Positions 1 to 64,000 of a stretch of 64,000 nucleotides of DNA are shown one piece after another. The position numbers and the translations under genes are program-made. Position 1 is the first letter of the stretch, and every line of letters starts with the position of its first letter. The DNA is taken from assembly GCA_013368315.1 (NCBI GenBank), contig JAACJM010000023.1, positions 310,001 through 374,000 on the forward strand, in the 5' to 3' direction. The notes below the pieces were generated by a model. The model searched no databases, had not been told where the DNA came from, and saw only the letters and a list, made by a program, of their open reading frames with translations. Source of the DNA: Tetrapyrgos nigripes. Taxonomy: Eukaryota; Basidiomycota; Agaricomycetes; Agaricales; Campanellaceae.

Positions 1-99
1 TTGCCAAAAAGTTAATGAACCGGTACTATAGCCGTACAGATGAATCCTCCATCTATCGGATTTCTATGGGTGTGTGATTACTTATTCTTTCATTGTTGT

Positions 100-943
100 A
101 TGACATCTAAATTAACCAATTATTCAGTTCTCCACCCCGGACTAAAGCTCGAGTATTTCCGTCGTCATAAGTGGCAACAACCATGGATCAATCAAGCTGA
201 ACAGCTCACACGCAATGCCTACAATGAGTATGTAGCACGTTCCCAATCTCAACAAGCTATAGAAGAGGTACGTCTTTATTGTACTTCAATACTTTATTTT
301 ATTTTGTTGCTGACTGTTGTTGACATGTAGACTCCTACTACTGCCGCCACTCTGTCCACATCGTCATCCCCAACCCTCTCAGCTGCAGCTCAGACCTCCC
401 AAGTGAACGACTTTATGAACATTTCGGTCACCTCTTCGTCAACGGTCACTGCTTGTGATGAACTGGTGGATTACCTAGCGATGCCACTTGAGAATGTTAC
501 GGACCCGCTGATGTGGTGGTGGGAGAAACGGACCGTGTTTCCTATTCTATCCCAAATGGCTCTCGACTATCACTCGGTACCTGGTTAGTCTTTTTCTTCT
601 TTGCTTTTACTCTTCTTTGCTATAGCCCGTCCTAGTAGGACCCAGCTTTTATGTATCTACTTTTCGTTTCTTTATTTCAGCCCATCGTTGTTTTTTGTTT
701 AAGATGAAACTAACTTCTTGTTTACTAGCTACATCTACATCGGTGGAGCGTGTGTTTTCGTCTGGACGGCAATTACTTGTCTTCACGTGCAATCGCCTTT
801 CTGGGTGGTCAATCAGCCGGTTCCTGTGCCTGGGTAGTTGGAGCAAGAAAGATCTCGTGCAGGACAAAGACATCGTGGACGCATTGATGAAGGCTGAAGA
901 GAAGAAGGCTGAGAAGCGGAAAGGAAAAGAAAAGGCTAAGTAG
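100..943 (+). CDS. hAT-family transposase, C-terminal half (5' end outside window)
   Basis: This is the C-terminal part of a cut-and-paste hAT transposase; the catalytic N-terminal part lies before the window. Reading resumes from HPGLKLEYFRRHKW near position 130. Two introns keep the frame open: 268-330 (GTACGT...TGTAG) and 584-728 (GTTAGT...ACTAG). After splicing, the hAT dimerisation signature appears in order: a WWW..R...P.LS.MALDY stretch, then TSTSVERVFSSGR, ending at the TAG at 941-943. The C-terminus is Lys/Glu-rich. No stop interrupts the visible exons, so this copy may be recent. The 1.1-1.3 kb region downstream holds GGGTAC-type subterminal repeats typical of hAT ends. The family call is secure; completeness of the element cannot be judged. 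Confidence 0.85.
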
Positions 944-950
944 CGTAACA

Positions 951-2960
951 TTATCTATGGTAGACTCTACAGTCTCTTTTGTAACTCATTCTTCTTTTGA
1001 TCTCGTCCTTTCACCTTTACAGATAGTTCAACCTTTCTGTACGTCTAAAGTTGTAGTTTACGTTTGATACATTTAGATATAAAAACAAGACATCGTCTCT
1101 AAGCTATTTGGTTCGGGTTACTCGCAGGTTTGGTGGTGCGGGTGCACGGTATACCGCGGTGCGATGAACCCGTGAGCAGTGTGGCTATACTGTGTATACT
1201 GCGGGTGCGGGTATGACCCGTACTCATGAGAGTCTCGGGTTTAAAGGGTACAGGTACAGTATGCTCTACAATTAATCACGGGTATACCTGTGTCCAACCT
1301 TAGGTGTCTTTTGCATAAGTGTAGAACAAACACAAACTTAAAGACTTTTATACAAATAGTAAAGTGCAAGCGTTCCGAGTAGTCAGAATACTCAACAGTT
1401 CACTTGTACTACAAGGACTTTTGGGGGTTTTGGTAGGGGTTTTGCACGAATGCACACAAGTTAAACACACACAGACTATAACAAGTCCACAAAGATATAA
1501 CCAACAGTTTCAATTCACAATTTGTAGGCCCAAATGCCTTATAACCAGTTTCATAAGTCCAAGGACACGCACAAAAAGGTAACACACAAAAGCCAAAAAA
1601 TTTGATTCAACACTATTGATCCAAACACTATGTTTATACTCGATGTGAGTGAGGTAAATTTGGTAGAAGCATAGTCCGTGTTTCGCAGTCTCTACAGCTA
1701 ACGCTAGTGAGATGACTGATACTCTACAGTATGTGGCTTGAGTAACTACGAGAAATACCTAGTCCTTTTATACTACTCACAGCTACTACTATACAGTTCT
1801 ACATTTCTTTTAATGTCCACTAAAAGGTACATAAGAAAACAGAAATATTAGTCTAATCGCCAGTCCATGCTTGTCCATACTACTAGATTAAGTAGGTACT
1901 TTCTAATTAGGGTATCTAGGAAATGTAGGATATTATCTAAAACTAATAGGGCTTTCTATGTTCCCTTCGCTTCATCCTCTTGACTAAGAGTACCTTCCTG
2001 GAACTGGCAGCTGTAGTCATTCTGACTCACATAGCTCCACCATCCATGCTGGGCTCCACTCGTATGACTCACATTCCTTTACTGCCAATCAGTGGCTATA
2101 GGTTTGTGTAGTCTCCTGCTTATTCCTCCTCTTATGTTCTTCTGGTGCTACTATAGACTTGGTGTTTATAGACTTGGTTTCTAGTATATCACCAGTTAGT
2201 TCTTATAGATGAGCCCGGCTCTCTATAACATCCTACATATCTTTTGTAGTTGCACTTATACCAACGAGAATGCCTCAGTCATCAGGCACACATCTTGCCG
2301 ATCTTACTGCTGCATTCGGAAATATCTTTACCCTTTTGGGGCTCTCTCATTATGACTCATTTCTTAGATTACGTACTGGCGGTAATGAACTATGGGCTTT
2401 ATTCCTTCACTGCTAGTTCATCCCTTTAGTACCATATGAAAGCTGAGCTTCCTAGGAACTCGTACATATATACTTTGTCCTACTTTTGTATCCTTACTGC
2501 CTTTCAAAAGACTATTCCTTCTGTTTTGTTTACAAGCGAGGTATCACTTGTTATACCACTAGTTCAGACATAGTCAGTTACTAGGGTTTTCCTCCAATTT
2601 CTCCAATTATGGTGCCATTCTAAACCAGTGATCGTTTAGTGCTAGAGTCTGGGTCATATAGCCTACTCGTTCCTTGCCCGTGAATAGGGGCTTCACTTTC
2701 CCTTGAGTCGCACTGGCGGTACTAAGCGCATTATAATAGGAATGGTTATAGAACTTTGTATAGTATATGGTGTGGATCTGCTACTATAACTGAAGCACTG
2801 TACACATCAACCATAGTACTTAGAATAAGCATATCCTATTCATAAGTACTTAGTTTTATTGTACTGGCACATACACTTAGTCCACTAGCACTTTAACTAG
2901 CAGTTCGGGACTCACTCTAGTCCTTTATATACCAATTGAAGTGGTGAACCAGCTTTCTAA
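951..2960. other. Non-coding, probably decayed transposon sequence
   Basis: No gene is recognisable here. At 1090-1290 there are repeated GGGTAC/GTACCC-type blocks, which I read as hAT subterminal repeats belonging to the upstream transposase. The rest to about 2960 is AT-rich, with only short random reading frames and no motif I recognise. Confidence 0.5.
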
Positions 2961-2976
2961 CCACCAATTAACGTTT

Positions 2977-3176
2977 CTATATGCGAATTTTGTATGGCGT
3001 GTCACCGTATTTGTTATAACCAGAAGAAGAGATCATTTTTGGAGTATTTGGTGAAGTGGTTGGAGTATTCAACAGTGGAGAATACTTGGGAACCAGCAGT
3101 GGAGTTGGAAAAGAAGTGTCAGGAACTAATAACCAAGTTCCACACAAATAATCCAGCAGACAATCCTTTCTTTTGA
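2977..3176 (+). pseudogene. Ty3/gypsy integrase C-terminal chromodomain fragment
   Basis: A 60-residue frame carries a chromodomain: EYLVKWLEYSTVENTWEP, followed by a helix ending ELITKFH. The YLVKW..Y...ENTWEP core is the signature that Ty3/gypsy chromoviruses attach to the integrase C-terminus to target chromatin. It ends at a TGA just before a polypurine tract and an LTR, which is the expected order. Upstream integrase, RT and gag are absent or unrecognisable, so this is a 5'-truncated copy. Confidence 0.8.
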
Positions 3177-3265
3177 TCCTCACAAGTTTTACACTTTGGG
3201 GCCAAAGAAATCCCAAGCATGGGTCTACAGAATCTCTCAAGTGTCTTTGGGGCAAAGACCCTTAA

Positions 3266-3600
3266 GAGGGGGTAATGTCATGAACCTCTCATTCCTCATT
3301 CCAAAAACCCTTAGAAGGATTCTTGATCCTTCTTTATCTCTCCAATTGCTGCTATCCACTTTCCCCTAACATGATCAACTTCTTCTGAGCTGGCTCATTT
3401 ATTGCTCCATAGTTGTCTGCAGATCCCCTTAGATTGCGAGCATATCATCATAGGACCTTAATTTATCTTCTCAATTAATTCCTCTACAAACACAGTATAT
3501 ATAGAGTAGGATACTCATCCTGTATCTCTACTCTAGTCTGGTCTTATCATATGGACCTTGCCTTATTCTACTCGTTCTTTAGTGTCATTGTCACCTTGCC
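3266..3600 (+). repeat. Polypurine tract and 3' LTR of the chromodomain Ty3/gypsy element
   Basis: A polypurine tract (AAGAGGGGG, about 3264-3272) is followed directly by TGTCATGA, the usual LTR start. A TATA-like stretch (CAGTATATATAGAG) near 3500 fits an LTR promoter, with a pyrimidine-rich region downstream. The 3' LTR boundary is not sharp; I place it near 3590-3600. No second LTR copy is visible in the window. Confidence 0.65.
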
Positions 3601-4109
3601 TAAACATCTTAAGCTCAGTTCTGACAAAAACTCACAAGGATGCCTTTTTGCCCACCTTTCTTATGACCAATTTGATTTCCTGTTCCCTCGCCAATAGCCT
3701 TTTGCACATGAGGCTTCCATGTAGATGCTCCATTACCTGACTGGTCAATCTAGCTGTCAATGGTTGTCTGAGGCAGCTCTGCAAAGACTGTGCAATTTAG
3801 CTTAACCACCTCTGCCTGGATCTCAGAGGCAACCCAAGATCAAGCATTTTCACACACTGTCACAAGGAGTCTTCCAGTTCTTGTATTTATGTGGGTGTGT
3901 CTCTTTGGTGGGTTTTTGGCCTTGAGGCTTATGGTTTTCCTTCTTATGCTCCTTGATGATAGCAGCCTTCAGTCACAACAGCTCTGCCTAATTTATGCCA
4001 ACTGTATCAAGTGAATTGTTCAAGTGCAACATCTTTTGTTTCACCTGTACACATCACTGAGTGTGTGGTTTGAGAAATCACAATGTAAACTCACCTCTTT
4101 CTTCTTAGT

Positions 4110-5105
4110 TCTGCCTGGGCTTTGGACACCCAGCTCAATGTCCCTCTCTTTCTCTCTCTGCCTCTGTGCTTGCTTCCTTTCTCATGTGCCATCTTTCTTT
4201 GCCTCTGCTGCAGCTACTGTCCATCGGTTGATGGCTGCCATGTGTGCTTCACAGTTGACCACTTCCTTCTCATGTTCCTTCAGCTCATGTGTAACTGGTT
4301 TGAAGAAGGCCAATAGACCAGAAGATGAACCACTGTTCTCCTGCTCTTGGAGTGCACAATGCATTGCAGATGATCTTGCCAGTTTTTTTCTAGGTGGTTG
4401 GGCTGTAACTGGAGCATTGGGTGCAGGGTCCATGTCAGGCTCTTCATCAGACATGCTTCTCTTCTTTCTGCTGATTGGTGTAGGTGTGAGGCTTCTTTGG
4501 CTGTCTTCATCATCACTACTCAGATAGAGGTCATTCTCATGGAAAGACTCCTCTCTGAGGCTGTCATCCTAATTCAATGTTTAGCAATTCTCTGAATGAT
4601 TAATTGCTTGAGCTCACCATGTAGCCCTCATATGTTTCCAGAAGATATGCCATCACCCTCAGCCTTTCAGTTTTGACCTGGATACCAATGCAGTCAACTT
4701 GAATGTTCAAGAATGCTGCCATGAGAGCATTCCAGGCCATGATGCCACAAGAATGGTAATCTCTTTGCAAACAAATTGGGATATCACTGCCAATAGTGAA
4801 TGCAGTTCCTGTAAGTTCCTTCATCCACCACTGGAATACTTCCTTGACAGAAGTGTTGATTTCCCAATCCAAGGAGTCACCGTAGTGGATGGTGCAAGCC
4901 TCTTTGTTGACAATAACAGCAGCCCAGTGACAGTCTTGGATATTGACAATAGTTGCTAGGTAGTGTTTTGATTTGTTGTTGAAAAGGTTTTCGTGAAGCC
5001 AACAGATCCCCAGATGTTCCCTTGAGGAGTGCAACGTCTTCTCCCTTACAGTGTAAACCTTTTGCAGGCAGACATGAAATGTTGTATCCGCAACTAGAAC
5101 ATCTG
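4110..5105 (-). pseudogene. Transposon ORF with Ulp1-like (C48) cysteine protease domain
   Basis: The minus-strand ORF reads through an Ulp1/SENP-type cysteine protease fold (5034-4618). HW is the catalytic His region, YGDSL the Asp, Q in LQRDYHS the oxyanion Gln, and SCGI the nucleophile Cys. An intron (4617-4569, GTGAGC...ATTAG) joins it to an acidic linker, a basic stretch and a helical segment ending AINRWTVAAAEAKKDGT. There a TGA (4182-4184) interrupts an otherwise open, highly charged frame that continues to a GTGAGT donor near 4110. Ulp1 domains fused to transposon proteins are common in Agaricomycetes (KDZ and MULE-like elements). The transposase core itself is not visible, so the superfamily is open. 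Pseudogene by the stop and missing parts. Confidence 0.75.
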
Positions 5106-5338
5106 CTCAGCCACTGTAGTCTAGTGGTTTCTGCAGAAGGCTAAACATCAAGTCCTCATGGTCAGATACCAACCACTCTTCTGTTGTGAATGCAGATAGC
5201 CTTCCAACATCCACTCAGGCTTCAATGCTCGGCAGAGTAACAGTCCATGGTGTTGTGAACAGCAACTTCAAAACAACATTCTGAACAGTGCAGTTTCCTA
5301 AATTTTTGTTCTTCAGCTGGTTCAAGACTTTGAGCCAC

Positions 5339-5537
5339 TTCAACTGGCAGTTCTAAATGTTGATTTGACAGAACCAGTAGTCAATGAGCCAGAGAGGAAA
5401 GTGCTGTTGTTGGTCCTGCAAGTTCCAAATGACTGACTTGATTTTTTTGGATTAGCCATATCAACTGGCAGTTCCAAATGTTGATTTGACAGAACCAGTA
5501 GTCAACAAGCCAGAAAGGACTTGATTTTTTTGGATTT
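5339..5537. repeat. Imperfect tandem duplication, about 121-bp period
   Basis: The segment at 5339-5450 (starting TTCAACTGGCAGTT) recurs at 5460-5537 (ATCAACTGGCAGTT). A shared GACAGAACCAGTAGTCAA block and a shared ACTTGATTTTTTTGGATT block are seen in both. It lies inside the Ulp1-type element and contributes to its decay. Confidence 0.7.
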
Positions 5538-5980
5538 GGAGATCATGGATATACATTGGAGGTGGTGATGGAATGGTAATAATGACTGAAATGTCCTGGT
5601 AGTCTGGCTTGAGGGGTGAAAGAATCATCGAGGGTTTTAGAAATAGTATGCTACCATCAGACTTTGGTGGTAATGGAAATTCTATGAAGGCAGTGATAGC
5701 GAGCTCTTCACTGGGAAGAAGGGTTGTAGCAATGTTGTTCAGAATGTTCATGGTTCAAATTCAACAAGTGTTTGGAGCCAGTTACAAGTAAAACAACAAA
5801 ATGTCATGTATTTACCATAAATGGACTTGGCCACTTTTGGCTAACCAAGTATCATTGATTGTCAATATTATGTGATGCACAATTTTCTCATTGTCTCACA
5901 ATAATGGTGAGTACATAAAAGGCTTCAGCTACTATGTGGCAACCCTATCCATAGAGACAAGAAAAAAATGATGTCACAGG

Positions 5981-6155
5981 TCACACCAAAATTTTGTCTG
6001 GGATGTCACACACTTTCTGAGAGATGAATGGACTGAAATGGTACAGTATATCAACCTCCTGTTCAAATATCTAGGTTACAAATATATCTCATTTTCATGT
6101 ACATATCCAATCACCTATCCATCAAGCAGATGTATTGGTCTTTTTGGTGTGTCGT
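5981..6155. mobile_element. Short CAC...GTG-ended repeat related to the 35.5-36.1 kb palindrome
   Basis: The stretch starts CACACCAAAA and ends TTTTTGGTGTG, giving short inverted termini. Its right half (about 6060-6155, CTGTTCAAATATCTAG through CATATCCAATCACC) resembles one arm of the large palindrome at 35491-36152. I read it as a diverged or deleted member of the same non-autonomous family. No target duplication is evident. Confidence 0.45.
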
Positions 6156-6190
6156 CATGTGAACCTTTTTTCCTCTTCAGGTTTGCCTCA

Positions 6191-6365
6191 TGTAGGGCTC
6201 TGCACCGTCCAGTAATACTGGTATGCCCATATTTTTTACAGGTCCAGTACTGGTACAGTGTACCCGTCCCCGTACTCGTACGGGTTCATCTGGACGCTTG
6301 TACAATACGGGACGGGTACCGATATGGCAGTATTACGGGTTAATACGGGTATACGGGTCTTTTTG
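6191..6365. mobile_element. Isolated hAT transposon end
   Basis: TAGGGCTCTGCACCG at 6193 has the form of a hAT terminal inverted repeat. It is followed by dense GTACGGG/ACGGGTAC subterminal motifs (6230-6360), like those downstream of the hAT transposase at 1.1-1.3 kb. No transposase is linked to it and the opposite end was not found. Confidence 0.6.
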
Positions 6366-6961
6366 CCAGGAAATGGCCAGGAATCTGATTTGAAATAGAC
6401 TTATTGGGACTTATTGAGAGGAATTAATGCGAGAAACAATTTGATGTAGTGCACCGCTCAACGTTAACAGTGCGTTCGAGATGACTTTGAGGCACAAAGC
6501 ATTTCGGCAATACTTCGGCAGGTCTCTACGCACCTTTTTTGGTAAGTACATTTTCCCTTGATGTGATCAAGCATCAATTTTCCCAAGATTTTCCGCCGCA
6601 AACTGCTCAGTATTTGACGATATTTAATTTACAGAGGTAGCATATGGCATTTTGATCCAGACACCAATATGCAACTCGTGAAATGGCCTGAATCATTGCT
6701 TCAACTCTGACCACACTTTTCCAGCAGTGATTCACCCTTTTGATTCACCCATCAGTTCATCCAAGAAAATTACATAATTCCTGCTGCAGAGAATCATCAG
6801 GATGAATCGACCAGGTGAATTGACAATTCTGATTGAAACAGCTCCAGAGCCACTTCACCCTTTGATTCGAGATTCTGAAAAAGTGAATCTCGCTGTTATA
6901 TACCCAAAGGTCAGTGCATATTTAGGAACTTAAACACTATTGCTCTAGGAAGCTGAAATTT

Positions 6962-7195
6962 TAGTAGGAACAACAATTTATGGCAACATTTGGTGAGTAG
7001 TGGTACTGTAATCTTTCCAAGGAGTCCAGATTTTTGACCTGAGTTCAAAATAAATTTTTTCTTCTACACAGGGCAAAGACACATGATCCTTCTGTTTACA
7101 AGGATCCAGACTGGTTCATCCTGGAGAGGCATTTGCACAAGGATGGGCAGTTCAAAAACATAACTTCCATTTTAGCATTTCAGTTTGGGTGAAGG
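6962..7195 (+). pseudogene. Cytochrome P450 relic (heme-proximal fragment)
   Basis: Two exon-like pieces match the meander region of a fungal P450. 6962-6991 reads VGTTIYGNIW and ends at a GTGAGT donor. After a CACAG acceptor, 7072-7195 reads AKTHDPSVYKDPDWF..ER then ILAFQFG, a stop, R, and a GTATGC donor. The family usually has FGFGRR at that last point, so TGA (7190-7192) replaces an Arg codon. No heme Cys exon or N-terminal part is recognisable. It differs clearly from the three other P450 copies here, so it is an older, separate relic. Confidence 0.7.
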
Positions 7196-7199
7196 TATG

Positions 7200-8310
7200 C
7201 ATGGTCTTTGAGCTTCTTTCCTATCTACTATTTATAATCAGGTACCTGACCACCATCCAGTTTTTCTGAAATTACAGCACCACAACTCACTCTTACTCTT
7301 TGATTTTGTGCTCGTTACAAAGTGTGGCTTCTTGCACATTGCTTGATATGACCATTGAAACAGTGGAAACAGATGTTGTGGAACAGAGAATATTTTTGCC
7401 ATGCAAGTGTAAATTTGGCCAAAACTGGATACCTGGCCACCTGCTCTACCCCAGCAATGGAAGAACCTGCTGAGATCATTCTAACTCATGTCATATATAC
7501 TTTTTGCATATAGAAATATGCTGAGTATAAAAAGTTGTGGAATGGTACAGTTGTCGTTGAGTTGTGCTCGCCTGAAGTGTCATTGTTGGGTGTGGCAAGC
7601 ACAATTAAAGAAAATACATCATTTCAGAATTTTGGCCCCTCCTTTGACAGGTATCTCACGCACCAGTTACTGACACTGAACAAGCTCTTTCATCAGTGTG
7701 CACTGGTCAATAATTCATCTACCAGACACCCCAAAGCCAGCCTAATGGTCATAGAAAAAGAGATAATTAGCAAATGGCCAGCTTCCCAGTGTGGCCAGCT
7801 TCTTGGTAGAAAATAGTACTCTCTTATCATGATTTAGGATATGCATCAGAAGATACATGGCAAATGACATGATCTGGCTGACAATTGCTGTGACACTCAC
7901 TGCTGTCAAGATATCCAGTTTGCCCAATGAAAATGTGGAGGACTATTATTCAGACGGTGTTTTCTGGTAAGTACCCTTCATTTAGAATGGCTCATATGCT
8001 GAAGCCTTGGTTATCCTAGCTCAACCAAAACCCTGCTGTGCACGATTTCATTCTGAGTGCTGGAGTATAATTGGAGAACATTGTGGTAAAGACATACTTA
8101 TTAATTTATTATTAGGTAGTTGCAGTTGTACTTAGCAGGTACTTATTCTTAATACCCACACACCAGCTTCAATTACTTGAAATTGTCATAAACTCATGTT
8201 GACTTTATACAAAGAGAGAGGGGGGAAATTCAAATCAGTGCCTGTGGTGCCTGCACAGACAACCCCTGTCTTGCTGGCACCAAGTTGTCGGCTCATGAAA
8301 CCACATCTCC
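7200..8310. other. No recognisable gene
   Basis: Open frames around 7490-7930 run on both strands without a recognisable motif or convincing splice pattern. I regard the stretch as decayed repeat DNA. Confidence 0.4.
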
Positions 8311-8313
8311 TTT

Positions 8314-8361
8314 TACTGGGGAAAAGTGACACTGCTTCACATGGCAAGTTACGAGGCCCAT
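8314..8361 (+). repeat. Solo 'X' end of the CTGGGG element family
   Basis: TACTGGGG followed by a conserved core ending GTTACGAGGCCC matches the left end of the 374-bp insertion at 57360-57733 and the reverse complement at 45524-45567. The matching right end is not nearby, so this copy is truncated. Confidence 0.6.
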
Positions 8362-8539
8362 TTCTTTCCAATAAGTATACCAGCAAGTTCTGACATAAGT
8401 GGTTCCTGACACATTGGCTTTGCTTGAGCCCTCAGTGTAGTAAAATCCACCCTAGGATGTCCTCATATATCAATACAGGTGGGGTACCCCCAGACCCCAG
8501 ATTCCAATATGGCAGGGGTCTGTCCAGGCCATATAATAT

Positions 8540-8803
8540 AGGCCTTGGTTAGAGGTTAGGGGTTAGGGTTTAGTTAGGATGGTTAGGGTTAGGGCTTATT
8601 AATGTGAGGCATGTAGCACCAAGCTGTTAGAGGTTAGGGTTCAGGTTAGGGTTAGGGATAAGACTGCCTTTATAGGGGGGGATTTGGGGGGCACAGCCCC
8701 CATTTCTAGTGGTGCAGCCACCTGTTAGAGGTTAGGGTTAGTGGTTAGAGGTTAGGGTTGGTGGTTAGTGGTTAGGGTTGGTGGTTAGTGGTTAGGGTTA
8801 GCA
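8540..8803 (+). repeat. Interstitial TTAGGG-like tract
   Basis: Many GGTTAGGG, TTAGGGTT and GGTTAGTGGTTAGGG units occur in one orientation, interrupted by about 50 bp of other sequence near 8665-8720. TTAGGG is the usual fungal telomere unit. Here the array is degenerate and internal, and it lies directly beside the left end of element A. Confidence 0.75.
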
Positions 8804-8809
8804 GTTCAA

Positions 8810-10693
8810 CATCAGGAAAATGGTCCATGGATAAGTTTAAGTAGTGTTCCGGATATTGTCAATAAGTATGAATAAGTATCGAGTGTTAGCGACCTTATTG
8901 ACCTTAGCCACAATTGGCTAACATTCCGCGGTACCCCCTGCAAATTATCGAGCATTATTGCCAACTTAGTGCATGTTTGCGAGAAATTGTAGCGAGGTTA
9001 TGGATGCTTGATAGCTTTCTATTCATTCATTTTGGCGTACTTATCTTCAGCTCAAAAACCACGAAAGAAAGATCAGAACCATAGATATATTAACATAAAG
9101 CTAAACCACAGACAAGGAACGGTACATAGACTATGGTAACCCAGCGTGACACGACACCCACAATCTGGACTGACATCATGACACACTCTATCCCTCAGGC
9201 TGTAGCCTCTACAACCTCCAGAGAAACCAGACCGATGCCAGATAGGTTTCAGACCAGACAAGCATTCGCGAGGATGAGTCAAGATTGTCCCTGTATCAAT
9301 CCAAAATTAGTAATGTTGTTGGAAAAGAGTGAGTGGAAAGATTACCTTCTGTCACATCCAAACCACAACGAGCGTGCCTGGAGGTAAATAAGTCCTAGTC
9401 TCTCATTAGCACATTGTTTGCAAGCGGTGAAAAGATAATGACTCACCCCAGACGAAGAAACTTGGACACACGAAGCTCTGAAGAAGAGGATCAGGATGGC
9501 AACAATAGGCAATGTGTATGGACTTACCGAGTCGACAGAGGGAGCCACTAGCACACAGTAACACTAAAATGCCAGTCTGTAAGCACAGCACAGAAGTTTG
9601 AGAAAACATACTAAGTTTTTTGCGATGGTCACCAACCGGGCCCATTGAAGGTCTGCATTGAGTCTCAGACTAACAAAACCTGCACCCTGCAGCTAGCAAG
9701 AGAGAAAATTAGAATAGCAACTGTCTCAAGCCCAAGCCCAAGATGACACACCAAGAGACCATCCAGCACAACAGAAAACAGAGTAGTTCCTACACATCTG
9801 TATATCCTCATTATGATAAACCTACCCAGTTGGTTTTAAGTAGCTGAACAGCACACTAGAACTGGGTGAATGGGATGAGAAGGGGAGAAGGAGGAAGGGA
9901 AAGATGGAAGGGAGAAGAAAAGCGAAGCCAACCATCGCAACAAATCACGTCAACTGTACAGTTGATGGAGCGGAGTTCGAAATATTGACGAGCGCCGGTC
10001 AGCCGTAACATCAGTCAGACATTCGGCTACTGATTTTCCGCCGCACCCACAGTCTTTTTCACCAAGTCCAACACTTTCCCGCATGCCCCCCTTCGAAGCT
10101 GCGTACGCCGCCCAACCCATCCGTAGGTTCTTTGCTACAGTGGTGCTGCACTGATTACTGACAGTACACGAAGGTGTGTCGAAGTATTTGTCTTTCTACT
10201 GCTCTCGGACTAGTACTCGGCCTCGGATTGGTAATGTTAACACTATGTAGTAGATTCAGTATGTCTTGAAGAAGACTATGTAGTGCTGTAGTATCAGATA
10301 AATTTTTGACATTTATTTATAAATTACCAACTACTAGTAGTCCTTGAATATAAAACCCTCGCAAGGTTCAAATGGACTCAAAGCACAGCTGAGTTGTAGA
10401 TAATATGTTCACTAATTTATTGACTATTACTGAAGTTTGAATACAACTTGAATACGACACCTGGTGAGATGCTAAGACAGGAAAATGAACTAAGATGATT
10501 GTGCTAAGGTCTCAATAACTTGATGCCAAGTTATTAGACAGAAGATAATTGTACCCAACTTCAGCTATGACTTACTAACTATCACCCCTGCTCAGTAAAA
10601 GTCGATAATTGTCAGTACTTCCATGAATATTATTGCCTTTTCAATAATGACTGATAGTTATGGATACATTAGCCATGGACTGTTTTCCTGATG
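8810..10693 (+). mobile_element. 1,884-bp TIR element, copy A
   Basis: The ends are imperfect inverted repeats of about 21 bp: CATCAGGAAAA, two differing bases, then GTCCATGG. Copy B (30597-32480) has exactly the same length and, in the four long ORF pairs compared, identical sequence, so both copies are recent. No DDE transposase, RT or integrase motif is visible. The minus strand carries several hydrophobic frames bounded by good splice signals (GTAAGT...TTCAG, GTGAGT...TCCAG, GTAATC...ACAG), suggesting a multi-exon membrane-protein-like gene of unknown role. The outer flank is AA and the inner flank TC; neither pairs locally, but they pair with the flanks of copy B. Probably non-autonomous; superfamily unassigned. 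Confidence 0.85.
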
Positions 10694-11707
10694 TCTGCTT
10701 ATACGGTTGTTTGGCCCATTTATGATCAGTCTTACCAAGTATACACTACTATCCGAACTCCCATTACAAGAAGTGAGTCCACTCTGACCTCTTCAGTTCA
10801 CTGAGACAGTTCTGATTTACACGCCTCCAGAGATTATCCGTTGTGGCCAATGTGATACGCCTCATAACAGATGCGGGTATCTCCATTACAATGATCGTTC
10901 TGCTTCAACGAGCAAAGACCGGCTTTAAACCCTCCACGAACTTGTTAAACAGACTGGCGAGTAATTTCCAAACAATTCGCTTCCCCCAAAGTTATAAAGT
11001 TTGTTTCGTCTTACTAGATCCTTCTCTCTGTCAGCACTGGTAAGTCACTCGCTGTTTAAAAGCAGGGCATCACTATGCAAAGGAAGATAGCTGAAGGGTT
11101 TGACCTCTTTCTCTAGGTCTCCCAACCAGTTTAACCTCAATTTTGACGGTCGTTTTGGTGCGTTGCGGATATTTTTTTCCAGCCTTGTCGTCTCAAGTCG
11201 TTCACCTAATGTCGGATCCCATCCAGATTAAAGCAGCCCCAGGAAAATTTATTTATATCTTCAGCTATCTTTTACTGTGCCACTGTATGTCTTCTATTGT
11301 TCCCCCTAATCAATCTCAGCAACGAACTCTCAGACTCTGCTCTGCCACAGTCTACACTATATCTCTCCTCATAACCTTGAATGGACGAGAATTCGTACAG
11401 AGCGCTTCAAAAACCTCCACTGGAGATTTTGGAATGTCTATAGCTCTCGAAGTGAGTTTATTCAATTATTATTGAAGTGTGCTCTATACTCAAGAATTGA
11501 TATACAGATTCAAGACAGGCACAATAATACTACTTCTAGTATCGGGGACGCAGATAGAATTCGAGGTCCTATTGCAGTTCAAATTGAATGCAAGACGCAT
11601 AATTTCAATGTAAGAATCACAACTCGCCTTGCAAGCAATCTACTTACTACTTGTATTCTTAACATGTACAGGAGACAGATGCGAAGGCATCTAATCAATA
11701 TGCGTAG
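10694..11707 (+). pseudogene. DUF6534 membrane protein gene, 3' half (split by element and inversion)
   Basis: This is the C-terminal half of a basidiomycete DUF6534 (7-TM-like) protein, function unknown. Exon pieces align in order with the intact paralogue at 41430-42556. First comes the exon ending CATTACAAG (about 10760). It is followed by RLITDAGISITMIVLLQRAK (10856 onward), APGKFIYIFSYLLLCH (11249-11284), VYTISLLITLNGREF and a polar tail ending TAG at 11705-11707. The intron after LNRL starts GCGAGT instead of GTGAGT. Homology starts right after element A; the 5' half is not on A's other side but at 32481-33546. No internal stop was found in the exons, so the split looks recent. Confidence 0.85.
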
Positions 11708-12135
11708 TGATCTACTATTTATTATGAAGCTCAGGATCATTTAGGCACATATGTACATTACGGTGAGAAGGGGAAGTGTAATATGCATATTGCTTGATAT
11801 ATCCTTTTTGGTTTCTGCTTGTGCCTCCCAGATTGGCGTGTTTAGGGGTCTCCGGTCTTCATGTGATCGTGTGAAAGGCGGACCAACGCGACTACCTCCC
11901 TCGCCGTGACGCCGTCACCTGGCCATGGGGCGTCTTGTGTGGTTCCGGACCGTATCACTCTTTAGACGGACCGCATCTTCTCAAGATTACTCTTGCAGGT
12001 AGTCAGCTGGTGAGTTTTCTTCGTGCTTGCGCCGTGCGGAGATTATATTCTTAGACATTGTTTGTGCCTTGGAAGACTTGAACCCCCCCCCCATAAAACG
12101 GCCAGAGACGAGGGATCAACATCAGTCTAAACGTC

Positions 12136-13858
12136 ATGACTCCTTCTCTCTTTCGCGCTTTTCTCCTCTGGGGTGTCAACATTTTCAATGCTCTTCAAGC
12201 TGCATCTCAAGTCACACCCGGGGACTTTCCGGTCGTCATCAATAGCACTTTCCCGTTGAAGTTGGCTGTCAATCCACTCTGTGGTCAGCTATCATCACAG
12301 AACTTTACGGAGATTAACACCGGGATTATACCTTTGAGTGCCACGAGGTAAACTCTTTGAGCGATAACGGGCTCAGATTTTACGGAGGAACGAGCTTAAC
12401 ATGCTACAGGACTATTGTTGCTTTTGGAGATTCTTGGACGTCGAATGGCGGTGAGTATGTCAATGTGCTTATTGGTGGCCTTTATCTTTACGCTCTCTAC
12501 TTCCTCTCGTGAAAAGCCAATGGCACTGTCCCTGTCCCACCCATCATGTGGCCTCCATCGCCTTCTGCTGGTTCCCGAGTGAATCAAAACCGAAGAGCTA
12601 GCAATGGCTTCATCTGGGTGGAGGATTGGGCGAATATGGCTAGTGCTAAGCTGCTCAATGTGAGTATTAGCGTCACCATTGTGTATTTGCATTCTCTTCT
12701 TATGCCCGTTACTGACGCTGTCAATAAAAATATCGTATCATGGACCTGGCCGCCGTAGTATGCATGGGGAGGAGCAGTGATCGATAACTTTGCCTGGAAC
12801 ACGACATCGCCCAATAATAAGACGGTGAGTTTCGTGAACTTAGCTCCCTAATTCTGATTTTCATTTTGTCTCTGCGTTCGCATTGCCAGAGTGTTCCAAG
12901 AACAGATTTTGTGGCTGAGGCAAAGTGTGTTCATTTAATGACATTGCGTATACATCGATTCACAGGTCTTGTCACAGCCTCTTCTTCCTCCAAGGCAAAT
13001 TCCTGGACAGTCTGGTCCCTAGTCAGACGGTATACACCGTCGCTTTTGGAATTAAGTGAGTTTTATGCTGGATGTCAGACATCATAATGCTAGTCATTCT
13101 GAACCTAATTGGCTGACTTTGGAGCTAGCGATGAAGGTCAATTTGAACTCGGTATGTACGGTGTATGGCTTCACGATGGCATGTTTTATTGGCAAAACGT
13201 GTAGCCGGAGGGGATTGGAACAGGGCCTACAACACATATGTCCGTAGCTGGATTTCTGATCATTTTGGGCCTCATCGGATGCTAAAACAATCGTCTTTGT
13301 TCCAGGTCACGAAGCTGGGCGAGCTTCAGGCATTCGGCGCGAAGAATATTCTTATTCATGGCGTGAATAGATTCGTTCATACGCTTCTTGAGGGGATTCA
13401 TAGCTTACCTGGCTTCCTCAGATGTATAAGTCCCATCCAAACACCGACATCCTTCAGAATCGCGTGTTCGCATATCTCAAGGAGTCGAAGGCAGTGAATG
13501 GGACTGAGTTTGCTTTTGTTAATCTCGAGACGTATGTGAATAATTATGTGACCTATCTGCGTCTCTTATTCCACTTACAATCACCCTTCTCCGCAGATTG
13601 TTCACGGCCATAGCAGATAATCCTGCTGCCTTTGGATATAGAGGCAATCCAACGTGCCTCGTTAGTGCGAATACCATCGTTGGTGGCTGCAATGACCCCG
13701 ATCATAGTGTTTTTTGGATACGTAAGTTGGCTTACCGTCTTGCCGTTGCTTTGGATTGATAGTCTCGGTCATTCCGCACAGCTGGACACCCTTCGCAAAA
13801 TACTCACAGACTCATGAGTCTTTATACGCAAACGGTATTGAAGAACTGTGTCGTGTAA
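12136..13858 (+). CDS. Secreted GDSL/SGNH esterase, CE16-type
   Basis: A serine esterase, probably deacetylating plant cell wall oligosaccharides as in the CE16 family. The first exon gives an N-terminal signal peptide (hydrophobic FRAFLLWGVNIFNALQAA). Twelve exons: 12136-12347, 12410-12450, 12517-12659, 12759-12824, 12900-12924, 12978-13055, 13129-13151, 13205-13239, 13306-13362, 13422-13531, 13597-13721, 13782-13858. All use GT-AG and keep one frame. SGNH blocks are in order: FGDSWTSNG (block I Ser), YAWGGAVID (block II Gly), VAFGIND (block III Asn) and DPDHSVFWIPGHPSQ (block V Asp/His). Length of about 310 residues is normal. It looks functional. It sits on the inverted segment between the split DUF6534 gene and DUF6534-3. 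Confidence 0.92.
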
Positions 13859-14032
13859 TGTTTAAGGATCTTCGGGGATAAATTTTCAAAAAGCCTCTGT
13901 CAACTCGTCAATCTGGACCTATCAGCGCTGAAAATCACGTAAACGCACGTAAATCTCCCTGAAGTTCATTCTCTTTTCAATGGCAAACAGAGATGCACGG
14001 GTGCAATAATTTGTATCGAGAACGACGTCGAT

Positions 14033-15300
14033 TCAAACACTTGCTACACTATCGACCGACAGCTCGGTGAAGACACCTATTGATTGATTGACCGGGGTCT
14101 GCGTTTTGCCCCAGTCCACGTCTACTCTTCCAGTATGATGATGAGAGCCTCTAGCCGCCGTTGTCTCAACTCGTACTACACGCCCCTGATGGTTTTCCGC
14201 GTCCAATCGCAACTGCTCTCTCCCTCCTATGATCCATATCCGAGTATTCAGAACGATGAGAAGGGTGTTGAAATAAACGTTCTGTCGGCTTTTGATGAAG
14301 ATGTAGTAGGCGGTGATCCTGGGGTTTATGAGGAACAAGAGGCATGCTGTGATGGCGAACAGGGCTAGTAAGAGCCAAGGGTGAATATTGTGAGGCCAAA
14401 GGCGAGAAATTAATGAATGCACCGGATAAGAGTCCAGACTCAATGACAATAAGTGAGACTTTACGCATAGGAGAGTGACCTCCCAGTCGAAAGTCTTTCC
14501 TGAAAAGCTGGGTGTTTCTCAGATGCGTATACTTCGAAAACTCAACGAAAATGGAGGGACGTACATAGTAAGTCATTATGCAGGCAATCAAGGAATCGCA
14601 GACCGCACTTGTAACGATCCAAGTGATGAATTCCACTCGCGTTTTGGCCCAGAGAGTAAAATAGTCCGTAAAGTGAAAAGAGCGGACGGTTTGAGGTATA
14701 GAAGCCAGCATTTGCAGTACAGAAAGCTGGGTCCATGAAGCTAGTCGACCCGGAGATGGTGGAATGTTTGCGACTTACAGACAGGAGGAAGACTCTCAGA
14801 CCATTCATCCCCGACAGCGTATAGATTCTCTGTGCATAGAATCCCTGGACACCGCAGCTTACTGTCAAATGAGGACGAGGATATGAGCCAAATGGCGTAA
14901 CAGAAGGAGAGTGAAGTAAATATACCTATCGCAGTAGTTACAGGTAGCAGTGAAGCTCCCAATTGGACGTGAAAGAATGCTTGGGGATGTCCAAAGCTGT
15001 CCCCGAAGAGTATAACCATGTCGTGCATCTGCAACGCGGTCTGGAAGGTGCACATGATAAACAGCGAGTAGACCAATGCTTTTTGGAAGCGTCCGTCTTT
15101 AGGAAACGACATATAGTAGATATCTGGACAAAGAATAGCATCGTGAGTCGTACTTGGCTTGTTAAAGTGACCGAGACACCCACAGACTTGAAGAATCGAA
15201 ATGCCGTAGAGAAAGAATACAAGGACATAGGCAATAACCTTGCGTAGATGGAAGCTTTCGCATAGTTGCCTTTGAGACGACCTCGAGTACTTACTACAGG
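14033..15300 (-). CDS. DUF6534 domain membrane protein (copy 3, intact C-terminus)
   Basis: A multi-pass fungal membrane protein of unknown function. Minus-strand exons join in frame: VIAYVLVFFLYGISILQV, then YYMSFPKDGRFQKALVYSLF to PVTTAI, then VSCGVQGFYAQRIYTLSG, then LSVLQMLASI to SLIACIMTYY (the DUF6534 start, ITWIVTSAVCDS), then KVSLIVIESGLLS. The last exon has FLINPRITAYYIF, NTLLIVLN and a polar tail with a His cluster, ending TGA at 14033. Splice signals support each junction (for example GTACGT...CCCAG and GTAAGT...CCCAG). The first one or two exons and the start codon are not resolved; they should lie between 15250 and 15640. Divergent in sequence from the copies at 40 kb and 33/11 kb. 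Confidence 0.8.
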
Positions 15301-15720
15301 CTGAGCACTTGAAATTATCGTCAGCAGGTCAGTATGGCGATAAGGTGCAATACATACTACTGCGCTATTGCCATGTGAAGACGACCTGGGCAAAAGCCCG
15401 AAAAAACAAAGGTAGCAGATTAACGCACTGGGAGGAAAGTAGGGATGGAAAAGGATCACATCCAGAAGTGAGAGATATAAGTATGCGTTCATCCACCCTG
15501 CAATATCAATGACGGCAGGCAGTGTCAATTTTCAAATGACTGTCAAAGCTACGGCGTTCTCGTAGGCACCCCAGATCCCAACGATCCAACTGGTCCGGTC
15601 CACGCGCCACATCAACCTGAGCGTATGAAAGTAGTTATCATAGTAGTACAATACTGATACAGAGAGCCACAATTACTACACCGAATAAAGATAGTCTAGG
15701 AATGATAGTCACAACAGACA

Positions 15721-16902
15721 TTAGAGCTTGTTAAGATTGGCTGCAGCTGGGTTTTGTCCAGCAGCCTTGGCACGCTTGCGAAGCATCTGAGCTGACTTGT
15801 TTCCACGGAGACCACCACCCCACTGACGCCTGTGTTCATCGTACTTGTCGGTGCTGTGAGAGAGCTGTCAGTGTACCATACACAACGAAACACGATGAAT
15901 GACACACAAATTGGCTTTGGCAGCACTGACAAGTGTAGCCAGTTCCCTCTGGTCCTCGGACTTGACCTCTTCCAAGGCGACGACAGCTGCAGTCTTCTTG
16001 TGGACGACGGCGCCGAGACGAGCCTTGTCCTTCACAATAACGTAGGGTACACCCATCTTGCGACAGAGAGCAGGAAGAAAGACGACTAGTTCGATGGGGT
16101 CGACGTCATGGCCAATGATAACGAGCCAAGCTTTCTTGGCTTCTACGAGGGCGACGATGTGGTTGAGACCGTACTTGACGAAGAGGGGCTTCTTAGTATC
16201 CTAAAGCAGCAGATTCAGTCAGCTTTCCAAATACGGCAAGTAGAAAAGGCACGCACTGTCTTACCCTTACCCTCTGCAGCTGCGACAGCTGTAGCAGTCA
16301 ACCGTTCCTTCTTCTCCGTCTTTGTCTCGGGGCGGTACTTGTTCAGAAGCTTGAAGAGCTACGTAGCCGTATTTTTGTCGAGAGTGTGCGAGAACTGGGC
16401 GATGGAAGGAGGAACCTTGAGGCGCTGATTGAGGATGACCTTTTGGCGTTGGAGGCGGACGTATTCAGGCCATTTGACGAAGCGGGTAAGGTCAGTTTGG
16501 GGTTGGATGTCACCACCTGTAATAGAGACCAATTCAGAGACAAGGCAAAATCATACACGTTGTGGACGCACCGATGCCAAAATTCCGAGGGTTGGCCTCG
16601 AACAAAGGGTTCTTCTTGGTCTTGCTAACCTTGGAGGCGAAAGGAGCCGCAGCGGGCTTTTTGGCGGATCCAGATTTGGCGGCTTTGGGCTGGTCATTGA
16701 GACGAGGTCAGCGTCTGTCATTACAGAATGACATTTGCGCCCCGGAGCTCTAACGCTGCTAAGAAAGCAGCCCAGCAATATGCCATGCTGCTTCATCGCC
16801 AGAAGCTCAGCAACAAAACGGCATTATCCTTTTGTGCAGACGGCACCTATAACTTTTTCAACCTTTTGGTGAGAGCGTCATCCAAACAAAAAAACGTACC
16901 AT
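15721..16902 (-). CDS. RPL8: 60S ribosomal protein eL8 (L7Ae family) with in-frame TAG
   Basis: Large-subunit ribosomal protein of the L7Ae RNA-binding family. Five exons: ATG at 16902-16900, then 16689-16572, 16516-16257, 16200-15908 and 15853-15721. The protein reads [17 protein letters not shown], then [37 protein letters not shown], the L7Ae core [20 protein letters not shown] and [15 protein letters not shown], and ends [15 protein letters not shown]. One codon in exon 3 is TAG (16361-16359) where the family has Gln ([15 protein letters not shown]); everything else is open and well conserved. Two in-frame ATGs lie four and three codons upstream of the chosen start. Either a base error, a real nonsense allele or a young pseudogene; a splice variant around the stop is not apparent. 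Confidence 0.9.
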
Positions 16903-17546
16903 CCATCTCATCATGCCGTATTTGGGGACAAAAAAGAGCTCCCGGGTGCACCAGAAGAATTTCTTACCATTTTTGAAGCGGCGAAGGGCTTGAAGTCGGC
17001 GTTGGGCGTTGGAAAGGAGATTTGAAGAGTCGCGTCCTGGGGAAGCGCATTTTTACGGTTCAAACTCCGGTCAACGCTCCGATTGAAATCGTTACTTCTG
17101 AAACTTGACTCTCAACTACGATGTTGCACTACCGTCTGTCTCGTTCAGTCTAGTTCATACTGCGGACGGAGCATAAAGCTGAACATTCGGAGTCTTTCAC
17201 CGCACTGAGAGCGCTTTTTGAGCTCAGAACCGTGCAGTGTTCCTTTTCGCAGACTCCTTGGTGCTTACCATTGGAGAGTACTCCGAGTGTCTCGGTGCTA
17301 AGACGTTCTTTTTCACAGACTTTTTGATACTCATCATTCAGAGAGCTTCCCTAGTGTGTATATTACGTCACCGAGGTGTAATTCTATCCTTCCAACCTCC
17401 CCCCAACTTCCGGACTACCAAATGTAGGACCGTATGGGGCTCCGATATGATATTTTCCGCCATCAAGCTAAAAAGCTTACATAGCAGAGGATTTGCTCTA
17501 TAAGGGTCTCTCTGTGCTGGTCTTCTCTACTCTCACCTCCGATTCA
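16903..17546. other. Divergent intergenic/promoter region between eL8 and P450-1
   Basis: The two genes are transcribed away from each other, so this 640-bp stretch should contain both promoters. No clear TATA box or recognised site stands out; frames inside it look random. Confidence 0.5.
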
Positions 17547-19695
17547 ATGTCTCTTCAGCTGACGAGGTCGGATATTCTTCTAACAGTTATCCTGCTGTCC
17601 CTCAGCTATGTGCTCCGTCGACGATCGAAAGCCAGTGGCTTCCCTAAACCTCCTGGACCTCCTGGATATCCACTTATCGGAAACTTGCTAGATATTCCCA
17701 ATGCCAAGCAGATGTCCGATGAGATTTGGGCCAAGTGGGGTCAGAAATGGGGTGAGTCTCCTTGAGTTTTATTATTGAAGGACCACTAATGATCGGACGT
17801 GCGTTTTGCAGGCGAGATAGTGTCCGTATCCGTACTTGGAACGACTGTCGTGGTCATCAACTCGTTCAAACAGTCCATAGAAATGCTGGAGAAGCGAGGG
17901 GCAGCTTTCTCCAATAGGCCATTTCTACCTATGCCAATGGAGGTGTTGGAGATGAGAGTGCGTAGTATTTGCCCTTTTCAAGTTGACTTTACTGAGGACC
18001 TGGTACAGGATTCCATGGGTCTATTGCGCTATGGGAGAGCTCTCACCTCTAGACGGGCTTTGTTTCATCAGGAGCTGGGTACAGAATCAGCTGTTCGTGC
18101 TTTTCATTCAGAACTTGAACGCTTGGGGAAGAAGTTTCTCCAGCGGCTTCTTATTTCTCCCGAGAAAGCACTAGACAATTGTCATCAGTGCGTACCACCG
18201 TCTATACGTAGCTTTTACTCTTATAAACTTTTTTCCAGTTACTCAGGTTCAATCATCCTTTCGATTGCGTATGGATACGAGGTACAAGACTCATCATCAA
18301 ATCAATATGATCCAATGGTGAAGATTGTCACGACAGCCATGGATAACTTCAATCACGCAACCGTTCCAGGCGCATTCCTCGTCAACGATATACCTTTTCT
18401 CCTCAAGTTACCAGAGTGGCTACCTGGAATGGGATGGAAGAAGCTCGGAAGAATTTGGGCTAAAGAATACTGGGACATGATTGATGTGCCTTATGCGTTT
18501 GTAAAGCGGAAGATGGTGTGTGCATTTCCAAAATAGAACTCGCATAACTTTTAATAACGATGCTTTATCGCAGATGGAGGGGACCGCAAGGGACTCATTT
18601 ACGTCAAAATGGCTGTCCAAAAATTTATCGGAGCTGAAGGAGTTTGATTTGAAGCTGACAGCGAGCGCTATGTTTGGAGGTGAGTTGTGGCTTGATTGAA
18701 ATTTCCCTCCTATGGACTGATAATATGATATCTAGCGGGCGTCGAGACGGTGAGAAATGCTCAATCTTAGCACGTGGAGGCTCACTTCGTGTGTTCTCGT
18801 CTAGACCGCCGCAACGATCTACGCATTCTTGATCTTGATGGCCATGCACCCCGAGATCCAAAAGAAGGCTCAAGTAGAGATTCAAGACGTGGTCGGCCTG
18901 GGCAGGATGCCTACTTTTGAGGATATGAAAGATATGACATACCTGCACGCAATTTTCAAGGAAGTCATTCGATACCACCCTGCTGTCCCCAATTGTGAGT
19001 CATTGTTCGCTTCCCCTTGAAATGGCCGGAACAGTCGATGTTAATCTGAGAGATACTTTCTATATTTAGGCCTCCCACATTCCAATCCGCATGATAAAGT
19101 ACACAATGATATGTTCATACCGAAGGGAGCTATTATCTTCGTGAACCTATGGTGAGTGAAAGGGCCTACAGATTGCGAGTTGGAGTCTGAATTGCCACGT
19201 AGGAATATGGCGCGTAACCCGGAGGTCTATTCCAATCCAATGGATTTCAATCCTTCCCGATTCCTTGGCGAATCTCCCGAGCAAGATCCAAGGGAGGTTA
19301 TCTTCGGTTTTGGGCGGAGGTATGTCAATGCAGCTTCTTCCCACTTCAGCGATCTCCAGTTCTTATCCATGATGTCTGTCAGAATCTGTCCTGGTACGCA
19401 CTGATGAACTTGTGGTGAGCCTGAAATTTTACGAGTGTTATCATACAGGTCGCCGTCTCGTAGAATCCGTTCTTTGCATAACGTTTGCAATGGTCCTAGC
19501 CTCGTTCAACATTTCCTCCGATGCAGAAGCACCTGTGAAATTTAGAAGGAATCCAGGGATCATCAGGTCAGTTTCTGCTCCACTTGTACACATTTATGAT
19601 GATAACATGACCGATTTCAAACAATTTGCGCTAGCCACCTCGACGAAATGAAACTGAGGATCGTTCCTAGGTTTGATCCCAGCCACATCAGATGA
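17547..19695 (+). CDS. Cytochrome P450-1 (basidiomycete microsomal monooxygenase)
   Basis: A heme-thiolate monooxygenase anchored in the ER. Twelve exons in one frame: 17547-17751, 17812-17957, 18009-18187, 18239-18515, 18574-18679, 18736-18749, 18805-18994, 19070-19151, 19203-19319, 19383-19393, 19449-19566, 19635-19695. N-terminal membrane helix ILLTVILLSLSYVL, then the proline hinge PKPPGPPGYPLIGN. I-helix AGVETTAATI, ExxR as KEVIR, meander FNPSRFLG. The heme loop FGFGRR-ICPG is split so that an 11-bp microexon carries ICP and the Cys. A 14-bp microexon encodes GVET. About 510 residues, complete. Close paralogue of P450-2 at 37-39 kb; substrate unknown. Confidence 0.93.
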
Positions 19696-20074
19696 TGCTT
19701 GGATAGAGTTTGGTTACGCATTATTTGTATACTGGCAATTATATGAAGTAATTTAGTGAATTCAATGATTGATGCCCAACAGAGCTTAGTCTTTGGCGCT
19801 AACCATGCATGGCCATTGGATAGGCCTTGTCCTCAATCCACCTCATGAGAAGGGTTTGATAGTGGCCACGGTCACAGGGATAGATAAGTGTAGAGCACAC
19901 TACATAGTAAGTACATAAGACTATACTTTCGAGTCACCATTGCTTCTGATCATGAATATCAATCTCTCCTTCGCAATCTCTCCCGCTCCGCGTTAGAACC
20001 CACACTTTCGTCAACCACCATACAAACCCAACACTTCGAATCGTTTCTATTGAATGAACGATCAGTGAGTTCCC
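19696..20074. other. Convergent intergenic region
   Basis: 379 bp between the stop codons of P450-1 and the exonuclease gene; it should hold both 3' ends. No repeat or conserved site noticed. Confidence 0.5.
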
Positions 20075-21030
20075 TTACGCACCCCCTGGAGGTTCTGGTT
20101 CTGTCACGGGAAGAGGGTCCCCGGACAAAATCTCGAGGGGGAGTAAGGGACTATTCCTGTAAATGTCTTCTTTGAGCGGCTGACTGCCCTCCCAAACGCT
20201 GACATGGCGAGCACTCTGCTTCAGGAGCGATCCAGTGATATAGTTCTTCATGAAATGATCATAGATGAACCCGATGATGTAGACGTCGTCAGCAGCGTAG
20301 GAAAGGTATAGAGCTGGTAGAGGCCGCTGAAGCCACTTAGAGTGATCCATTATAGCCAGAGGTCAGTGTCGCTATTGGCGAATGGGTGGAATGAGACTTA
20401 CGGACTATTTTATCCCGAGCCGATTGAAGGACATGGTCTTTAAGACATTTTGCAATTCCTGCCAACATTTGAATTTGCTCGTATTTCCAGCTCCTCACTC
20501 CAGCCACCTCACTTTTGAGCAAGTATCCGATCAGCCGGCCTTGACGCCTGTAAGCAGTCTCCCCTCGAGGGACCCGAGATTGAACGTCCGCGAGTTGTAG
20601 ATCAACGACGTTTTGGATACGAGTGCCATATTCAAAATAGAGGGCACAATAATCCATACGACCGCCGAAGACCACTTTCAAAATGTCCTTCGAGTGGATG
20701 AGATCGAGAATGGGCCGGAGCTCCTCCTTTGAGAGTGTCAAAACGTCGATGATGAACGTGCGAGCCGAAGAAATAGGCGTAGTACGCAAGCTGATGAGCG
20801 ACAATGTTCCTCCTCGGGTAAATAGGTTTAGGGCTTCGCAGTCAAGGATGATGGTAGAACAGCCCTTGAGTACATCAACCTCTTCCTGAATGGTTGTAGC
20901 ATTATTGCAGAGCAAAAATCCCGAGACACTAGGCCGGGCATTGGAAAAACAGAGAGGTCGTTCTGGGAGGCCGTTATGACAGACTAGTTTAGGTAGCGTC
21001 TTACACCGAAATTTCTTGCGTGCTCTATTT
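20075..21030 (-). CDS. 3'-5' exonuclease domain protein (DEDDy, DnaQ-like fold)
   Basis: Predicted exonuclease of the RNase D/WRN-like superfamily. Upstream part: CKTLPKLVCHNGLPERPLC, then FLLCNNATTIQEEVDVLKG. Exo I is ILDCEALNL (Asp, Glu), with GGTLSLISLRT after it; Exo II is VVFGGRMDYCAL (Asp); DLQLADVQSR follows. An intron of about 60 bp near 20340-20405 (GTCCGT...TAAG proposed) joins WLQRPLPALYLSYAADDVYI, whose Tyr and Asp form Exo III. Stop TAA at 20075. The N-terminus is not settled: a frame with CFQCHRLSPF (21227-21045) may be an upstream exon, but I could not find a clean junction. Nuclease activity and substrate (RNA or DNA) are inferred from the motifs only. Confidence 0.75.
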
Positions 21031-21239
21031 GGTTTCCGCCTGTCTCAAGTGAAAATTGGGCCCACTGCAGAAAGCCTCCGAGCCAACTTGAGAAGTTGGA
21101 CGTTAGCTGGTGTATAGCTTCGAAACTTGGAATACATCAATGGCACGAGCTCCTGGACTTCCGCTTTAGTGAAAGGTGACAGGCGGTGGCATTGGAAGCA
21201 ATTGAAGTGTTGCGTGTCTGTTAACAATGGTCCAGCCTT

Positions 21240-22735
21240 GACAAAAGCAAAAGCAAGTCACAGGACCGTTAGACTAGTGGCACCAAATTCTTCCCCGACT
21301 CCGACCGAAGGGAACCGGAAGGAGGAGGGTGGCTGAGGGGAGTCCAGTTTCGAGTGGAAACTTCTACGTAATCGCCGGCGATATCGGTTACCGGAGTACG
21401 AGGATGAATTGTCTTTCAGACCATTGCCTCCTCCTCCTTTCCAAGTTAATGCAGAGTGGGAGATATGTAAGCCACTCGGAAACTCCTCGAGGATATCAGA
21501 AATACAATTCTCTACGACAAGACTATGCACTGTACCTCAAAGTGCATACTACGCTGAAGCGATAATAAAAATGATTTGAGACACTGTTTAGCCAATACCA
21601 AGCCAATACGTACATCACACGTAGAATGTCAAGATGTATCGTCAGTCTGGATACTCGAGACTAGATGGTATGCCACATCAGTTGAGCCAAAGTGGACCAG
21701 AGCGTTTATCAAGGTCTGAACCACCCTCTTCAAAGTTAAGGCATCCAATGCACTGTCCAGATGATGTGCAACAGTACGAGCATTTGGTGAGGGAAGACCA
21801 TCTCCAGGTTCCTTGTACTCCGCTAAAGCTTATTGAATAAAGGGGATGATCAAAGTAATAAGTGCGTCGATTTCGCTGCTACCGATCTGAATTACTGTCG
21901 TACCGAATCAGCGAAAGATCTGTGGCCCATCTGATTATGTGTTCGAGGTAGGTGGAGATGTGTTTTGAAAGGAAGTGACTTTTCGTAGGCAATTGAACAG
22001 CACATCATTTGTATCAGAAGGAATGCGAAGGAAGAGCGGATAACTTTGCACGCGGCATAACCTTGACAGCGAAGTGAAGAAAGTTGGCGCGATACTAAAA
22101 GGAGGGAAGTAAAAATACAAAAAAGGAAGAGGAGAGGAAAAAATCCCAAAAAGGAAGGAGGGGAAAGAGGGGGAGAAAGAGAGATTCTTGAGAGATTCTG
22201 ATTCATATTTGTGTTGTACATACCCGTACTTACGCACTTGTAATGAGCTTAATACCAGTTTGCAAAGGTTGCGAGAAAAACTCTAACGCTTTCGGAAGTA
22301 CCGGCAAATCCCGATCCGGCGCTACGGCTGCGATACTAAAATTCTCAAAGCGGAAGGTAAGGAGTACAGGAGTACATATGCACTCCCCCGCCGTTATTTG
22401 ACTCAGTACTGTATGTAGTGTATGTAGATACTCCATCAGTGTTTTTTATTGCCTCCAAACGCAGCGCAGCACCACACAAGTAATGCTGCCGCGAAAATTC
22501 CAGGAAAGGCAGGTGGGATACTAATCGGACCGGTTTGGTTCCCGAAGTCCGATTAGTCAGCTCTGACATTATGATGTGCCACATGCGCGCGCGCGTTCGA
22601 CACATTATACCATCGGCTCTCAGCCACATCGCAGTGAGTGCCACTAATGTCCATTGGGTAGATAGCTTTTTACTCATATGTGGACTACACAATGATATCT
22701 ACTGTGGGTTTTGCTACAACTAAATTACTTAATGC
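21240..22735. other. No recognisable gene
   Basis: Short frames only. 22090-22190 is a purine-rich (A/G) stretch on the plus strand and 22585-22600 is an alternating GC run. It may contain the 5' region of the exonuclease gene. Confidence 0.4.
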
Positions 22736-23090
22736 TCAAAACAATCGAAAAAAAAGAGGAAAAGGGAACATATATGTATATTCTGTACATGAATATGTTT
22801 CAATCAGTTCTATTGTAGCATGGCACCTTGGGCTTCTTGGGATTCCTCCCCCTGCAACTAACTTTACCACAGTCTCTACAAGGGCTTTTACAAAATTGTG
22901 CACCTCTTCTTCCTGGACAACTCTTTCCACTATTACATTTAGGACACTTCTTTGGATTTCTCTTGTTGGAATTTTGTAAATACTCAAAGGTCAAAGTACT
23001 AAAACTAGATTGAACCTGAGCTGATTGAGGGAAGGCTGGCTGGTTTGGAACAGAAACTGGCTGGAAGTGAATATTATAATTGCTAAACAT
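22736..23090 (-). CDS. Cys-rich ORF of unknown function, possibly transposon-derived
   Basis: A 96-residue minus-strand frame ends in a Cys/Lys-rich block: KCPKCNSGKSCPGRRG, FCKSPCRDCGKVSCRGRN, KKPKVPCYN. The regular Cys spacing (CxxC, CxxxCxxC, then two single Cys) suggests metal binding. I have a weak impression of similar blocks in basidiomycete repeat proteins but cannot name a family. The N-terminal half is Ser/Gln/Pro-rich. Start codon not certain. Confidence 0.4.
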
Positions 23091-23314
23091 GGATTTCCTC
23101 AGTTTGATTGGTAGGACTAATATAATTATATATGAAAGGAATGTTCAAGTACCTTGAGCTGTTTGATTCTGGAGTGTGATTACTTGACTGACTTGACATG
23201 ACTATTCTAACAGGGATTGTTATACTTACACCCATAGCTGATTTATTTAGACTAGCTTACCATGGGCTTTGAATCTTACTTGACTTTTTCGTGTAACGCG
23301 TAGCCTTTCAGGAA

Positions 23315-23353
23315 TGCGGAAAGTGTCGTTTGCAGGTGCAGACACTTTCCGCA
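23315..23353. repeat. Inverted repeat, 13-bp arms
   Basis: TGCGGAAAGTGTC (23315-23327) and its exact complement GACACTTTCCGCA (23341-23353) flank a 13-nt loop. Its role is unknown; it lies about 280 bp past the stop of the membrane protein gene. Confidence 0.7.
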
Positions 23354-23585
23354 CGCTCGCAAAGCCAAATTACTTTGATGGCCATGTGGCACAGCTTAAT
23401 ATAGCCATATGACGTGTATTTAAACAGCTGACTACACTACGGAATACAATTGCCGGTGATCGGAGTTTGAATTAGTATCCGTTTAGTATCGTTCCCTGCT
23501 ATACGTATCGCACCAGAAAGGCATTCATATTCGGAATCTGCATGGATACAAAAGAATACAAAGCACTTGCACGACTTCTAGCTGT

Positions 23586-23624
23586 CCACGATATGCAGCC
23601 ACAGGCTGTGGCTGCATATCGTGG
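23586..23624. repeat. Perfect hairpin, 19-bp arms, 1-nt centre
   Basis: CCACGATATGCAGCCACAG (23586-23604), a single G, then the exact reverse complement to 23624. It sits 8 bp past the stop codon of the minus-strand gene ending at 23632, so it would fall in that gene's 3' UTR. Confidence 0.85.
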
Positions 23625-23631
23625 AACTAAC

Positions 23632-24714
23632 TCATATATCGCTGCTGCTTTTGGAGCCTATCAAGCTTCGTATTCTACTTCTAGCGTTCTGCCATAATTC
23701 AGCAACTTTCGGGTCAAAGGAACCGATCCTGGAGGAGCGGTAGCTGTACTCTGAGGCTGACAACACTGAAGCGGAGTCCAGATTTTCTTCGTGATCGGTC
23801 GGTGAAGCAGAGAGAGGAAAGGGAGCCTGTCTGTGTTCAACATCGTCGACGACGAAGTCACTTTGAATTCTTGGACCATGGCCCTGGTAATAGAATCCTC
23901 CTCCTCTCCTATAACCGGTAGTAAACTCCTCCTCCATCCTCGGAGCGGCGGGTGTTACAGTTCCCAAAGTAGATCCAAGGTTTTCAGCATCTCGCCGCTG
24001 CATTCTCTGTTTGATCATTCTTGTTCTGATACGGATGAGAATAATGAGAAGCAGCAAGTCGAGGATGAGCAGAAGGCAGCCAAAAGTGAGAGCGAGGATC
24101 AGGGATACATCAGAATTTGGTTGAGTTGATGGGATATCAGAGCTCGGTAAATCCGATGACGTCTGAAATAATGACCTGCGAAGCCGAGAGCATGTTTAAC
24201 GAAATAGACAACATATTTTGCGTTACAGAGGCATAGATAAAGCAACACGCACCGCGATTCCAAAGAAATATGATCAGATATACTGCCCAGATACATGTCC
24301 TTCGCTATAACATTGACCGTAGTCCTTCCCGGCGGGAGCAACCCTAACACACCTCCCCCATGCCGTGAATGTTTACAGATACTCGCAAGACAGGCAGTTT
24401 CGTCGAAGAAATGCGAAGGCCAGGGCATATGTCCACCTCTGTAGGCATTGAGAAAGGCGTCGACGCGACAACTAGGACTCTTTTACTCACCTAGATCCCG
24501 AAACTTGCTGTCTCAAAGTCGCTGTACTACAGTAGAGATAGGTCCAGCGGGAGTTTAAGGGGAAGAAGACGATTCTGACACTCGAGAAGTAGAAGTAAGA
24601 AAACTCCAAGTCGTTCAAGCCACGCGCTTCCACCAAAACTCCAAGACAACCAGATATAGCTGGGACTGTGCATAGGCGTTGCCTCAGGTTTCCCCGCAGA
24701 CGACATGAGAACAT
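23632..24714 (-). CDS. Single-pass membrane protein, unknown function
   Basis: Three minus-strand exons join in frame: about 24714-24491, 24438-24253 and 24175-23632, with introns GTGAGT...TACAG and GTGCGT...CGCAG. The outer part has a Ser/Thr/Pro stretch (SLFQTSSDLPSSDIPSTQ). It is followed by one membrane helix (VSLILALTFGCLLLILDLLL) and a basic stop-transfer (RIRTRMIKQRMQRR). The cytoplasmic tail is about 130 residues, polar, rich in Ser and Glu, ending SKSSSDI. This layout (ectodomain, one helix, long tail) is common in basidiomycetes without assigned function. The start codon (24714 used here) and signal peptide are uncertain; an alternative ATG is at 24763. Confidence 0.6.
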
Positions 24715-24774
24715 TCTGCCGGAGAGTGGCTTCCTCCTGAGATGCGTAACTGGCAGGTTCCATTCCAGTGGAAA

Positions 24775-24815
24775 GAAGTTACGAGGCCCTGTAAGGCCGA
24801 GTTAGCTTAGGTCGT
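24775..24815 (+). repeat. Solo 'Y' end of the CTGGGG element family
   Basis: GTTACGAGGCCCTGTAAGGC followed by CGAGTTAGCTTAGGTCG matches the Y ends at 45246 and (reverse complement) 57733. No partner X end is near. Confidence 0.55.
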
Positions 24816-24929
24816 AGTCGACCCCCTCAGCGCTCCGAAATGTCCGAGCACTGCCGCTCATGCTTACAAAGCATCAACAACACGTGACGTCGATGGTTTC
24901 TTGCACGTCCGCCCGGCTTCCTCGGTCAC

Positions 24930-26070
24930 TGACCGTTCTCTTGCTTCTCGTTTATCCTTTCCACACCTCTCTTTTGACTCGCCTCCGTTCTTTGATTATT
25001 CTATACAACATCGTTCTATTCCTCGTCCTCTCTTCAATGTCCGAAATCGCCATCCTCCTTTCACAACGCCCCATCGCCATCCGTCAATACCGCAGCGCCC
25101 TTCCTTGAGACCCTCTCCCAGCCTCTCCCAAACACTCGTCGACAACCCCATCTCATTCACCACCCTCTTATACAGCATTATAATTTACTTCATGGTCGGT
25201 CTCCAAACCACTGCTGCCCAATTCTAGCTGTGGGGTCCGATCCAGCGCAGGCGTTGGTAGATGTTGCGTTGCTGACGTTGATCTTGTTTGCGTCACCAAG
25301 TCTGACATGATTGGTGGATTGAGGTGGGTAACTCATCTCAACGTGCGTCTTTCTCTCTTTTCTCTCTCTCTGGTGCTTACCCTCTTCACAGCCGAGTCGC
25401 TGGGGTTCCGAGATCTATATCCTCAGTGGAACTTGCTCTAATTTCGTCCCATCTGGTCCTGGATACTCGGATACTAATTCCAACATTTCTCTGGCAAACC
25501 AGGCTTGTGCGGCGTTCAGGAAGGTGTCAGTATAGTTAACGTTTTAGTAATGCTTGGAGGGTGAGTGTCACGTCGTTCATTCTTGCCATACACTAGCACC
25601 TGTATATACAGAACCTTGGTATCATCTTCGCCTACGGAGTCGTCTTCCTACTCTTCCTACTCTTCCTACTCCTTTCACCGAAGTCAACGACGAGGAAGCA
25701 GGTGCCAATCGCAGACTCCTAGACGACGTCTCGGTATATGTCGCTCCCGGAAAATTCACAGCTCTCATGGATGGAAGTGAAGCCGGCAAAACTACTCTAC
25801 TCAATGCGCTCGCTCAACGTGTCTCAGGTGGAGTAGTTTCGGGGGATGGTTTCGTTGATAGCGAGGCGTTGTCTGTGGATTTCCAAGCCCAGACGGGCTA
25901 TTATCAGCAGTTGGATGTTCATAATTTGCATACGTACTGGTGAGTACTATCTAGTCTGCGTCTCAATCTGGAACTGATGGGTTCTTCGTAGTCCGTGAAG
26001 CTCTATCCTTCTCAGCCAAACTGCGCCAACCGGAACATGTCCTCGCAGAGGAGAAAGAGGTGTAGTCTCC
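24930..26070 (+). pseudogene. PDR-type ABC transporter pseudogene fragment
   Basis: Pieces of a full-size pleiotropic-drug-resistance ABC transporter occur in family order but in different frames. They are SSMSEIAILLSQRPIAIRQYR and TLVDNPISFTTLLYSIIIYF (first membrane domain), an extracellular-loop scrap FVPSGPGYSDTNSNISLANQ near 25440-25500, then second nucleotide-binding domain LDDVSVYVAPGKFTALM. In the Walker A the usual GESGAGKTT reads DGSEAGKTT. NBD pieces FQAQTGYYQQLD and REALSFSAKLRQP follow, before a stop at 26064. The N-terminal NBD and everything after this point are missing, and frames are broken, so it cannot make a pump. Confidence 0.85.
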
Positions 26071-26175
26071 CCCTCCTAATCGTCAGTGACTTTATGCTCG
26101 TTCATATCTGACATTTTGTATGTTTCCCCGTTAACAATCATTACAAGAGGAAATCAACAAATCTACACGTCTTTA

Positions 26176-26653
26176 TTTATTGCATGGTCGACTTGAACCC
26201 CTCCCCATGGAAGAGTCTAGGTTCTTTGTCATGTACTTCTGCCACTACCTCCAAGTCATTGACCCTCGTCATCGAAAGGCACTGACAAGACTCCTACTCA
26301 GCGACCATCTCCTTGCGCTTGAGCTCCATAGGAGGGGCTCCAGATATCAGCCACCAATCCCATGTGAAATGTGTCTCTGCCGTCTATGTGAACAAGAGGT
26401 CAAATCCCCCGAACATGCTCTCCTGCTTTGTCAATTTTCCCAAGAGGTTATTGACATCCGTCAATCAACAATCACTCGATTATCCCCCTTTCATCCTGAT
26501 CTACCCACTCACAACAGCTTTAATGCTCACAACACATTACACTTCCTACACAAAATCATCTTTCACTATGATAGCATTGATATTGTAGCAAAGTTTGTAC
26601 ACGACATTCTTGAGATCTTCTACTCTAAACCAATCTATATACCCCCTCAATAA
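26176..26653 (+). pseudogene. Non-LTR retrotransposon (LINE) 3' end
   Basis: The frame reads RHRKALTRLLLSDHLLALEL, then CRLCEQEVKSPEHALLLC, a zinc-knuckle-like C..C...H....C. This resembles the C-terminal tail of basidiomycete LINE/RT proteins that follows the reverse transcriptase. RT itself is absent, which fits the usual 5' truncation of LINE copies. Confidence 0.65.
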
Positions 26654-26961
26654 CACTGCTACAGCTGCACCTATTATTATCTCCACGTCTCATTCACCCA
26701 CTTTTCTCTCTCAATTCTCCACTCTCATCCTTGTCCAGCACTCCCACCCCTTAAATCTCTCACTTGGTAGCGCACCATCAAACACGATTCGACATTTTTG
26801 AGTTGGCTATGTAAGTTCCTGACCTGAATACCTGCCATGGGACTACTGTCACAAAGTTGACGTGATCGATTTCATTGGTAAGGACTTAGAGTAGATGTAG
26901 GCTGTGGCAGGCTATAACACGTCTACACCTGGCCTGTTTGTAGAGGACCATGCCGTGTAAT

Positions 26962-26962
<1 letters not shown>

Positions 26963-26992
<30 letters not shown>
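26963..26992. repeat. (CTAT)n microsatellite
   Basis: About seven and a half copies of the tetranucleotide CTAT in uninterrupted tandem array. Confidence 0.95.
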
Positions 26993-26993
<1 letters not shown>

Positions 26994-27193
26994 CTACTGT
27001 GCAGCATGTACGACAGTGCATTGATGACTTGTACTGTTCGTAGGATACCAAAATAATTGTTTGACCTCTCTGGACTTGTCCCAGCCCACCCATCCCCCAG
27101 ACATGTCACGTGAAGCAAACATGTGCTGGAAAAGCCATAGTTTGAGCGCGTCGTGTTGTGGCATAGACTAAGATAGAGAACAATAAAATATTT

Positions 27194-30001
27194 TTGTTCG
27201 CGCTGACTCTTCTCCATGAAATGACCCATCCAACACCTCAACCATCTGAGTTACCTCAGAGCTCATCTCGTACCGGAAAACAGTGCTCACAAAGCAAATG
27301 CAAGACAATTCTTTCACCTGGAGACACATTCTCGCAATGTTCTAATTGGCATAAAGCCGATGCTGAGCGCAAACAAGCAAAGGGAGCTGCTAAACGTGTG
27401 AGAGAGGAGGAGGAACACCCTCAGTGCAGTGATGGACCACCTAATCCAGGGGATAGACTTGAGTCACAGGATAGAGAGAGTGAGACAGACACTGAGGTGA
27501 GCATTACTGGGCACATTTATTGATTTTTGACTCTAATACACAAACAGTCTCACCACACGCCATACATACAATTCACTGATGCTGAAGCCATGTTCAAGAG
27601 CCTCCGAACAACCTTCAACAAGCAGCAGAAAGTCGAATTCGCGGGCGAGTACACCATACATAATGATCCCCTTCTCTCTGACCGAGAACGTGTCCACAGA
27701 ACGATTCGGGAGGTCTGGCAGGTTATCATTTCACATACGTTCCTCAGCATAGATTCCAATATGCCTTGTAATAGTGTTCATCATCATCCAAAAATTTCGA
27801 CTGGTCACAAAACAGTCTTGCACTGTTGCCAAGACACTGCCTGGAAACAGAAGTCTAAGAAGAAAGAAGGAGTCAATACAATTCATTGAGACACCCCAGG
27901 AATGCGCCGCTACCCATGCCAGAGTTGACTCATTGTTACAAGCAAGAATCTTAACATGTCCAACACTATTATAAAGCTTGTTAGTGTCTGAATCAAGCAC
28001 ATGGAACAGCATGTAATATACTACGATGTTCCCATGTCTTATAATGCTGCAAAAATCATATGAGACAATCTACTTTCCTCCACTCCCAATTCCCTTGTCC
28101 ACCAGCTCCTCCAACTCTATCCACATCTTACTGCAGCTCAAATACACTCTGCTTGGACAGTTATGAGTGAAGACATCTGGAAGAAGGATCAGCTCACCTC
28201 TGCAAAAATGGTGCTAGAAGAGCACCATGACATCATTGATACCTTTCTTGCTACTGATGAAGAAGGAACTGTACAACTATGCTGGGGACTGAAGCCTATA
28301 GCTGAGATCATCAGAAAGAAGTTGATGGTGGTAGAGATATCAATGGATGTGACATGTGAGTAAAAAAAACTTGCCTTTCAAGCATTCAGAGTTTCTGATC
28401 AAATGACCATTGATATACAGTTGAAACAAATGCGAAGCACCTTGAGCTATATTGCGTTATGACAGAGGTAGATGGTGTCTGCCTATTATCCACTGTCAAT
28501 GCCACTGAGCCTGGGAAACAGAAACAGTCACTTGAGATATGGGCATGGTAAGTGAAATAAAAAGTATCAAGTTAATCCTACCATCATTCATGTTGATAAA
28601 GACCTTGGTGAAATTGGTATGGCTCAGAGTGTCTGGCCAGAAGCAAAGATCCAGATCTGTTGGTGGCATCAGAGGAAAGCTGTCCAGGAGCATATCACAA
28701 AGGCAAAACTATCCACAACACCTTATGATTCAGTAGCCACCCATAAGGAGTTCTCGTTCATTGATGTTGACTTTATCCCACCTGGTAGATCTGACCCTGA
28801 TGAACAAGAAGGTGGACAGGAGGGTTGTGGCAAGGATACTATTATTGATGATCCTATCAATGACCCTGCTTCACCAGTCAAGAAAGATTCAAACCAAATT
28901 ACAATTCACCTAACTGCATCCCAATGCACACATCCCTGAACTTGATCAGCTAACTGCCAAGCAAATCCCAAATCCGACAAGGCGCATGAACCAGACTCCA
29001 GCGAAACTGATGCTGCAAGTGTGAAACAGATCTTCTGCCCATCTGAATGACGTGAGGAAGTGATTTCCAAAATGGATGCACATCAACATGCACATCCATT
29101 GATACCAGGTTACACTGCACCTACACCTGAAGGCATCTATCACTGGGCAGTCAAGAAGATATATCAATACTGTGTGCACTATGACCTCTGTGAACTATGG
29201 GCCTACCTTTGGGAGAACTGGTATTGTCCAAAGTGATGGAGACTCTGGGCGTGTTCCGTTGTACTGGAGATACCTAGACTTCATACAACTATGATTAATG
29301 AAAGTCATTGGTGGCATATAAAACATGACTTCTTACATCATTTCCACAAACCTCATGTGGATCTACTAAGTTAATGCCTTTGTACCAACAGAAACTAGAC
29401 AATCTTACCTTGGATGTTGGAAGGTTCCAAAGATTTCATGGAGGAAAGCATTCAAAAGGGAGTGGAGGTGGTGCAAGCAGACTCCCATAACCCTACCCAT
29501 TGACCTGAAATATCGCCTGAACATCAAACATTGGACATGTACATGCCCAAGTCAAGGACCCAGCTGCTTTCTCCTTTGTAAACACCTTATCCAATCTGTC
29601 AAAGCTGTACCTAGTACTTTCTTTCTGGAAGTGACTTGTATCCAGACAATGCCATTTTGGGTCCATAAGAGTTTGGTTCCAAAGGATGGACTACAACAGG
29701 GCACAAATGAGGAGAATATTGATGGGAATGATGATGGTATAGATGCACCCGCAGAGCAGAATGAGCCTGAAGATGGCAATGAGAGTGAAGATGAAGAAGA
29801 GTACTGTTTGGATGCTGAGTTGGTAGGTCAAAGTATGGCAACATACAATGAAATAATGATGAACCTTTCTAGCACACTCAGGGACTTTGCAGATGCACTT
29901 GACTATCAAAAACAGTTCCGAGATGAGTGTTTTCTCAATGCAGTGGAAAGGCATGGTGTAGGCTTCCTCCAGTTGATGGAGAGTTGCTTAGAGAAGGAGT
30001 G
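27194..30001 (+). pseudogene. MULE (Mutator-like) transposase, degenerate
   Basis: Landmarks of an Agaricomycete MULE appear in order. An N-terminal polar region with FAGEYTIHNDPLLSDRERV (27640-27700) is followed by CCQDTAWKQKSKKK (27830), AWTVMSEDIWKKDQL and LLSTVNATEPGKQKQSLEIW (about 28490-28545). Next come EIGMAQSVWPEAKIQICWWH (28610-28670, the DDE-domain CWWH block) and YDLCELWAYLWENWY (29190). A SWIM zinc finger, CTCPSQGPSCFLLCKH, is near 29540-29585. An acidic C-terminus ends CLEKE-TGA at 29999-30001. Several frame changes and stops occur between 28940 and 29550, so this copy is probably dead. TIRs were not delimited. Confidence 0.8.
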
Positions 30002-30596
30002 AAGGCAGAACTCTAATAGAGGGGCATCTACCTGTACATGGGGACCTGGTGCATCCTCCTCGATGTTCTATAGAACTCGCCTGAGGAATGGTGAGGGACA
30101 GACTTGAAAATTTCTCAAAACATGTGTTTTGTGTGTGTTTTACATAATCAATCCTTGTATCTACTAGCATTTTTGAACTGAAACACCTTGTTTCTCACTG
30201 TCTATTGTATGCAGCTTGCATATCTTACATAGCTACCCTACTATCTTGTCTCTTGAACTTGAGCTGATGTTGCCTTCACATTGCAATATGGGTGGGATAC
30301 AGACCCTGGATTCCAATATGGCAGGGGTCTGTCCAGGCCCCATATCTGAGAGTCCAGTATTTAAATATGGGTCACTGGGGTGTTATATAATCTACATACT
30401 ATATTGGGCAAGTGTGCATTATGCCTGCTCATTACACAAAACTGTTGGTTCATTAGCATACAGAATCTTTGAAGTAAAATTGCCTGTTTGAAGGGTATTT
30501 TGTAGTGAAAATGATTTCTTATTGCGGTTTGAGTCAAAAATAAATCATGTGATCACATAGTCATGCCAAACTCACATGACCTTAACCCACCACCTT
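30002..30596. other. MULE 3' flank with a 31-bp block shared with 8503-8533
   Basis: No gene. At about 30309-30339 the block GATTCCAATATGGCAGGGGT plus 11 further bases is identical, and in the same orientation, to one at 8503-8533. The flanking CAGACCC also matches. The stretch ends at the left end of element B. Confidence 0.6.
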
Positions 30597-32480
30597 CATC
30601 AGGAAAACAGTCCATGGCTAATGTATCCATAACTATCAGTCATTATTGAAAAGGCAATAATATTCATGGAAGTACTGACAATTATCGACTTTTACTGAGC
30701 AGGGGTGATAGTTAGTAAGTCATAGCTGAAGTTGGGTACAATTATCTTCTGTCTAATAACTTGGCATCAAGTTATTGAGACCTTAGCACAATCATCTTAG
30801 TTCATTTTCCTGTCTTAGCATCTCACCAGGTGTCGTATTCAAGTTGTATTCAAACTTCAGTAATAGTCAATAAATTAGTGAACATATTATCTACAACTCA
30901 GCTGTGCTTTGAGTCCATTTGAACCTTGCGAGGGTTTTATATTCAAGGACTACTAGTAGTTGGTAATTTATAAATAAATGTCAAAAATTTATCTGATACT
31001 ACAGCACTACATAGTCTTCTTCAAGACATACTGAATCTACTACATAGTGTTAACATTACCAATCCGAGGCCGAGTACTAGTCCGAGAGCAGTAGAAAGAC
31101 AAATACTTCGACACACCTTCGTGTACTGTCAGTAATCAGTGCAGCACCACTGTAGCAAAGAACCTACGGATGGGTTGGGCGGCGTACGCAGCTTCGAAGG
31201 GGGGCATGCGGGAAAGTGTTGGACTTGGTGAAAAAGACTGTGGGTGCGGCGGAAAATCAGTAGCCGAATGTCTGACTGATGTTACGGCTGACCGGCGCTC
31301 GTCAATATTTCGAACTCCGCTCCATCAACTGTACAGTTGACGTGATTTGTTGCGATGGTTGGCTTCGCTTTTCTTCTCCCTTCCATCTTTCCCTTCCTCC
31401 TTCTCCCCTTCTCATCCCATTCACCCAGTTCTAGTGTGCTGTTCAGCTACTTAAAACCAACTGGGTAGGTTTATCATAATGAGGATATACAGATGTGTAG
31501 GAACTACTCTGTTTTCTGTTGTGCTGGATGGTCTCTTGGTGTGTCATCTTGGGCTTGGGCTTGAGACAGTTGCTATTCTAATTTTCTCTCTTGCTAGCTG
31601 CAGGGTGCAGGTTTTGTTAGTCTGAGACTCAATGCAGACCTTCAATGGGCCCGGTTGGTGACCATCGCAAAAAACTTAGTATGTTTTCTCAAACTTCTGT
31701 GCTGTGCTTACAGACTGGCATTTTAGTGTTACTGTGTGCTAGTGGCTCCCTCTGTCGACTCGGTAAGTCCATACACATTGCCTATTGTTGCCATCCTGAT
31801 CCTCTTCTTCAGAGCTTCGTGTGTCCAAGTTTCTTCGTCTGGGGTGAGTCATTATCTTTTCACCGCTTGCAAACAATGTGCTAATGAGAGACTAGGACTT
31901 ATTTACCTCCAGGCACGCTCGTTGTGGTTTGGATGTGACAGAAGGTAATCTTTCCACTCACTCTTTTCCAACAACATTACTAATTTTGGATTGATACAGG
32001 GACAATCTTGACTCATCCTCGCGAATGCTTGTCTGGTCTGAAACCTATCTGGCATCGGTCTGGTTTCTCTGGAGGTTGTAGAGGCTACAGCCTGAGGGAT
32101 AGAGTGTGTCATGATGTCAGTCCAGATTGTGGGTGTCGTGTCACGCTGGGTTACCATAGTCTATGTACCGTTCCTTGTCTGTGGTTTAGCTTTATGTTAA
32201 TATATCTATGGTTCTGATCTTTCTTTCGTGGTTTTTGAGCTGAAGATAAGTACGCCAAAATGAATGAATAGAAAGCTATCAAGCATCCATAACCTCGCTA
32301 CAATTTCTCGCAAACATGCACTAAGTTGGCAATAATGCTCGATAATTTGCAGGGGGTACCGCGGAATGTTAGCCAATTGTGGCTAAGGTCAATAAGGTCG
32401 CTAACACTCGATACTTATTCATACTTATTGACAATATCCGGAACACTACTTAAACTTATCCATGGACCATTTTCCTGATG
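30597..32480 (-). mobile_element. 1,884-bp TIR element, copy B (inverted relative to A)
   Basis: Same length as copy A, and all four long ORF pairs compared are identical in sequence. The left end is CATCAGGAAAACAGTCCATG; the right end is the complement of CATCAGGAAAATGGTCCATG. On the plus strand, frames around 31640-32220 are bounded by splice-like signals and encode hydrophobic stretches. Examples are TGILVLLCASGSLC, TYLASVWFLWRL and VTIVYVPFLVCGLALC. No nuclease or transposase motif is recognised. The inner flank is TT (AA on the element's own strand) and the outer flank GA (TC). Confidence 0.85.
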
Positions 32481-33546
32481 GAGTTTCGACGGATTAAAAA
32501 CTGAAAAGGCATACACAATCCCGGTATAGTAGTACACCAAGACTGCCACGAACTTTAGATGTTAGACCGCTGTCCTACAGAATCAAGGAAACGTACTGAA
32601 ATGTGTGAGACTGACAAGCGACTACGAAAGGTTACAGCGACATCGAAAATGAAAGAAGAAACCGGAGACTCACAATTACGACTGCAGGGAAGAGTTTCTG
32701 ATGGACTGGTATCATAATCGGTCATTGTTCCTCCTTGAATCAACGTACGCCACATACGTATATATATGCGAAAACAGTAGAACCTTGAGGCATGGTCGGT
32801 TTTAGGGCGATTCACTGATTTACTATGAGACAACTCACTGATGTACAACGAATGCGACCATTTCGGTAAAATTCAACTGCACAATCAGCTCACTGTGATG
32901 CCAGACGTTGAAAAAGTTATCATTTTACAGTGAGAGAAAGCAGATACCGACGAAAGGATTTTGGTCATCATGGTCGGATCAGCCTGACCTATGAAGAGAT
33001 TCAATGAGTCGATGAAAGAGGAGTGCTAAGGTATACGTACTTTTCAAAGTATACTTGTATACAGCGGCTTCAAAAGGAAAATGTAAGTACAAGCGAATGT
33101 GGGGAGGACTACGTGAGACTGACCCCACAGTAGAGCTACGTGGCATGTAATGCAGATGAGAACGATAGCGACCTTGCGGCAGCGTTAGCAGATTATCCTT
33201 CGAAAGATGTGTTCAATCTCACTAGCAGCTGTATACCCAAGCGGTCCTTCCGTTTATACCTCCTGAAATACGACCATGTTTGCGCCAATGACACTGAAAA
33301 AAGCTTGATAATGTAGCCTTCTCCGTCTCCTACTAGAAGATTGGTGACGCACCGCCATAGAATCTATGAAAGAATGGAGATCACCGTTCCGACTCAGTGC
33401 AAACGTGAGCTTACAAACTAGAAACAGCAACGGAATGAAAGAGAAACCCAAAGCTATATGCACAGAATGTTTGGAAAAGTCATAGACTGAAACATAAGGA
33501 CTCAGAAGCCGTAGTACGTCGTGTCGATATTCACCAGGACCGCCAT
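32481..33546 (-). pseudogene. DUF6534 membrane protein gene, 5' half (partner of 10694-11707)
   Basis: Starts ATG at 33546 (MAVLVNIDTT, compare MAVPVNIDTT in the intact paralogue at 40035). Continues FGFLFHSVAVSS, an 11-bp microexon (33363-33353) and SLAQTWSYFRRYKRKDRLGI. Further exons match the paralogue's VATVLLCDTCQ, AVYKYTL and SQADPLVMTK; the last clear ones are ELIVQLNFTEMVAF and FYCFRIYIR. Exon order, microexon and intron positions agree. Homology stops at element B (32480). The remaining exons are at 10694-11707 on the other strand. No stop was found in the exons I traced. Confidence 0.85.
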
Positions 33547-33912
33547 CTAACCTTGGACCAGTAGAGGAATCGAGACGAAGAAAAGGATGAATGAGCCTCG
33601 TCTGCAGCCCTGATTTTAAGCGTCAGAATAGCCCAGAAATATCACATTCATGATCCGAGAACCCGTCCAGCAGTGCTCTTTCTTCGATCAAGAGCTCTCC
33701 GAGTGAGAGCGGCTGGAGGCGCAGATTTTTGGCTAGATCCGAAGGTGAATTGATTTTGAATCCATTAAAGGCGCTTATTCCACCGAATGAGACCTTGTGC
33801 CTACTGATACGTGGACTGAGTAACGTGCCGTACAAGTGTCTAGAATTTCTAAGAAATTAATTAAATGAGAGTATTATAAAACGACCTTCGGGGGAGAGAA
33901 TGAGAGCCTATT
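33547..33912. other. Intergenic, one unassigned short frame
   Basis: A 70-residue minus-strand frame (33835-33623) is open but has no recognisable motif. It lies between the stop of P450-3 and the start of the split DUF6534 gene. Confidence 0.35.
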
Positions 33913-34560
33913 GAATCATGGCGGCAAGTTTCTCTCGGTCTATACGTGGTGTAATGCTACACTTGAAAGGATGTAAATGGCTATAAGACTGACAGCGGTA
34001 TGAGAACTAGGTAAAGGAGCCGAAATACCTCTAAATACTCACCTTACGATGCCAGTCTTATTGTCCGAGGACGAAGGAGGCTCGCCTTTCGATGGCTTAG
34101 AATCAAAAGCAGCTAGCGACATTGCCAATGTGATGAAGATGGACGCGTCACCAAGAAGCCGACCTAGAGGAGAGGAAGTCAACGCTAGAACAAGGGAACC
34201 ATGATCTGGAAGTAGTAACATTAAGGTGACTGGTACTCCGTACCTGTACACTGTACGGCGCGAAGCCCTAAGATTCGATAGAGAGAGATAATAGACATAA
34301 GAAACAGTGTTATAGACCGAAAAACTGAAACATACCTCCGCCCGAAACCAAATATGATGTCCTTGGGGTCTCATTCAGGCTGATCTCCGAGGAACCTTTC
34401 GAGATTGAACTCCATGGGATTCTTGTAGACACTAGGATCATGTGTCATATTCCTTGATGTAAAATATTCAGTTCTATCGAACTTGGGAAACTTATCCTTG
34501 AGCGGACGCCACATACTTACCAGATATTTGCAAAAATGATAGCGCCTTTAGGGATGAAGC
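33913..34560 (-). pseudogene. Cytochrome P450-3 pseudogene (C-terminal part)
   Basis: Close relative of P450-2, keeping only the last exons: FIPKGAIIFANIW, NMTHDPSVYKNPMEFN, DPKDIIFGFGRR, RLLGDASIFITLAMSLAAFD, then a final exon ending REN..MIQ and TAG near 33913. Two lesions are visible. TGA (34371-34373) stands for the Arg of PERDPKD. The microexon that should carry the heme Cys (LCPG in P450-2) reads CGC instead of TGC, so the heme ligand is lost. Upstream, homology ends abruptly near 34560. Confidence 0.85.
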
Positions 34561-35166
34561 AGCACTAGCACTAGCAGAGGAACCTCGAGTCCGACAGGCG
34601 AAGCTAGCAATAGCCTGCTACCAGTGCCATCAGTCACGCCGATGCCGGTGCGATGGTTCTTACTACTGTTCTTGCCGTGCATCCTCCTGCTATTGGAGTG
34701 GATGTTGAGTATGATATGATGCTATGAATATGAATATGAATAAGGCGGGTGACGTTTGAGTCGAGCTGAGTCGGTTCCGATGTAAAATCTGTTGCTCTTT
34801 CTTTCATTAGTGTCGTTTTCATTAGCTCAATTATCTTTATCAAAGTAGTCTGCTGTCTGTACGCATTTGCAGTAGCTACTTTGTTATGTTACTTATTTAA
34901 CCTATTCAAAATAATGAGATAATAGAAGCTGCTACACGACGGAGTGTCCATAGCTTGGTTTCCCAAGGGGGTCCGAAAAAAAATTAGTGCCTCGGTCAAG
35001 GAACTTATCTTGCCTTCTATATAAGGTAAGTTCACACGAACTTACCTGCCAAATATAGTATGTGCACATGACCTCAAGTCTCGTGCTTTGCTGGACAGTC
35101 GGAACCTTACCCGGCTCACGCTCAGAGATACTGCGTAATGGTCGTAAAACATCTGGTGAACATATA
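34561..35166. other. No gene; contains a short hairpin
   Basis: Unique-looking sequence with no gene. AGGTAAGTTC (35024-35033), ACAC and its complement GAACTTACCT (35038-35047) form a 10-bp-arm hairpin. Confidence 0.5.
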
Positions 35167-35167
35167 T

Positions 35168-35289
35168 TAGAGAGCTTGCGCAAAAGCCAACCGTTGGCTT
35201 TTCAATTCAATCATCAATTCAATTGTCACATGAATATTACGACATTCAATTCAGTAAAGCCAATGCTTGGCTTTTGCGCAAGCTCTCTA
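35168..35289. mobile_element. MITE with 22-bp TIRs and TA flanks (Tc1/mariner-like)
   Basis: AGAGAGCTTGCGCAAAAGCC plus AA at 35169-35190 is matched by its exact complement at 35267-35288, with a TA at each outer edge. The interior is short and AT-rich with no coding capacity. TA duplication and small size fit a Tc1/mariner-derived MITE. Confidence 0.7.
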
Positions 35290-35490
35290 TTTACGTGTTT
35301 AACTTCACAGCTCACCATATTGACACCCGCCAGCATGCTTGCCAGCTCCAAATGAGTTGGTAAAACAAAATTTAAGGGCTTCGCCAGGGAACCTACCTAC
35401 CCCGGTACGGGATTTCCCGGTCCGTGCCCCCTTGTGGTTTGCGCCTTGTGCCTCGGTAACCTAATTCTATTTCGAGGGAAATGTGGGCTA

Positions 35491-36152
35491 CACGCCGAAA
35501 AGGGACAAATTTCCGCTCGATGGATATGTGACCGGATATGTGTACGAAAATGAGATATATTGGGAAAGTAGATATAAATACAAAAAGATGATGTATCCGT
35601 AGACTAGATATCTGAACAGAAAGCCAATATATCTGGAAGTCTTTTGGTACATTTGATTGGTGCACAGACACATGGCATATCGAATGTATGGAAAAAAGTA
35701 CAAAAAGACCTCATATCGAGGCTCCGGACATGGTCACGGACATGGGTCCGAAAAGACAATAAATCCGGCTTCCAGATATGAGTCCCAATAGTTCATATGT
35801 CCGTTGAACGGATAGGTGGATTCTGGCCTATCCGTTCAACGGACATATGAACTATTGGGACCCATATCTGGAAGCCGGATTTATTGTCTTTTCGGACCCA
35901 TGTCCGTGACCATGTCCGGAGCCTCGATATGAGGTCTTTTTGTACTTTTTTCCATACATTCGATATGCCATGTGTCTGTGCACCAATCAAATGTACCAAA
36001 AGACTTCCAGATATATTGGCTTTCTGTTCAGATATCTAGTCTATGGATACATCATCTTTTTGTATTTATATCTACTTTCCCAATATATCTCATTTTCGTA
36101 CACATATCCGGTCACATATCCGTCGAGCGGAAATTTGTCCCTTTTCAGCGTG
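35491..36152. mobile_element. 662-bp near-perfect palindrome (fold-back element, CACTA-like ends)
   Basis: Two arms of about 326 bp (35491-35816 and 35827-36152) are reverse complements with about four mismatches, around a 10-nt centre. The outer ends are CACGCCGAAAAGGG and the complement of CACGCTGAAAAGGG. CTA stands directly outside both ends (35488-35490 and 36153-36155). Ends starting CAC with a 3-bp duplication suit the CACTA group. Long open frames inside are an effect of the palindrome and not genes. The related short copy is at 5981-6155. Confidence 0.85.
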
Positions 36153-36822
36153 CTATCGCTGCGCGTGGCACGATAACTCGGCCCAAATCTGCAGGTGTAA
36201 ACTGAGGAGCCCGGCATGGTAGTGAACGCTTCAGGATAATAGAGCTGATTAGCAGCGCCCATTTTTGCGCAATTTTTGCGGTCTCGGAATTCTCCGGACG
36301 CTGATCGGCTAAGTTCTAAATGCCGTCATCCTTGCACTGTGCTATCCCTCCTGCACTATTCCATTGTTAGTGCTCGCAATGCATTCTGAACATATCTAGG
36401 GGATGTGTTGGAAGTTCTGAGACTAAAGTATGAGGGATTCATGAAATGTGGAGGCATACCAAAAATCCTGCAATTTGTCTTAGTATAAGCACCACAGAAA
36501 TCAACTCGCCTTTCGGCTAAGTTTCGGAGATAAAAAAAGGGCGCTGCTAATCAGCTCTAATACGGCGATTGCGAAATCCTGATCGGAATAAAAAGATAAC
36601 CGAACTGGTGGAGCCACACAGCAAATGGGGGGTTTGTAAGAACGAGTCCCTTAAAAGGGCCCCGTAATATACTTACATCGGCCTCAGGGTTGGGTACTCC
36701 ATTGACCAGACAGAGAGCGTAAAATATATCAAAAGGAGTGTAAGGAGTAAGAGAATGAGGGAGTGTAGCTGCCATTGGAGGGGAGAAAAGCATCAAACAA
36801 AAAGTACAGAGAAAGTTCCAAT
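36153..36822. other. Intergenic, 3' of P450-2
   Basis: No gene or clear repeat. It should include the P450-2 3' UTR. Confidence 0.45.
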
Positions 36823-38919
36823 CTATTGAACCATGGCGGCAAGTTTTTCACGGCCGATGCGTGGTGTAATGGTGCATTTGAACGGGTTAAGATGGCTATA
36901 GAGAACCAACAGTGTAAGTAAGGGTGATGGACCCAGATCTGGTGGAATCTCACCTAACGATGCCAGTCTTATTATCCAAGAACAAAGGACGCTCCCCTTT
37001 TAATGGCTGAATATCGAAAGCGGCTAGCGACATTGCCAGTGTGATGAAGATGGAAGCGTCACCGAGAAGACGACCTGGAGGAGAGGAAGTCAGCGCTAGA
37101 ACGAGCCATGATCAGAAAGTACTTACCAGGGCAGAGTCTAATCCGAATCCATAGACAAGCATAGTTGATATAAGAAACAATGTTACAAGGCCGAAAAATC
37201 GAAACATACCTTCGCCCGAAGCCAAAGATGATGTCCTTGGGGTCTCTTTCAGGCTGGCTTCCGAGGAATCTATCGGGATTGAATTCCATCGGGTTCTTGT
37301 AGACATTGGGATCATGTGTCATATTCCTTGAAGGGAAAAGGGAATAATTCGATCGAAAGCTTGGAACTCGTGTTGAGCGAAGCACGTACCAGATATTGGG
37401 AAAAATGATAGCTCCCTTGGGGATGAACATGCCATCATGAACGTCATCTGTAGCAGTACAATGAGGAAGACCTGGCTCCAGGTTCAATACCGGATTCTCA
37501 AGAGAAGGGGATATGATCTTACCGTTCGGAACAACAGCATGATATCTCATCGTTTCCTTGCAAACAGCCTCGACGTATGGAAGATGGACACGATCCTCAA
37601 AGGTTGGCAGCCTGTCAGGTCCGACCACAGTGTCGATTTCGACTTGAGCCCTCTTTTGAATCTCAGGGTGCATGCACATAGCCAGGAAGAAAACGTAGAA
37701 CGTCACGGCACTGGTCTCTCCCCCGGCTTCCAGAGAAAAATTTTCATTGGACGGGGCTCTCCCGTACGTACAGAGTGCTTACCGCCGAACATTGAACTCG
37801 AAGCAAATTTCAGATCTAGCTCTTCCTGAGGCGAGATGTTTTGCTTGAGCCATTTTGCAGTGAACGAATCTCCAGCAGTTCCATCGGCCTATCAGAGGGG
37901 AAACCGAGATAAGCGAAGGTTCAGTGCACTGACTTATCAACAATGTTCACATACCAAGCCTTTCTTTACATATTCGAAAGGAACATCCACCATTGCCCAG
38001 TAGGCCTTAGCCCACGACTTCCCTAACTTCTTCCATCCAGCACCGGGAAACCAATCGGGAACATTAAGAAGGATTGGCATTTGGTTGACAAGAAAAGCAC
38101 CTGGAGCAGTAGCCTTGTTAAAGTTGTCCATTGCGGTGTTGGCGATATGAACAAAGGGGTCATTCTTCTCTTCAACCTCGTAACCGTACGCGACTCGTAG
38201 AATAATAGCGCCGGCATGTCTGAAGTTGCAAGGCAGGAAGATATTCAGTACTATTCGCTGAGTATAAGAACATACTCACTGGAAACAGTGATCCAACAAT
38301 TCTTTGGGGTTATTGAGTACACGCTTCAAGAATCGTCTTGCCAAATGCTCCTCCGCAGGGAAGAATCCTCGAACGGCCGAGCTGCTTCCAAGCTCCTGAT
38401 GGAAAAGTCGACGAGAAGATTTGAAAGTCTTGTCGTAGGGAAGGAACCCCATGGAGTCCTGAGTGAATAGGAGCTCGGTCAATTGGTATACTCTCAATTC
38501 GGGCCACGTACCCTCATTTCAATAAGCTCCATTGCCATCGGCACGTACGGTCTGTCGGAGTAGACCGTACCCTTCTTGTCCAGCATCTCCACCGCCCGCT
38601 CGTACGAGTTGATAACGACAATGGTTGTTCCAAACACTGACATCGAGAGAAGATCACCTATATAATGATTGGGAAAACATCAGCGCACAATGGCTCCGAC
38701 CGAGAAGATAGGAAAGACGAGACACGTACCCCACTTTTCCCCCCATTTCGCCCACTCAATCCATTCGAACGAGGTCGGAATGTCCAGCAAATTTCCGATG
38801 AGAGGGTATCCTTTTGGGCCAGGCGGTAAAGAAGGACGTTTCTTGTTCGTAAGCAGGCGTCCAACTATGAAAACACCACCACAGAGGAGGACGGCGTCGA
38901 GTGTACTAAGCTGGGGCAT
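36823..38919 (-). CDS. Cytochrome P450-2
   Basis: ER-anchored monooxygenase, paralogue of P450-1. Eleven exons on the minus strand: 38919-38730, 38657-38512, 38458-38280, 38219-37955, 37888-37783, 37726-37523, 37471-37390, 37326-37210, 37147-37137, 37074-36954, 36895-36823. N-terminal helix AVLLCGGVFIVGRLL, hinge PSLPPGPKGYPLIGN, I-helix AGGETSAVTF, ExxR as KETMR, FNPDRFLG. The heme loop FGFGRR-LCPG is again split by an 11-bp microexon. Compared with P450-1, the intron after the I-helix GxET is missing (exons 6 and 7 of P450-1 fused). C-terminus REKLAAMVQ. No stops; complete and probably functional. Substrate unknown. Confidence 0.93.
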
Positions 38920-39690
38920 GGTGGGGTACTTGGAAGAACCAACAAAGTTGGCGTGAGGATGGAATTATTAGCGTTTGTGGGCGTGCTTTTCCAGGACAAA
39001 GCTTCTGGTCTTGGGAACCCAGCTGAATGAATTTCGTATATATGTTTCTGGAAAGGCCGTTCTTTTCGTCAATCGGTCCCAATAGTCGCATAGACTTTTA
39101 AGAACAAAATATATGAGACTCAGCAGTTTGAATAGAGATTTTCTTGGTAAATCCGCGCGCAACATCTTTATTCCTTCGACCACAATCGCCTACATATTAT
39201 GGCATCATCAGTTCGAGCCCAGCTCACCACCTGGGAACGGGAATGTTCCGACTCGGAAGAGCCAGAACGCCGTCTTGGAATGTTTACAATGTTTACAAAT
39301 TGATATTCATCTACGCCTAAAAAGCTGGATCTTTACTCCAGAGAGGCAGGGCTCCTGATAGTGATTGTATGCCGTGTGCTTACTCATCGATGAGTAAGCA
39401 CACGGCATACCTCGGCGAGTACACTGCTTTCCTCTGTTCCTTCGTGAAAGCCCACCGAAAGCTCGCAAACGATGTATCTAAGGTATGTAAATGGTATATG
39501 GTATTCTTTGGATCATAATTTTGTATATACATCAAAACATTCAGGATTTTATCAACATCATCATGAAGGAAGAAGTATGTAGAGCAAATGTAGAGGAGCC
39601 GGGGGTCAACCGGGGGTAAGTATAGGTATTTGAAAAGAATCATCACAATCATGTTGACTTGTTATTGTAAAAGAGCGATAGAAGCAACGA
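38920..39690. other. Intergenic region with a 44-bp palindrome
   Basis: Contains the P450-2 promoter side. No gene recognised. The palindrome at 39367-39410 is listed separately. Confidence 0.45.
39367..39410. repeat. Perfect 44-bp palindrome without spacer
   Basis: GTATGCCGTGTGCTTACTCA followed by TC (39367-39388) is directly joined to its exact reverse complement (39389-39410). The centre is ATCGAT. Confidence 0.9.
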
Positions 39691-39697
39691 GGGATGC

Positions 39698-40028
39698 TTA
39701 GTTCGACAATGTACAACGCGACCGCGACGATGTGGAATGAGAGGCGTCAAGGAAATCTTTAGGCCTGACGTTGACCGATGCTCGGCATCTCAACTGTATT
39801 GACCCTCGTGAGAACCTGATACAGATCTGACAAATCGCACGTAAGTATTGTTCGTTGTCTGCACCGTCTAGAGAAGATGTTACCTTCTCGAAATTGCTCC
39901 ATATAGTTTCCAGGCGAGTTTCGGGCCACATACGATCTCCGGACGATCTCCGTCTCTTCACCAATATTTATGGTCCCTGCTGAAGAAATCTGTGTCCAGC
40001 CCACGTCCGAGTCACTCATCTTTTTCAA
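39698..40028 (-). CDS. Small hypothetical protein, possible two-exon gene
   Basis: A minus-strand frame from about 40028 reads MKKMSDSDVGWTQISSAGTI and then YVARNSPGNYMEQFREG. A GTAACA donor and a GTCAG acceptor could join it to DLYQVLTRVNTVEMPS near 39835. No family recognised. It lies head-to-head with DUF6534-1 with almost no gap, which speaks against it being an independent gene. Confidence 0.25.
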
Positions 40029-40034
40029 CCAACG

Positions 40035-42556
40035 ATGGCTGTTCCAGTGAACATCGATACAACGTACGTACTCAAGATCTTCTTTCCTCCGCAGTTCCCC
40101 CTCTCATGCCATCAGTACACTCGCAGCTTTGGGTTCCTATTCCATTCCATCGTCATTTGTAGTCTGTAAGTTGGCTGATTTTCTTTCAGTCCTAGAGCGC
40201 TGTACTCAATCTTTTCGCTCGATTCGAATTACTATAGGCTCTACGGAGGTACATGATCAGGTACTTGTCATTGAGATGGACGAGATTCTTACGGTGTCCT
40301 CAGTGGCGTTGATGCAAGGATGGTCGTATTTCACCAGGTATAAAGGCAAGGATGGCTTGGGGATACAGCTCATGGTGCGTATGCGTATGACAGACTACTC
40401 TCTGTCAATCAATTTGCAGACTGCATAATACCCGTACCCTTATAGGTCGCTACCGTTCTCCTCTGCGATACATGTCAAGTCTCTTTCCTATGGGGTGAGT
40501 AATACCACACTATCATGTCCCCTATCACCGACTCATCATCACCACCGTCCTTATCCTTCTAAATTCTAATTGGATCTCCTCAGCCGCCGTTTACAAGTAT
40601 ACTCTTACAAGTGCGTATGCGTCTCCTTTGCCACGTCGTCGTTCATGTGCTTATGCATATTTCACTTATGCAGGTCAAGCTGACCCTCTAGTGATGACCA
40701 AAATTGTTCCGTTCGTATCTTCTCCTCAATTCGCCTAACAAACATCTCCGTCTAATCTTCGCCCCATGGGCTTACCACTTTCAAAACTACTACAGCGAGC
40801 TCATCATCGAGTTGATATTCAGTGGATTTGTGGCGTTTGTCGTGCAACAGTGAGTTCATTCATTTATGCGTCATTTCGGACTGCATTGGAGGTTTCCGAG
40901 GCCCGAGCTTACCGCTGCTTTCTTCCTTCAAAATTCAATTAACCTTACGGCCCCGAACCAGTTTCTATTGTTATCGTATCTTCACGCGTACGTCATTTCC
41001 TTCTCTTTTGCTCAGGAACAACGCCGTTTCTTGGAGATTATTATACATCTAAACTGTATCTGAATTGACAGTCAGCAAGAACATTTTCCTCGCAGGGTTC
41101 ATTGTGTGTTTCACCTACACTTGATGTCAATCTTCTGTCCTGATATACTTTCACTTACAGTCGCTTTGCAGTCTTGGAAGTATTGGTATGTGCGACCACT
41201 CGTGCGTTCTTCTCGAACTATTATTCATCTCCACGATGCCCGTTCTCTCCTATTTCCTATTAAACAGCAACCCTGTACTACTTCATCGGAGTCGTGTAAG
41301 TACTTACCTATTCTTAACCCTTTCAATTTTAAAGCCTACGCGCGTCCCGAATCCGAGGACTTCTTCTGTCGGGGTTTCCATTTCTCCTGTTCTGCATGAC
41401 CTATGCTCGGCTTTAGGCTCACCGCACTCATTTGTTCAGGCTTTCCCAGTATACTCTCTTATCCGAGTTGGCATTACAAAATGTACGTATTCTCCTTCCA
41501 TCCGCCGTCCGTCCATATGCTTTCTAGGATCTGGATTAACTTGGGGTCTTGACCTCCTTCCAGAACATATCCATCGCAACTAACGTCCTAGGCCTCGTCA
41601 CCGATGCCGGCATATCCATCATCATGATCGCCTTGCTTCAACGATCAAAAACGGGGTTTAGACGTTCGACGGATTTGTTGAACAGGTTGGTGAGTATCTT
41701 TTACTTTGATTATATCGATATTACGCTTTCGAAGGATTGATGCGCGTTTACTGGCCCCTACACATATACTTACCGACTTTTGTCCCCTAGATCTTATTCT
41801 CTGTCAATACTGGTGAGCGCAAACTTCAGACCAAGATCAGTAGCTCGGGTATGAATACTAAGTCCATTTCATCACAATGCAGGCCTTCCAACAAGTCTGA
41901 CTTCGATCTTGACGGTCATCCTGGTGAGTCTCTCTCTTTTTAACTCCCCTGAATCCTTCGACATTAACGGTTATTAGCTTGAAGAAGCCCCGGGCACATT
42001 CATCTACATATTCATTTATCTCTTGCTCTGTCATTGTGAGTGCTTATCTTGAGAAAAATAACGGCTGTACTCGATATAAGACTGACATTATTATAATACG
42101 CCTGGACACCGCGGGACCAGTCTACACCAACTGTCTCCTAATTACGCTCAACGGTCGAGAGTACATGCGAAATGGTTCTGAACCCCCCTCGACTGGAGAT
42201 TTTATGTCTATCCCCTTGGAGGTGAGTGCGCAGTAAATCCTGGCGTTATATATCATCCATTTAATATTGACCAAAATATGTAGATCTCAGGTCGACGGAC
42301 GAATCCCAGTAACGTGGACAATATAAGTGGCCACGACCACGGACATGGCGCTAAGGATGGACCTATCGCAATTCGGATTAATCAACAGACGACGCAGAAT
42401 TTCGATGTATGTCCAACCGTCCATTGTCGAGTACTCCATACTCTGAACCTAGGCCTCGAAAGCGGCTAACCTAATTTCCAACAGGATGCAAAAGCTGGTG
42501 CCTCCGAGGATCATGGTCATTACCGCCAACATTCTCATCCGTACGGAAAAGTCTAG
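40035..42556 (+). CDS. DUF6534 domain membrane protein (copy 1, intact)
   Basis: Multi-pass fungal membrane protein, function unknown. Exons I could place: 40035-40063 (MAVPVNIDTT), one from CTTTGGGTTCC at about 40121, the 11-bp microexon 40238-40248, 40304-40374 (VALMQGWSYFTRYKGKDG), 40446-40494, 40584-40610, 40674-40710, 40796-40849, 40962-40987 (FYCYRIFT), 41072-41105 and 41161-41185. Later exons give AFPVYSLIRVGITK and the DUF6534 core NVLGLVTDAGISIIMIALLQ, RSTDLLNRL, APGTFIYIFIYLLLCH, YTNCLLITLNGREYM. The tail is His-rich (SGHDHGHGAKDG; HGHYRQHSHPYGKV) and ends TAG at 42554-42556. All junctions are GT-AG. Closest relative is the split copy at 33546-32481 plus 10694-11707. Confidence 0.85.
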
Positions 42557-45245
42557 ATCTAAATAGTGAAGTCCACTATGATGAGCCAATCATGAGTTGT
42601 TCGGGCGTTCTAGATCTGCTTGGAATTTGGAATTTTTCGTTCTGGGTGTACAAGTCCTGCCCTGGTATCCGGAGTATAGGTTGATATTATAATAAGTAGA
42701 TATAGTAGAGCTGCTCCATTAAGCTCTTAATGAGTCTTCGTTCCTTTAATATGTACATACATCGTAGTACTTCAACCTTCCTTTAGCAGTATTGGAGGTA
42801 TCTATACTCGGTCGTTTCCAATTCTAGGCCCAACCCACTGTTGGAACCAAACAAAGCCCTTGGTCTGTGCACTTTTCTTCCCTTCCCCGAATCCCCATTT
42901 GACTAACCCTAACCTAATCGATACTTCCGCACACCCAATAGGTACAGTGTTACGAGCTCTCCCTCCTCCCGCCTTCTGAGCCACTGCGCCATCGCTACCG
43001 CTTTCTCAGCTGGATTGGATCTCAGGCCGTCTCTATTCAGGAAGAATCGTACTCGACACTGCATCCATGTTTCTTTCTCTCGAGTCTCGCTTTCGTATCT
43101 AGTTCTCTTTCCGTTTTTCTCCTTTCGTCCTCAATACTGACTATACGCACAGGGATCATTGTGCCTCCGCGTCATGTTCTAACTTGCATAGCCTGATCGA
43201 CATCGATGGTCTCTTACAATCGTCTTCATCAACTTTGCCACCAGGCACCGTTCCCCATAAGGCTTCCCCCCTTCCCTTCCTTGTCCGCCCCCACCATTGG
43301 GGCTCTATTCCTACCACATCCTATTTTCTTTACTTCTTCAGATACCAACTTTTCTCCTTCCTTGTCATCTCCCTCCCTACCTTTTTGACCACCTCTATTT
43401 ACCTCGCTGCCAGCTGAACAATTTTCTGGCCCATGAAGCCTACCTCAAACCTTCCCAACACCCAAGCCACCCTCAACACCCTCTGTATTCTGATGTCCAT
43501 CTCCTCACCAACGTTGCACTCCTCCACTTCACCCTAACCTGACTGCGCCATTGTCAATCCCCGATTGCCGTCGTCTCCGCACCATTTTTTTCCTCTGGTG
43601 ATTTGTCTTTGAGCGTCTCTCTCACCGTCCAACGCTCAGCTCCGCCTGAGTCCTACGTACCCTGCTCGTCTATCAGATTCTGACACCGCGCGACCCAAGG
43701 TTCCCGGCCATCAATATGCTATCAAGGTCATCGCTTCACCTCGCTTCACCTCGACCCCCCGACACCCTCACCTTCAACACGACATTTCCTCTCCCTCTCC
43801 CTCCCTACCTCCTCATCTCCTATCCATCGCCTCATCTCACGTCCCGTCGCGTACTTGTCCACCTCCCACCTTCTTCCTATCCTCACTCGTGTCATCCCCT
43901 TTATCTCTCTCTCCCCTATCCACCCCTTTCCTTCCTTTTTACCTCTTTCCCCACTTTTACCGCAATTACCACTTACCCGTCTAGTCCTACCTCGTTATTC
44001 CTTCATTCACCCCTCTTTCCATCTTTCATCTTTCATCGTTAGCCTTGAGTCTTCCTCTTGCACTTGCGTTGCCATGTCATATGCTGTCTGATACTTATCA
44101 AACATGTATTATCGCCTATCGCCTACCTACACCTGCCTGTTCTTACTAAAATTCCTTGCTCTCACTAGATCTAAATCTCTTGTCCTGCGGGGTCAAATAG
44201 CATAAATGCTTGCTTGCTTATACTTACGTTTACCCTTACGCTTATTGTCCTAGCCTGCAGGCCGCTTCCCAGTCTCCAGATCCTTAGTTTTACCTGAATA
44301 GTATATACCCTTCGCTTGCTCTAGCTCTGTACCAACTATTACCAACCAACACCTTTGATAAACATCTTGGAAAACGTCCTTCAACCTTGACATACTGGAC
44401 CAATGCCGGGCGTCATCGATCATTGGTCACTGCCATCCTTCTTGACTGGTGTTGAGCTTCTCAATCTCTCATCGACACCATTGTAGCGCTCCAGCCTCCG
44501 ACGTTGCGAATTTGAGTCTACCAGTTTCATTTCACCTTTCCAATATTCGCGCAATCTCAGACTCTAGGTCTTTGGTATTGCGACTACTCCACGCCACCCC
44601 CGGGTCTTGCAGGGGCCACTTGGCGTGTACATATCTATCTATCTAACTTAAGCCGAACTGGGACCTCACCAAGGGCACCCCCGTTCTCTGCATATGATTG
44701 ATTTTCGGTTTGCCATATGTCCATTTGAGCTGGCGTCGCACGATCTCAAGAGTAAGGACGACTCGGAGAAGTGCTTCGGGGTTCGGACAGACGGTCCTGT
44801 ACCCCTTTTAGTCTCGGTACCAGACTGACTACCCGAAATATTGCGTATGCGTTCCTGGCAAGTTCCTGGGCCGGAAGTGCGAAGTCCACTTACGTCTGCT
44901 GGTTCTAGCTCAGACTGCTACGCAATCAGTTCCTTTTTGGGACGAAAAACTCCGCATAGTCAGTCTGGTACCGAGACTATACCGCTTTAGCTTAGGACAG
45001 AACCTTAAGATCAACACCTCTGACGGCTCCAACAACTGAGCTTCCAGCATGATGTTCATGATCCGATTTCGAAATGATTTCAGAGTACGAGGTACCAACT
45101 AGGCACATTCGTGGGTCTCCGCCGGTCAACAAAGAAGTCAACGACACTTCGAACTGATGGAGAGAACCTTAAGCTGAACAACCTTCGAGGGCCCCAACAA
45201 CTGATCTGACTCCGAAGTGATTTCATAACCTCGGATCCAGATAGT
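42557..45245. other. Long region without recognised gene; pyrimidine-rich core
   Basis: About 43150-44090 is strongly C/T-rich on the plus strand, which creates open frames rich in Ser, Pro and Leu that I do not take as genes. Short TATC repeats occur near 44630. 44809-45240 holds an inverted repeat and a diverged tandem repeat (AACCTTAAG....CCAACAACTGA at about 44998 and 45168). Confidence 0.5.
44809..44979. repeat. Inverted repeat, 23-bp perfect arms
   Basis: TAGTCTCGGTACCAGACTGA and CTA (44809-44831) is matched by its exact complement at 44957-44979, with 125 bp between. Possibly a MITE remnant; no target duplication seen. Confidence 0.75.
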
Positions 45246-45565
45246 TATGAGGCCTCTTAAAGGCCGAGTTAACTTATGTCGACCTCGAAAATTTTACCAC
45301 GACCTCAAACTCCCACCCCTTTTCATTGCCACAGCTGGTCTTTGCCCTTCCCGACAACCGGAATGTCCAGACTCGGTCTAGACGAGATCCAAGGACCGTT
45401 AACGTCAATAACCACGATGTCATGCTAGCATGTCAAATCGGTCTGCTTAACGCCCTTCTTCCCTCTCACTTTCCACTGATTCTCCCTCCCTTCTGCATAA
45501 CTTGAGTTAGACTACGTGAAAGGGCCTCGTAATTTGCCACGCGAAGCGATGGCCCTTTGCCCCAG
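45246..45565 (-). mobile_element. CTGGGG element family, second copy (about 320 bp)
   Basis: Read on the minus strand it starts CTGGGGCAAAGGGCCATCGC (X end) and finishes with the Y end (GAGGTCGACATAAGTTAACT through CCTCATA). The same X and Y ends bound the 374-bp insertion at 57360-57733, but the interiors are not alike. No matching target duplication is seen here. Confidence 0.6.
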
Positions 45566-46950
45566 TATTTCATAATGTGACACAGCATCAGTAAAATGGC
45601 AAACCGGCTTTTTGCGACTTTTACGCGACTTTTTCTGTTCCGTGTCGCGCTTTCAAAACACAGGCCCGATCGCTTTTAAAAGTTGCCTCCTGCTTTCAAA
45701 AGTGGTCAGAAAACCTACTTGAAAGGTGCTGGAAAAGCTGCTGAATAGTATAAGTAGAACCACATCCTCGTACCTCAGATTCCCAATATGCATCAAAAGA
45801 GATATCACTGCAAGAGCTAAGACATATGTAGATACATGGAATAATTCAGTGGTATATAACAGGTACTTCCAGCAATGGGCCCTTCCAACAACCACCTTTA
45901 CAGCACTGCTGCAGACTTACAGTGTATTGCCTCAACCAATAAAAATTTGAAAGTGGATCCCATTGATATCATCAGGTTAAATGTACATGCAGGTTAGGCT
46001 CCGTATTGGGTTGGGAAGGACAGGCCGACTTACCGAACAAGCACACTCCTTTGAAAAGATCCTAGATGAGGAAAAGACAAGAAGATTGCTGTATTAGTAT
46101 AATTGTTAGAAAAAAAGCTGCGGGACACACCTATCCTTTCCAACTAGTCTTCCCAGCCTCCTTCCCAACAGATTGCATGACCCATGTCCGAGTATGCAGC
46201 ACACCAGACTAAATGAGACAGGTCAGACATGCTGAAGTACAAGCAAACTGGTTACTGGAAGGGTAGACGCACCTAATACTATCCCTTGTTATCTGACATC
46301 CAAGTCAGCTGAGCTGAGGAATGAGGTACAGGAAACAACAGAGCATTTAGCCCTGTCACAAAGTGTTAAAGAAGAGGGAGTACCATCAAAAAATCACAGG
46401 CGACAAGATGGGCGCAGCAAAAGGACAGAGTGAACGTTGGGATGGACACATAAGCACAGTTGCTGTTTCTGCAAGGTCAACACAACATGTGATCACAACT
46501 ATACAGTTGACTGGCTGCATCAGAAAATTTCTCTAAGTCCTCACAGAATCTCTCTAAGCGACCCTCTCCCTCCTTCCCCTGTCTTTCATTATGGTGCTGT
46601 ATGGGGCAACTCTCTCAGATTCAGTATATTGTACACTTCACTCAGTCCAATTACATGTATTACATGTATTAACACAGGTTTCAGTGCGCGCTATTGGTGT
46701 ACTTGAGCCTATTTTACTCTTGACACCTAGTGAAAAATTCATATGGTGAAACTGAGCTGGATCTGGCTAAACCGGTTATTGATTGAAACTGACCTGGCGA
46801 AAACTAGCCTAAAGTGTCTCTTCGTATTACTGCTTCTTTTTATAGCTTTATCTACCACAATAGCTCAATATAATGATCTTGCTTGGTAGCTTTCTGGTTG
46901 CTTGACTTGTCCTTCTGTAGCATGAGAAATTTGCCTTAGATGTGCTTTGT
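45566..46950. other. No recognisable gene
   Basis: Short frames only. I presume this is transposon 5' flank and debris before the Tnp2-like element. Confidence 0.4.
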
Positions 46951-46995
46951 TCTCTCTTCTCATTTGTCATCAAACATTTCCTGTCTCTCCCTTCC

Positions 46996-49523
46996 CTCTT
47001 CCAACTGCTCCATGGTCAAAAAGAAGAAAGATGAACCACTGAAGAAGTTTTATTGCAACTATGAATGCTGCAAGGGGAAACAAGTATGGATGACAACATA
47101 TTACCAGCACAAGAAAAAACAACATCAAGCAGAGCAGGCACCATTGGAGTTTGTTGAGGGCAGTAGTAGAGGATGGAAGTGACATAGGGTACTAGAGGAT
47201 TCTGATGAGGACCTGGTATGTTCTTGGATCCATTATGGAGTGTTTTTACAATCTCATCATCCATTTACAGGACCATGGTACTCAACGTGTCTCTCCTGCT
47301 CCCCCTCCATATATATGTGCACCTACACCTGTAGAGCCTCCACCATCTCCTAATAGATCCACTTCATCACATCATGAGCCTGAGTCCCCAGTAATTCCCC
47401 CACTACATCTTCCTGAACCTGACTTGCACAATGACCCACCTCTAGACCCTGGACCCCAAGAACCTGAACCCAATCCAGGTAATCTTGAAGATGAAAGGCC
47501 AGGTGTATTTTTGCAGATTATGAAGCACTGGAGAAAGCATCTCTGAACAATGGGGACTTGGACGAAGCTGCACTCAATGCACTGCTAAATCCACCTGAGG
47601 AAACCCTCAAGCTTGATCCAGAGGAGCACTGCACACTCATCCTCTGCCTCAAGTTATATCATATCAAATCCCAGACAGAGTACAGATATACCAAGGCCAT
47701 TGACGCATTATGCATTGCTTTTCCTCATCTTGAATTCTTTTCATATGATCAAATAGAGCGGTGTTCATGAAAACTTAGAAGCATCCATCCCATCATTTCT
47801 GATATGTGCCCAAACACTTGCATTGGATACACTGGACCTTTTGCTGATCAAGATACCTGCCCAGAATGCTCGGAGCCACGTCATGATACTAAGGGAGAAT
47901 CAAGGCAGAAGTTTTATACCCTACCCATTGGCCCCCAGATACAGGCTCTTTATTGACACCCTGAGACTGCTGCACAGATGCAGTATTTCTTCAAGCAGGC
48001 GCAGGAGGCACAACAAGCTAATGATAGAGATGGTTGTGTTGATGCCTTTGATGACATACCATGTGGACATGATATCCTCAATGCCATACAGAGCAGTCTT
48101 ATTCAGCCAAACGACACTGTTCTCATGATCTCTTTTGACAGCTGTCAACTGTATTGCATGAAGTCCTCTGACTGCTGGATTTATATCTGGATCATCACAA
48201 ATCTTCCTCTGAGCTTTTTTCACAAGAAGAAGTTCCTCACTGTTGGTTCAGTCATCCCAGGACCCAAAAAACCCAAGAACACAGACTCATTCTTATTTCC
48301 TGGACTCCATCATGTAGCTGCTGTCAATCTTTCCCCACAGGGTGGCCTGCCAGTTTGGGATGTGCTCTGGGATGTCAAATTTATATCCTGTCTGTTCATT
48401 CTTCTTGCACTCACTGATGGACCTGATATAGTATACTTCAATGGGATGGTTGGGCATAATGGAAGGAATGGATGTTGGTACTGGTGTGGGCTTGTCAGTC
48501 GTCATAAGGACAGTGCTCATACATACTATTCTGCATTGGCAAAGCCTGACAACTTCAACATAGCAGGATGCTCACATGAAGACGTTCCCTATTCATTCCA
48601 GTTCAGGTTAAATCCCAAGACATACCTGGCAGATCTCAAAAAAGTCATCCATGCATCCAATAACCAAAGTTACAAGATCCTAAGACATGACATGGGAATC
48701 TGCAAACCAAGTCTATTCATTGCCTTTATTGGCAATGCCATACTCAACATCTCCACTACTATACTTGGCAGTGACACCATCACAGATCTTCTTGTCAACC
48801 TATGGAGGGGTGGGTACCTTTGACTGTGATCTGGATGACTCCCATGCTTTGTGGGACTGGGCTGTACTCAAGGGAGAGACATGGAAGCTTCATGGTGCTG
48901 ATGTTGCCAACAGCATCACTTTCCTTCCCAGTTCCTTTGATCATCTACCTTGCAACCCTGCTGAAAAGATTAACAGTAGTTACAAAGCCTTAGAGTGGCT
49001 TCTTTATTTCTTTGAGATGGGTCCACGACTGCTATATGGAGTGCTTCCAATGAAGTATTGGCTATCATACTGCAAGCTCATTACTGGGTTTCGCATCTTC
49101 AATCAGAAGAAGATATCCTGGGAACAGTTACAGTGTGGGTATGTTCTTCTCATTGAGTTTACCAAAGAATTCGAGGAACATTACTATCAATGGAAAGCCT
49201 CATGTCTTCATTTCTGCTGCCAAAGTCTTCATTGTCTTTCTCATCTTGGTTCAGAAGCTGTTCATCTTGGCCCTGGAATTGGCTATTCCCAATGGCCAAT
49301 GGAGCGCATGATCGGCTTTCTGACTGGGAAGATGAAGCAGCATTCTGCTCCATATGTGCATTTGTCCCAGATAGCCTGGAAAAGTGCTGAAGCGAATGCT
49401 CTTATGGTTATGCTTTCAGAACTAGACTGTGACCATGGCAAAGAAGACCACATCCCTCACTATGGACAGGACCTTGGTGATAAATATGTTCTCTTGCATC
49501 CTTTTGACTCATATGCTCTGTGA
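46996..49523 (+). pseudogene. CACTA/EnSpm-like (Tnp2-type) transposase with a 4-bp frameshift
   Basis: An N-terminal Cys/His zinc-binding segment (FYCNYECCKGKQVW...H) is followed by a Pro-rich linker, HPIISDMCPNTCIGY and CPECSEPRH. The transposase core then reads DSCQLYCMKSSDCWIYIWII, PKKPKNTDSFLFPGLHHVAA, DIVYFNGMVGHNGRNGC. The conserved C-terminal region follows: FDCDLDDSHALWDWAVLKGE, then WPMERMIGFLTGKMKQHS. Between LWRG and TFDC the GGGT at 48808-48811 is repeated at 48812-48815, shifting the frame (47978-48823 versus 48687-49523). A TGA at 47768-47770 also stands where Arg is expected. Otherwise long and open, so inactivation looks recent. TIRs not identified. Confidence 0.85.
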
Positions 49524-49763
49524 CTCTATTACTTCAATATCTCAATCAGAAATACACTTGCAGCTATCACTCGGACGACCTTGACTCTATCTACAAGTGG
49601 AGCTGCTTACAACTACCTACAGGACAAATAGCATGATCCCTTCATTGAGAGAATAGACTCAGTGATAGATTAAGAAGGGCTAGAAATGTCAAGGTAGCTT
49701 TCTATCCTCTGTACTGACTTTCTCACTGCTTACCTGGCCCAGATCCTTTCAGACTCTTCGACT

Positions 49764-50521
49764 GTGCCAGAATTTGCAGAACTGCAATACTACTTTTATT
49801 ATGAGAAGGATGGCATTTCTGAAGCTCTTGCAATGGTTTCTCTTTTCTCAAAACCAGACTTGCAACTTCTCAACACTTCTTCGGAGACAGTCATTTCATG
49901 TCATTACCAGGGGCAGGAATCCTTGGCAGTCCATTCAGTCAAGGATATCAAAGCGGTTGTAGCTATGATACTGCATTCTCAGCTATCCAAAGGTTTGCTG
50001 GGAGCAGGTTGGGAAGAGTGGTACTTTGTTGTAGAGATGCCAGGATTAGACATAGCTGAGATGGATGGGATTCTCGAAGAGGATAATGGGCAATAGGTAA
50101 ATACACAGCATGTACTATGGACTTGTGTAAAATTTTAGATGCATCAAATCATGTGAAATTTAACTTCACTTGTACTGCCATGTTCCCAATAACAGCTTCG
50201 CAATTCTCCTTCCCTGCTGTTGGCTCTTCTCATTCCAATATGTCAAATAGCAATGTATCTTATGCCCAGACTTTGTCTCAAGCCCCTACAGTACCCTTAG
50301 TACCCCTGCAAAGCCCTGCAAACCTTATTCTAGTGTCGCTTTCATTGTTTTCTCCAGAGCTGCAGATGAACATTCTGAGCACTCTACTAGCACAAACCTG
50401 TCGTGACAGTATTATTTCAGGGTATTTTTGTTCATTTTCTGTTTCTTTTCTTCATCAGTCACTGCCTTTTGATCATTGTTTTGTTCATCCTTTGCCCTAT
50501 CTTTTGTTCATCTTTCCTTGA
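49764..50521 (+). other. Transposon-associated frames, unknown
   Basis: 49764-50096 and 50117-50521 are open frames downstream of the Tnp2-like transposase, with no domain I recognise. The second is rich in Ser, Pro and Phe. They may be accessory ORFs of the same element or its decayed 3' part. Confidence 0.35.
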
Positions 50522-51120
50522 TCATCTATGCACAGCTACTATCCCCTGTTTCATCATTTGTTCATCTTTTTATGATACATCTCTTACAGGGACAACAGGC
50601 TGTACTTTGATTGTTCTGGACAGTTCTCTGATTCCTTTCTTCGCTTTACTCAGCTTTTATCTTTATTTCTGTTTTGTGTATATAAGCTTAGAGTAGTAGC
50701 TCCCTAGTCCCCATCTTGACCTCTTTGTCTTCAGACTAGGTGAGCATCTCATGTATTTCTTGTTTTCACTCAATATTAACTTTGTCTTGGGACTAGTCTC
50801 TCATTGTTATCTGTCTACTGTTGTTCTGTCTACGCCTACTGCTTAGAGCCAAGTGTGTGCGCTTTATCACAAAACCCAGAAACAAGAAGAAAACTCGCTT
50901 GGGACAATGATAGTGTCTTCATTGGAGTCCATAAAGTATGTGTCTGCATTCTGTATATCTGCTTTTAGATGTTCTAATGTATCCAAGAACAACTCTACAT
51001 ACTCTCTAGGCACAAATATGCAATCTGCATGAATACTCCTCACCTGAGCACAATCCAAAGGATTTCCTGAATGTCTGGCCATGGGATAAGAAGAACAATT
51101 TCAAGTGCAAGAACAAGGAT

Positions 51121-51600
51121 GTGGTGTGCTGTCTCAATGCTCTCAAGGTGACTGCAAAGGAAGTAGGCAACAGCTCGCTCTATTACATTGTTGACAAAGA
51201 CGGCAACCCAATCTTGGGTGAAAGAGCAGATGAGATATGTGCCTTTGCACGACTCATCTATCAGGATCAGTCCAGGACAGGAATCCTACCAACTTCATGG
51301 GGAAAAGCAGGTTGGGCAGTGCATAAGGATTTTGAAGAGAAGATGATAGCAAGGTTTAGTGAGCTTGGTTATGGCAGTAATCCTCAGAATTGGAAAGCTC
51401 ATCAGGTTGCTCTGGAGAACCTAACTGGCTTTCTTGCTAAGTGCAGGTCAAGTGTTAAGGAAGAAGACAATGATGAGCCTGTCCTCTCCAAACCCTCTTC
51501 CTCCAAGCAAATGAATGCCAATACCACAGAACCTGTCAATACTACATCCAGTGTTCTCATTCCACCTGTTGTTGCTACCCCATCTCCACTTTTGGGGTGA
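51121..51600 (+). CDS. Transposon accessory ORF, unknown function
   Basis: A 159-residue frame reads EICAFARLIYQDQSRTGILP, TSWGKAGWAVHKDFEEKMIA, and NWKAHQVALENLTGF, then a Ser/Thr/Pro-rich tail. The W.K......F...M...F.EL......WKA pattern is one I associate with accessory ORFs of Agaricomycete transposons. I cannot name a family. It follows the Tnp2-like transposase on the same strand, so it is probably a second gene of that element. The start may be upstream through an intron near 51100. Confidence 0.45.
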   Translation: MVCCLNALKVTAKEVGNSSLYYIVDKDGNPILGERADEICAFARLIYQDQSRTGILPTSWGKAGWAVHKDFEEKMIARFSELGYGSNPQNWKAHQVALENLTGFLAKCRSSVKEEDNDEPVLSKPSSSKQMNANTTEPVNTTSSVLIPPVVATPSPLLG

Positions 51601-54250
51601 GATCTCTCACCTGCAGCCCCATCTGCTAGTAGCATCACCCAGACTGCAATTGTTACTCCAGCAACTCCCATTTCCACACCTATTGGAGCTAACATTGCTC
51701 CATCTCCTGCTGGCTTGCAAGTGTCACCCCCAACATCCTCTGTCTGCCCCAGCTGGGTGCTGTTCCCTGCTCTGTTACTCTGGATCCTCAACCACTTGAG
51801 GCTTTCTCTCCTTTGCCTCTTCTCACAGCTCCTGATTTGCTCTCTCAAATTCCTTCAACATTGACATCAAAATTGACATCATCTCCTGTGACCCCAGTTG
51901 ACAGTGTCAGTGGAACCAAGTCACTGGAACCATTGCCACATTTCAATGATGCTAGGTCTGGATCAACTGAGTCTTCTGGTTCGGGAAGCAAGTTATCAGA
52001 GGAAACCGCTTTGGCTGGCTCACCTGCTGTTCAGCTCATGGTATGTGTAGCCCTGGAGGCAGATATGCTATTTACTGACCTTGTTTTGTTATAGAAGAGT
52101 CTGGTTAACCCCTTGTATGTGTTCCATACTCTTTTGCTATTAACTTTCTAACATCACTATGTCACTTTTAGAGCAGATTTGTTCAGCACTGCTCCAGCAC
52201 CTGCTGGGGCTTTCTCACAAGGAACAGCTCCAGAGGCTTCAGCTTCTAGTTGAGGTGCATCTCTATCATCTTCATTGTTTATTAACTCAATCCCATGTAT
52301 CCTAGCAACCGGCGGTGAACAAAGGAAGAAGTGTTCTGCTGTGCTGCCATCTGAAGACTCTACAACAGCTAGGTATAATTTCCTTTTCAATTCACAGCAG
52401 GCAAATCCTGGTAAATATGGTGAGTATTACTAGAGCCTTACTACCAATTTTGGGATTACTGGGGCATTACTGGAAAAATGGCAGTAAGGTTCCCATAATA
52501 CTGCCATATGGCACTGTATTTACTGGGATTTGTGTGCTGTGATTCTAGAACAGTTATACTAATCTGATGTACAGACTATTCTTACTAGGAGGGAGGAAGC
52601 CAGTCAGAAAGTCATAGTGGATGAAGAAGAATGCACAGTGGCATGAGGCAAACTAGTGCCAAAGGAGAGAAGGTAAGTAGACAACTTGCTCTTTCTCTTG
52701 CTGTACTACCTTTGTTAATTCTTCTCATAGGAATATGAAAAAAGTGCAATCATGAACAAGCCCAAGATCAAGAAAGCGAAGGTTGCAGCCTCAACACAGT
52801 GGTTCATGACTATCATATTCTATTCCTACTCTGATAGTAACTTTTCTCTCTAGTACAGTTTGCATTATACATCTTTTCACATGTTTAGAGGGTAGAGGGA
52901 CCAGGTGGCAGCAAGTGATATTGACATAATGAGCAAGAGTGAGTGAAATGGAAGAAATGGATATGGCTGAACTGGGTGTCAGCAGGCCAAATTGTATGAT
53001 TAGGATACAGTAAATGGAATCTCTTTCATTGCACCAAGTGGCCTGAGTGAGCCAGGGTGAGTCTAAAATAATACAGAAAGCCCAACCCAAAACCTGGCCA
53101 GAATGGACCAGCTAGGGCCAGCTATCACTCATTTTCACCAGGTCGCGAACGTTAAATTTCCTGTCCTCCCATAACCCTGAGTGAGCCTGAGTGGGTGGGT
53201 CACTGATGGTCAGTTTGGCCGGTTCTTGCCATATGGACTTTTTGCTGGGCTTGACATGTAGAAAGTGAGGTCATCCAGGAAAGCTCTACAAAAGCTGGTA
53301 AAAGTCATTGGAAAGTGGATGCCATCCAGAAAAAAAGTAAAAGATGGACAAAGCTTCTGGAAAAAAGTAGAAGTCGGAAAAAGCTTCCATCAAAAAAGCC
53401 GATCAAAAGGCTTTATGGGAAAAAGTTACTGAAAGGCCCGAAAAGTGGCACCAGATACCATTATCCATTTTAAAAAGTTGACAGTGTCTTACCACCATGG
53501 CAATTGCAAAAGTATAGTGACAATATTTGGCAGGCCTCCGGGCTCTTGCCCAAATTGAAAGTACAGGTTCCTGAAGCCTTCTCGGCATTAAGGCATTCTC
53601 GGCAAGTCAGCAGATGCTTTCTCTACCATCACTTTTACAAAAACATGCACTTTTAATTATAATTTTGGTGCTTTTGCAAAAATTGCGGTTGCTTCAGTCT
53701 AGTAGGGTATATCGGGTGCATGGGTGCTTTGTGGTAGGGCAGGGGTATGGCGGGGGGGTACTTCCTTTTTGGGAAGAATGGTCAAAAAATACTAGAAAAT
53801 TCAGATTTTATTCTAATGGCTGTTGGCAGTGCGCGGAAGCTGCTGAGGCAGGCCTAGTGGTTGTTTCCCATGGTAAAGGGTTAGATTGGAAGGTACCCAT
53901 GGTCAATAGCACCCCAAATCTGTATTTGGAATGGGAATAGGGGCTGTGGCTGAACCAGAAAAGACAAAATACATTTTTAGAGCCAGCAATTAAACAGAGT
54001 GCATCCTGGGTAGCTGAATCAAAGTATCAAATTAGATTTACAATATATGTAGCGGTTCTCAAGATATGGCCAAAATACTGTATAAATATAGCAAAAGAGC
54101 AGGATGGGTACTGGTTATTGTGGTAAAACAGCTCTGATCATCATGTGGGTTGGTATGATATTGCATTGACACTTTCTAAATATGGGAATATAGCCCATTC
54201 TATTAGATCTTCAGGTGTTGGGGTGCTATGCCCAAAATACTGTCCAGAAA
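51601..54250. other. No recognisable gene
   Basis: 51600-52100 keeps Ser/Thr/Pro-rich open frames, perhaps a continuation of the preceding ORF. 53250-53420 has repeated A-rich AAAAAGT/AAAAAGCTT motifs. Nothing conserved was recognised. Confidence 0.4.
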
Positions 54251-54920
54251 TGGCAAAATTTGAAATGGCCACAGCACCACCGCCACTGAATCCACTCATA
54301 TTTCCACCTCCAGGACAGCCACAGGAAGCTGCACCACAGCCTTCCACATCATCAGAACCACAGCCATCGTCATAAAACAGCTACTGAAAGGAGATCCAAC
54401 GCCACCTCCATCAAATCCTCCATCGCATCATTCAACAGATCCAGATCCAAATCCAGGTCCAGATCCACATCCTAATCCACCTGACTCACCATCACCATCA
54501 TCCCATCCTGATTCAGATTCAGACTCAGACGACAACATGTCCAAGGCAACCAAAGCATTCGATAAAGTTACGAAACTTGAGAAGGACAGATCTAATTGGA
54601 GTACATGGGTAACAAGAGTACAGAGGGCAGCAGGATCTGTTGGATACAATAAGTATCTAACTACAGAAGAACAGCAGCAGGCATCATCGGCACACTACCA
54701 GATACTATTTTTAGGTGTTACAAGAACAAGCTGACATCAAAGGAATTGTGGGATGCATTGAAACAGGATTATGATGCAAAGGACCCCCTCACTGAAGCCA
54801 GCTTGGAAAAGCAACTCTTCTCCCTCACATGTACCAACCCAGCTAAAGTTGGTAAACACCTTGACAATCTCATCGCTATTATGGACAAACTTGCTGAACG
54901 TGGATGTGACAGCTGTGTAT
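54250..54920 (+). pseudogene. Ty1/copia gag, broken
   Basis: A Pro/Asp/Ser-rich leader (54280-54530, with DSDSDSDDNMSKATKAFDKV at its end) runs into KLEKDRSNWSTWVTRVQRA, the start of a copia-type gag (UBN2-like). A frame break near 54710-54730 leads to NKLTSKELWDALKQDYDAKD, SLEKQLFSLTCTNPAKVGKH and LDNLIAIMDKLAERG. No zinc knuckle follows because the element is interrupted. Confidence 0.7.
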
Positions 54921-56477
54921 AGCATAGTCACCTTAGTACCGCCCAAATGGGCCAGTGGATAGCCATTTGTATATACTTACATAAGACAGTGTTAAACTTG
55001 ATTCCTTTCTTCTATCTCATGTCTTCTAGTCATTAACACCAGAGCACCAGAGTGCTCACTCCCCTATTGCCTCGTCGTATCAGCTGGGTATCCATTTAAC
55101 TGCCCCAATGCTGATAGTCTTCAGTCGCCTGACCCTCATCACTGGGTCATTCCCAATTAGGTACTCAAGAGGTCATCAGACCTTTCGAGAGCCCCAAGTC
55201 AGTACGCACTGTCTTCACAGTGGTGGGGGTACCGTGGACTTTCAAGGTATATCTCTTGAGTCCTGTAAGTATAGTGGTGCAGTCTTCACATCACTTTACT
55301 TGCAAACAGCAATTCCAGAAACGATTGTTCCCATGAGAAGGAGCAGTATTCGCTTCTCTCTATGTCTACCCTTCTTCTAGACTTCATGTCTTGTTTACTC
55401 CTTATAGAGGTGGTGAATGTTGTCCATGGACTGAAGCAACTTCCGCATTGTCCTAGTCAATTTCGCATCACCTTCTATAACCTTCTGCATTTCCAGAGAT
55501 CCCAATCTCCATGAGCTGTCTGATTTGACTAGAGCAGGGGTGGTTTTTGCCTTTCTCTATGTCTTTCTAAATCTTACAGAGGTAGTGAATGTTATATATG
55601 GACTGAAGCAACTTCCACATTGTCCAAGTTAATGCTGCTTTATCCTCTGTCTTCCCTCAGCTTCACTTAGATGGTGTGGTATTTGCATCTCTTGAATGCT
55701 CTCCCCCTTCTTCATGCTACACCTACAAAGACTACTCTACTATTGTCTTCAGCTGCAAACCAATGGTCTCAGGTGTCTTCTCAACAACACCATCTTTTAT
55801 TACACCTCAACTGACTCATTATGTATATTAATCCTTTCTTGTCAGTCCCTCAAGTTGTACAGCAACTCTGCAGGTCTCCTAGAACACTGAATGAAGTGCT
55901 AGGAGTGAGCACACCAAGGCTGTTGTGGACAGATAGCGATGACGTGGCTATTGCAGTGTGCCCGTTGGTTTGAATTGCGAGCATTGTTTCCCTCTTTCTC
56001 CCAATCCACAAGGACAGACACTTGCATTGTGTTGTCCTCTTCCTTTTCTACTCAGATCAGACCCTATTTGCCCTGTCTTCCTCTTTGTACAATATCCTGC
56101 TGCTATGTAAAGAAATGGAGCGCTATTTGCTCTGTCTTACATTCCTTGATCTTCCTATTCACTACACCCTGATCTCCGTTCTACTTGAATAGTGTTCTAT
56201 GCTATTCACCCTTTTGTTTGCAGCCCAACAGCTCTACATACCCCTCTCAACAACCTCTTCTGTGCTACATCTTATTCAATCTGCTCCCATCCTCAAGTCA
56301 TCCACATCAGCTTCTCAGTTTTGCATAGTATCAAATCTACAGCTCTGCCTTCCCTTTCACAGATACTTGGCACCTCATGTAGTGTTGATGCTTTAAGTCT
56401 GAGTACTGCGAAGCTCACCAGAGCAAAACAGTATTGTGGAAAGAAGTTATTGAACACTTCTCAACACTGTCAGAGCC
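54921..56477. repeat. Decayed copia interior with a tandem duplication
   Basis: No readable domain. A block AGAGGTGGTGAATGTT...GGACTGAAGCAACTTCC near 55405-55455 recurs, diverged, near 55578-55628, spaced about 173 bp. Confidence 0.5.
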
Positions 56478-58060
56478 ATGCTCATCTCATCAGGATTACC
56501 AATGCTTTATGCAACCTACATCTGGAATTGTACCCTGCACAAAGCCATTAATATGAAGACTCCTTATGAGAAACATTCAGAACTATCCCATACATCTCAG
56601 AGCTTAACCCATTCAGCTCTATCGTTTATGTCAAACACACTCCAAAACCAAACAAATTGGAAGATCAGGCAATTGAAGGACATTGGTTAGGACCAGAGAA
56701 GGAATCCCAGGGTTACTATATCTATTGGCCAAAGAAGAAATCCATCACCATCAAACGGAACATACAATTCACCAATCAACTGATCCAACTCAGTGAGGAG
56801 GATAATGATTTCATCAATTTGGAACAAAAGGTCCCTGAGTCAGATACAGTTGATCCAGTCATCAAAATTACCGAACCCATCACACCAAAATCATCCAGGC
56901 AGAAGACCTATCACCAGATCTATGACAAAGAAGACAGGAGGAGTAGAATCTGCCAATTTGTTTACTGCTAGTCTTGCTCAAGTTACATCCGAACTTGAAG
57001 CTTATGACCCACTTTCAGTTGCAGAAGTGAAACGACAACCAGATTGGCCCAAATGGAAGGAAGCTATGGAAGAGGAAATGAGAAGGCATAAGGAATGAGG
57101 AACATTTATTCCAGTTTATGCACCATCAAATGCCAACATTCTTACTGGAACATGGATGAACATGGAAAAGTCAAGGAACATCAAGCATGACTTGTTGTGT
57201 GTGGATACAGTCAAATCCCAGATGAGACATTTGCATCAGTTGCCAAGATGACATCAGGACACATCATTCTATCCATCACAGCATATCATAACGTGGAAAT
57301 TCATCAAATGGACATCAAATCAGCATACCTTTACGGCAAAACTGATCCCAATGAAAATACTGGGGAAAGGTGCCACTGCTTCGCATGGCAAATTACGAGG
57401 CCCATTGTATAAGTAGGTAATACTGTAAAATTGACTAAAAAAATGAGATAGAGCTTAATATCTTCTGTAATGACACCTTGAATGTTGGGTGGAGGAGCCC
57501 ATAGTGGTTCAGAGAGTGGCAGTTGGACTTGCGACGGCTGCTGAGGGAAGGTAAATATGCCTGAAGCTCATCGTGGTTGGTGGGTGGCAAGGCAGAAATG
57601 AGCTATGATGTATTGAGTGTCAGTTCGGGTACTTCGGAGCGCTGTGGTGGCATGTAAAAGTTAGAACCTGTGAGAACCTTTGCTACTCAATTGAGGGGTT
57701 GACATAAGTTAACTCGGCCTAAAGGGCCTCGTAATATTCATGAAACCACCTCCTGGCATCGAAATGACAGGTGTCAAACCTGATCAAGTACTCTGTCTCC
57801 AATTAGCTCTATGGATTCAAACAAGCTGGACGTCGTTGGTATCCACAATTCTGTGAAATCATGAAGGAAATCAGACTCACACACTCTTTTACCAACTTAA
57901 TCCATTCATCATTCTATTCATTCATGTCGATGACATGACATTGGTTACAGATACTATGGCAGATATGGAGAAGTTAAAGAAGAAGATTAGAGAGAAAGTA
58001 GAAGTTACAGACACAGGAGAGTTACAGTGGCCAAAAAAATTGTCCACATGTTTGGCACTT
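56478..58060 (+). pseudogene. Ty1/copia integrase and reverse transcriptase remains, interrupted by an insertion
   Basis: Integrase end: YATYIWNCTLHKAINMKTPY, then ESQGYYIYWPKKKSITIKRN. Linker: YDPLSVAEVKRQPDWPKWKE, EAMEEEMRRHKE. RT: VCGYSQIPDETFASVAKMTS, EIHQMDIKSAYLYGKTDPNE. At that point a 374-bp element intervenes (57360-57733). RT then resumes FMKPPPGIEMTGVKPDQV and, after a frame change, FIHVDDMTLVTDT and EVTDTGELQW. Several stops and shifts mean the copy is dead. Confidence 0.8.
57360..57733 (+). mobile_element. 374-bp insertion in copia RT (CTGGGG element family, X-Y copy)
   Basis: The copia RT reading resumes exactly across it, so its edges are known: left end CTGGGGAAAGGTGCCACTGC, right end CTAAAGGGCCTCGTA. 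Direct repeats ATA (57357-57359 and 57734-57736; AATA if shifted by one) flank it. Both ends contain the block TTACGAGGCCC in inverted orientation, but the left one is 31 bp inside. No coding capacity. Related pieces are at 8314, 24775 and 45246-45565. Superfamily unknown. Confidence 0.75.
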
Positions 58061-58256
58061 TTGGAAAGATTGCTGATTTAAGTGCTATTGAGCAGAAATC
58101 TCAAAACATGGCTGGTGGTAGCAAGAAAGCCTTTGATTAGAGCTACAATAATCTGTCTGTTTTTTCTTATTTGGCCACATATCTGTGGAGTTATGATTGA
58201 TTTAAAATTGTATGTCATTTGGACAATTTTTTGAGTTGCCACTTCAAAATCATTAT

Positions 58257-59429
58257 TGCAATAACCTGATGTGTTATACATGATGTCATGGGTGGAGCTG
58301 TACAGTAATGTGATGTATACACCACAATGATGTCATAGCTGCCAGCTGGAGCATACATAGCAACATACAGATGCTCTACAGCTTCTATGAAAATCATGGG
58401 GTCCCTCATATCAGCCCAGAAAGACAATCTCTACTCTCTCCTCCAAACTGCCCCTCCCTCTATCAAAATTTCAGCTCAGACTGAAGTATGAAAGCAGAGT
58501 GTTGCTTTTATAGGTAGAGAGACATGTTCTGATAAAGGAAACCATTGGATATAGCACTTTAGAAAGTTAATACCCAGCTGAAAAATGACCACCTCTGGAT
58601 CAACTCCCATATTATTAATGCTTTCCAGGATTTTGTTACTTAAGATGGTCATATAGTGTTTGCAATCTATCTTCCCCTTCATCTGGACCATTTTTACTGC
58701 TTACTGTTGCCCCATACCCTACCCCATCATGTCATTTTCTCTCTCAAATGTCATCATTTCTGTCACATCTTGCTGTACCATGAATTTATCTCTCTTTTCT
58801 CACACATGCTGGGGCATATTTGCCCCAAAATAATTAGTTTTGGTCTTATCTGAGAAAATAACCCACTTCTAGCCTTCTACAGCCCGGTCTTTTTACATTT
58901 GTGCAAACTTCAAGTGAGCCTTGCTGCAAGTCACTGTAAGTTTGCACTTGTTCTGTGTTTTGGAGATCGCCACAAGACGTTTTCAGGAATGTTTTGGCTG
59001 TTATAGGTTGGGACAGGTTGTCCAAGAAGAGCCTTGATGTTTCAGGCCACTTGTGTAGCAATCTGGCTTTACCAGAATGGATTTTTTTCCAATCTAACCT
59101 CTTCACAAGTAGTAGAGAGCCTCCTATGACACCCTGCTGTATTGTTCTCATTGTCTGTATTTGTCTTTTAAGCCACAAAAGCAACTCTTGGCTTCCATAC
59201 TCCAGTCTGAGCTGCAATTTTTGCAGATGGAGAGGCAGTTAAGAGGAGAGAGTAGAGATTGTCTTTCTGGGCTGATATGAGGGACCCCATGATTTTCATA
59301 GAGGCTGTAGAGCATCTGTATGTTGCTATGTATGCTCCAGCTGGCAGCTATGACATCATTGTAGTGTATACATTACATTACTGTACAGCTCCACCCATGA
59401 CATCATGTATAACACATCAGGTTATTGCA
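58257..59429 (-). mobile_element. Tc1/mariner-type element with long inverted repeats, deleted transposase
   Basis: Inverted arms of about 245 bp (58257-58500 and 59185-59429) start TGCAATAACCTGATGTGTTA; the outer 170 bp are nearly identical and the inner parts diverge. Minus-strand frames between them resemble a Tc1 transposase: WKKIHSGKARLLHKWPETSR (59090 downwards), VGYFLRSDKTK near 58850 (the first-Asp region), then KGKIDCKHYMTILSNKILES and GVDPEVVIFQ. The following catalytic DND.KHT segment is missing and stops interrupt the middle, so it is inactive. A TA duplication at the outer edges is not clear. Confidence 0.65.
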
Positions 59430-59442
59430 TGTAGCCCTTGGC

Positions 59443-59919
59443 TCAGTGTCTCGCCCTCCTCCTATCTCGCAGAGTTTTCCCATCCTCCAGCCCCATCAAC
59501 GAGTCCACTACTTCCAGGTAAATGGGCTCGTCTTTAAACCGTTCTCGCAGTTTATTAACCTTGTCAGACACTTCTATGCTCAGGACATCCTGTGCCAGAC
59601 CCAGCCGGGCTTCCCACTCAGCTGGTACCGTCCACTTGCTGCCATCACCATTCAGCCTCACCGTTCCTTCCCACATTCTGCTCAAACCATCTGCAACCAT
59701 GTTCATCCGACCTGGAACGTGCTGAACATCCACAATACGATGTCCCAGGATACCGTCTCTCCATTCTGGATCAATCTCGTAAGCGTAGAAGCCCGATGCA
59801 AAGTTGAAGAAGTGGATATAACAGTGGCCACTAATCCGCTGTTGCTTTATGCGGATGTCACCCTGAGGCATAGGTGCGACCTCAGTGACCTTGTTGACCT
59901 CCGCAAAGTCCTGACAGAT
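59443..59919 (-). pseudogene. Ty3/gypsy RT/RNase H remains with internal deletion
   Basis: Continues the pol frame beyond a TGA at 59922-59920. CQDFAEVNKVTEVAPMPQGD and HFFNFASGFYAYEIDPE are the first RT blocks. The text then jumps to WRDGILGHRIVDVQHVPG and NMVADGLSRMWEG, which belong after RNase H. The RT palm with the catalytic Asp pair and most of RNase H are therefore deleted. Confidence 0.8.
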
Positions 59920-61506
59920 TCACCATTTTATTGTAGCAGGCTCCTTGTCGATAGGAGTCGGTTCCATGCAAGGTGGTAAGTTGAAGGCTGGTTCCACTCC
60001 TGCTGCTACACACTGATTGTTGACCTGGTGACGTAGCTCGTCCAACGTGAGGCCTCCAGGTTCATGAGCCTTTTTTGCCAATGTCGTAGGTGACATGCAT
60101 TTGACTTGGCTTGGGTCTACCTTTTCGATTATGTCGGCTGCTAGCATCTTGTCGATTTTACCATGCAGGTATTCACGTTGTGGTGGTGTGAGGTGACGTT
60201 GCTTGATGGTGCGACTGAAGGTTTGGCCCTCGGGTATGTGTAGTTTGTGCGTAGCTCCTTCAACCACCTCCACTTCACTGACCGACAATGCAAAACAGTC
60301 TGCGAACTCCCTCAACAGTGTCTCCACTTCGTCACGCTGCTCCTTTGTCAAGTCGTCCCCAATCTCAAGAGCCTCGAGTACAGCATCAACATGTGCCAGT
60401 TTGAAGGGATCAGTTTTACGTGTGAAGATGTTGGGATTATTTGGCAGTTCGTTGGTGGGAATCTCTGTACCAGCATTGACTTCCTGCTCTGGTATATCAA
60501 CCTCGACAACATTGACTGGGTGAGTATCATGGCCTGTGACAGGGACTTCGTTAACATGATTGTTGACAGGAGAATACGCATCGGAGTGGAAAACTCCCCT
60601 GGAGGGGGGTGCGTGACTTCCCCCCAGAGAGTTTGCATGCCTGCCCATATGGGACTTGGAACACCATCGTCTTCCCCCAACCACTCTCGCTTTCAATCGT
60701 CGTACCATCCATAGTACATTTCCACCTCTCACAGCCTTCACCTCATGCTCTGTCTCCTCGTTCCTCTTTCCTATTTGCTGAACTGGTCTTGGTAGTGTAT
60801 TTGGAGATGTAGTATCCACTTGAACAATATTAACTGTGTTAGCATGCTCATGTTGGACAGATATATCATTGTCTTGGACTTGCCTCAAGGGGGGTGCATT
60901 ACTTCCCCCCATTGAGCTTGCACACGTCACCATTGGCTTTTGGTTCCAAATCTTGACTGGACCTTTTTCGCCCTTGAGTATAACCTTGTCCTGATCAAAA
61001 TCATGCACAGCTCTGAACTGCCATAGGATTGGTTTCCCCACCAAGAAGCTCCAGTCTGCACTACCTCCTTCAAACACCTCAATGTGTCCCATCCTACAAA
61101 CACCACCAATATCCACCATTCCTCTCCAGAATCCTAATGAAGGTACCTCTGCTCCATTTGCCATTCGGAACCACTGGTGAGAGCGTTGAAGGGGACCAAT
61201 TTCATCCTCCAGAGAACGATACAATGTGGCCTTCATCGCCCCCACCATTGCACCACCATCGAAGAGACCCTCAACAACGACACGTTTTCCTGTATTTGAC
61301 ACCAGGCTAACGTCATGTAGGAATGGGACTTCCTTGCTCCACTCATCATCCACGGAATACAAGTCATAAACAACACAATGTTGGGCAGATTTGTCTAATA
61401 CAGTTGTAGATACTGTTTCCGTGGGTGTAGTGTGCATGTCCCTGAAAGCTAACCCTTGTCCTTCAGGGACCATTACTCCTCCACTCGACTCTATACTCAG
61501 GGCCAT
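59920..61506 (-). pseudogene. Ty3/gypsy protease and start of RT
   Basis: 528-residue open frame. A retropepsin-like block reads VVVEGLFDGGAMVGAMKATL (DGGA in place of the usual DTGA/DSGA), with FLVGKPILWQFRAVHDFDQD after it. A low-complexity, repeat-bearing linker follows, with GGSNAPP and GGSHAPP twice in related contexts. The RT lead-in is VETLLREFADCFALSVSEVE, THKLHIPEGQTF and KCMSPTTLAKKAHEPGG. It ends at TGA (59920-59922) where KWRICQDF would be expected. Follows gag on the same strand with a small overlap (61506 versus 61518), as in typical gypsy order. Confidence 0.8.
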
Positions 61507-61517
61507 CTGCTTGTCGA

Positions 61518-62830
61518 TTACGCGGACAGCCCTTCGCCATTTCCCTGACTCGCTTCCTCAAAGATAACTCCAACAATAGGAACTGAACCTCTGCGGAATG
61601 CACCCAAGTAGTGGTTGCAGAGACGGCGCCAATCCCTCTCGCGAATTGGGATCCAGGATGATTGTGGAACAGGACAGAGTCGGCCAATATGGTCATTAGC
61701 ACCACATCTGAAGCATTCTCCCGAACACACTTTTGCGGTTCCTGGAGTGAGAGGGAATGGTTTGGTGTGATCAATGGAAGTCGTGGAGCTGTGCTTCTTC
61801 TCCCACTCTGCAACCTGAGCCTTGTATGCGGTTTGGCCAGCAGGTGTGTCAGGATGGGTGACGAGTGAATCGATGACAGACTTGAGAGTCTGCTTTGCAT
61901 CGTCAGAGATCTCGGGAAGAGCGGAAAAGCGAGTCGGTTGGGTTTGTTGACCATTAACGCGACGGAATGACTGAGGAGCTGACGTAGTTCCAATAGAAGT
62001 ACCAGCCATAGCTCTACGAATACCAGCAGTCAGGGACGATGGAGGAGTTGAAGGAGAGCGACCTTGGAGGCGCTCCAGCTGAGCAATGCGAGCAAGAAGA
62101 TGCTCGTGCTTTTCGTGCTCCTCCTGTGCTTCTGTGGCTGCTGTTTCGATGAAGGAGCGACTGAGGCCCTTGACTGCATCTGTAAACTCGGTCCAGTTCG
62201 TATAATCACCGTCAAGCTTCGTCCATAGTACCGGAGATAAATTTCCTTTTACCAACCCAATGTAGGTAGCTCCCCCTTGCACCTTTGCTGACTTTGCCAA
62301 CCCAAACACCTTGTCTGCCCATGCCCAGTGCGAATAAACCTCTACCCCTCTAACCGTTGTTTTCTTCCCCAACTCTTCAATCTCCAATTTTGTCCCCATC
62401 AACTCCTTCTCAAACTGCTGATAACTGGGGGCCATTGCTTATTGAAAGCTGCTTCGAAAGCAGCGAGGGAGGACTTCTTGTCGTTAGACAACTCGTTGTA
62501 CCAGTCCTGCGCCTCGCTACTGGAAGTGAAGTAAAATCGGAACTGAGCAATGAGCTCCTTTTCATCGGTACGTTTGTGTTCGGCTCAGCAAACGTCACTG
62601 AACCAGTCCTGAGGATTTTTGTCTGGGTGGTCCGTGTCACCATAGAATTTTGAGACGTCCGGCATCGTGGACTCGTCGTCACTGGAATCTGCTGTAGGAA
62701 CGTGGATAGGAGGCGGTGACGTGGGTGGTGTGTCTCTAGTGGGAGTACGTAGCCCTAAATCGGTAAGTGGGGTGCTTCTATTCGAACTCGGGTCTGATGA
62801 TGGCGGTAATGAATGGTCTCGGTGATAGTC
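61518..62830 (-). pseudogene. Ty3/gypsy gag with zinc knuckle, broken near the N-terminus
   Basis: 62435-61518 is an open frame with helical gag sequence and a CCHC knuckle CFRCGANDHIGRLC (C-x2-C-x4-H-x4-C). Upstream, in another frame, are a Ser/Pro-rich leader (TPPTSPPPIHVPTADSSDDE), KFYGDTDHPDKNPQDWF, a TGA at 62587-62585 and FYFTSSSEAQDWYNELSNDK. A one-base shift in a C-run near 62430 connects the two. Two lesions, so not functional. Confidence 0.8.
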
Positions 62831-64000
62831 GTCCCAATTTGCGAGCGTGAGAAGATACTTCCTGGGAGACAGGACAGTGACTCGTGGCGGTGGCTGGAAA
62901 GTCGTTTTGAAGTGTGTAGATGTTGCGCGAGGACGCAGAAAAAAAATTTTAGGGCTCGGGAGAGACTCGGAATAGAAAACTCGATAGACTCTTGGCTTGG
63001 ACTCGGACTCGGGTAGAAACGGGTGCTTGTTTGTGTGGAGAAAATTCCACTCTCATCACCAAGATGGAGTAGGCCGAACGAGAGATAGACTCGGAGCAGC
63101 AATGTAGTAGTTGATGATGTACTCTGCTATGCAAGGTCTGGCTCTAGCCAGGCTCTAGACAAATACACACAAATAGCTGACTAATCATACCAAATGCCCT
63201 CTTGTGGCATGCTTCAGACTATGGAATAGGGCGAAATCCCTATTCCACCATACATGTACTCTCCTACATTGACTCCTTCCTTTTCTGAGTGGATGACAAC
63301 TACAACTCTGAATCCTATGATGCTAGAATGGCATAATCAGTCTACAAGCTGCAAATACAAAGGAAGATGATGAAACTTACACTTGTCTTTCATTGTAGGC
63401 AGTAGTGTAGCTGCAGTTGTGAGAATTCTGCAGACCATCTACAGGTCAGCAGGCCTGTGTGTGTTGCCTTGGATCAGCTGAGTCTGAGGCTCAAGCACTA
63501 TGTCATCAGTCTTCATGTTCTTTAGGATAGATGTCAGCTTGCAATTATGTCAGTCAACATCAGTTTGACCATTGAGAACTCATTGTAAAGTCAGTAGGAC
63601 ATCTCTGTGAGCCCATACTGTGAGTCCATATTAGTACTTCTTATATATAGTACTTAGGATTGAAAACTGGGATGAGTTTATTTTGATATGATATCCTGCA
63701 TAATTCCTGCCAAATTTACAGGGGGACTGATGGAAGTGGATGATATACTGTCATATTGTAAAATTGGTATTTTTTCACCATATTTCCACTATTTACAGCA
63801 ATATATAACCAAATTCCCAGATGAGGTCTTTCCTGATGAAGCAGAAAGCACATGGAGAACACACATACTCAACCTGATGGACATGGTAATAGTCCAAGTT
63901 GATGCTCAGACAGACCTGGGTGCCAGATTTCAGAAGCTCAACATGAAGTTGCAAGTCACTGTAATTTGGAAATTGTTGAATCTCACAGACAATACCTTTG
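62831..64000. other. Gypsy 5' flank and unassigned sequence
   Basis: No LTR boundary could be set. 63223-63246 is a small hairpin (GGAATAGGG, CGAAAT, CCCTATTCC). 63830-63990 can be read as FPDEVFPDEAESTWRTHILN but no family is recognised. Confidence 0.4.

Follow-up and report, generated by a model that had tools for sequence, protein, structure and literature searches.

In the 64,000-nucleotide stretch of the Tetrapyrgos nigripes genome analysed here (the window), a 19,903-bp segment (10694..30596) appears, from its flanks, an interrupted gene and an interrupted repeat, to have been inverted, probably by homologous recombination between two identical, oppositely oriented 1884-bp transposable elements of the PlavakaB type. 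A preliminary description of this DNA had inferred both the inversion and its mechanism. The inversion is supported, since both breakpoints rejoin when the segment is reversed, as judged from an open gene model, a paralogue of that gene, a relative in Dendrothele bispora and relatives of the repeat at the second breakpoint (site 2), while recombination is the likely rather than the proven mechanism.

Element copy A (8810..10693, plus strand, beginning CATCAGGAAAATGGTCCATGG) and copy B (30597..32480, minus strand) face in opposite directions, are 1884 nt long each and agree at 1884 of 1884 bases with no mismatches, so that their description as inverted and equally long is accurate to the base. 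The closest other copies are 97.5% and 97.2% identical to A and B, with 33 and 45 mismatches respectively, so that the second copy must have descended recently and locally from the first, unless the two have been homogenised. Their termini, CATCA..TGATG, are those given for PlavakaB, for which a target-site duplication of 2 or 3 bp is also stated, and A and B resemble the PlavakaB elements of fungi described in that source in both their termini and their 2-bp duplications (PMC12730594). Elements of 6.8-7.0 kb with similar termini are also present in the genome, and the two long elements scanned (C237 and C10) gave matches to the Plavaka transposase family PF18759 at E values of 3e-94 and 3.5e-89. 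Unlike these, A and B are 1.9 kb long and their longest open reading frame is 87 aa; the single frame scanned, of 85 aa, matched no family, PF18759 included. Since they contain no longer reading frame, A and B are classed as non-autonomous, and they are presumed to be relatives of PlavakaB that are moved by a transposase like that of the long elements. Scans for RNA families at gathering scores gave zero matches across the window, and folding of the first 41 nt of A revealed no structure (z 0.96).

Read in the orientation of the element, copy A is flanked by AA and TC, and copy B by TC and AA; these flanks are mismatched as they stand and matched crosswise. The AA at 8808..8809 (plus strand) pairs with the AA at 30595..30596 (minus strand, TT on plus) as the two halves of the site-2 duplication, and the TC at 10694..10695 (plus strand) pairs with the TC at 32481..32482 (minus strand, GA on plus) as the two halves of the duplication at the gene, confirming that the 2-bp duplications arise only after reversal. 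From the dinucleotide frequencies of the window, the chance of a crosswise match at both sites is approximately 0.4%. A survey of flanks elsewhere, in which 67 end matches yielded 13 two-ended elements examined besides A and B, gave 11 distinct elements after omission of C142 and C559, which are second records of the C113 and C340 loci with the same 10-base flanks; partial copies (for example C259, C415, C436, C25 and C63) were left out of this count. Matched 2-bp duplications, of the size expected of PlavakaB, were present in 10 of these 11 elements, including GC/GC at the element on C27, and the other element with mismatched flanks, on C181, has no known partner.

The first breakpoint lies in a gene of the DUF6534 family. 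Its 5' part (32481..33546, minus strand) starts with the ATG at 33546 and includes exons 1-12, which extend to 32515, followed by 34 nt of intron 12; its 3' part (10694..11707, plus strand) comprises the remainder of intron 12, exons 13-20 (10730-11707) and the stop codon. As described previously, the two parts abut the outer end of B and the inner end of A, and reversal of 10694-30596 rejoins them, in our model as an open frame of 20 exons and 318 codons (957 nt with the stop) that has no internal stops or frameshifts. This model consists of predicted exons picked by hand along the paralogue; its 19 introns measure 50-77 nt, 18 of them being GT-AG and one GC-AG, and the rejoined protein matches DUF6534 (PF20152) at 58.9 bits against a Pfam cut-off of 28.2. 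The model refines the earlier account by placing the break within intron 12 rather than in coding sequence, since the predicted rejoined intron is 68 nt long, has both splice sites and extends 34 nt to each side of the break.

A full paralogue of the split gene is located at 40035..42556 on the plus strand (annotated P0001, D9758_009764). It likewise has 20 exons, of which exons 1-18 have the same lengths as in the split gene, and 200 of 317 aligned residues are identical to the rejoined protein. Its intron 12 is longer, at 144 nt compared with 68 nt, and an old loss within the intron of the split gene may therefore have occurred. The 317-aa Dendrothele bispora protein P0002 and the rejoined protein align at 53%, with 100% of the latter covered. 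Independently of the exons set by hand, tblastn analysis placed residues 24-93 of P0002 at 33303-33047 (minus strand) and its residues 140-272 at 10725-11448 (plus strand), and gave a match between P0002 and the paralogue as well. A protein search with the full 318-aa model retrieved 10 proteins, and a search with an incomplete exon set of the split gene gave no match.

The second breakpoint provides a test that does not involve the gene. An interspersed repeat of approximately 700 bp is interrupted at site 2, with its first half at 8448..8809 (plus strand) and its second half at 30258..30596 (minus strand), and inverting 10694-30596 back makes this repeat continuous over the join. The repeat had at least 63 matches, with 40 of 350 candidates scored, and relatives for comparison were drawn from ten non-self loci (L024-L033), which represent nine places because L028 and L031 are the same one. 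These places serve as paralogous empty sites for site 2. Eight of these nine distinct relatives cross the inferred join with at least 25 nt on each side, and none of the nine crosses either of the present-day joins.

These observations suggest a starting state in which one element would have resided in intron 12 of the DUF6534 gene, with its TC duplication, and another in the repeat approximately 20 kb away, with its AA duplication. A crossover between the two would have reversed the intervening segment and swapped the duplications, moving exons 13-20 to the opposite strand and 21.8 kb away from exons 1-12. The breakpoints are without deletion or duplication, in that the target-site duplications still abut the element ends and the rejoined intron and repeat are intact. 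In this respect the locus is like inversion 2z3 of Drosophila buzzatii, which was generated by Galileo and, as reported in PMC2775673, has opposite transposon copies at its breakpoints, swapped target-site duplications and neither deletion nor duplication, although here the host belongs to another kingdom, the transposon belongs to another superfamily and the segment is 20 kb long. The Galileo copies are chimeric, which proves crossover in that case (PMC2775673), whereas A and B offer zero variable sites at which chimeric copies could be read; because the two are identical, this diagnostic pattern is invisible, and we infer the crossover as well as its timing, and likewise that the gene has lost its function. 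Neither an 8-kb query from the segment nor the joined gene flanks turned up a second allele in the assembly.

An alternative that we consider doubtful, though less so than those that follow, is that transposase joined ends of the same element from two sister chromatids, the 5' end from one and the 3' end from the other, and that this hybrid was inserted 20 kb away; the inversion, second copy and swapped duplications would then all result from a single step. Hybrid-element insertion is stated to predict identical copies and swapped duplications, with no deletion or duplication if the parental copies share a site (PMC2775673), and related one-step inversions are known for Ac/Ds, with impala of Fusarium cited for such rearrangements (PMC8225341). 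A and B have both the identity and the swapped duplications, and are identical to one another yet separated by tens of mismatches from even the closest other copies. However, identical inverted 1.9-kb copies located 20 kb apart also fit ordinary recombination after one local transposition. Such a pair is a good substrate for ordinary recombination, and we are aware of no report that Plavaka makes hybrid insertions, the literature searched being that on Plavaka in general. A further reading, to which we assign a low probability, is that of a reversible switch, in which recombination between the identical copies would invert the 20 kb again and again as the mycelium grows, and a single individual would contain nuclei that differ from one another. 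Taken together with this, one orientation would carry a whole DUF6534 gene, with the element spliced out within an enlarged intron, and the other would have the DUF6534 gene cut in two and a P450 gene reversed; if so, the transposon pair would serve a mushroom as an invertible on/off element. That the whole segment moved by composite (macro-) transposition was rejected, both because its outer dinucleotides, which read AA and GA in plus-strand orientation, are mismatched and because one gene half lies outside the segment and the other inside it.

Perfect inverted repeats are a usual cause of false inversions, and our verdict is drawn from the assembled sequence, from which mis-assembly appears unlikely. 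The chance that the segment was flipped during assembly, at the identical repeats, and that the chromosome itself has the uninverted order and two ordinary insertions, is in our estimation very small. Copies of a Plavaka-related repeat lie inside five separate contigs and match in all ten pairs over 5,006-6,025 bases at 99.57-99.80%, a comparison of one repeat family in which the matches reach the ends of the compared stretches, and no N bases occur in the 255,165 bases of loci checked, overlaps included. C113, near its end, and C142, near its start, carry the same element with gap differences and 0 mismatches, as would be expected for a long-read consensus. The preliminary description had named as a refuting alternative that the gene halves represent two separate, truncated paralogues; on that reading the match of the flanks would be due to chance. 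DUF6534 genes are indeed numerous, with at least 50 matches at E values up to 0.001 among the 150 of 177 candidates that were scored, but the two parts do not overlap, abut within one intron, keep the splice phase and are jointly complete; the joined flanks, searched as DNA, have 71 nt of the paralogue as their sole other match in the genome; and site 2 rejoins independently of the gene. This explanation is thus not supported, and we regard it as scarcely credible.

Reversal of the segment also affects a neighbourhood of cytochrome P450 genes. P450-1 (17805..19401, plus strand) lies within the inverted segment and would be on the minus strand after the inversion is undone, as are the exons of P450-3 (37062..38679) and a 3' remnant of P450-2 (34197..34517), which is below the Pfam cut-off. 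Of eight P450 frames compared with Pfam, one was above the cut-off (37062-37778), one below it (the P450-2 frame 34374-34547, at 19 bits against 22.8) and six matched no family, so that the assignment of P450-1 depends on its match to P450-3, whose frames match both P450-1 on the plus strand and the P450-2 remnant on the minus strand. On the basis of these matches, the claim that all three genes would share the minus strand in the uninverted order holds.

Flips of segments flanked by transposons are a known kind of event, of which the present case is unusually clear, in that both of its breakpoints can be reconstructed, giving an open gene at one and a continuous repeat at the other. Inversions made by alternative transposition of Ac/Ds in maize similarly have transposon ends exactly at the junctions and duplications of the size made by the transposase, but involve a pair of nearby elements in direct orientation, whose ends are joined, and are recovered in screens (PMC8225341), whereas the elements here are inverted and the event is known only from sequence. 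A rearrangement by a transposon pair in a mushroom has also been described in a Marasmius oreades protoclone with two hAT copies, in which one copy was inverted and the intervening sequence lost; the Plavaka event described there is a deletion rather than an inversion, and other deletions are ascribed to recombination between repeat copies (PMC9674265). In the accessible text of the literature retrieved for Plavaka and inversion, no inversion made by Plavaka was found. The identity of A and B also makes the locus convenient for testing whether flipping continues during growth, and for distinguishing crossover from one-step aberrant transposition. If recombination between the two copies is the right explanation, small non-autonomous Plavaka elements are able to rearrange a gene neighbourhood in a mushroom genome and, from within an intron, to break a gene.

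Alignment of the two element copies, A (8810-10693, plus strand) and B (30597-32480, minus strand), showed that they are inverted, 1884 bases long each and free of mismatches, so that their divergence is at most 0.16% (95%). Read in element orientation the flanks are AA[A]TC and TC[B]AA and match only crosswise between the copies, as described from the first inspection of the sequence; on the dinucleotide frequencies of the window, both cross-matches would arise by chance in about 0.4% of cases. We surveyed the flanks of related elements in the assembly (587 contigs, 98.5 Mb, the window being bases 310001-374000 of C23), picking 13 other two-ended elements from 67 end matches and dropping those on contigs C142 and C559 as second records of C113 and C340. 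Mismatched flanks are unusual for this family, since 10 of the 11 distinct elements remaining have matching 2-bp duplications. The one mismatch, on contig C181 (L007, G000:C181:107026-109197), is the same element as A and B with an internal insertion, and its flanks read AT/TA along the contig; it may represent a further rearranged copy, or its duplication may have mutated. Identical 10-base flanks occur on two contigs for C113/C142 and for C340/C559, the latter elements being of unequal lengths (1410 and 1483), and these loci seem to be present twice in the assembly.

The outer end of B and the inner end of A adjoin the two parts of a split DUF6534 gene, the 5′ part at 32481-33546 (minus strand) and the 3′ part at 10694-11707 (plus strand). 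We built a model of the rejoined gene by hand, without RNA, guided by exon-by-exon matches to a paralogue at 40035-42556 (plus strand). The model has 20 exons and 957 nt including the stop, with no internal stops or frameshifts. Its 19 introns range from 50 to 77 nt, and 18 have GT-AG boundaries; the exception, following exon 14, is GC-AG (10957-10962; the paralogue has GT at the counterpart). The inferred join divides intron 12 in half, leaving 34 nt on either side, and the rejoined protein matches DUF6534 at 58.9 bits (cut-off 28.2). Its best protein relative is the paralogue itself (annotated as D9758_009764), which also has 20 exons, the first 18 of the same lengths, and shares 200 of 317 aligned residues; dN of 0.25 and dS of 1.6 (NG86) are as would be expected for genes under constraint. 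The deposited paralogue protein, P0001, agrees with our hand model except around exons 16-17 (41813-42121), possibly an annotation slip. A single Dendrothele bispora protein of 317 aa spans the whole rejoined protein at 53% and, independently of the hand splicing, tblastn placed its residues 24-93 at 33303-33047 on the minus strand and residues 140-272 at 10725-11448 on the plus strand, with a further match to the paralogue at 40303-42218. Searched as DNA against the whole genome, the joined gene flanks matched, apart from their own sequence, nothing but a 71-nt stretch of the paralogue. The open model, the full-length relative and the DNA search therefore make the two parts look like one gene, as the preliminary description held, and speak against an origin from two truncated paralogues.

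The second insertion site lies in a repeat. When the other flanks (8448-8809 and 30258-30596) are joined they form an interspersed repeat of roughly 700 bp, and we compared nine distinct relatives, taken from a longer list of matches, that are 73-91% identical and in some cases cover only part of it. Eight of the nine have a match that extends 25 nt or more past the inferred join in both directions, and none of the nine does so for either of the present-day joins, at A and at B, used as controls. This paralogous empty-site test fixes the breakpoint at the second site without recourse to the gene.

P450-1 (17805-19401, plus strand) lies within the segment between the copies (10694-30596), and P450-3 (37062-38679) and the P450-2 remnant (34197-34517) lie outside it on the minus strand; their strands confirm the earlier statement that all three share the minus strand once the segment is turned back, which lends the inversion weak support. 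P450-1 owes its name to a match to P450-3, and Pfam returned no family for the one frame scanned. Between the P450-2 remnant and P450-3 is a near-perfect palindrome (35491-36152; 326-nt arms, 99% complementary, 10 nt spacing), and 35490-35595 is similar, at 72%, to 6047-6152 read on the opposite strand. Another inverted repeat occupies 58257-58545 and 59141-59429 (289 nt, 89%, spacing 595 nt). The segment also contains a further DUF6534-like gene (14033-15531, minus strand), of which frame 14166-14711 has a weak partial domain match below cut-off (18.6 bits), a 3′-5′ exonuclease domain (PF01612, 37.2 bits; 20337-20915, minus strand) and an ABC-transporter fragment just under its cut-off (24.1 versus 25; 25554-25943, plus strand).

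Both sites are explained if a single inversion is reversed. Assemblers can be misled by identical inverted repeats and a false inversion might have been introduced at A and B; this is unlikely, as Plavaka-related repeat copies sit inside five separate contigs, all ten pairs being 99.57-99.80% identical over 5,006-6,025 bases (bounded by the fetched stretches), and the element common to C113 and C142 differs in gaps alone. No N was present in the loci examined (255,165 bases including overlaps), and together these features point to a long-read assembly. A query of 8 kb from the segment found no second allele of it in the assembly, only itself and partial matches of lower identity. Inversion of the segment is well supported.

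The termini of A and B are CATCAGG..CCTGATG, and a pattern search retrieved larger elements whose termini are similar, on contigs C237 (6,954 bp), C10 (6,828 bp) and C238 (6,797 bp), all three flanked by a matched 2-bp duplication. The Plavaka transposase scan (PF18759) covered the first two, whose frames match at E 3e-94 and 3.5e-89, respectively; the final 178 bases of the C237 element are 77% identical to the end of A. Neither A nor B has a reading frame above 87 aa. Their CATCA..TGATG ends and 2-bp duplications agree with the PlavakaB marks in the published description, which allows duplications of 2 or 3 bp (PMC12730594), and judging from sequence they are non-autonomous PlavakaB relatives.

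Recombination between the copies is the likely mechanism: the second copy would be a recent product of local transposition of the first, and exchange between the inverted copies would then have reversed the segment. Ectopic recombination between inverted copies predicts such an arrangement, the model case being the Galileo inversions of Drosophila (PMC2775673). According to the same paper, recombination between differing copies leaves chimeras, and insertion of a hybrid element formed by two sister copies at one site yields the same exchanged duplications with identical copies (PMC2775673). A single aberrant transposition of that kind could have made both the second copy and the inversion, and the identity of A and B with exchanged duplications fits it; the two elements closest to them show 33 and 45 mismatches. 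We nevertheless consider a one-step origin less likely, a matter of judgement, since ordinary recombination would find a good substrate in identical inverted copies of 1.9 kb separated by 20 kb. No published report of a Plavaka-made inversion emerged from the portions of the literature our search reached. Inversion between transposon copies is a known kind of event, as in Galileo, and A and B probably add a Plavaka-type example.
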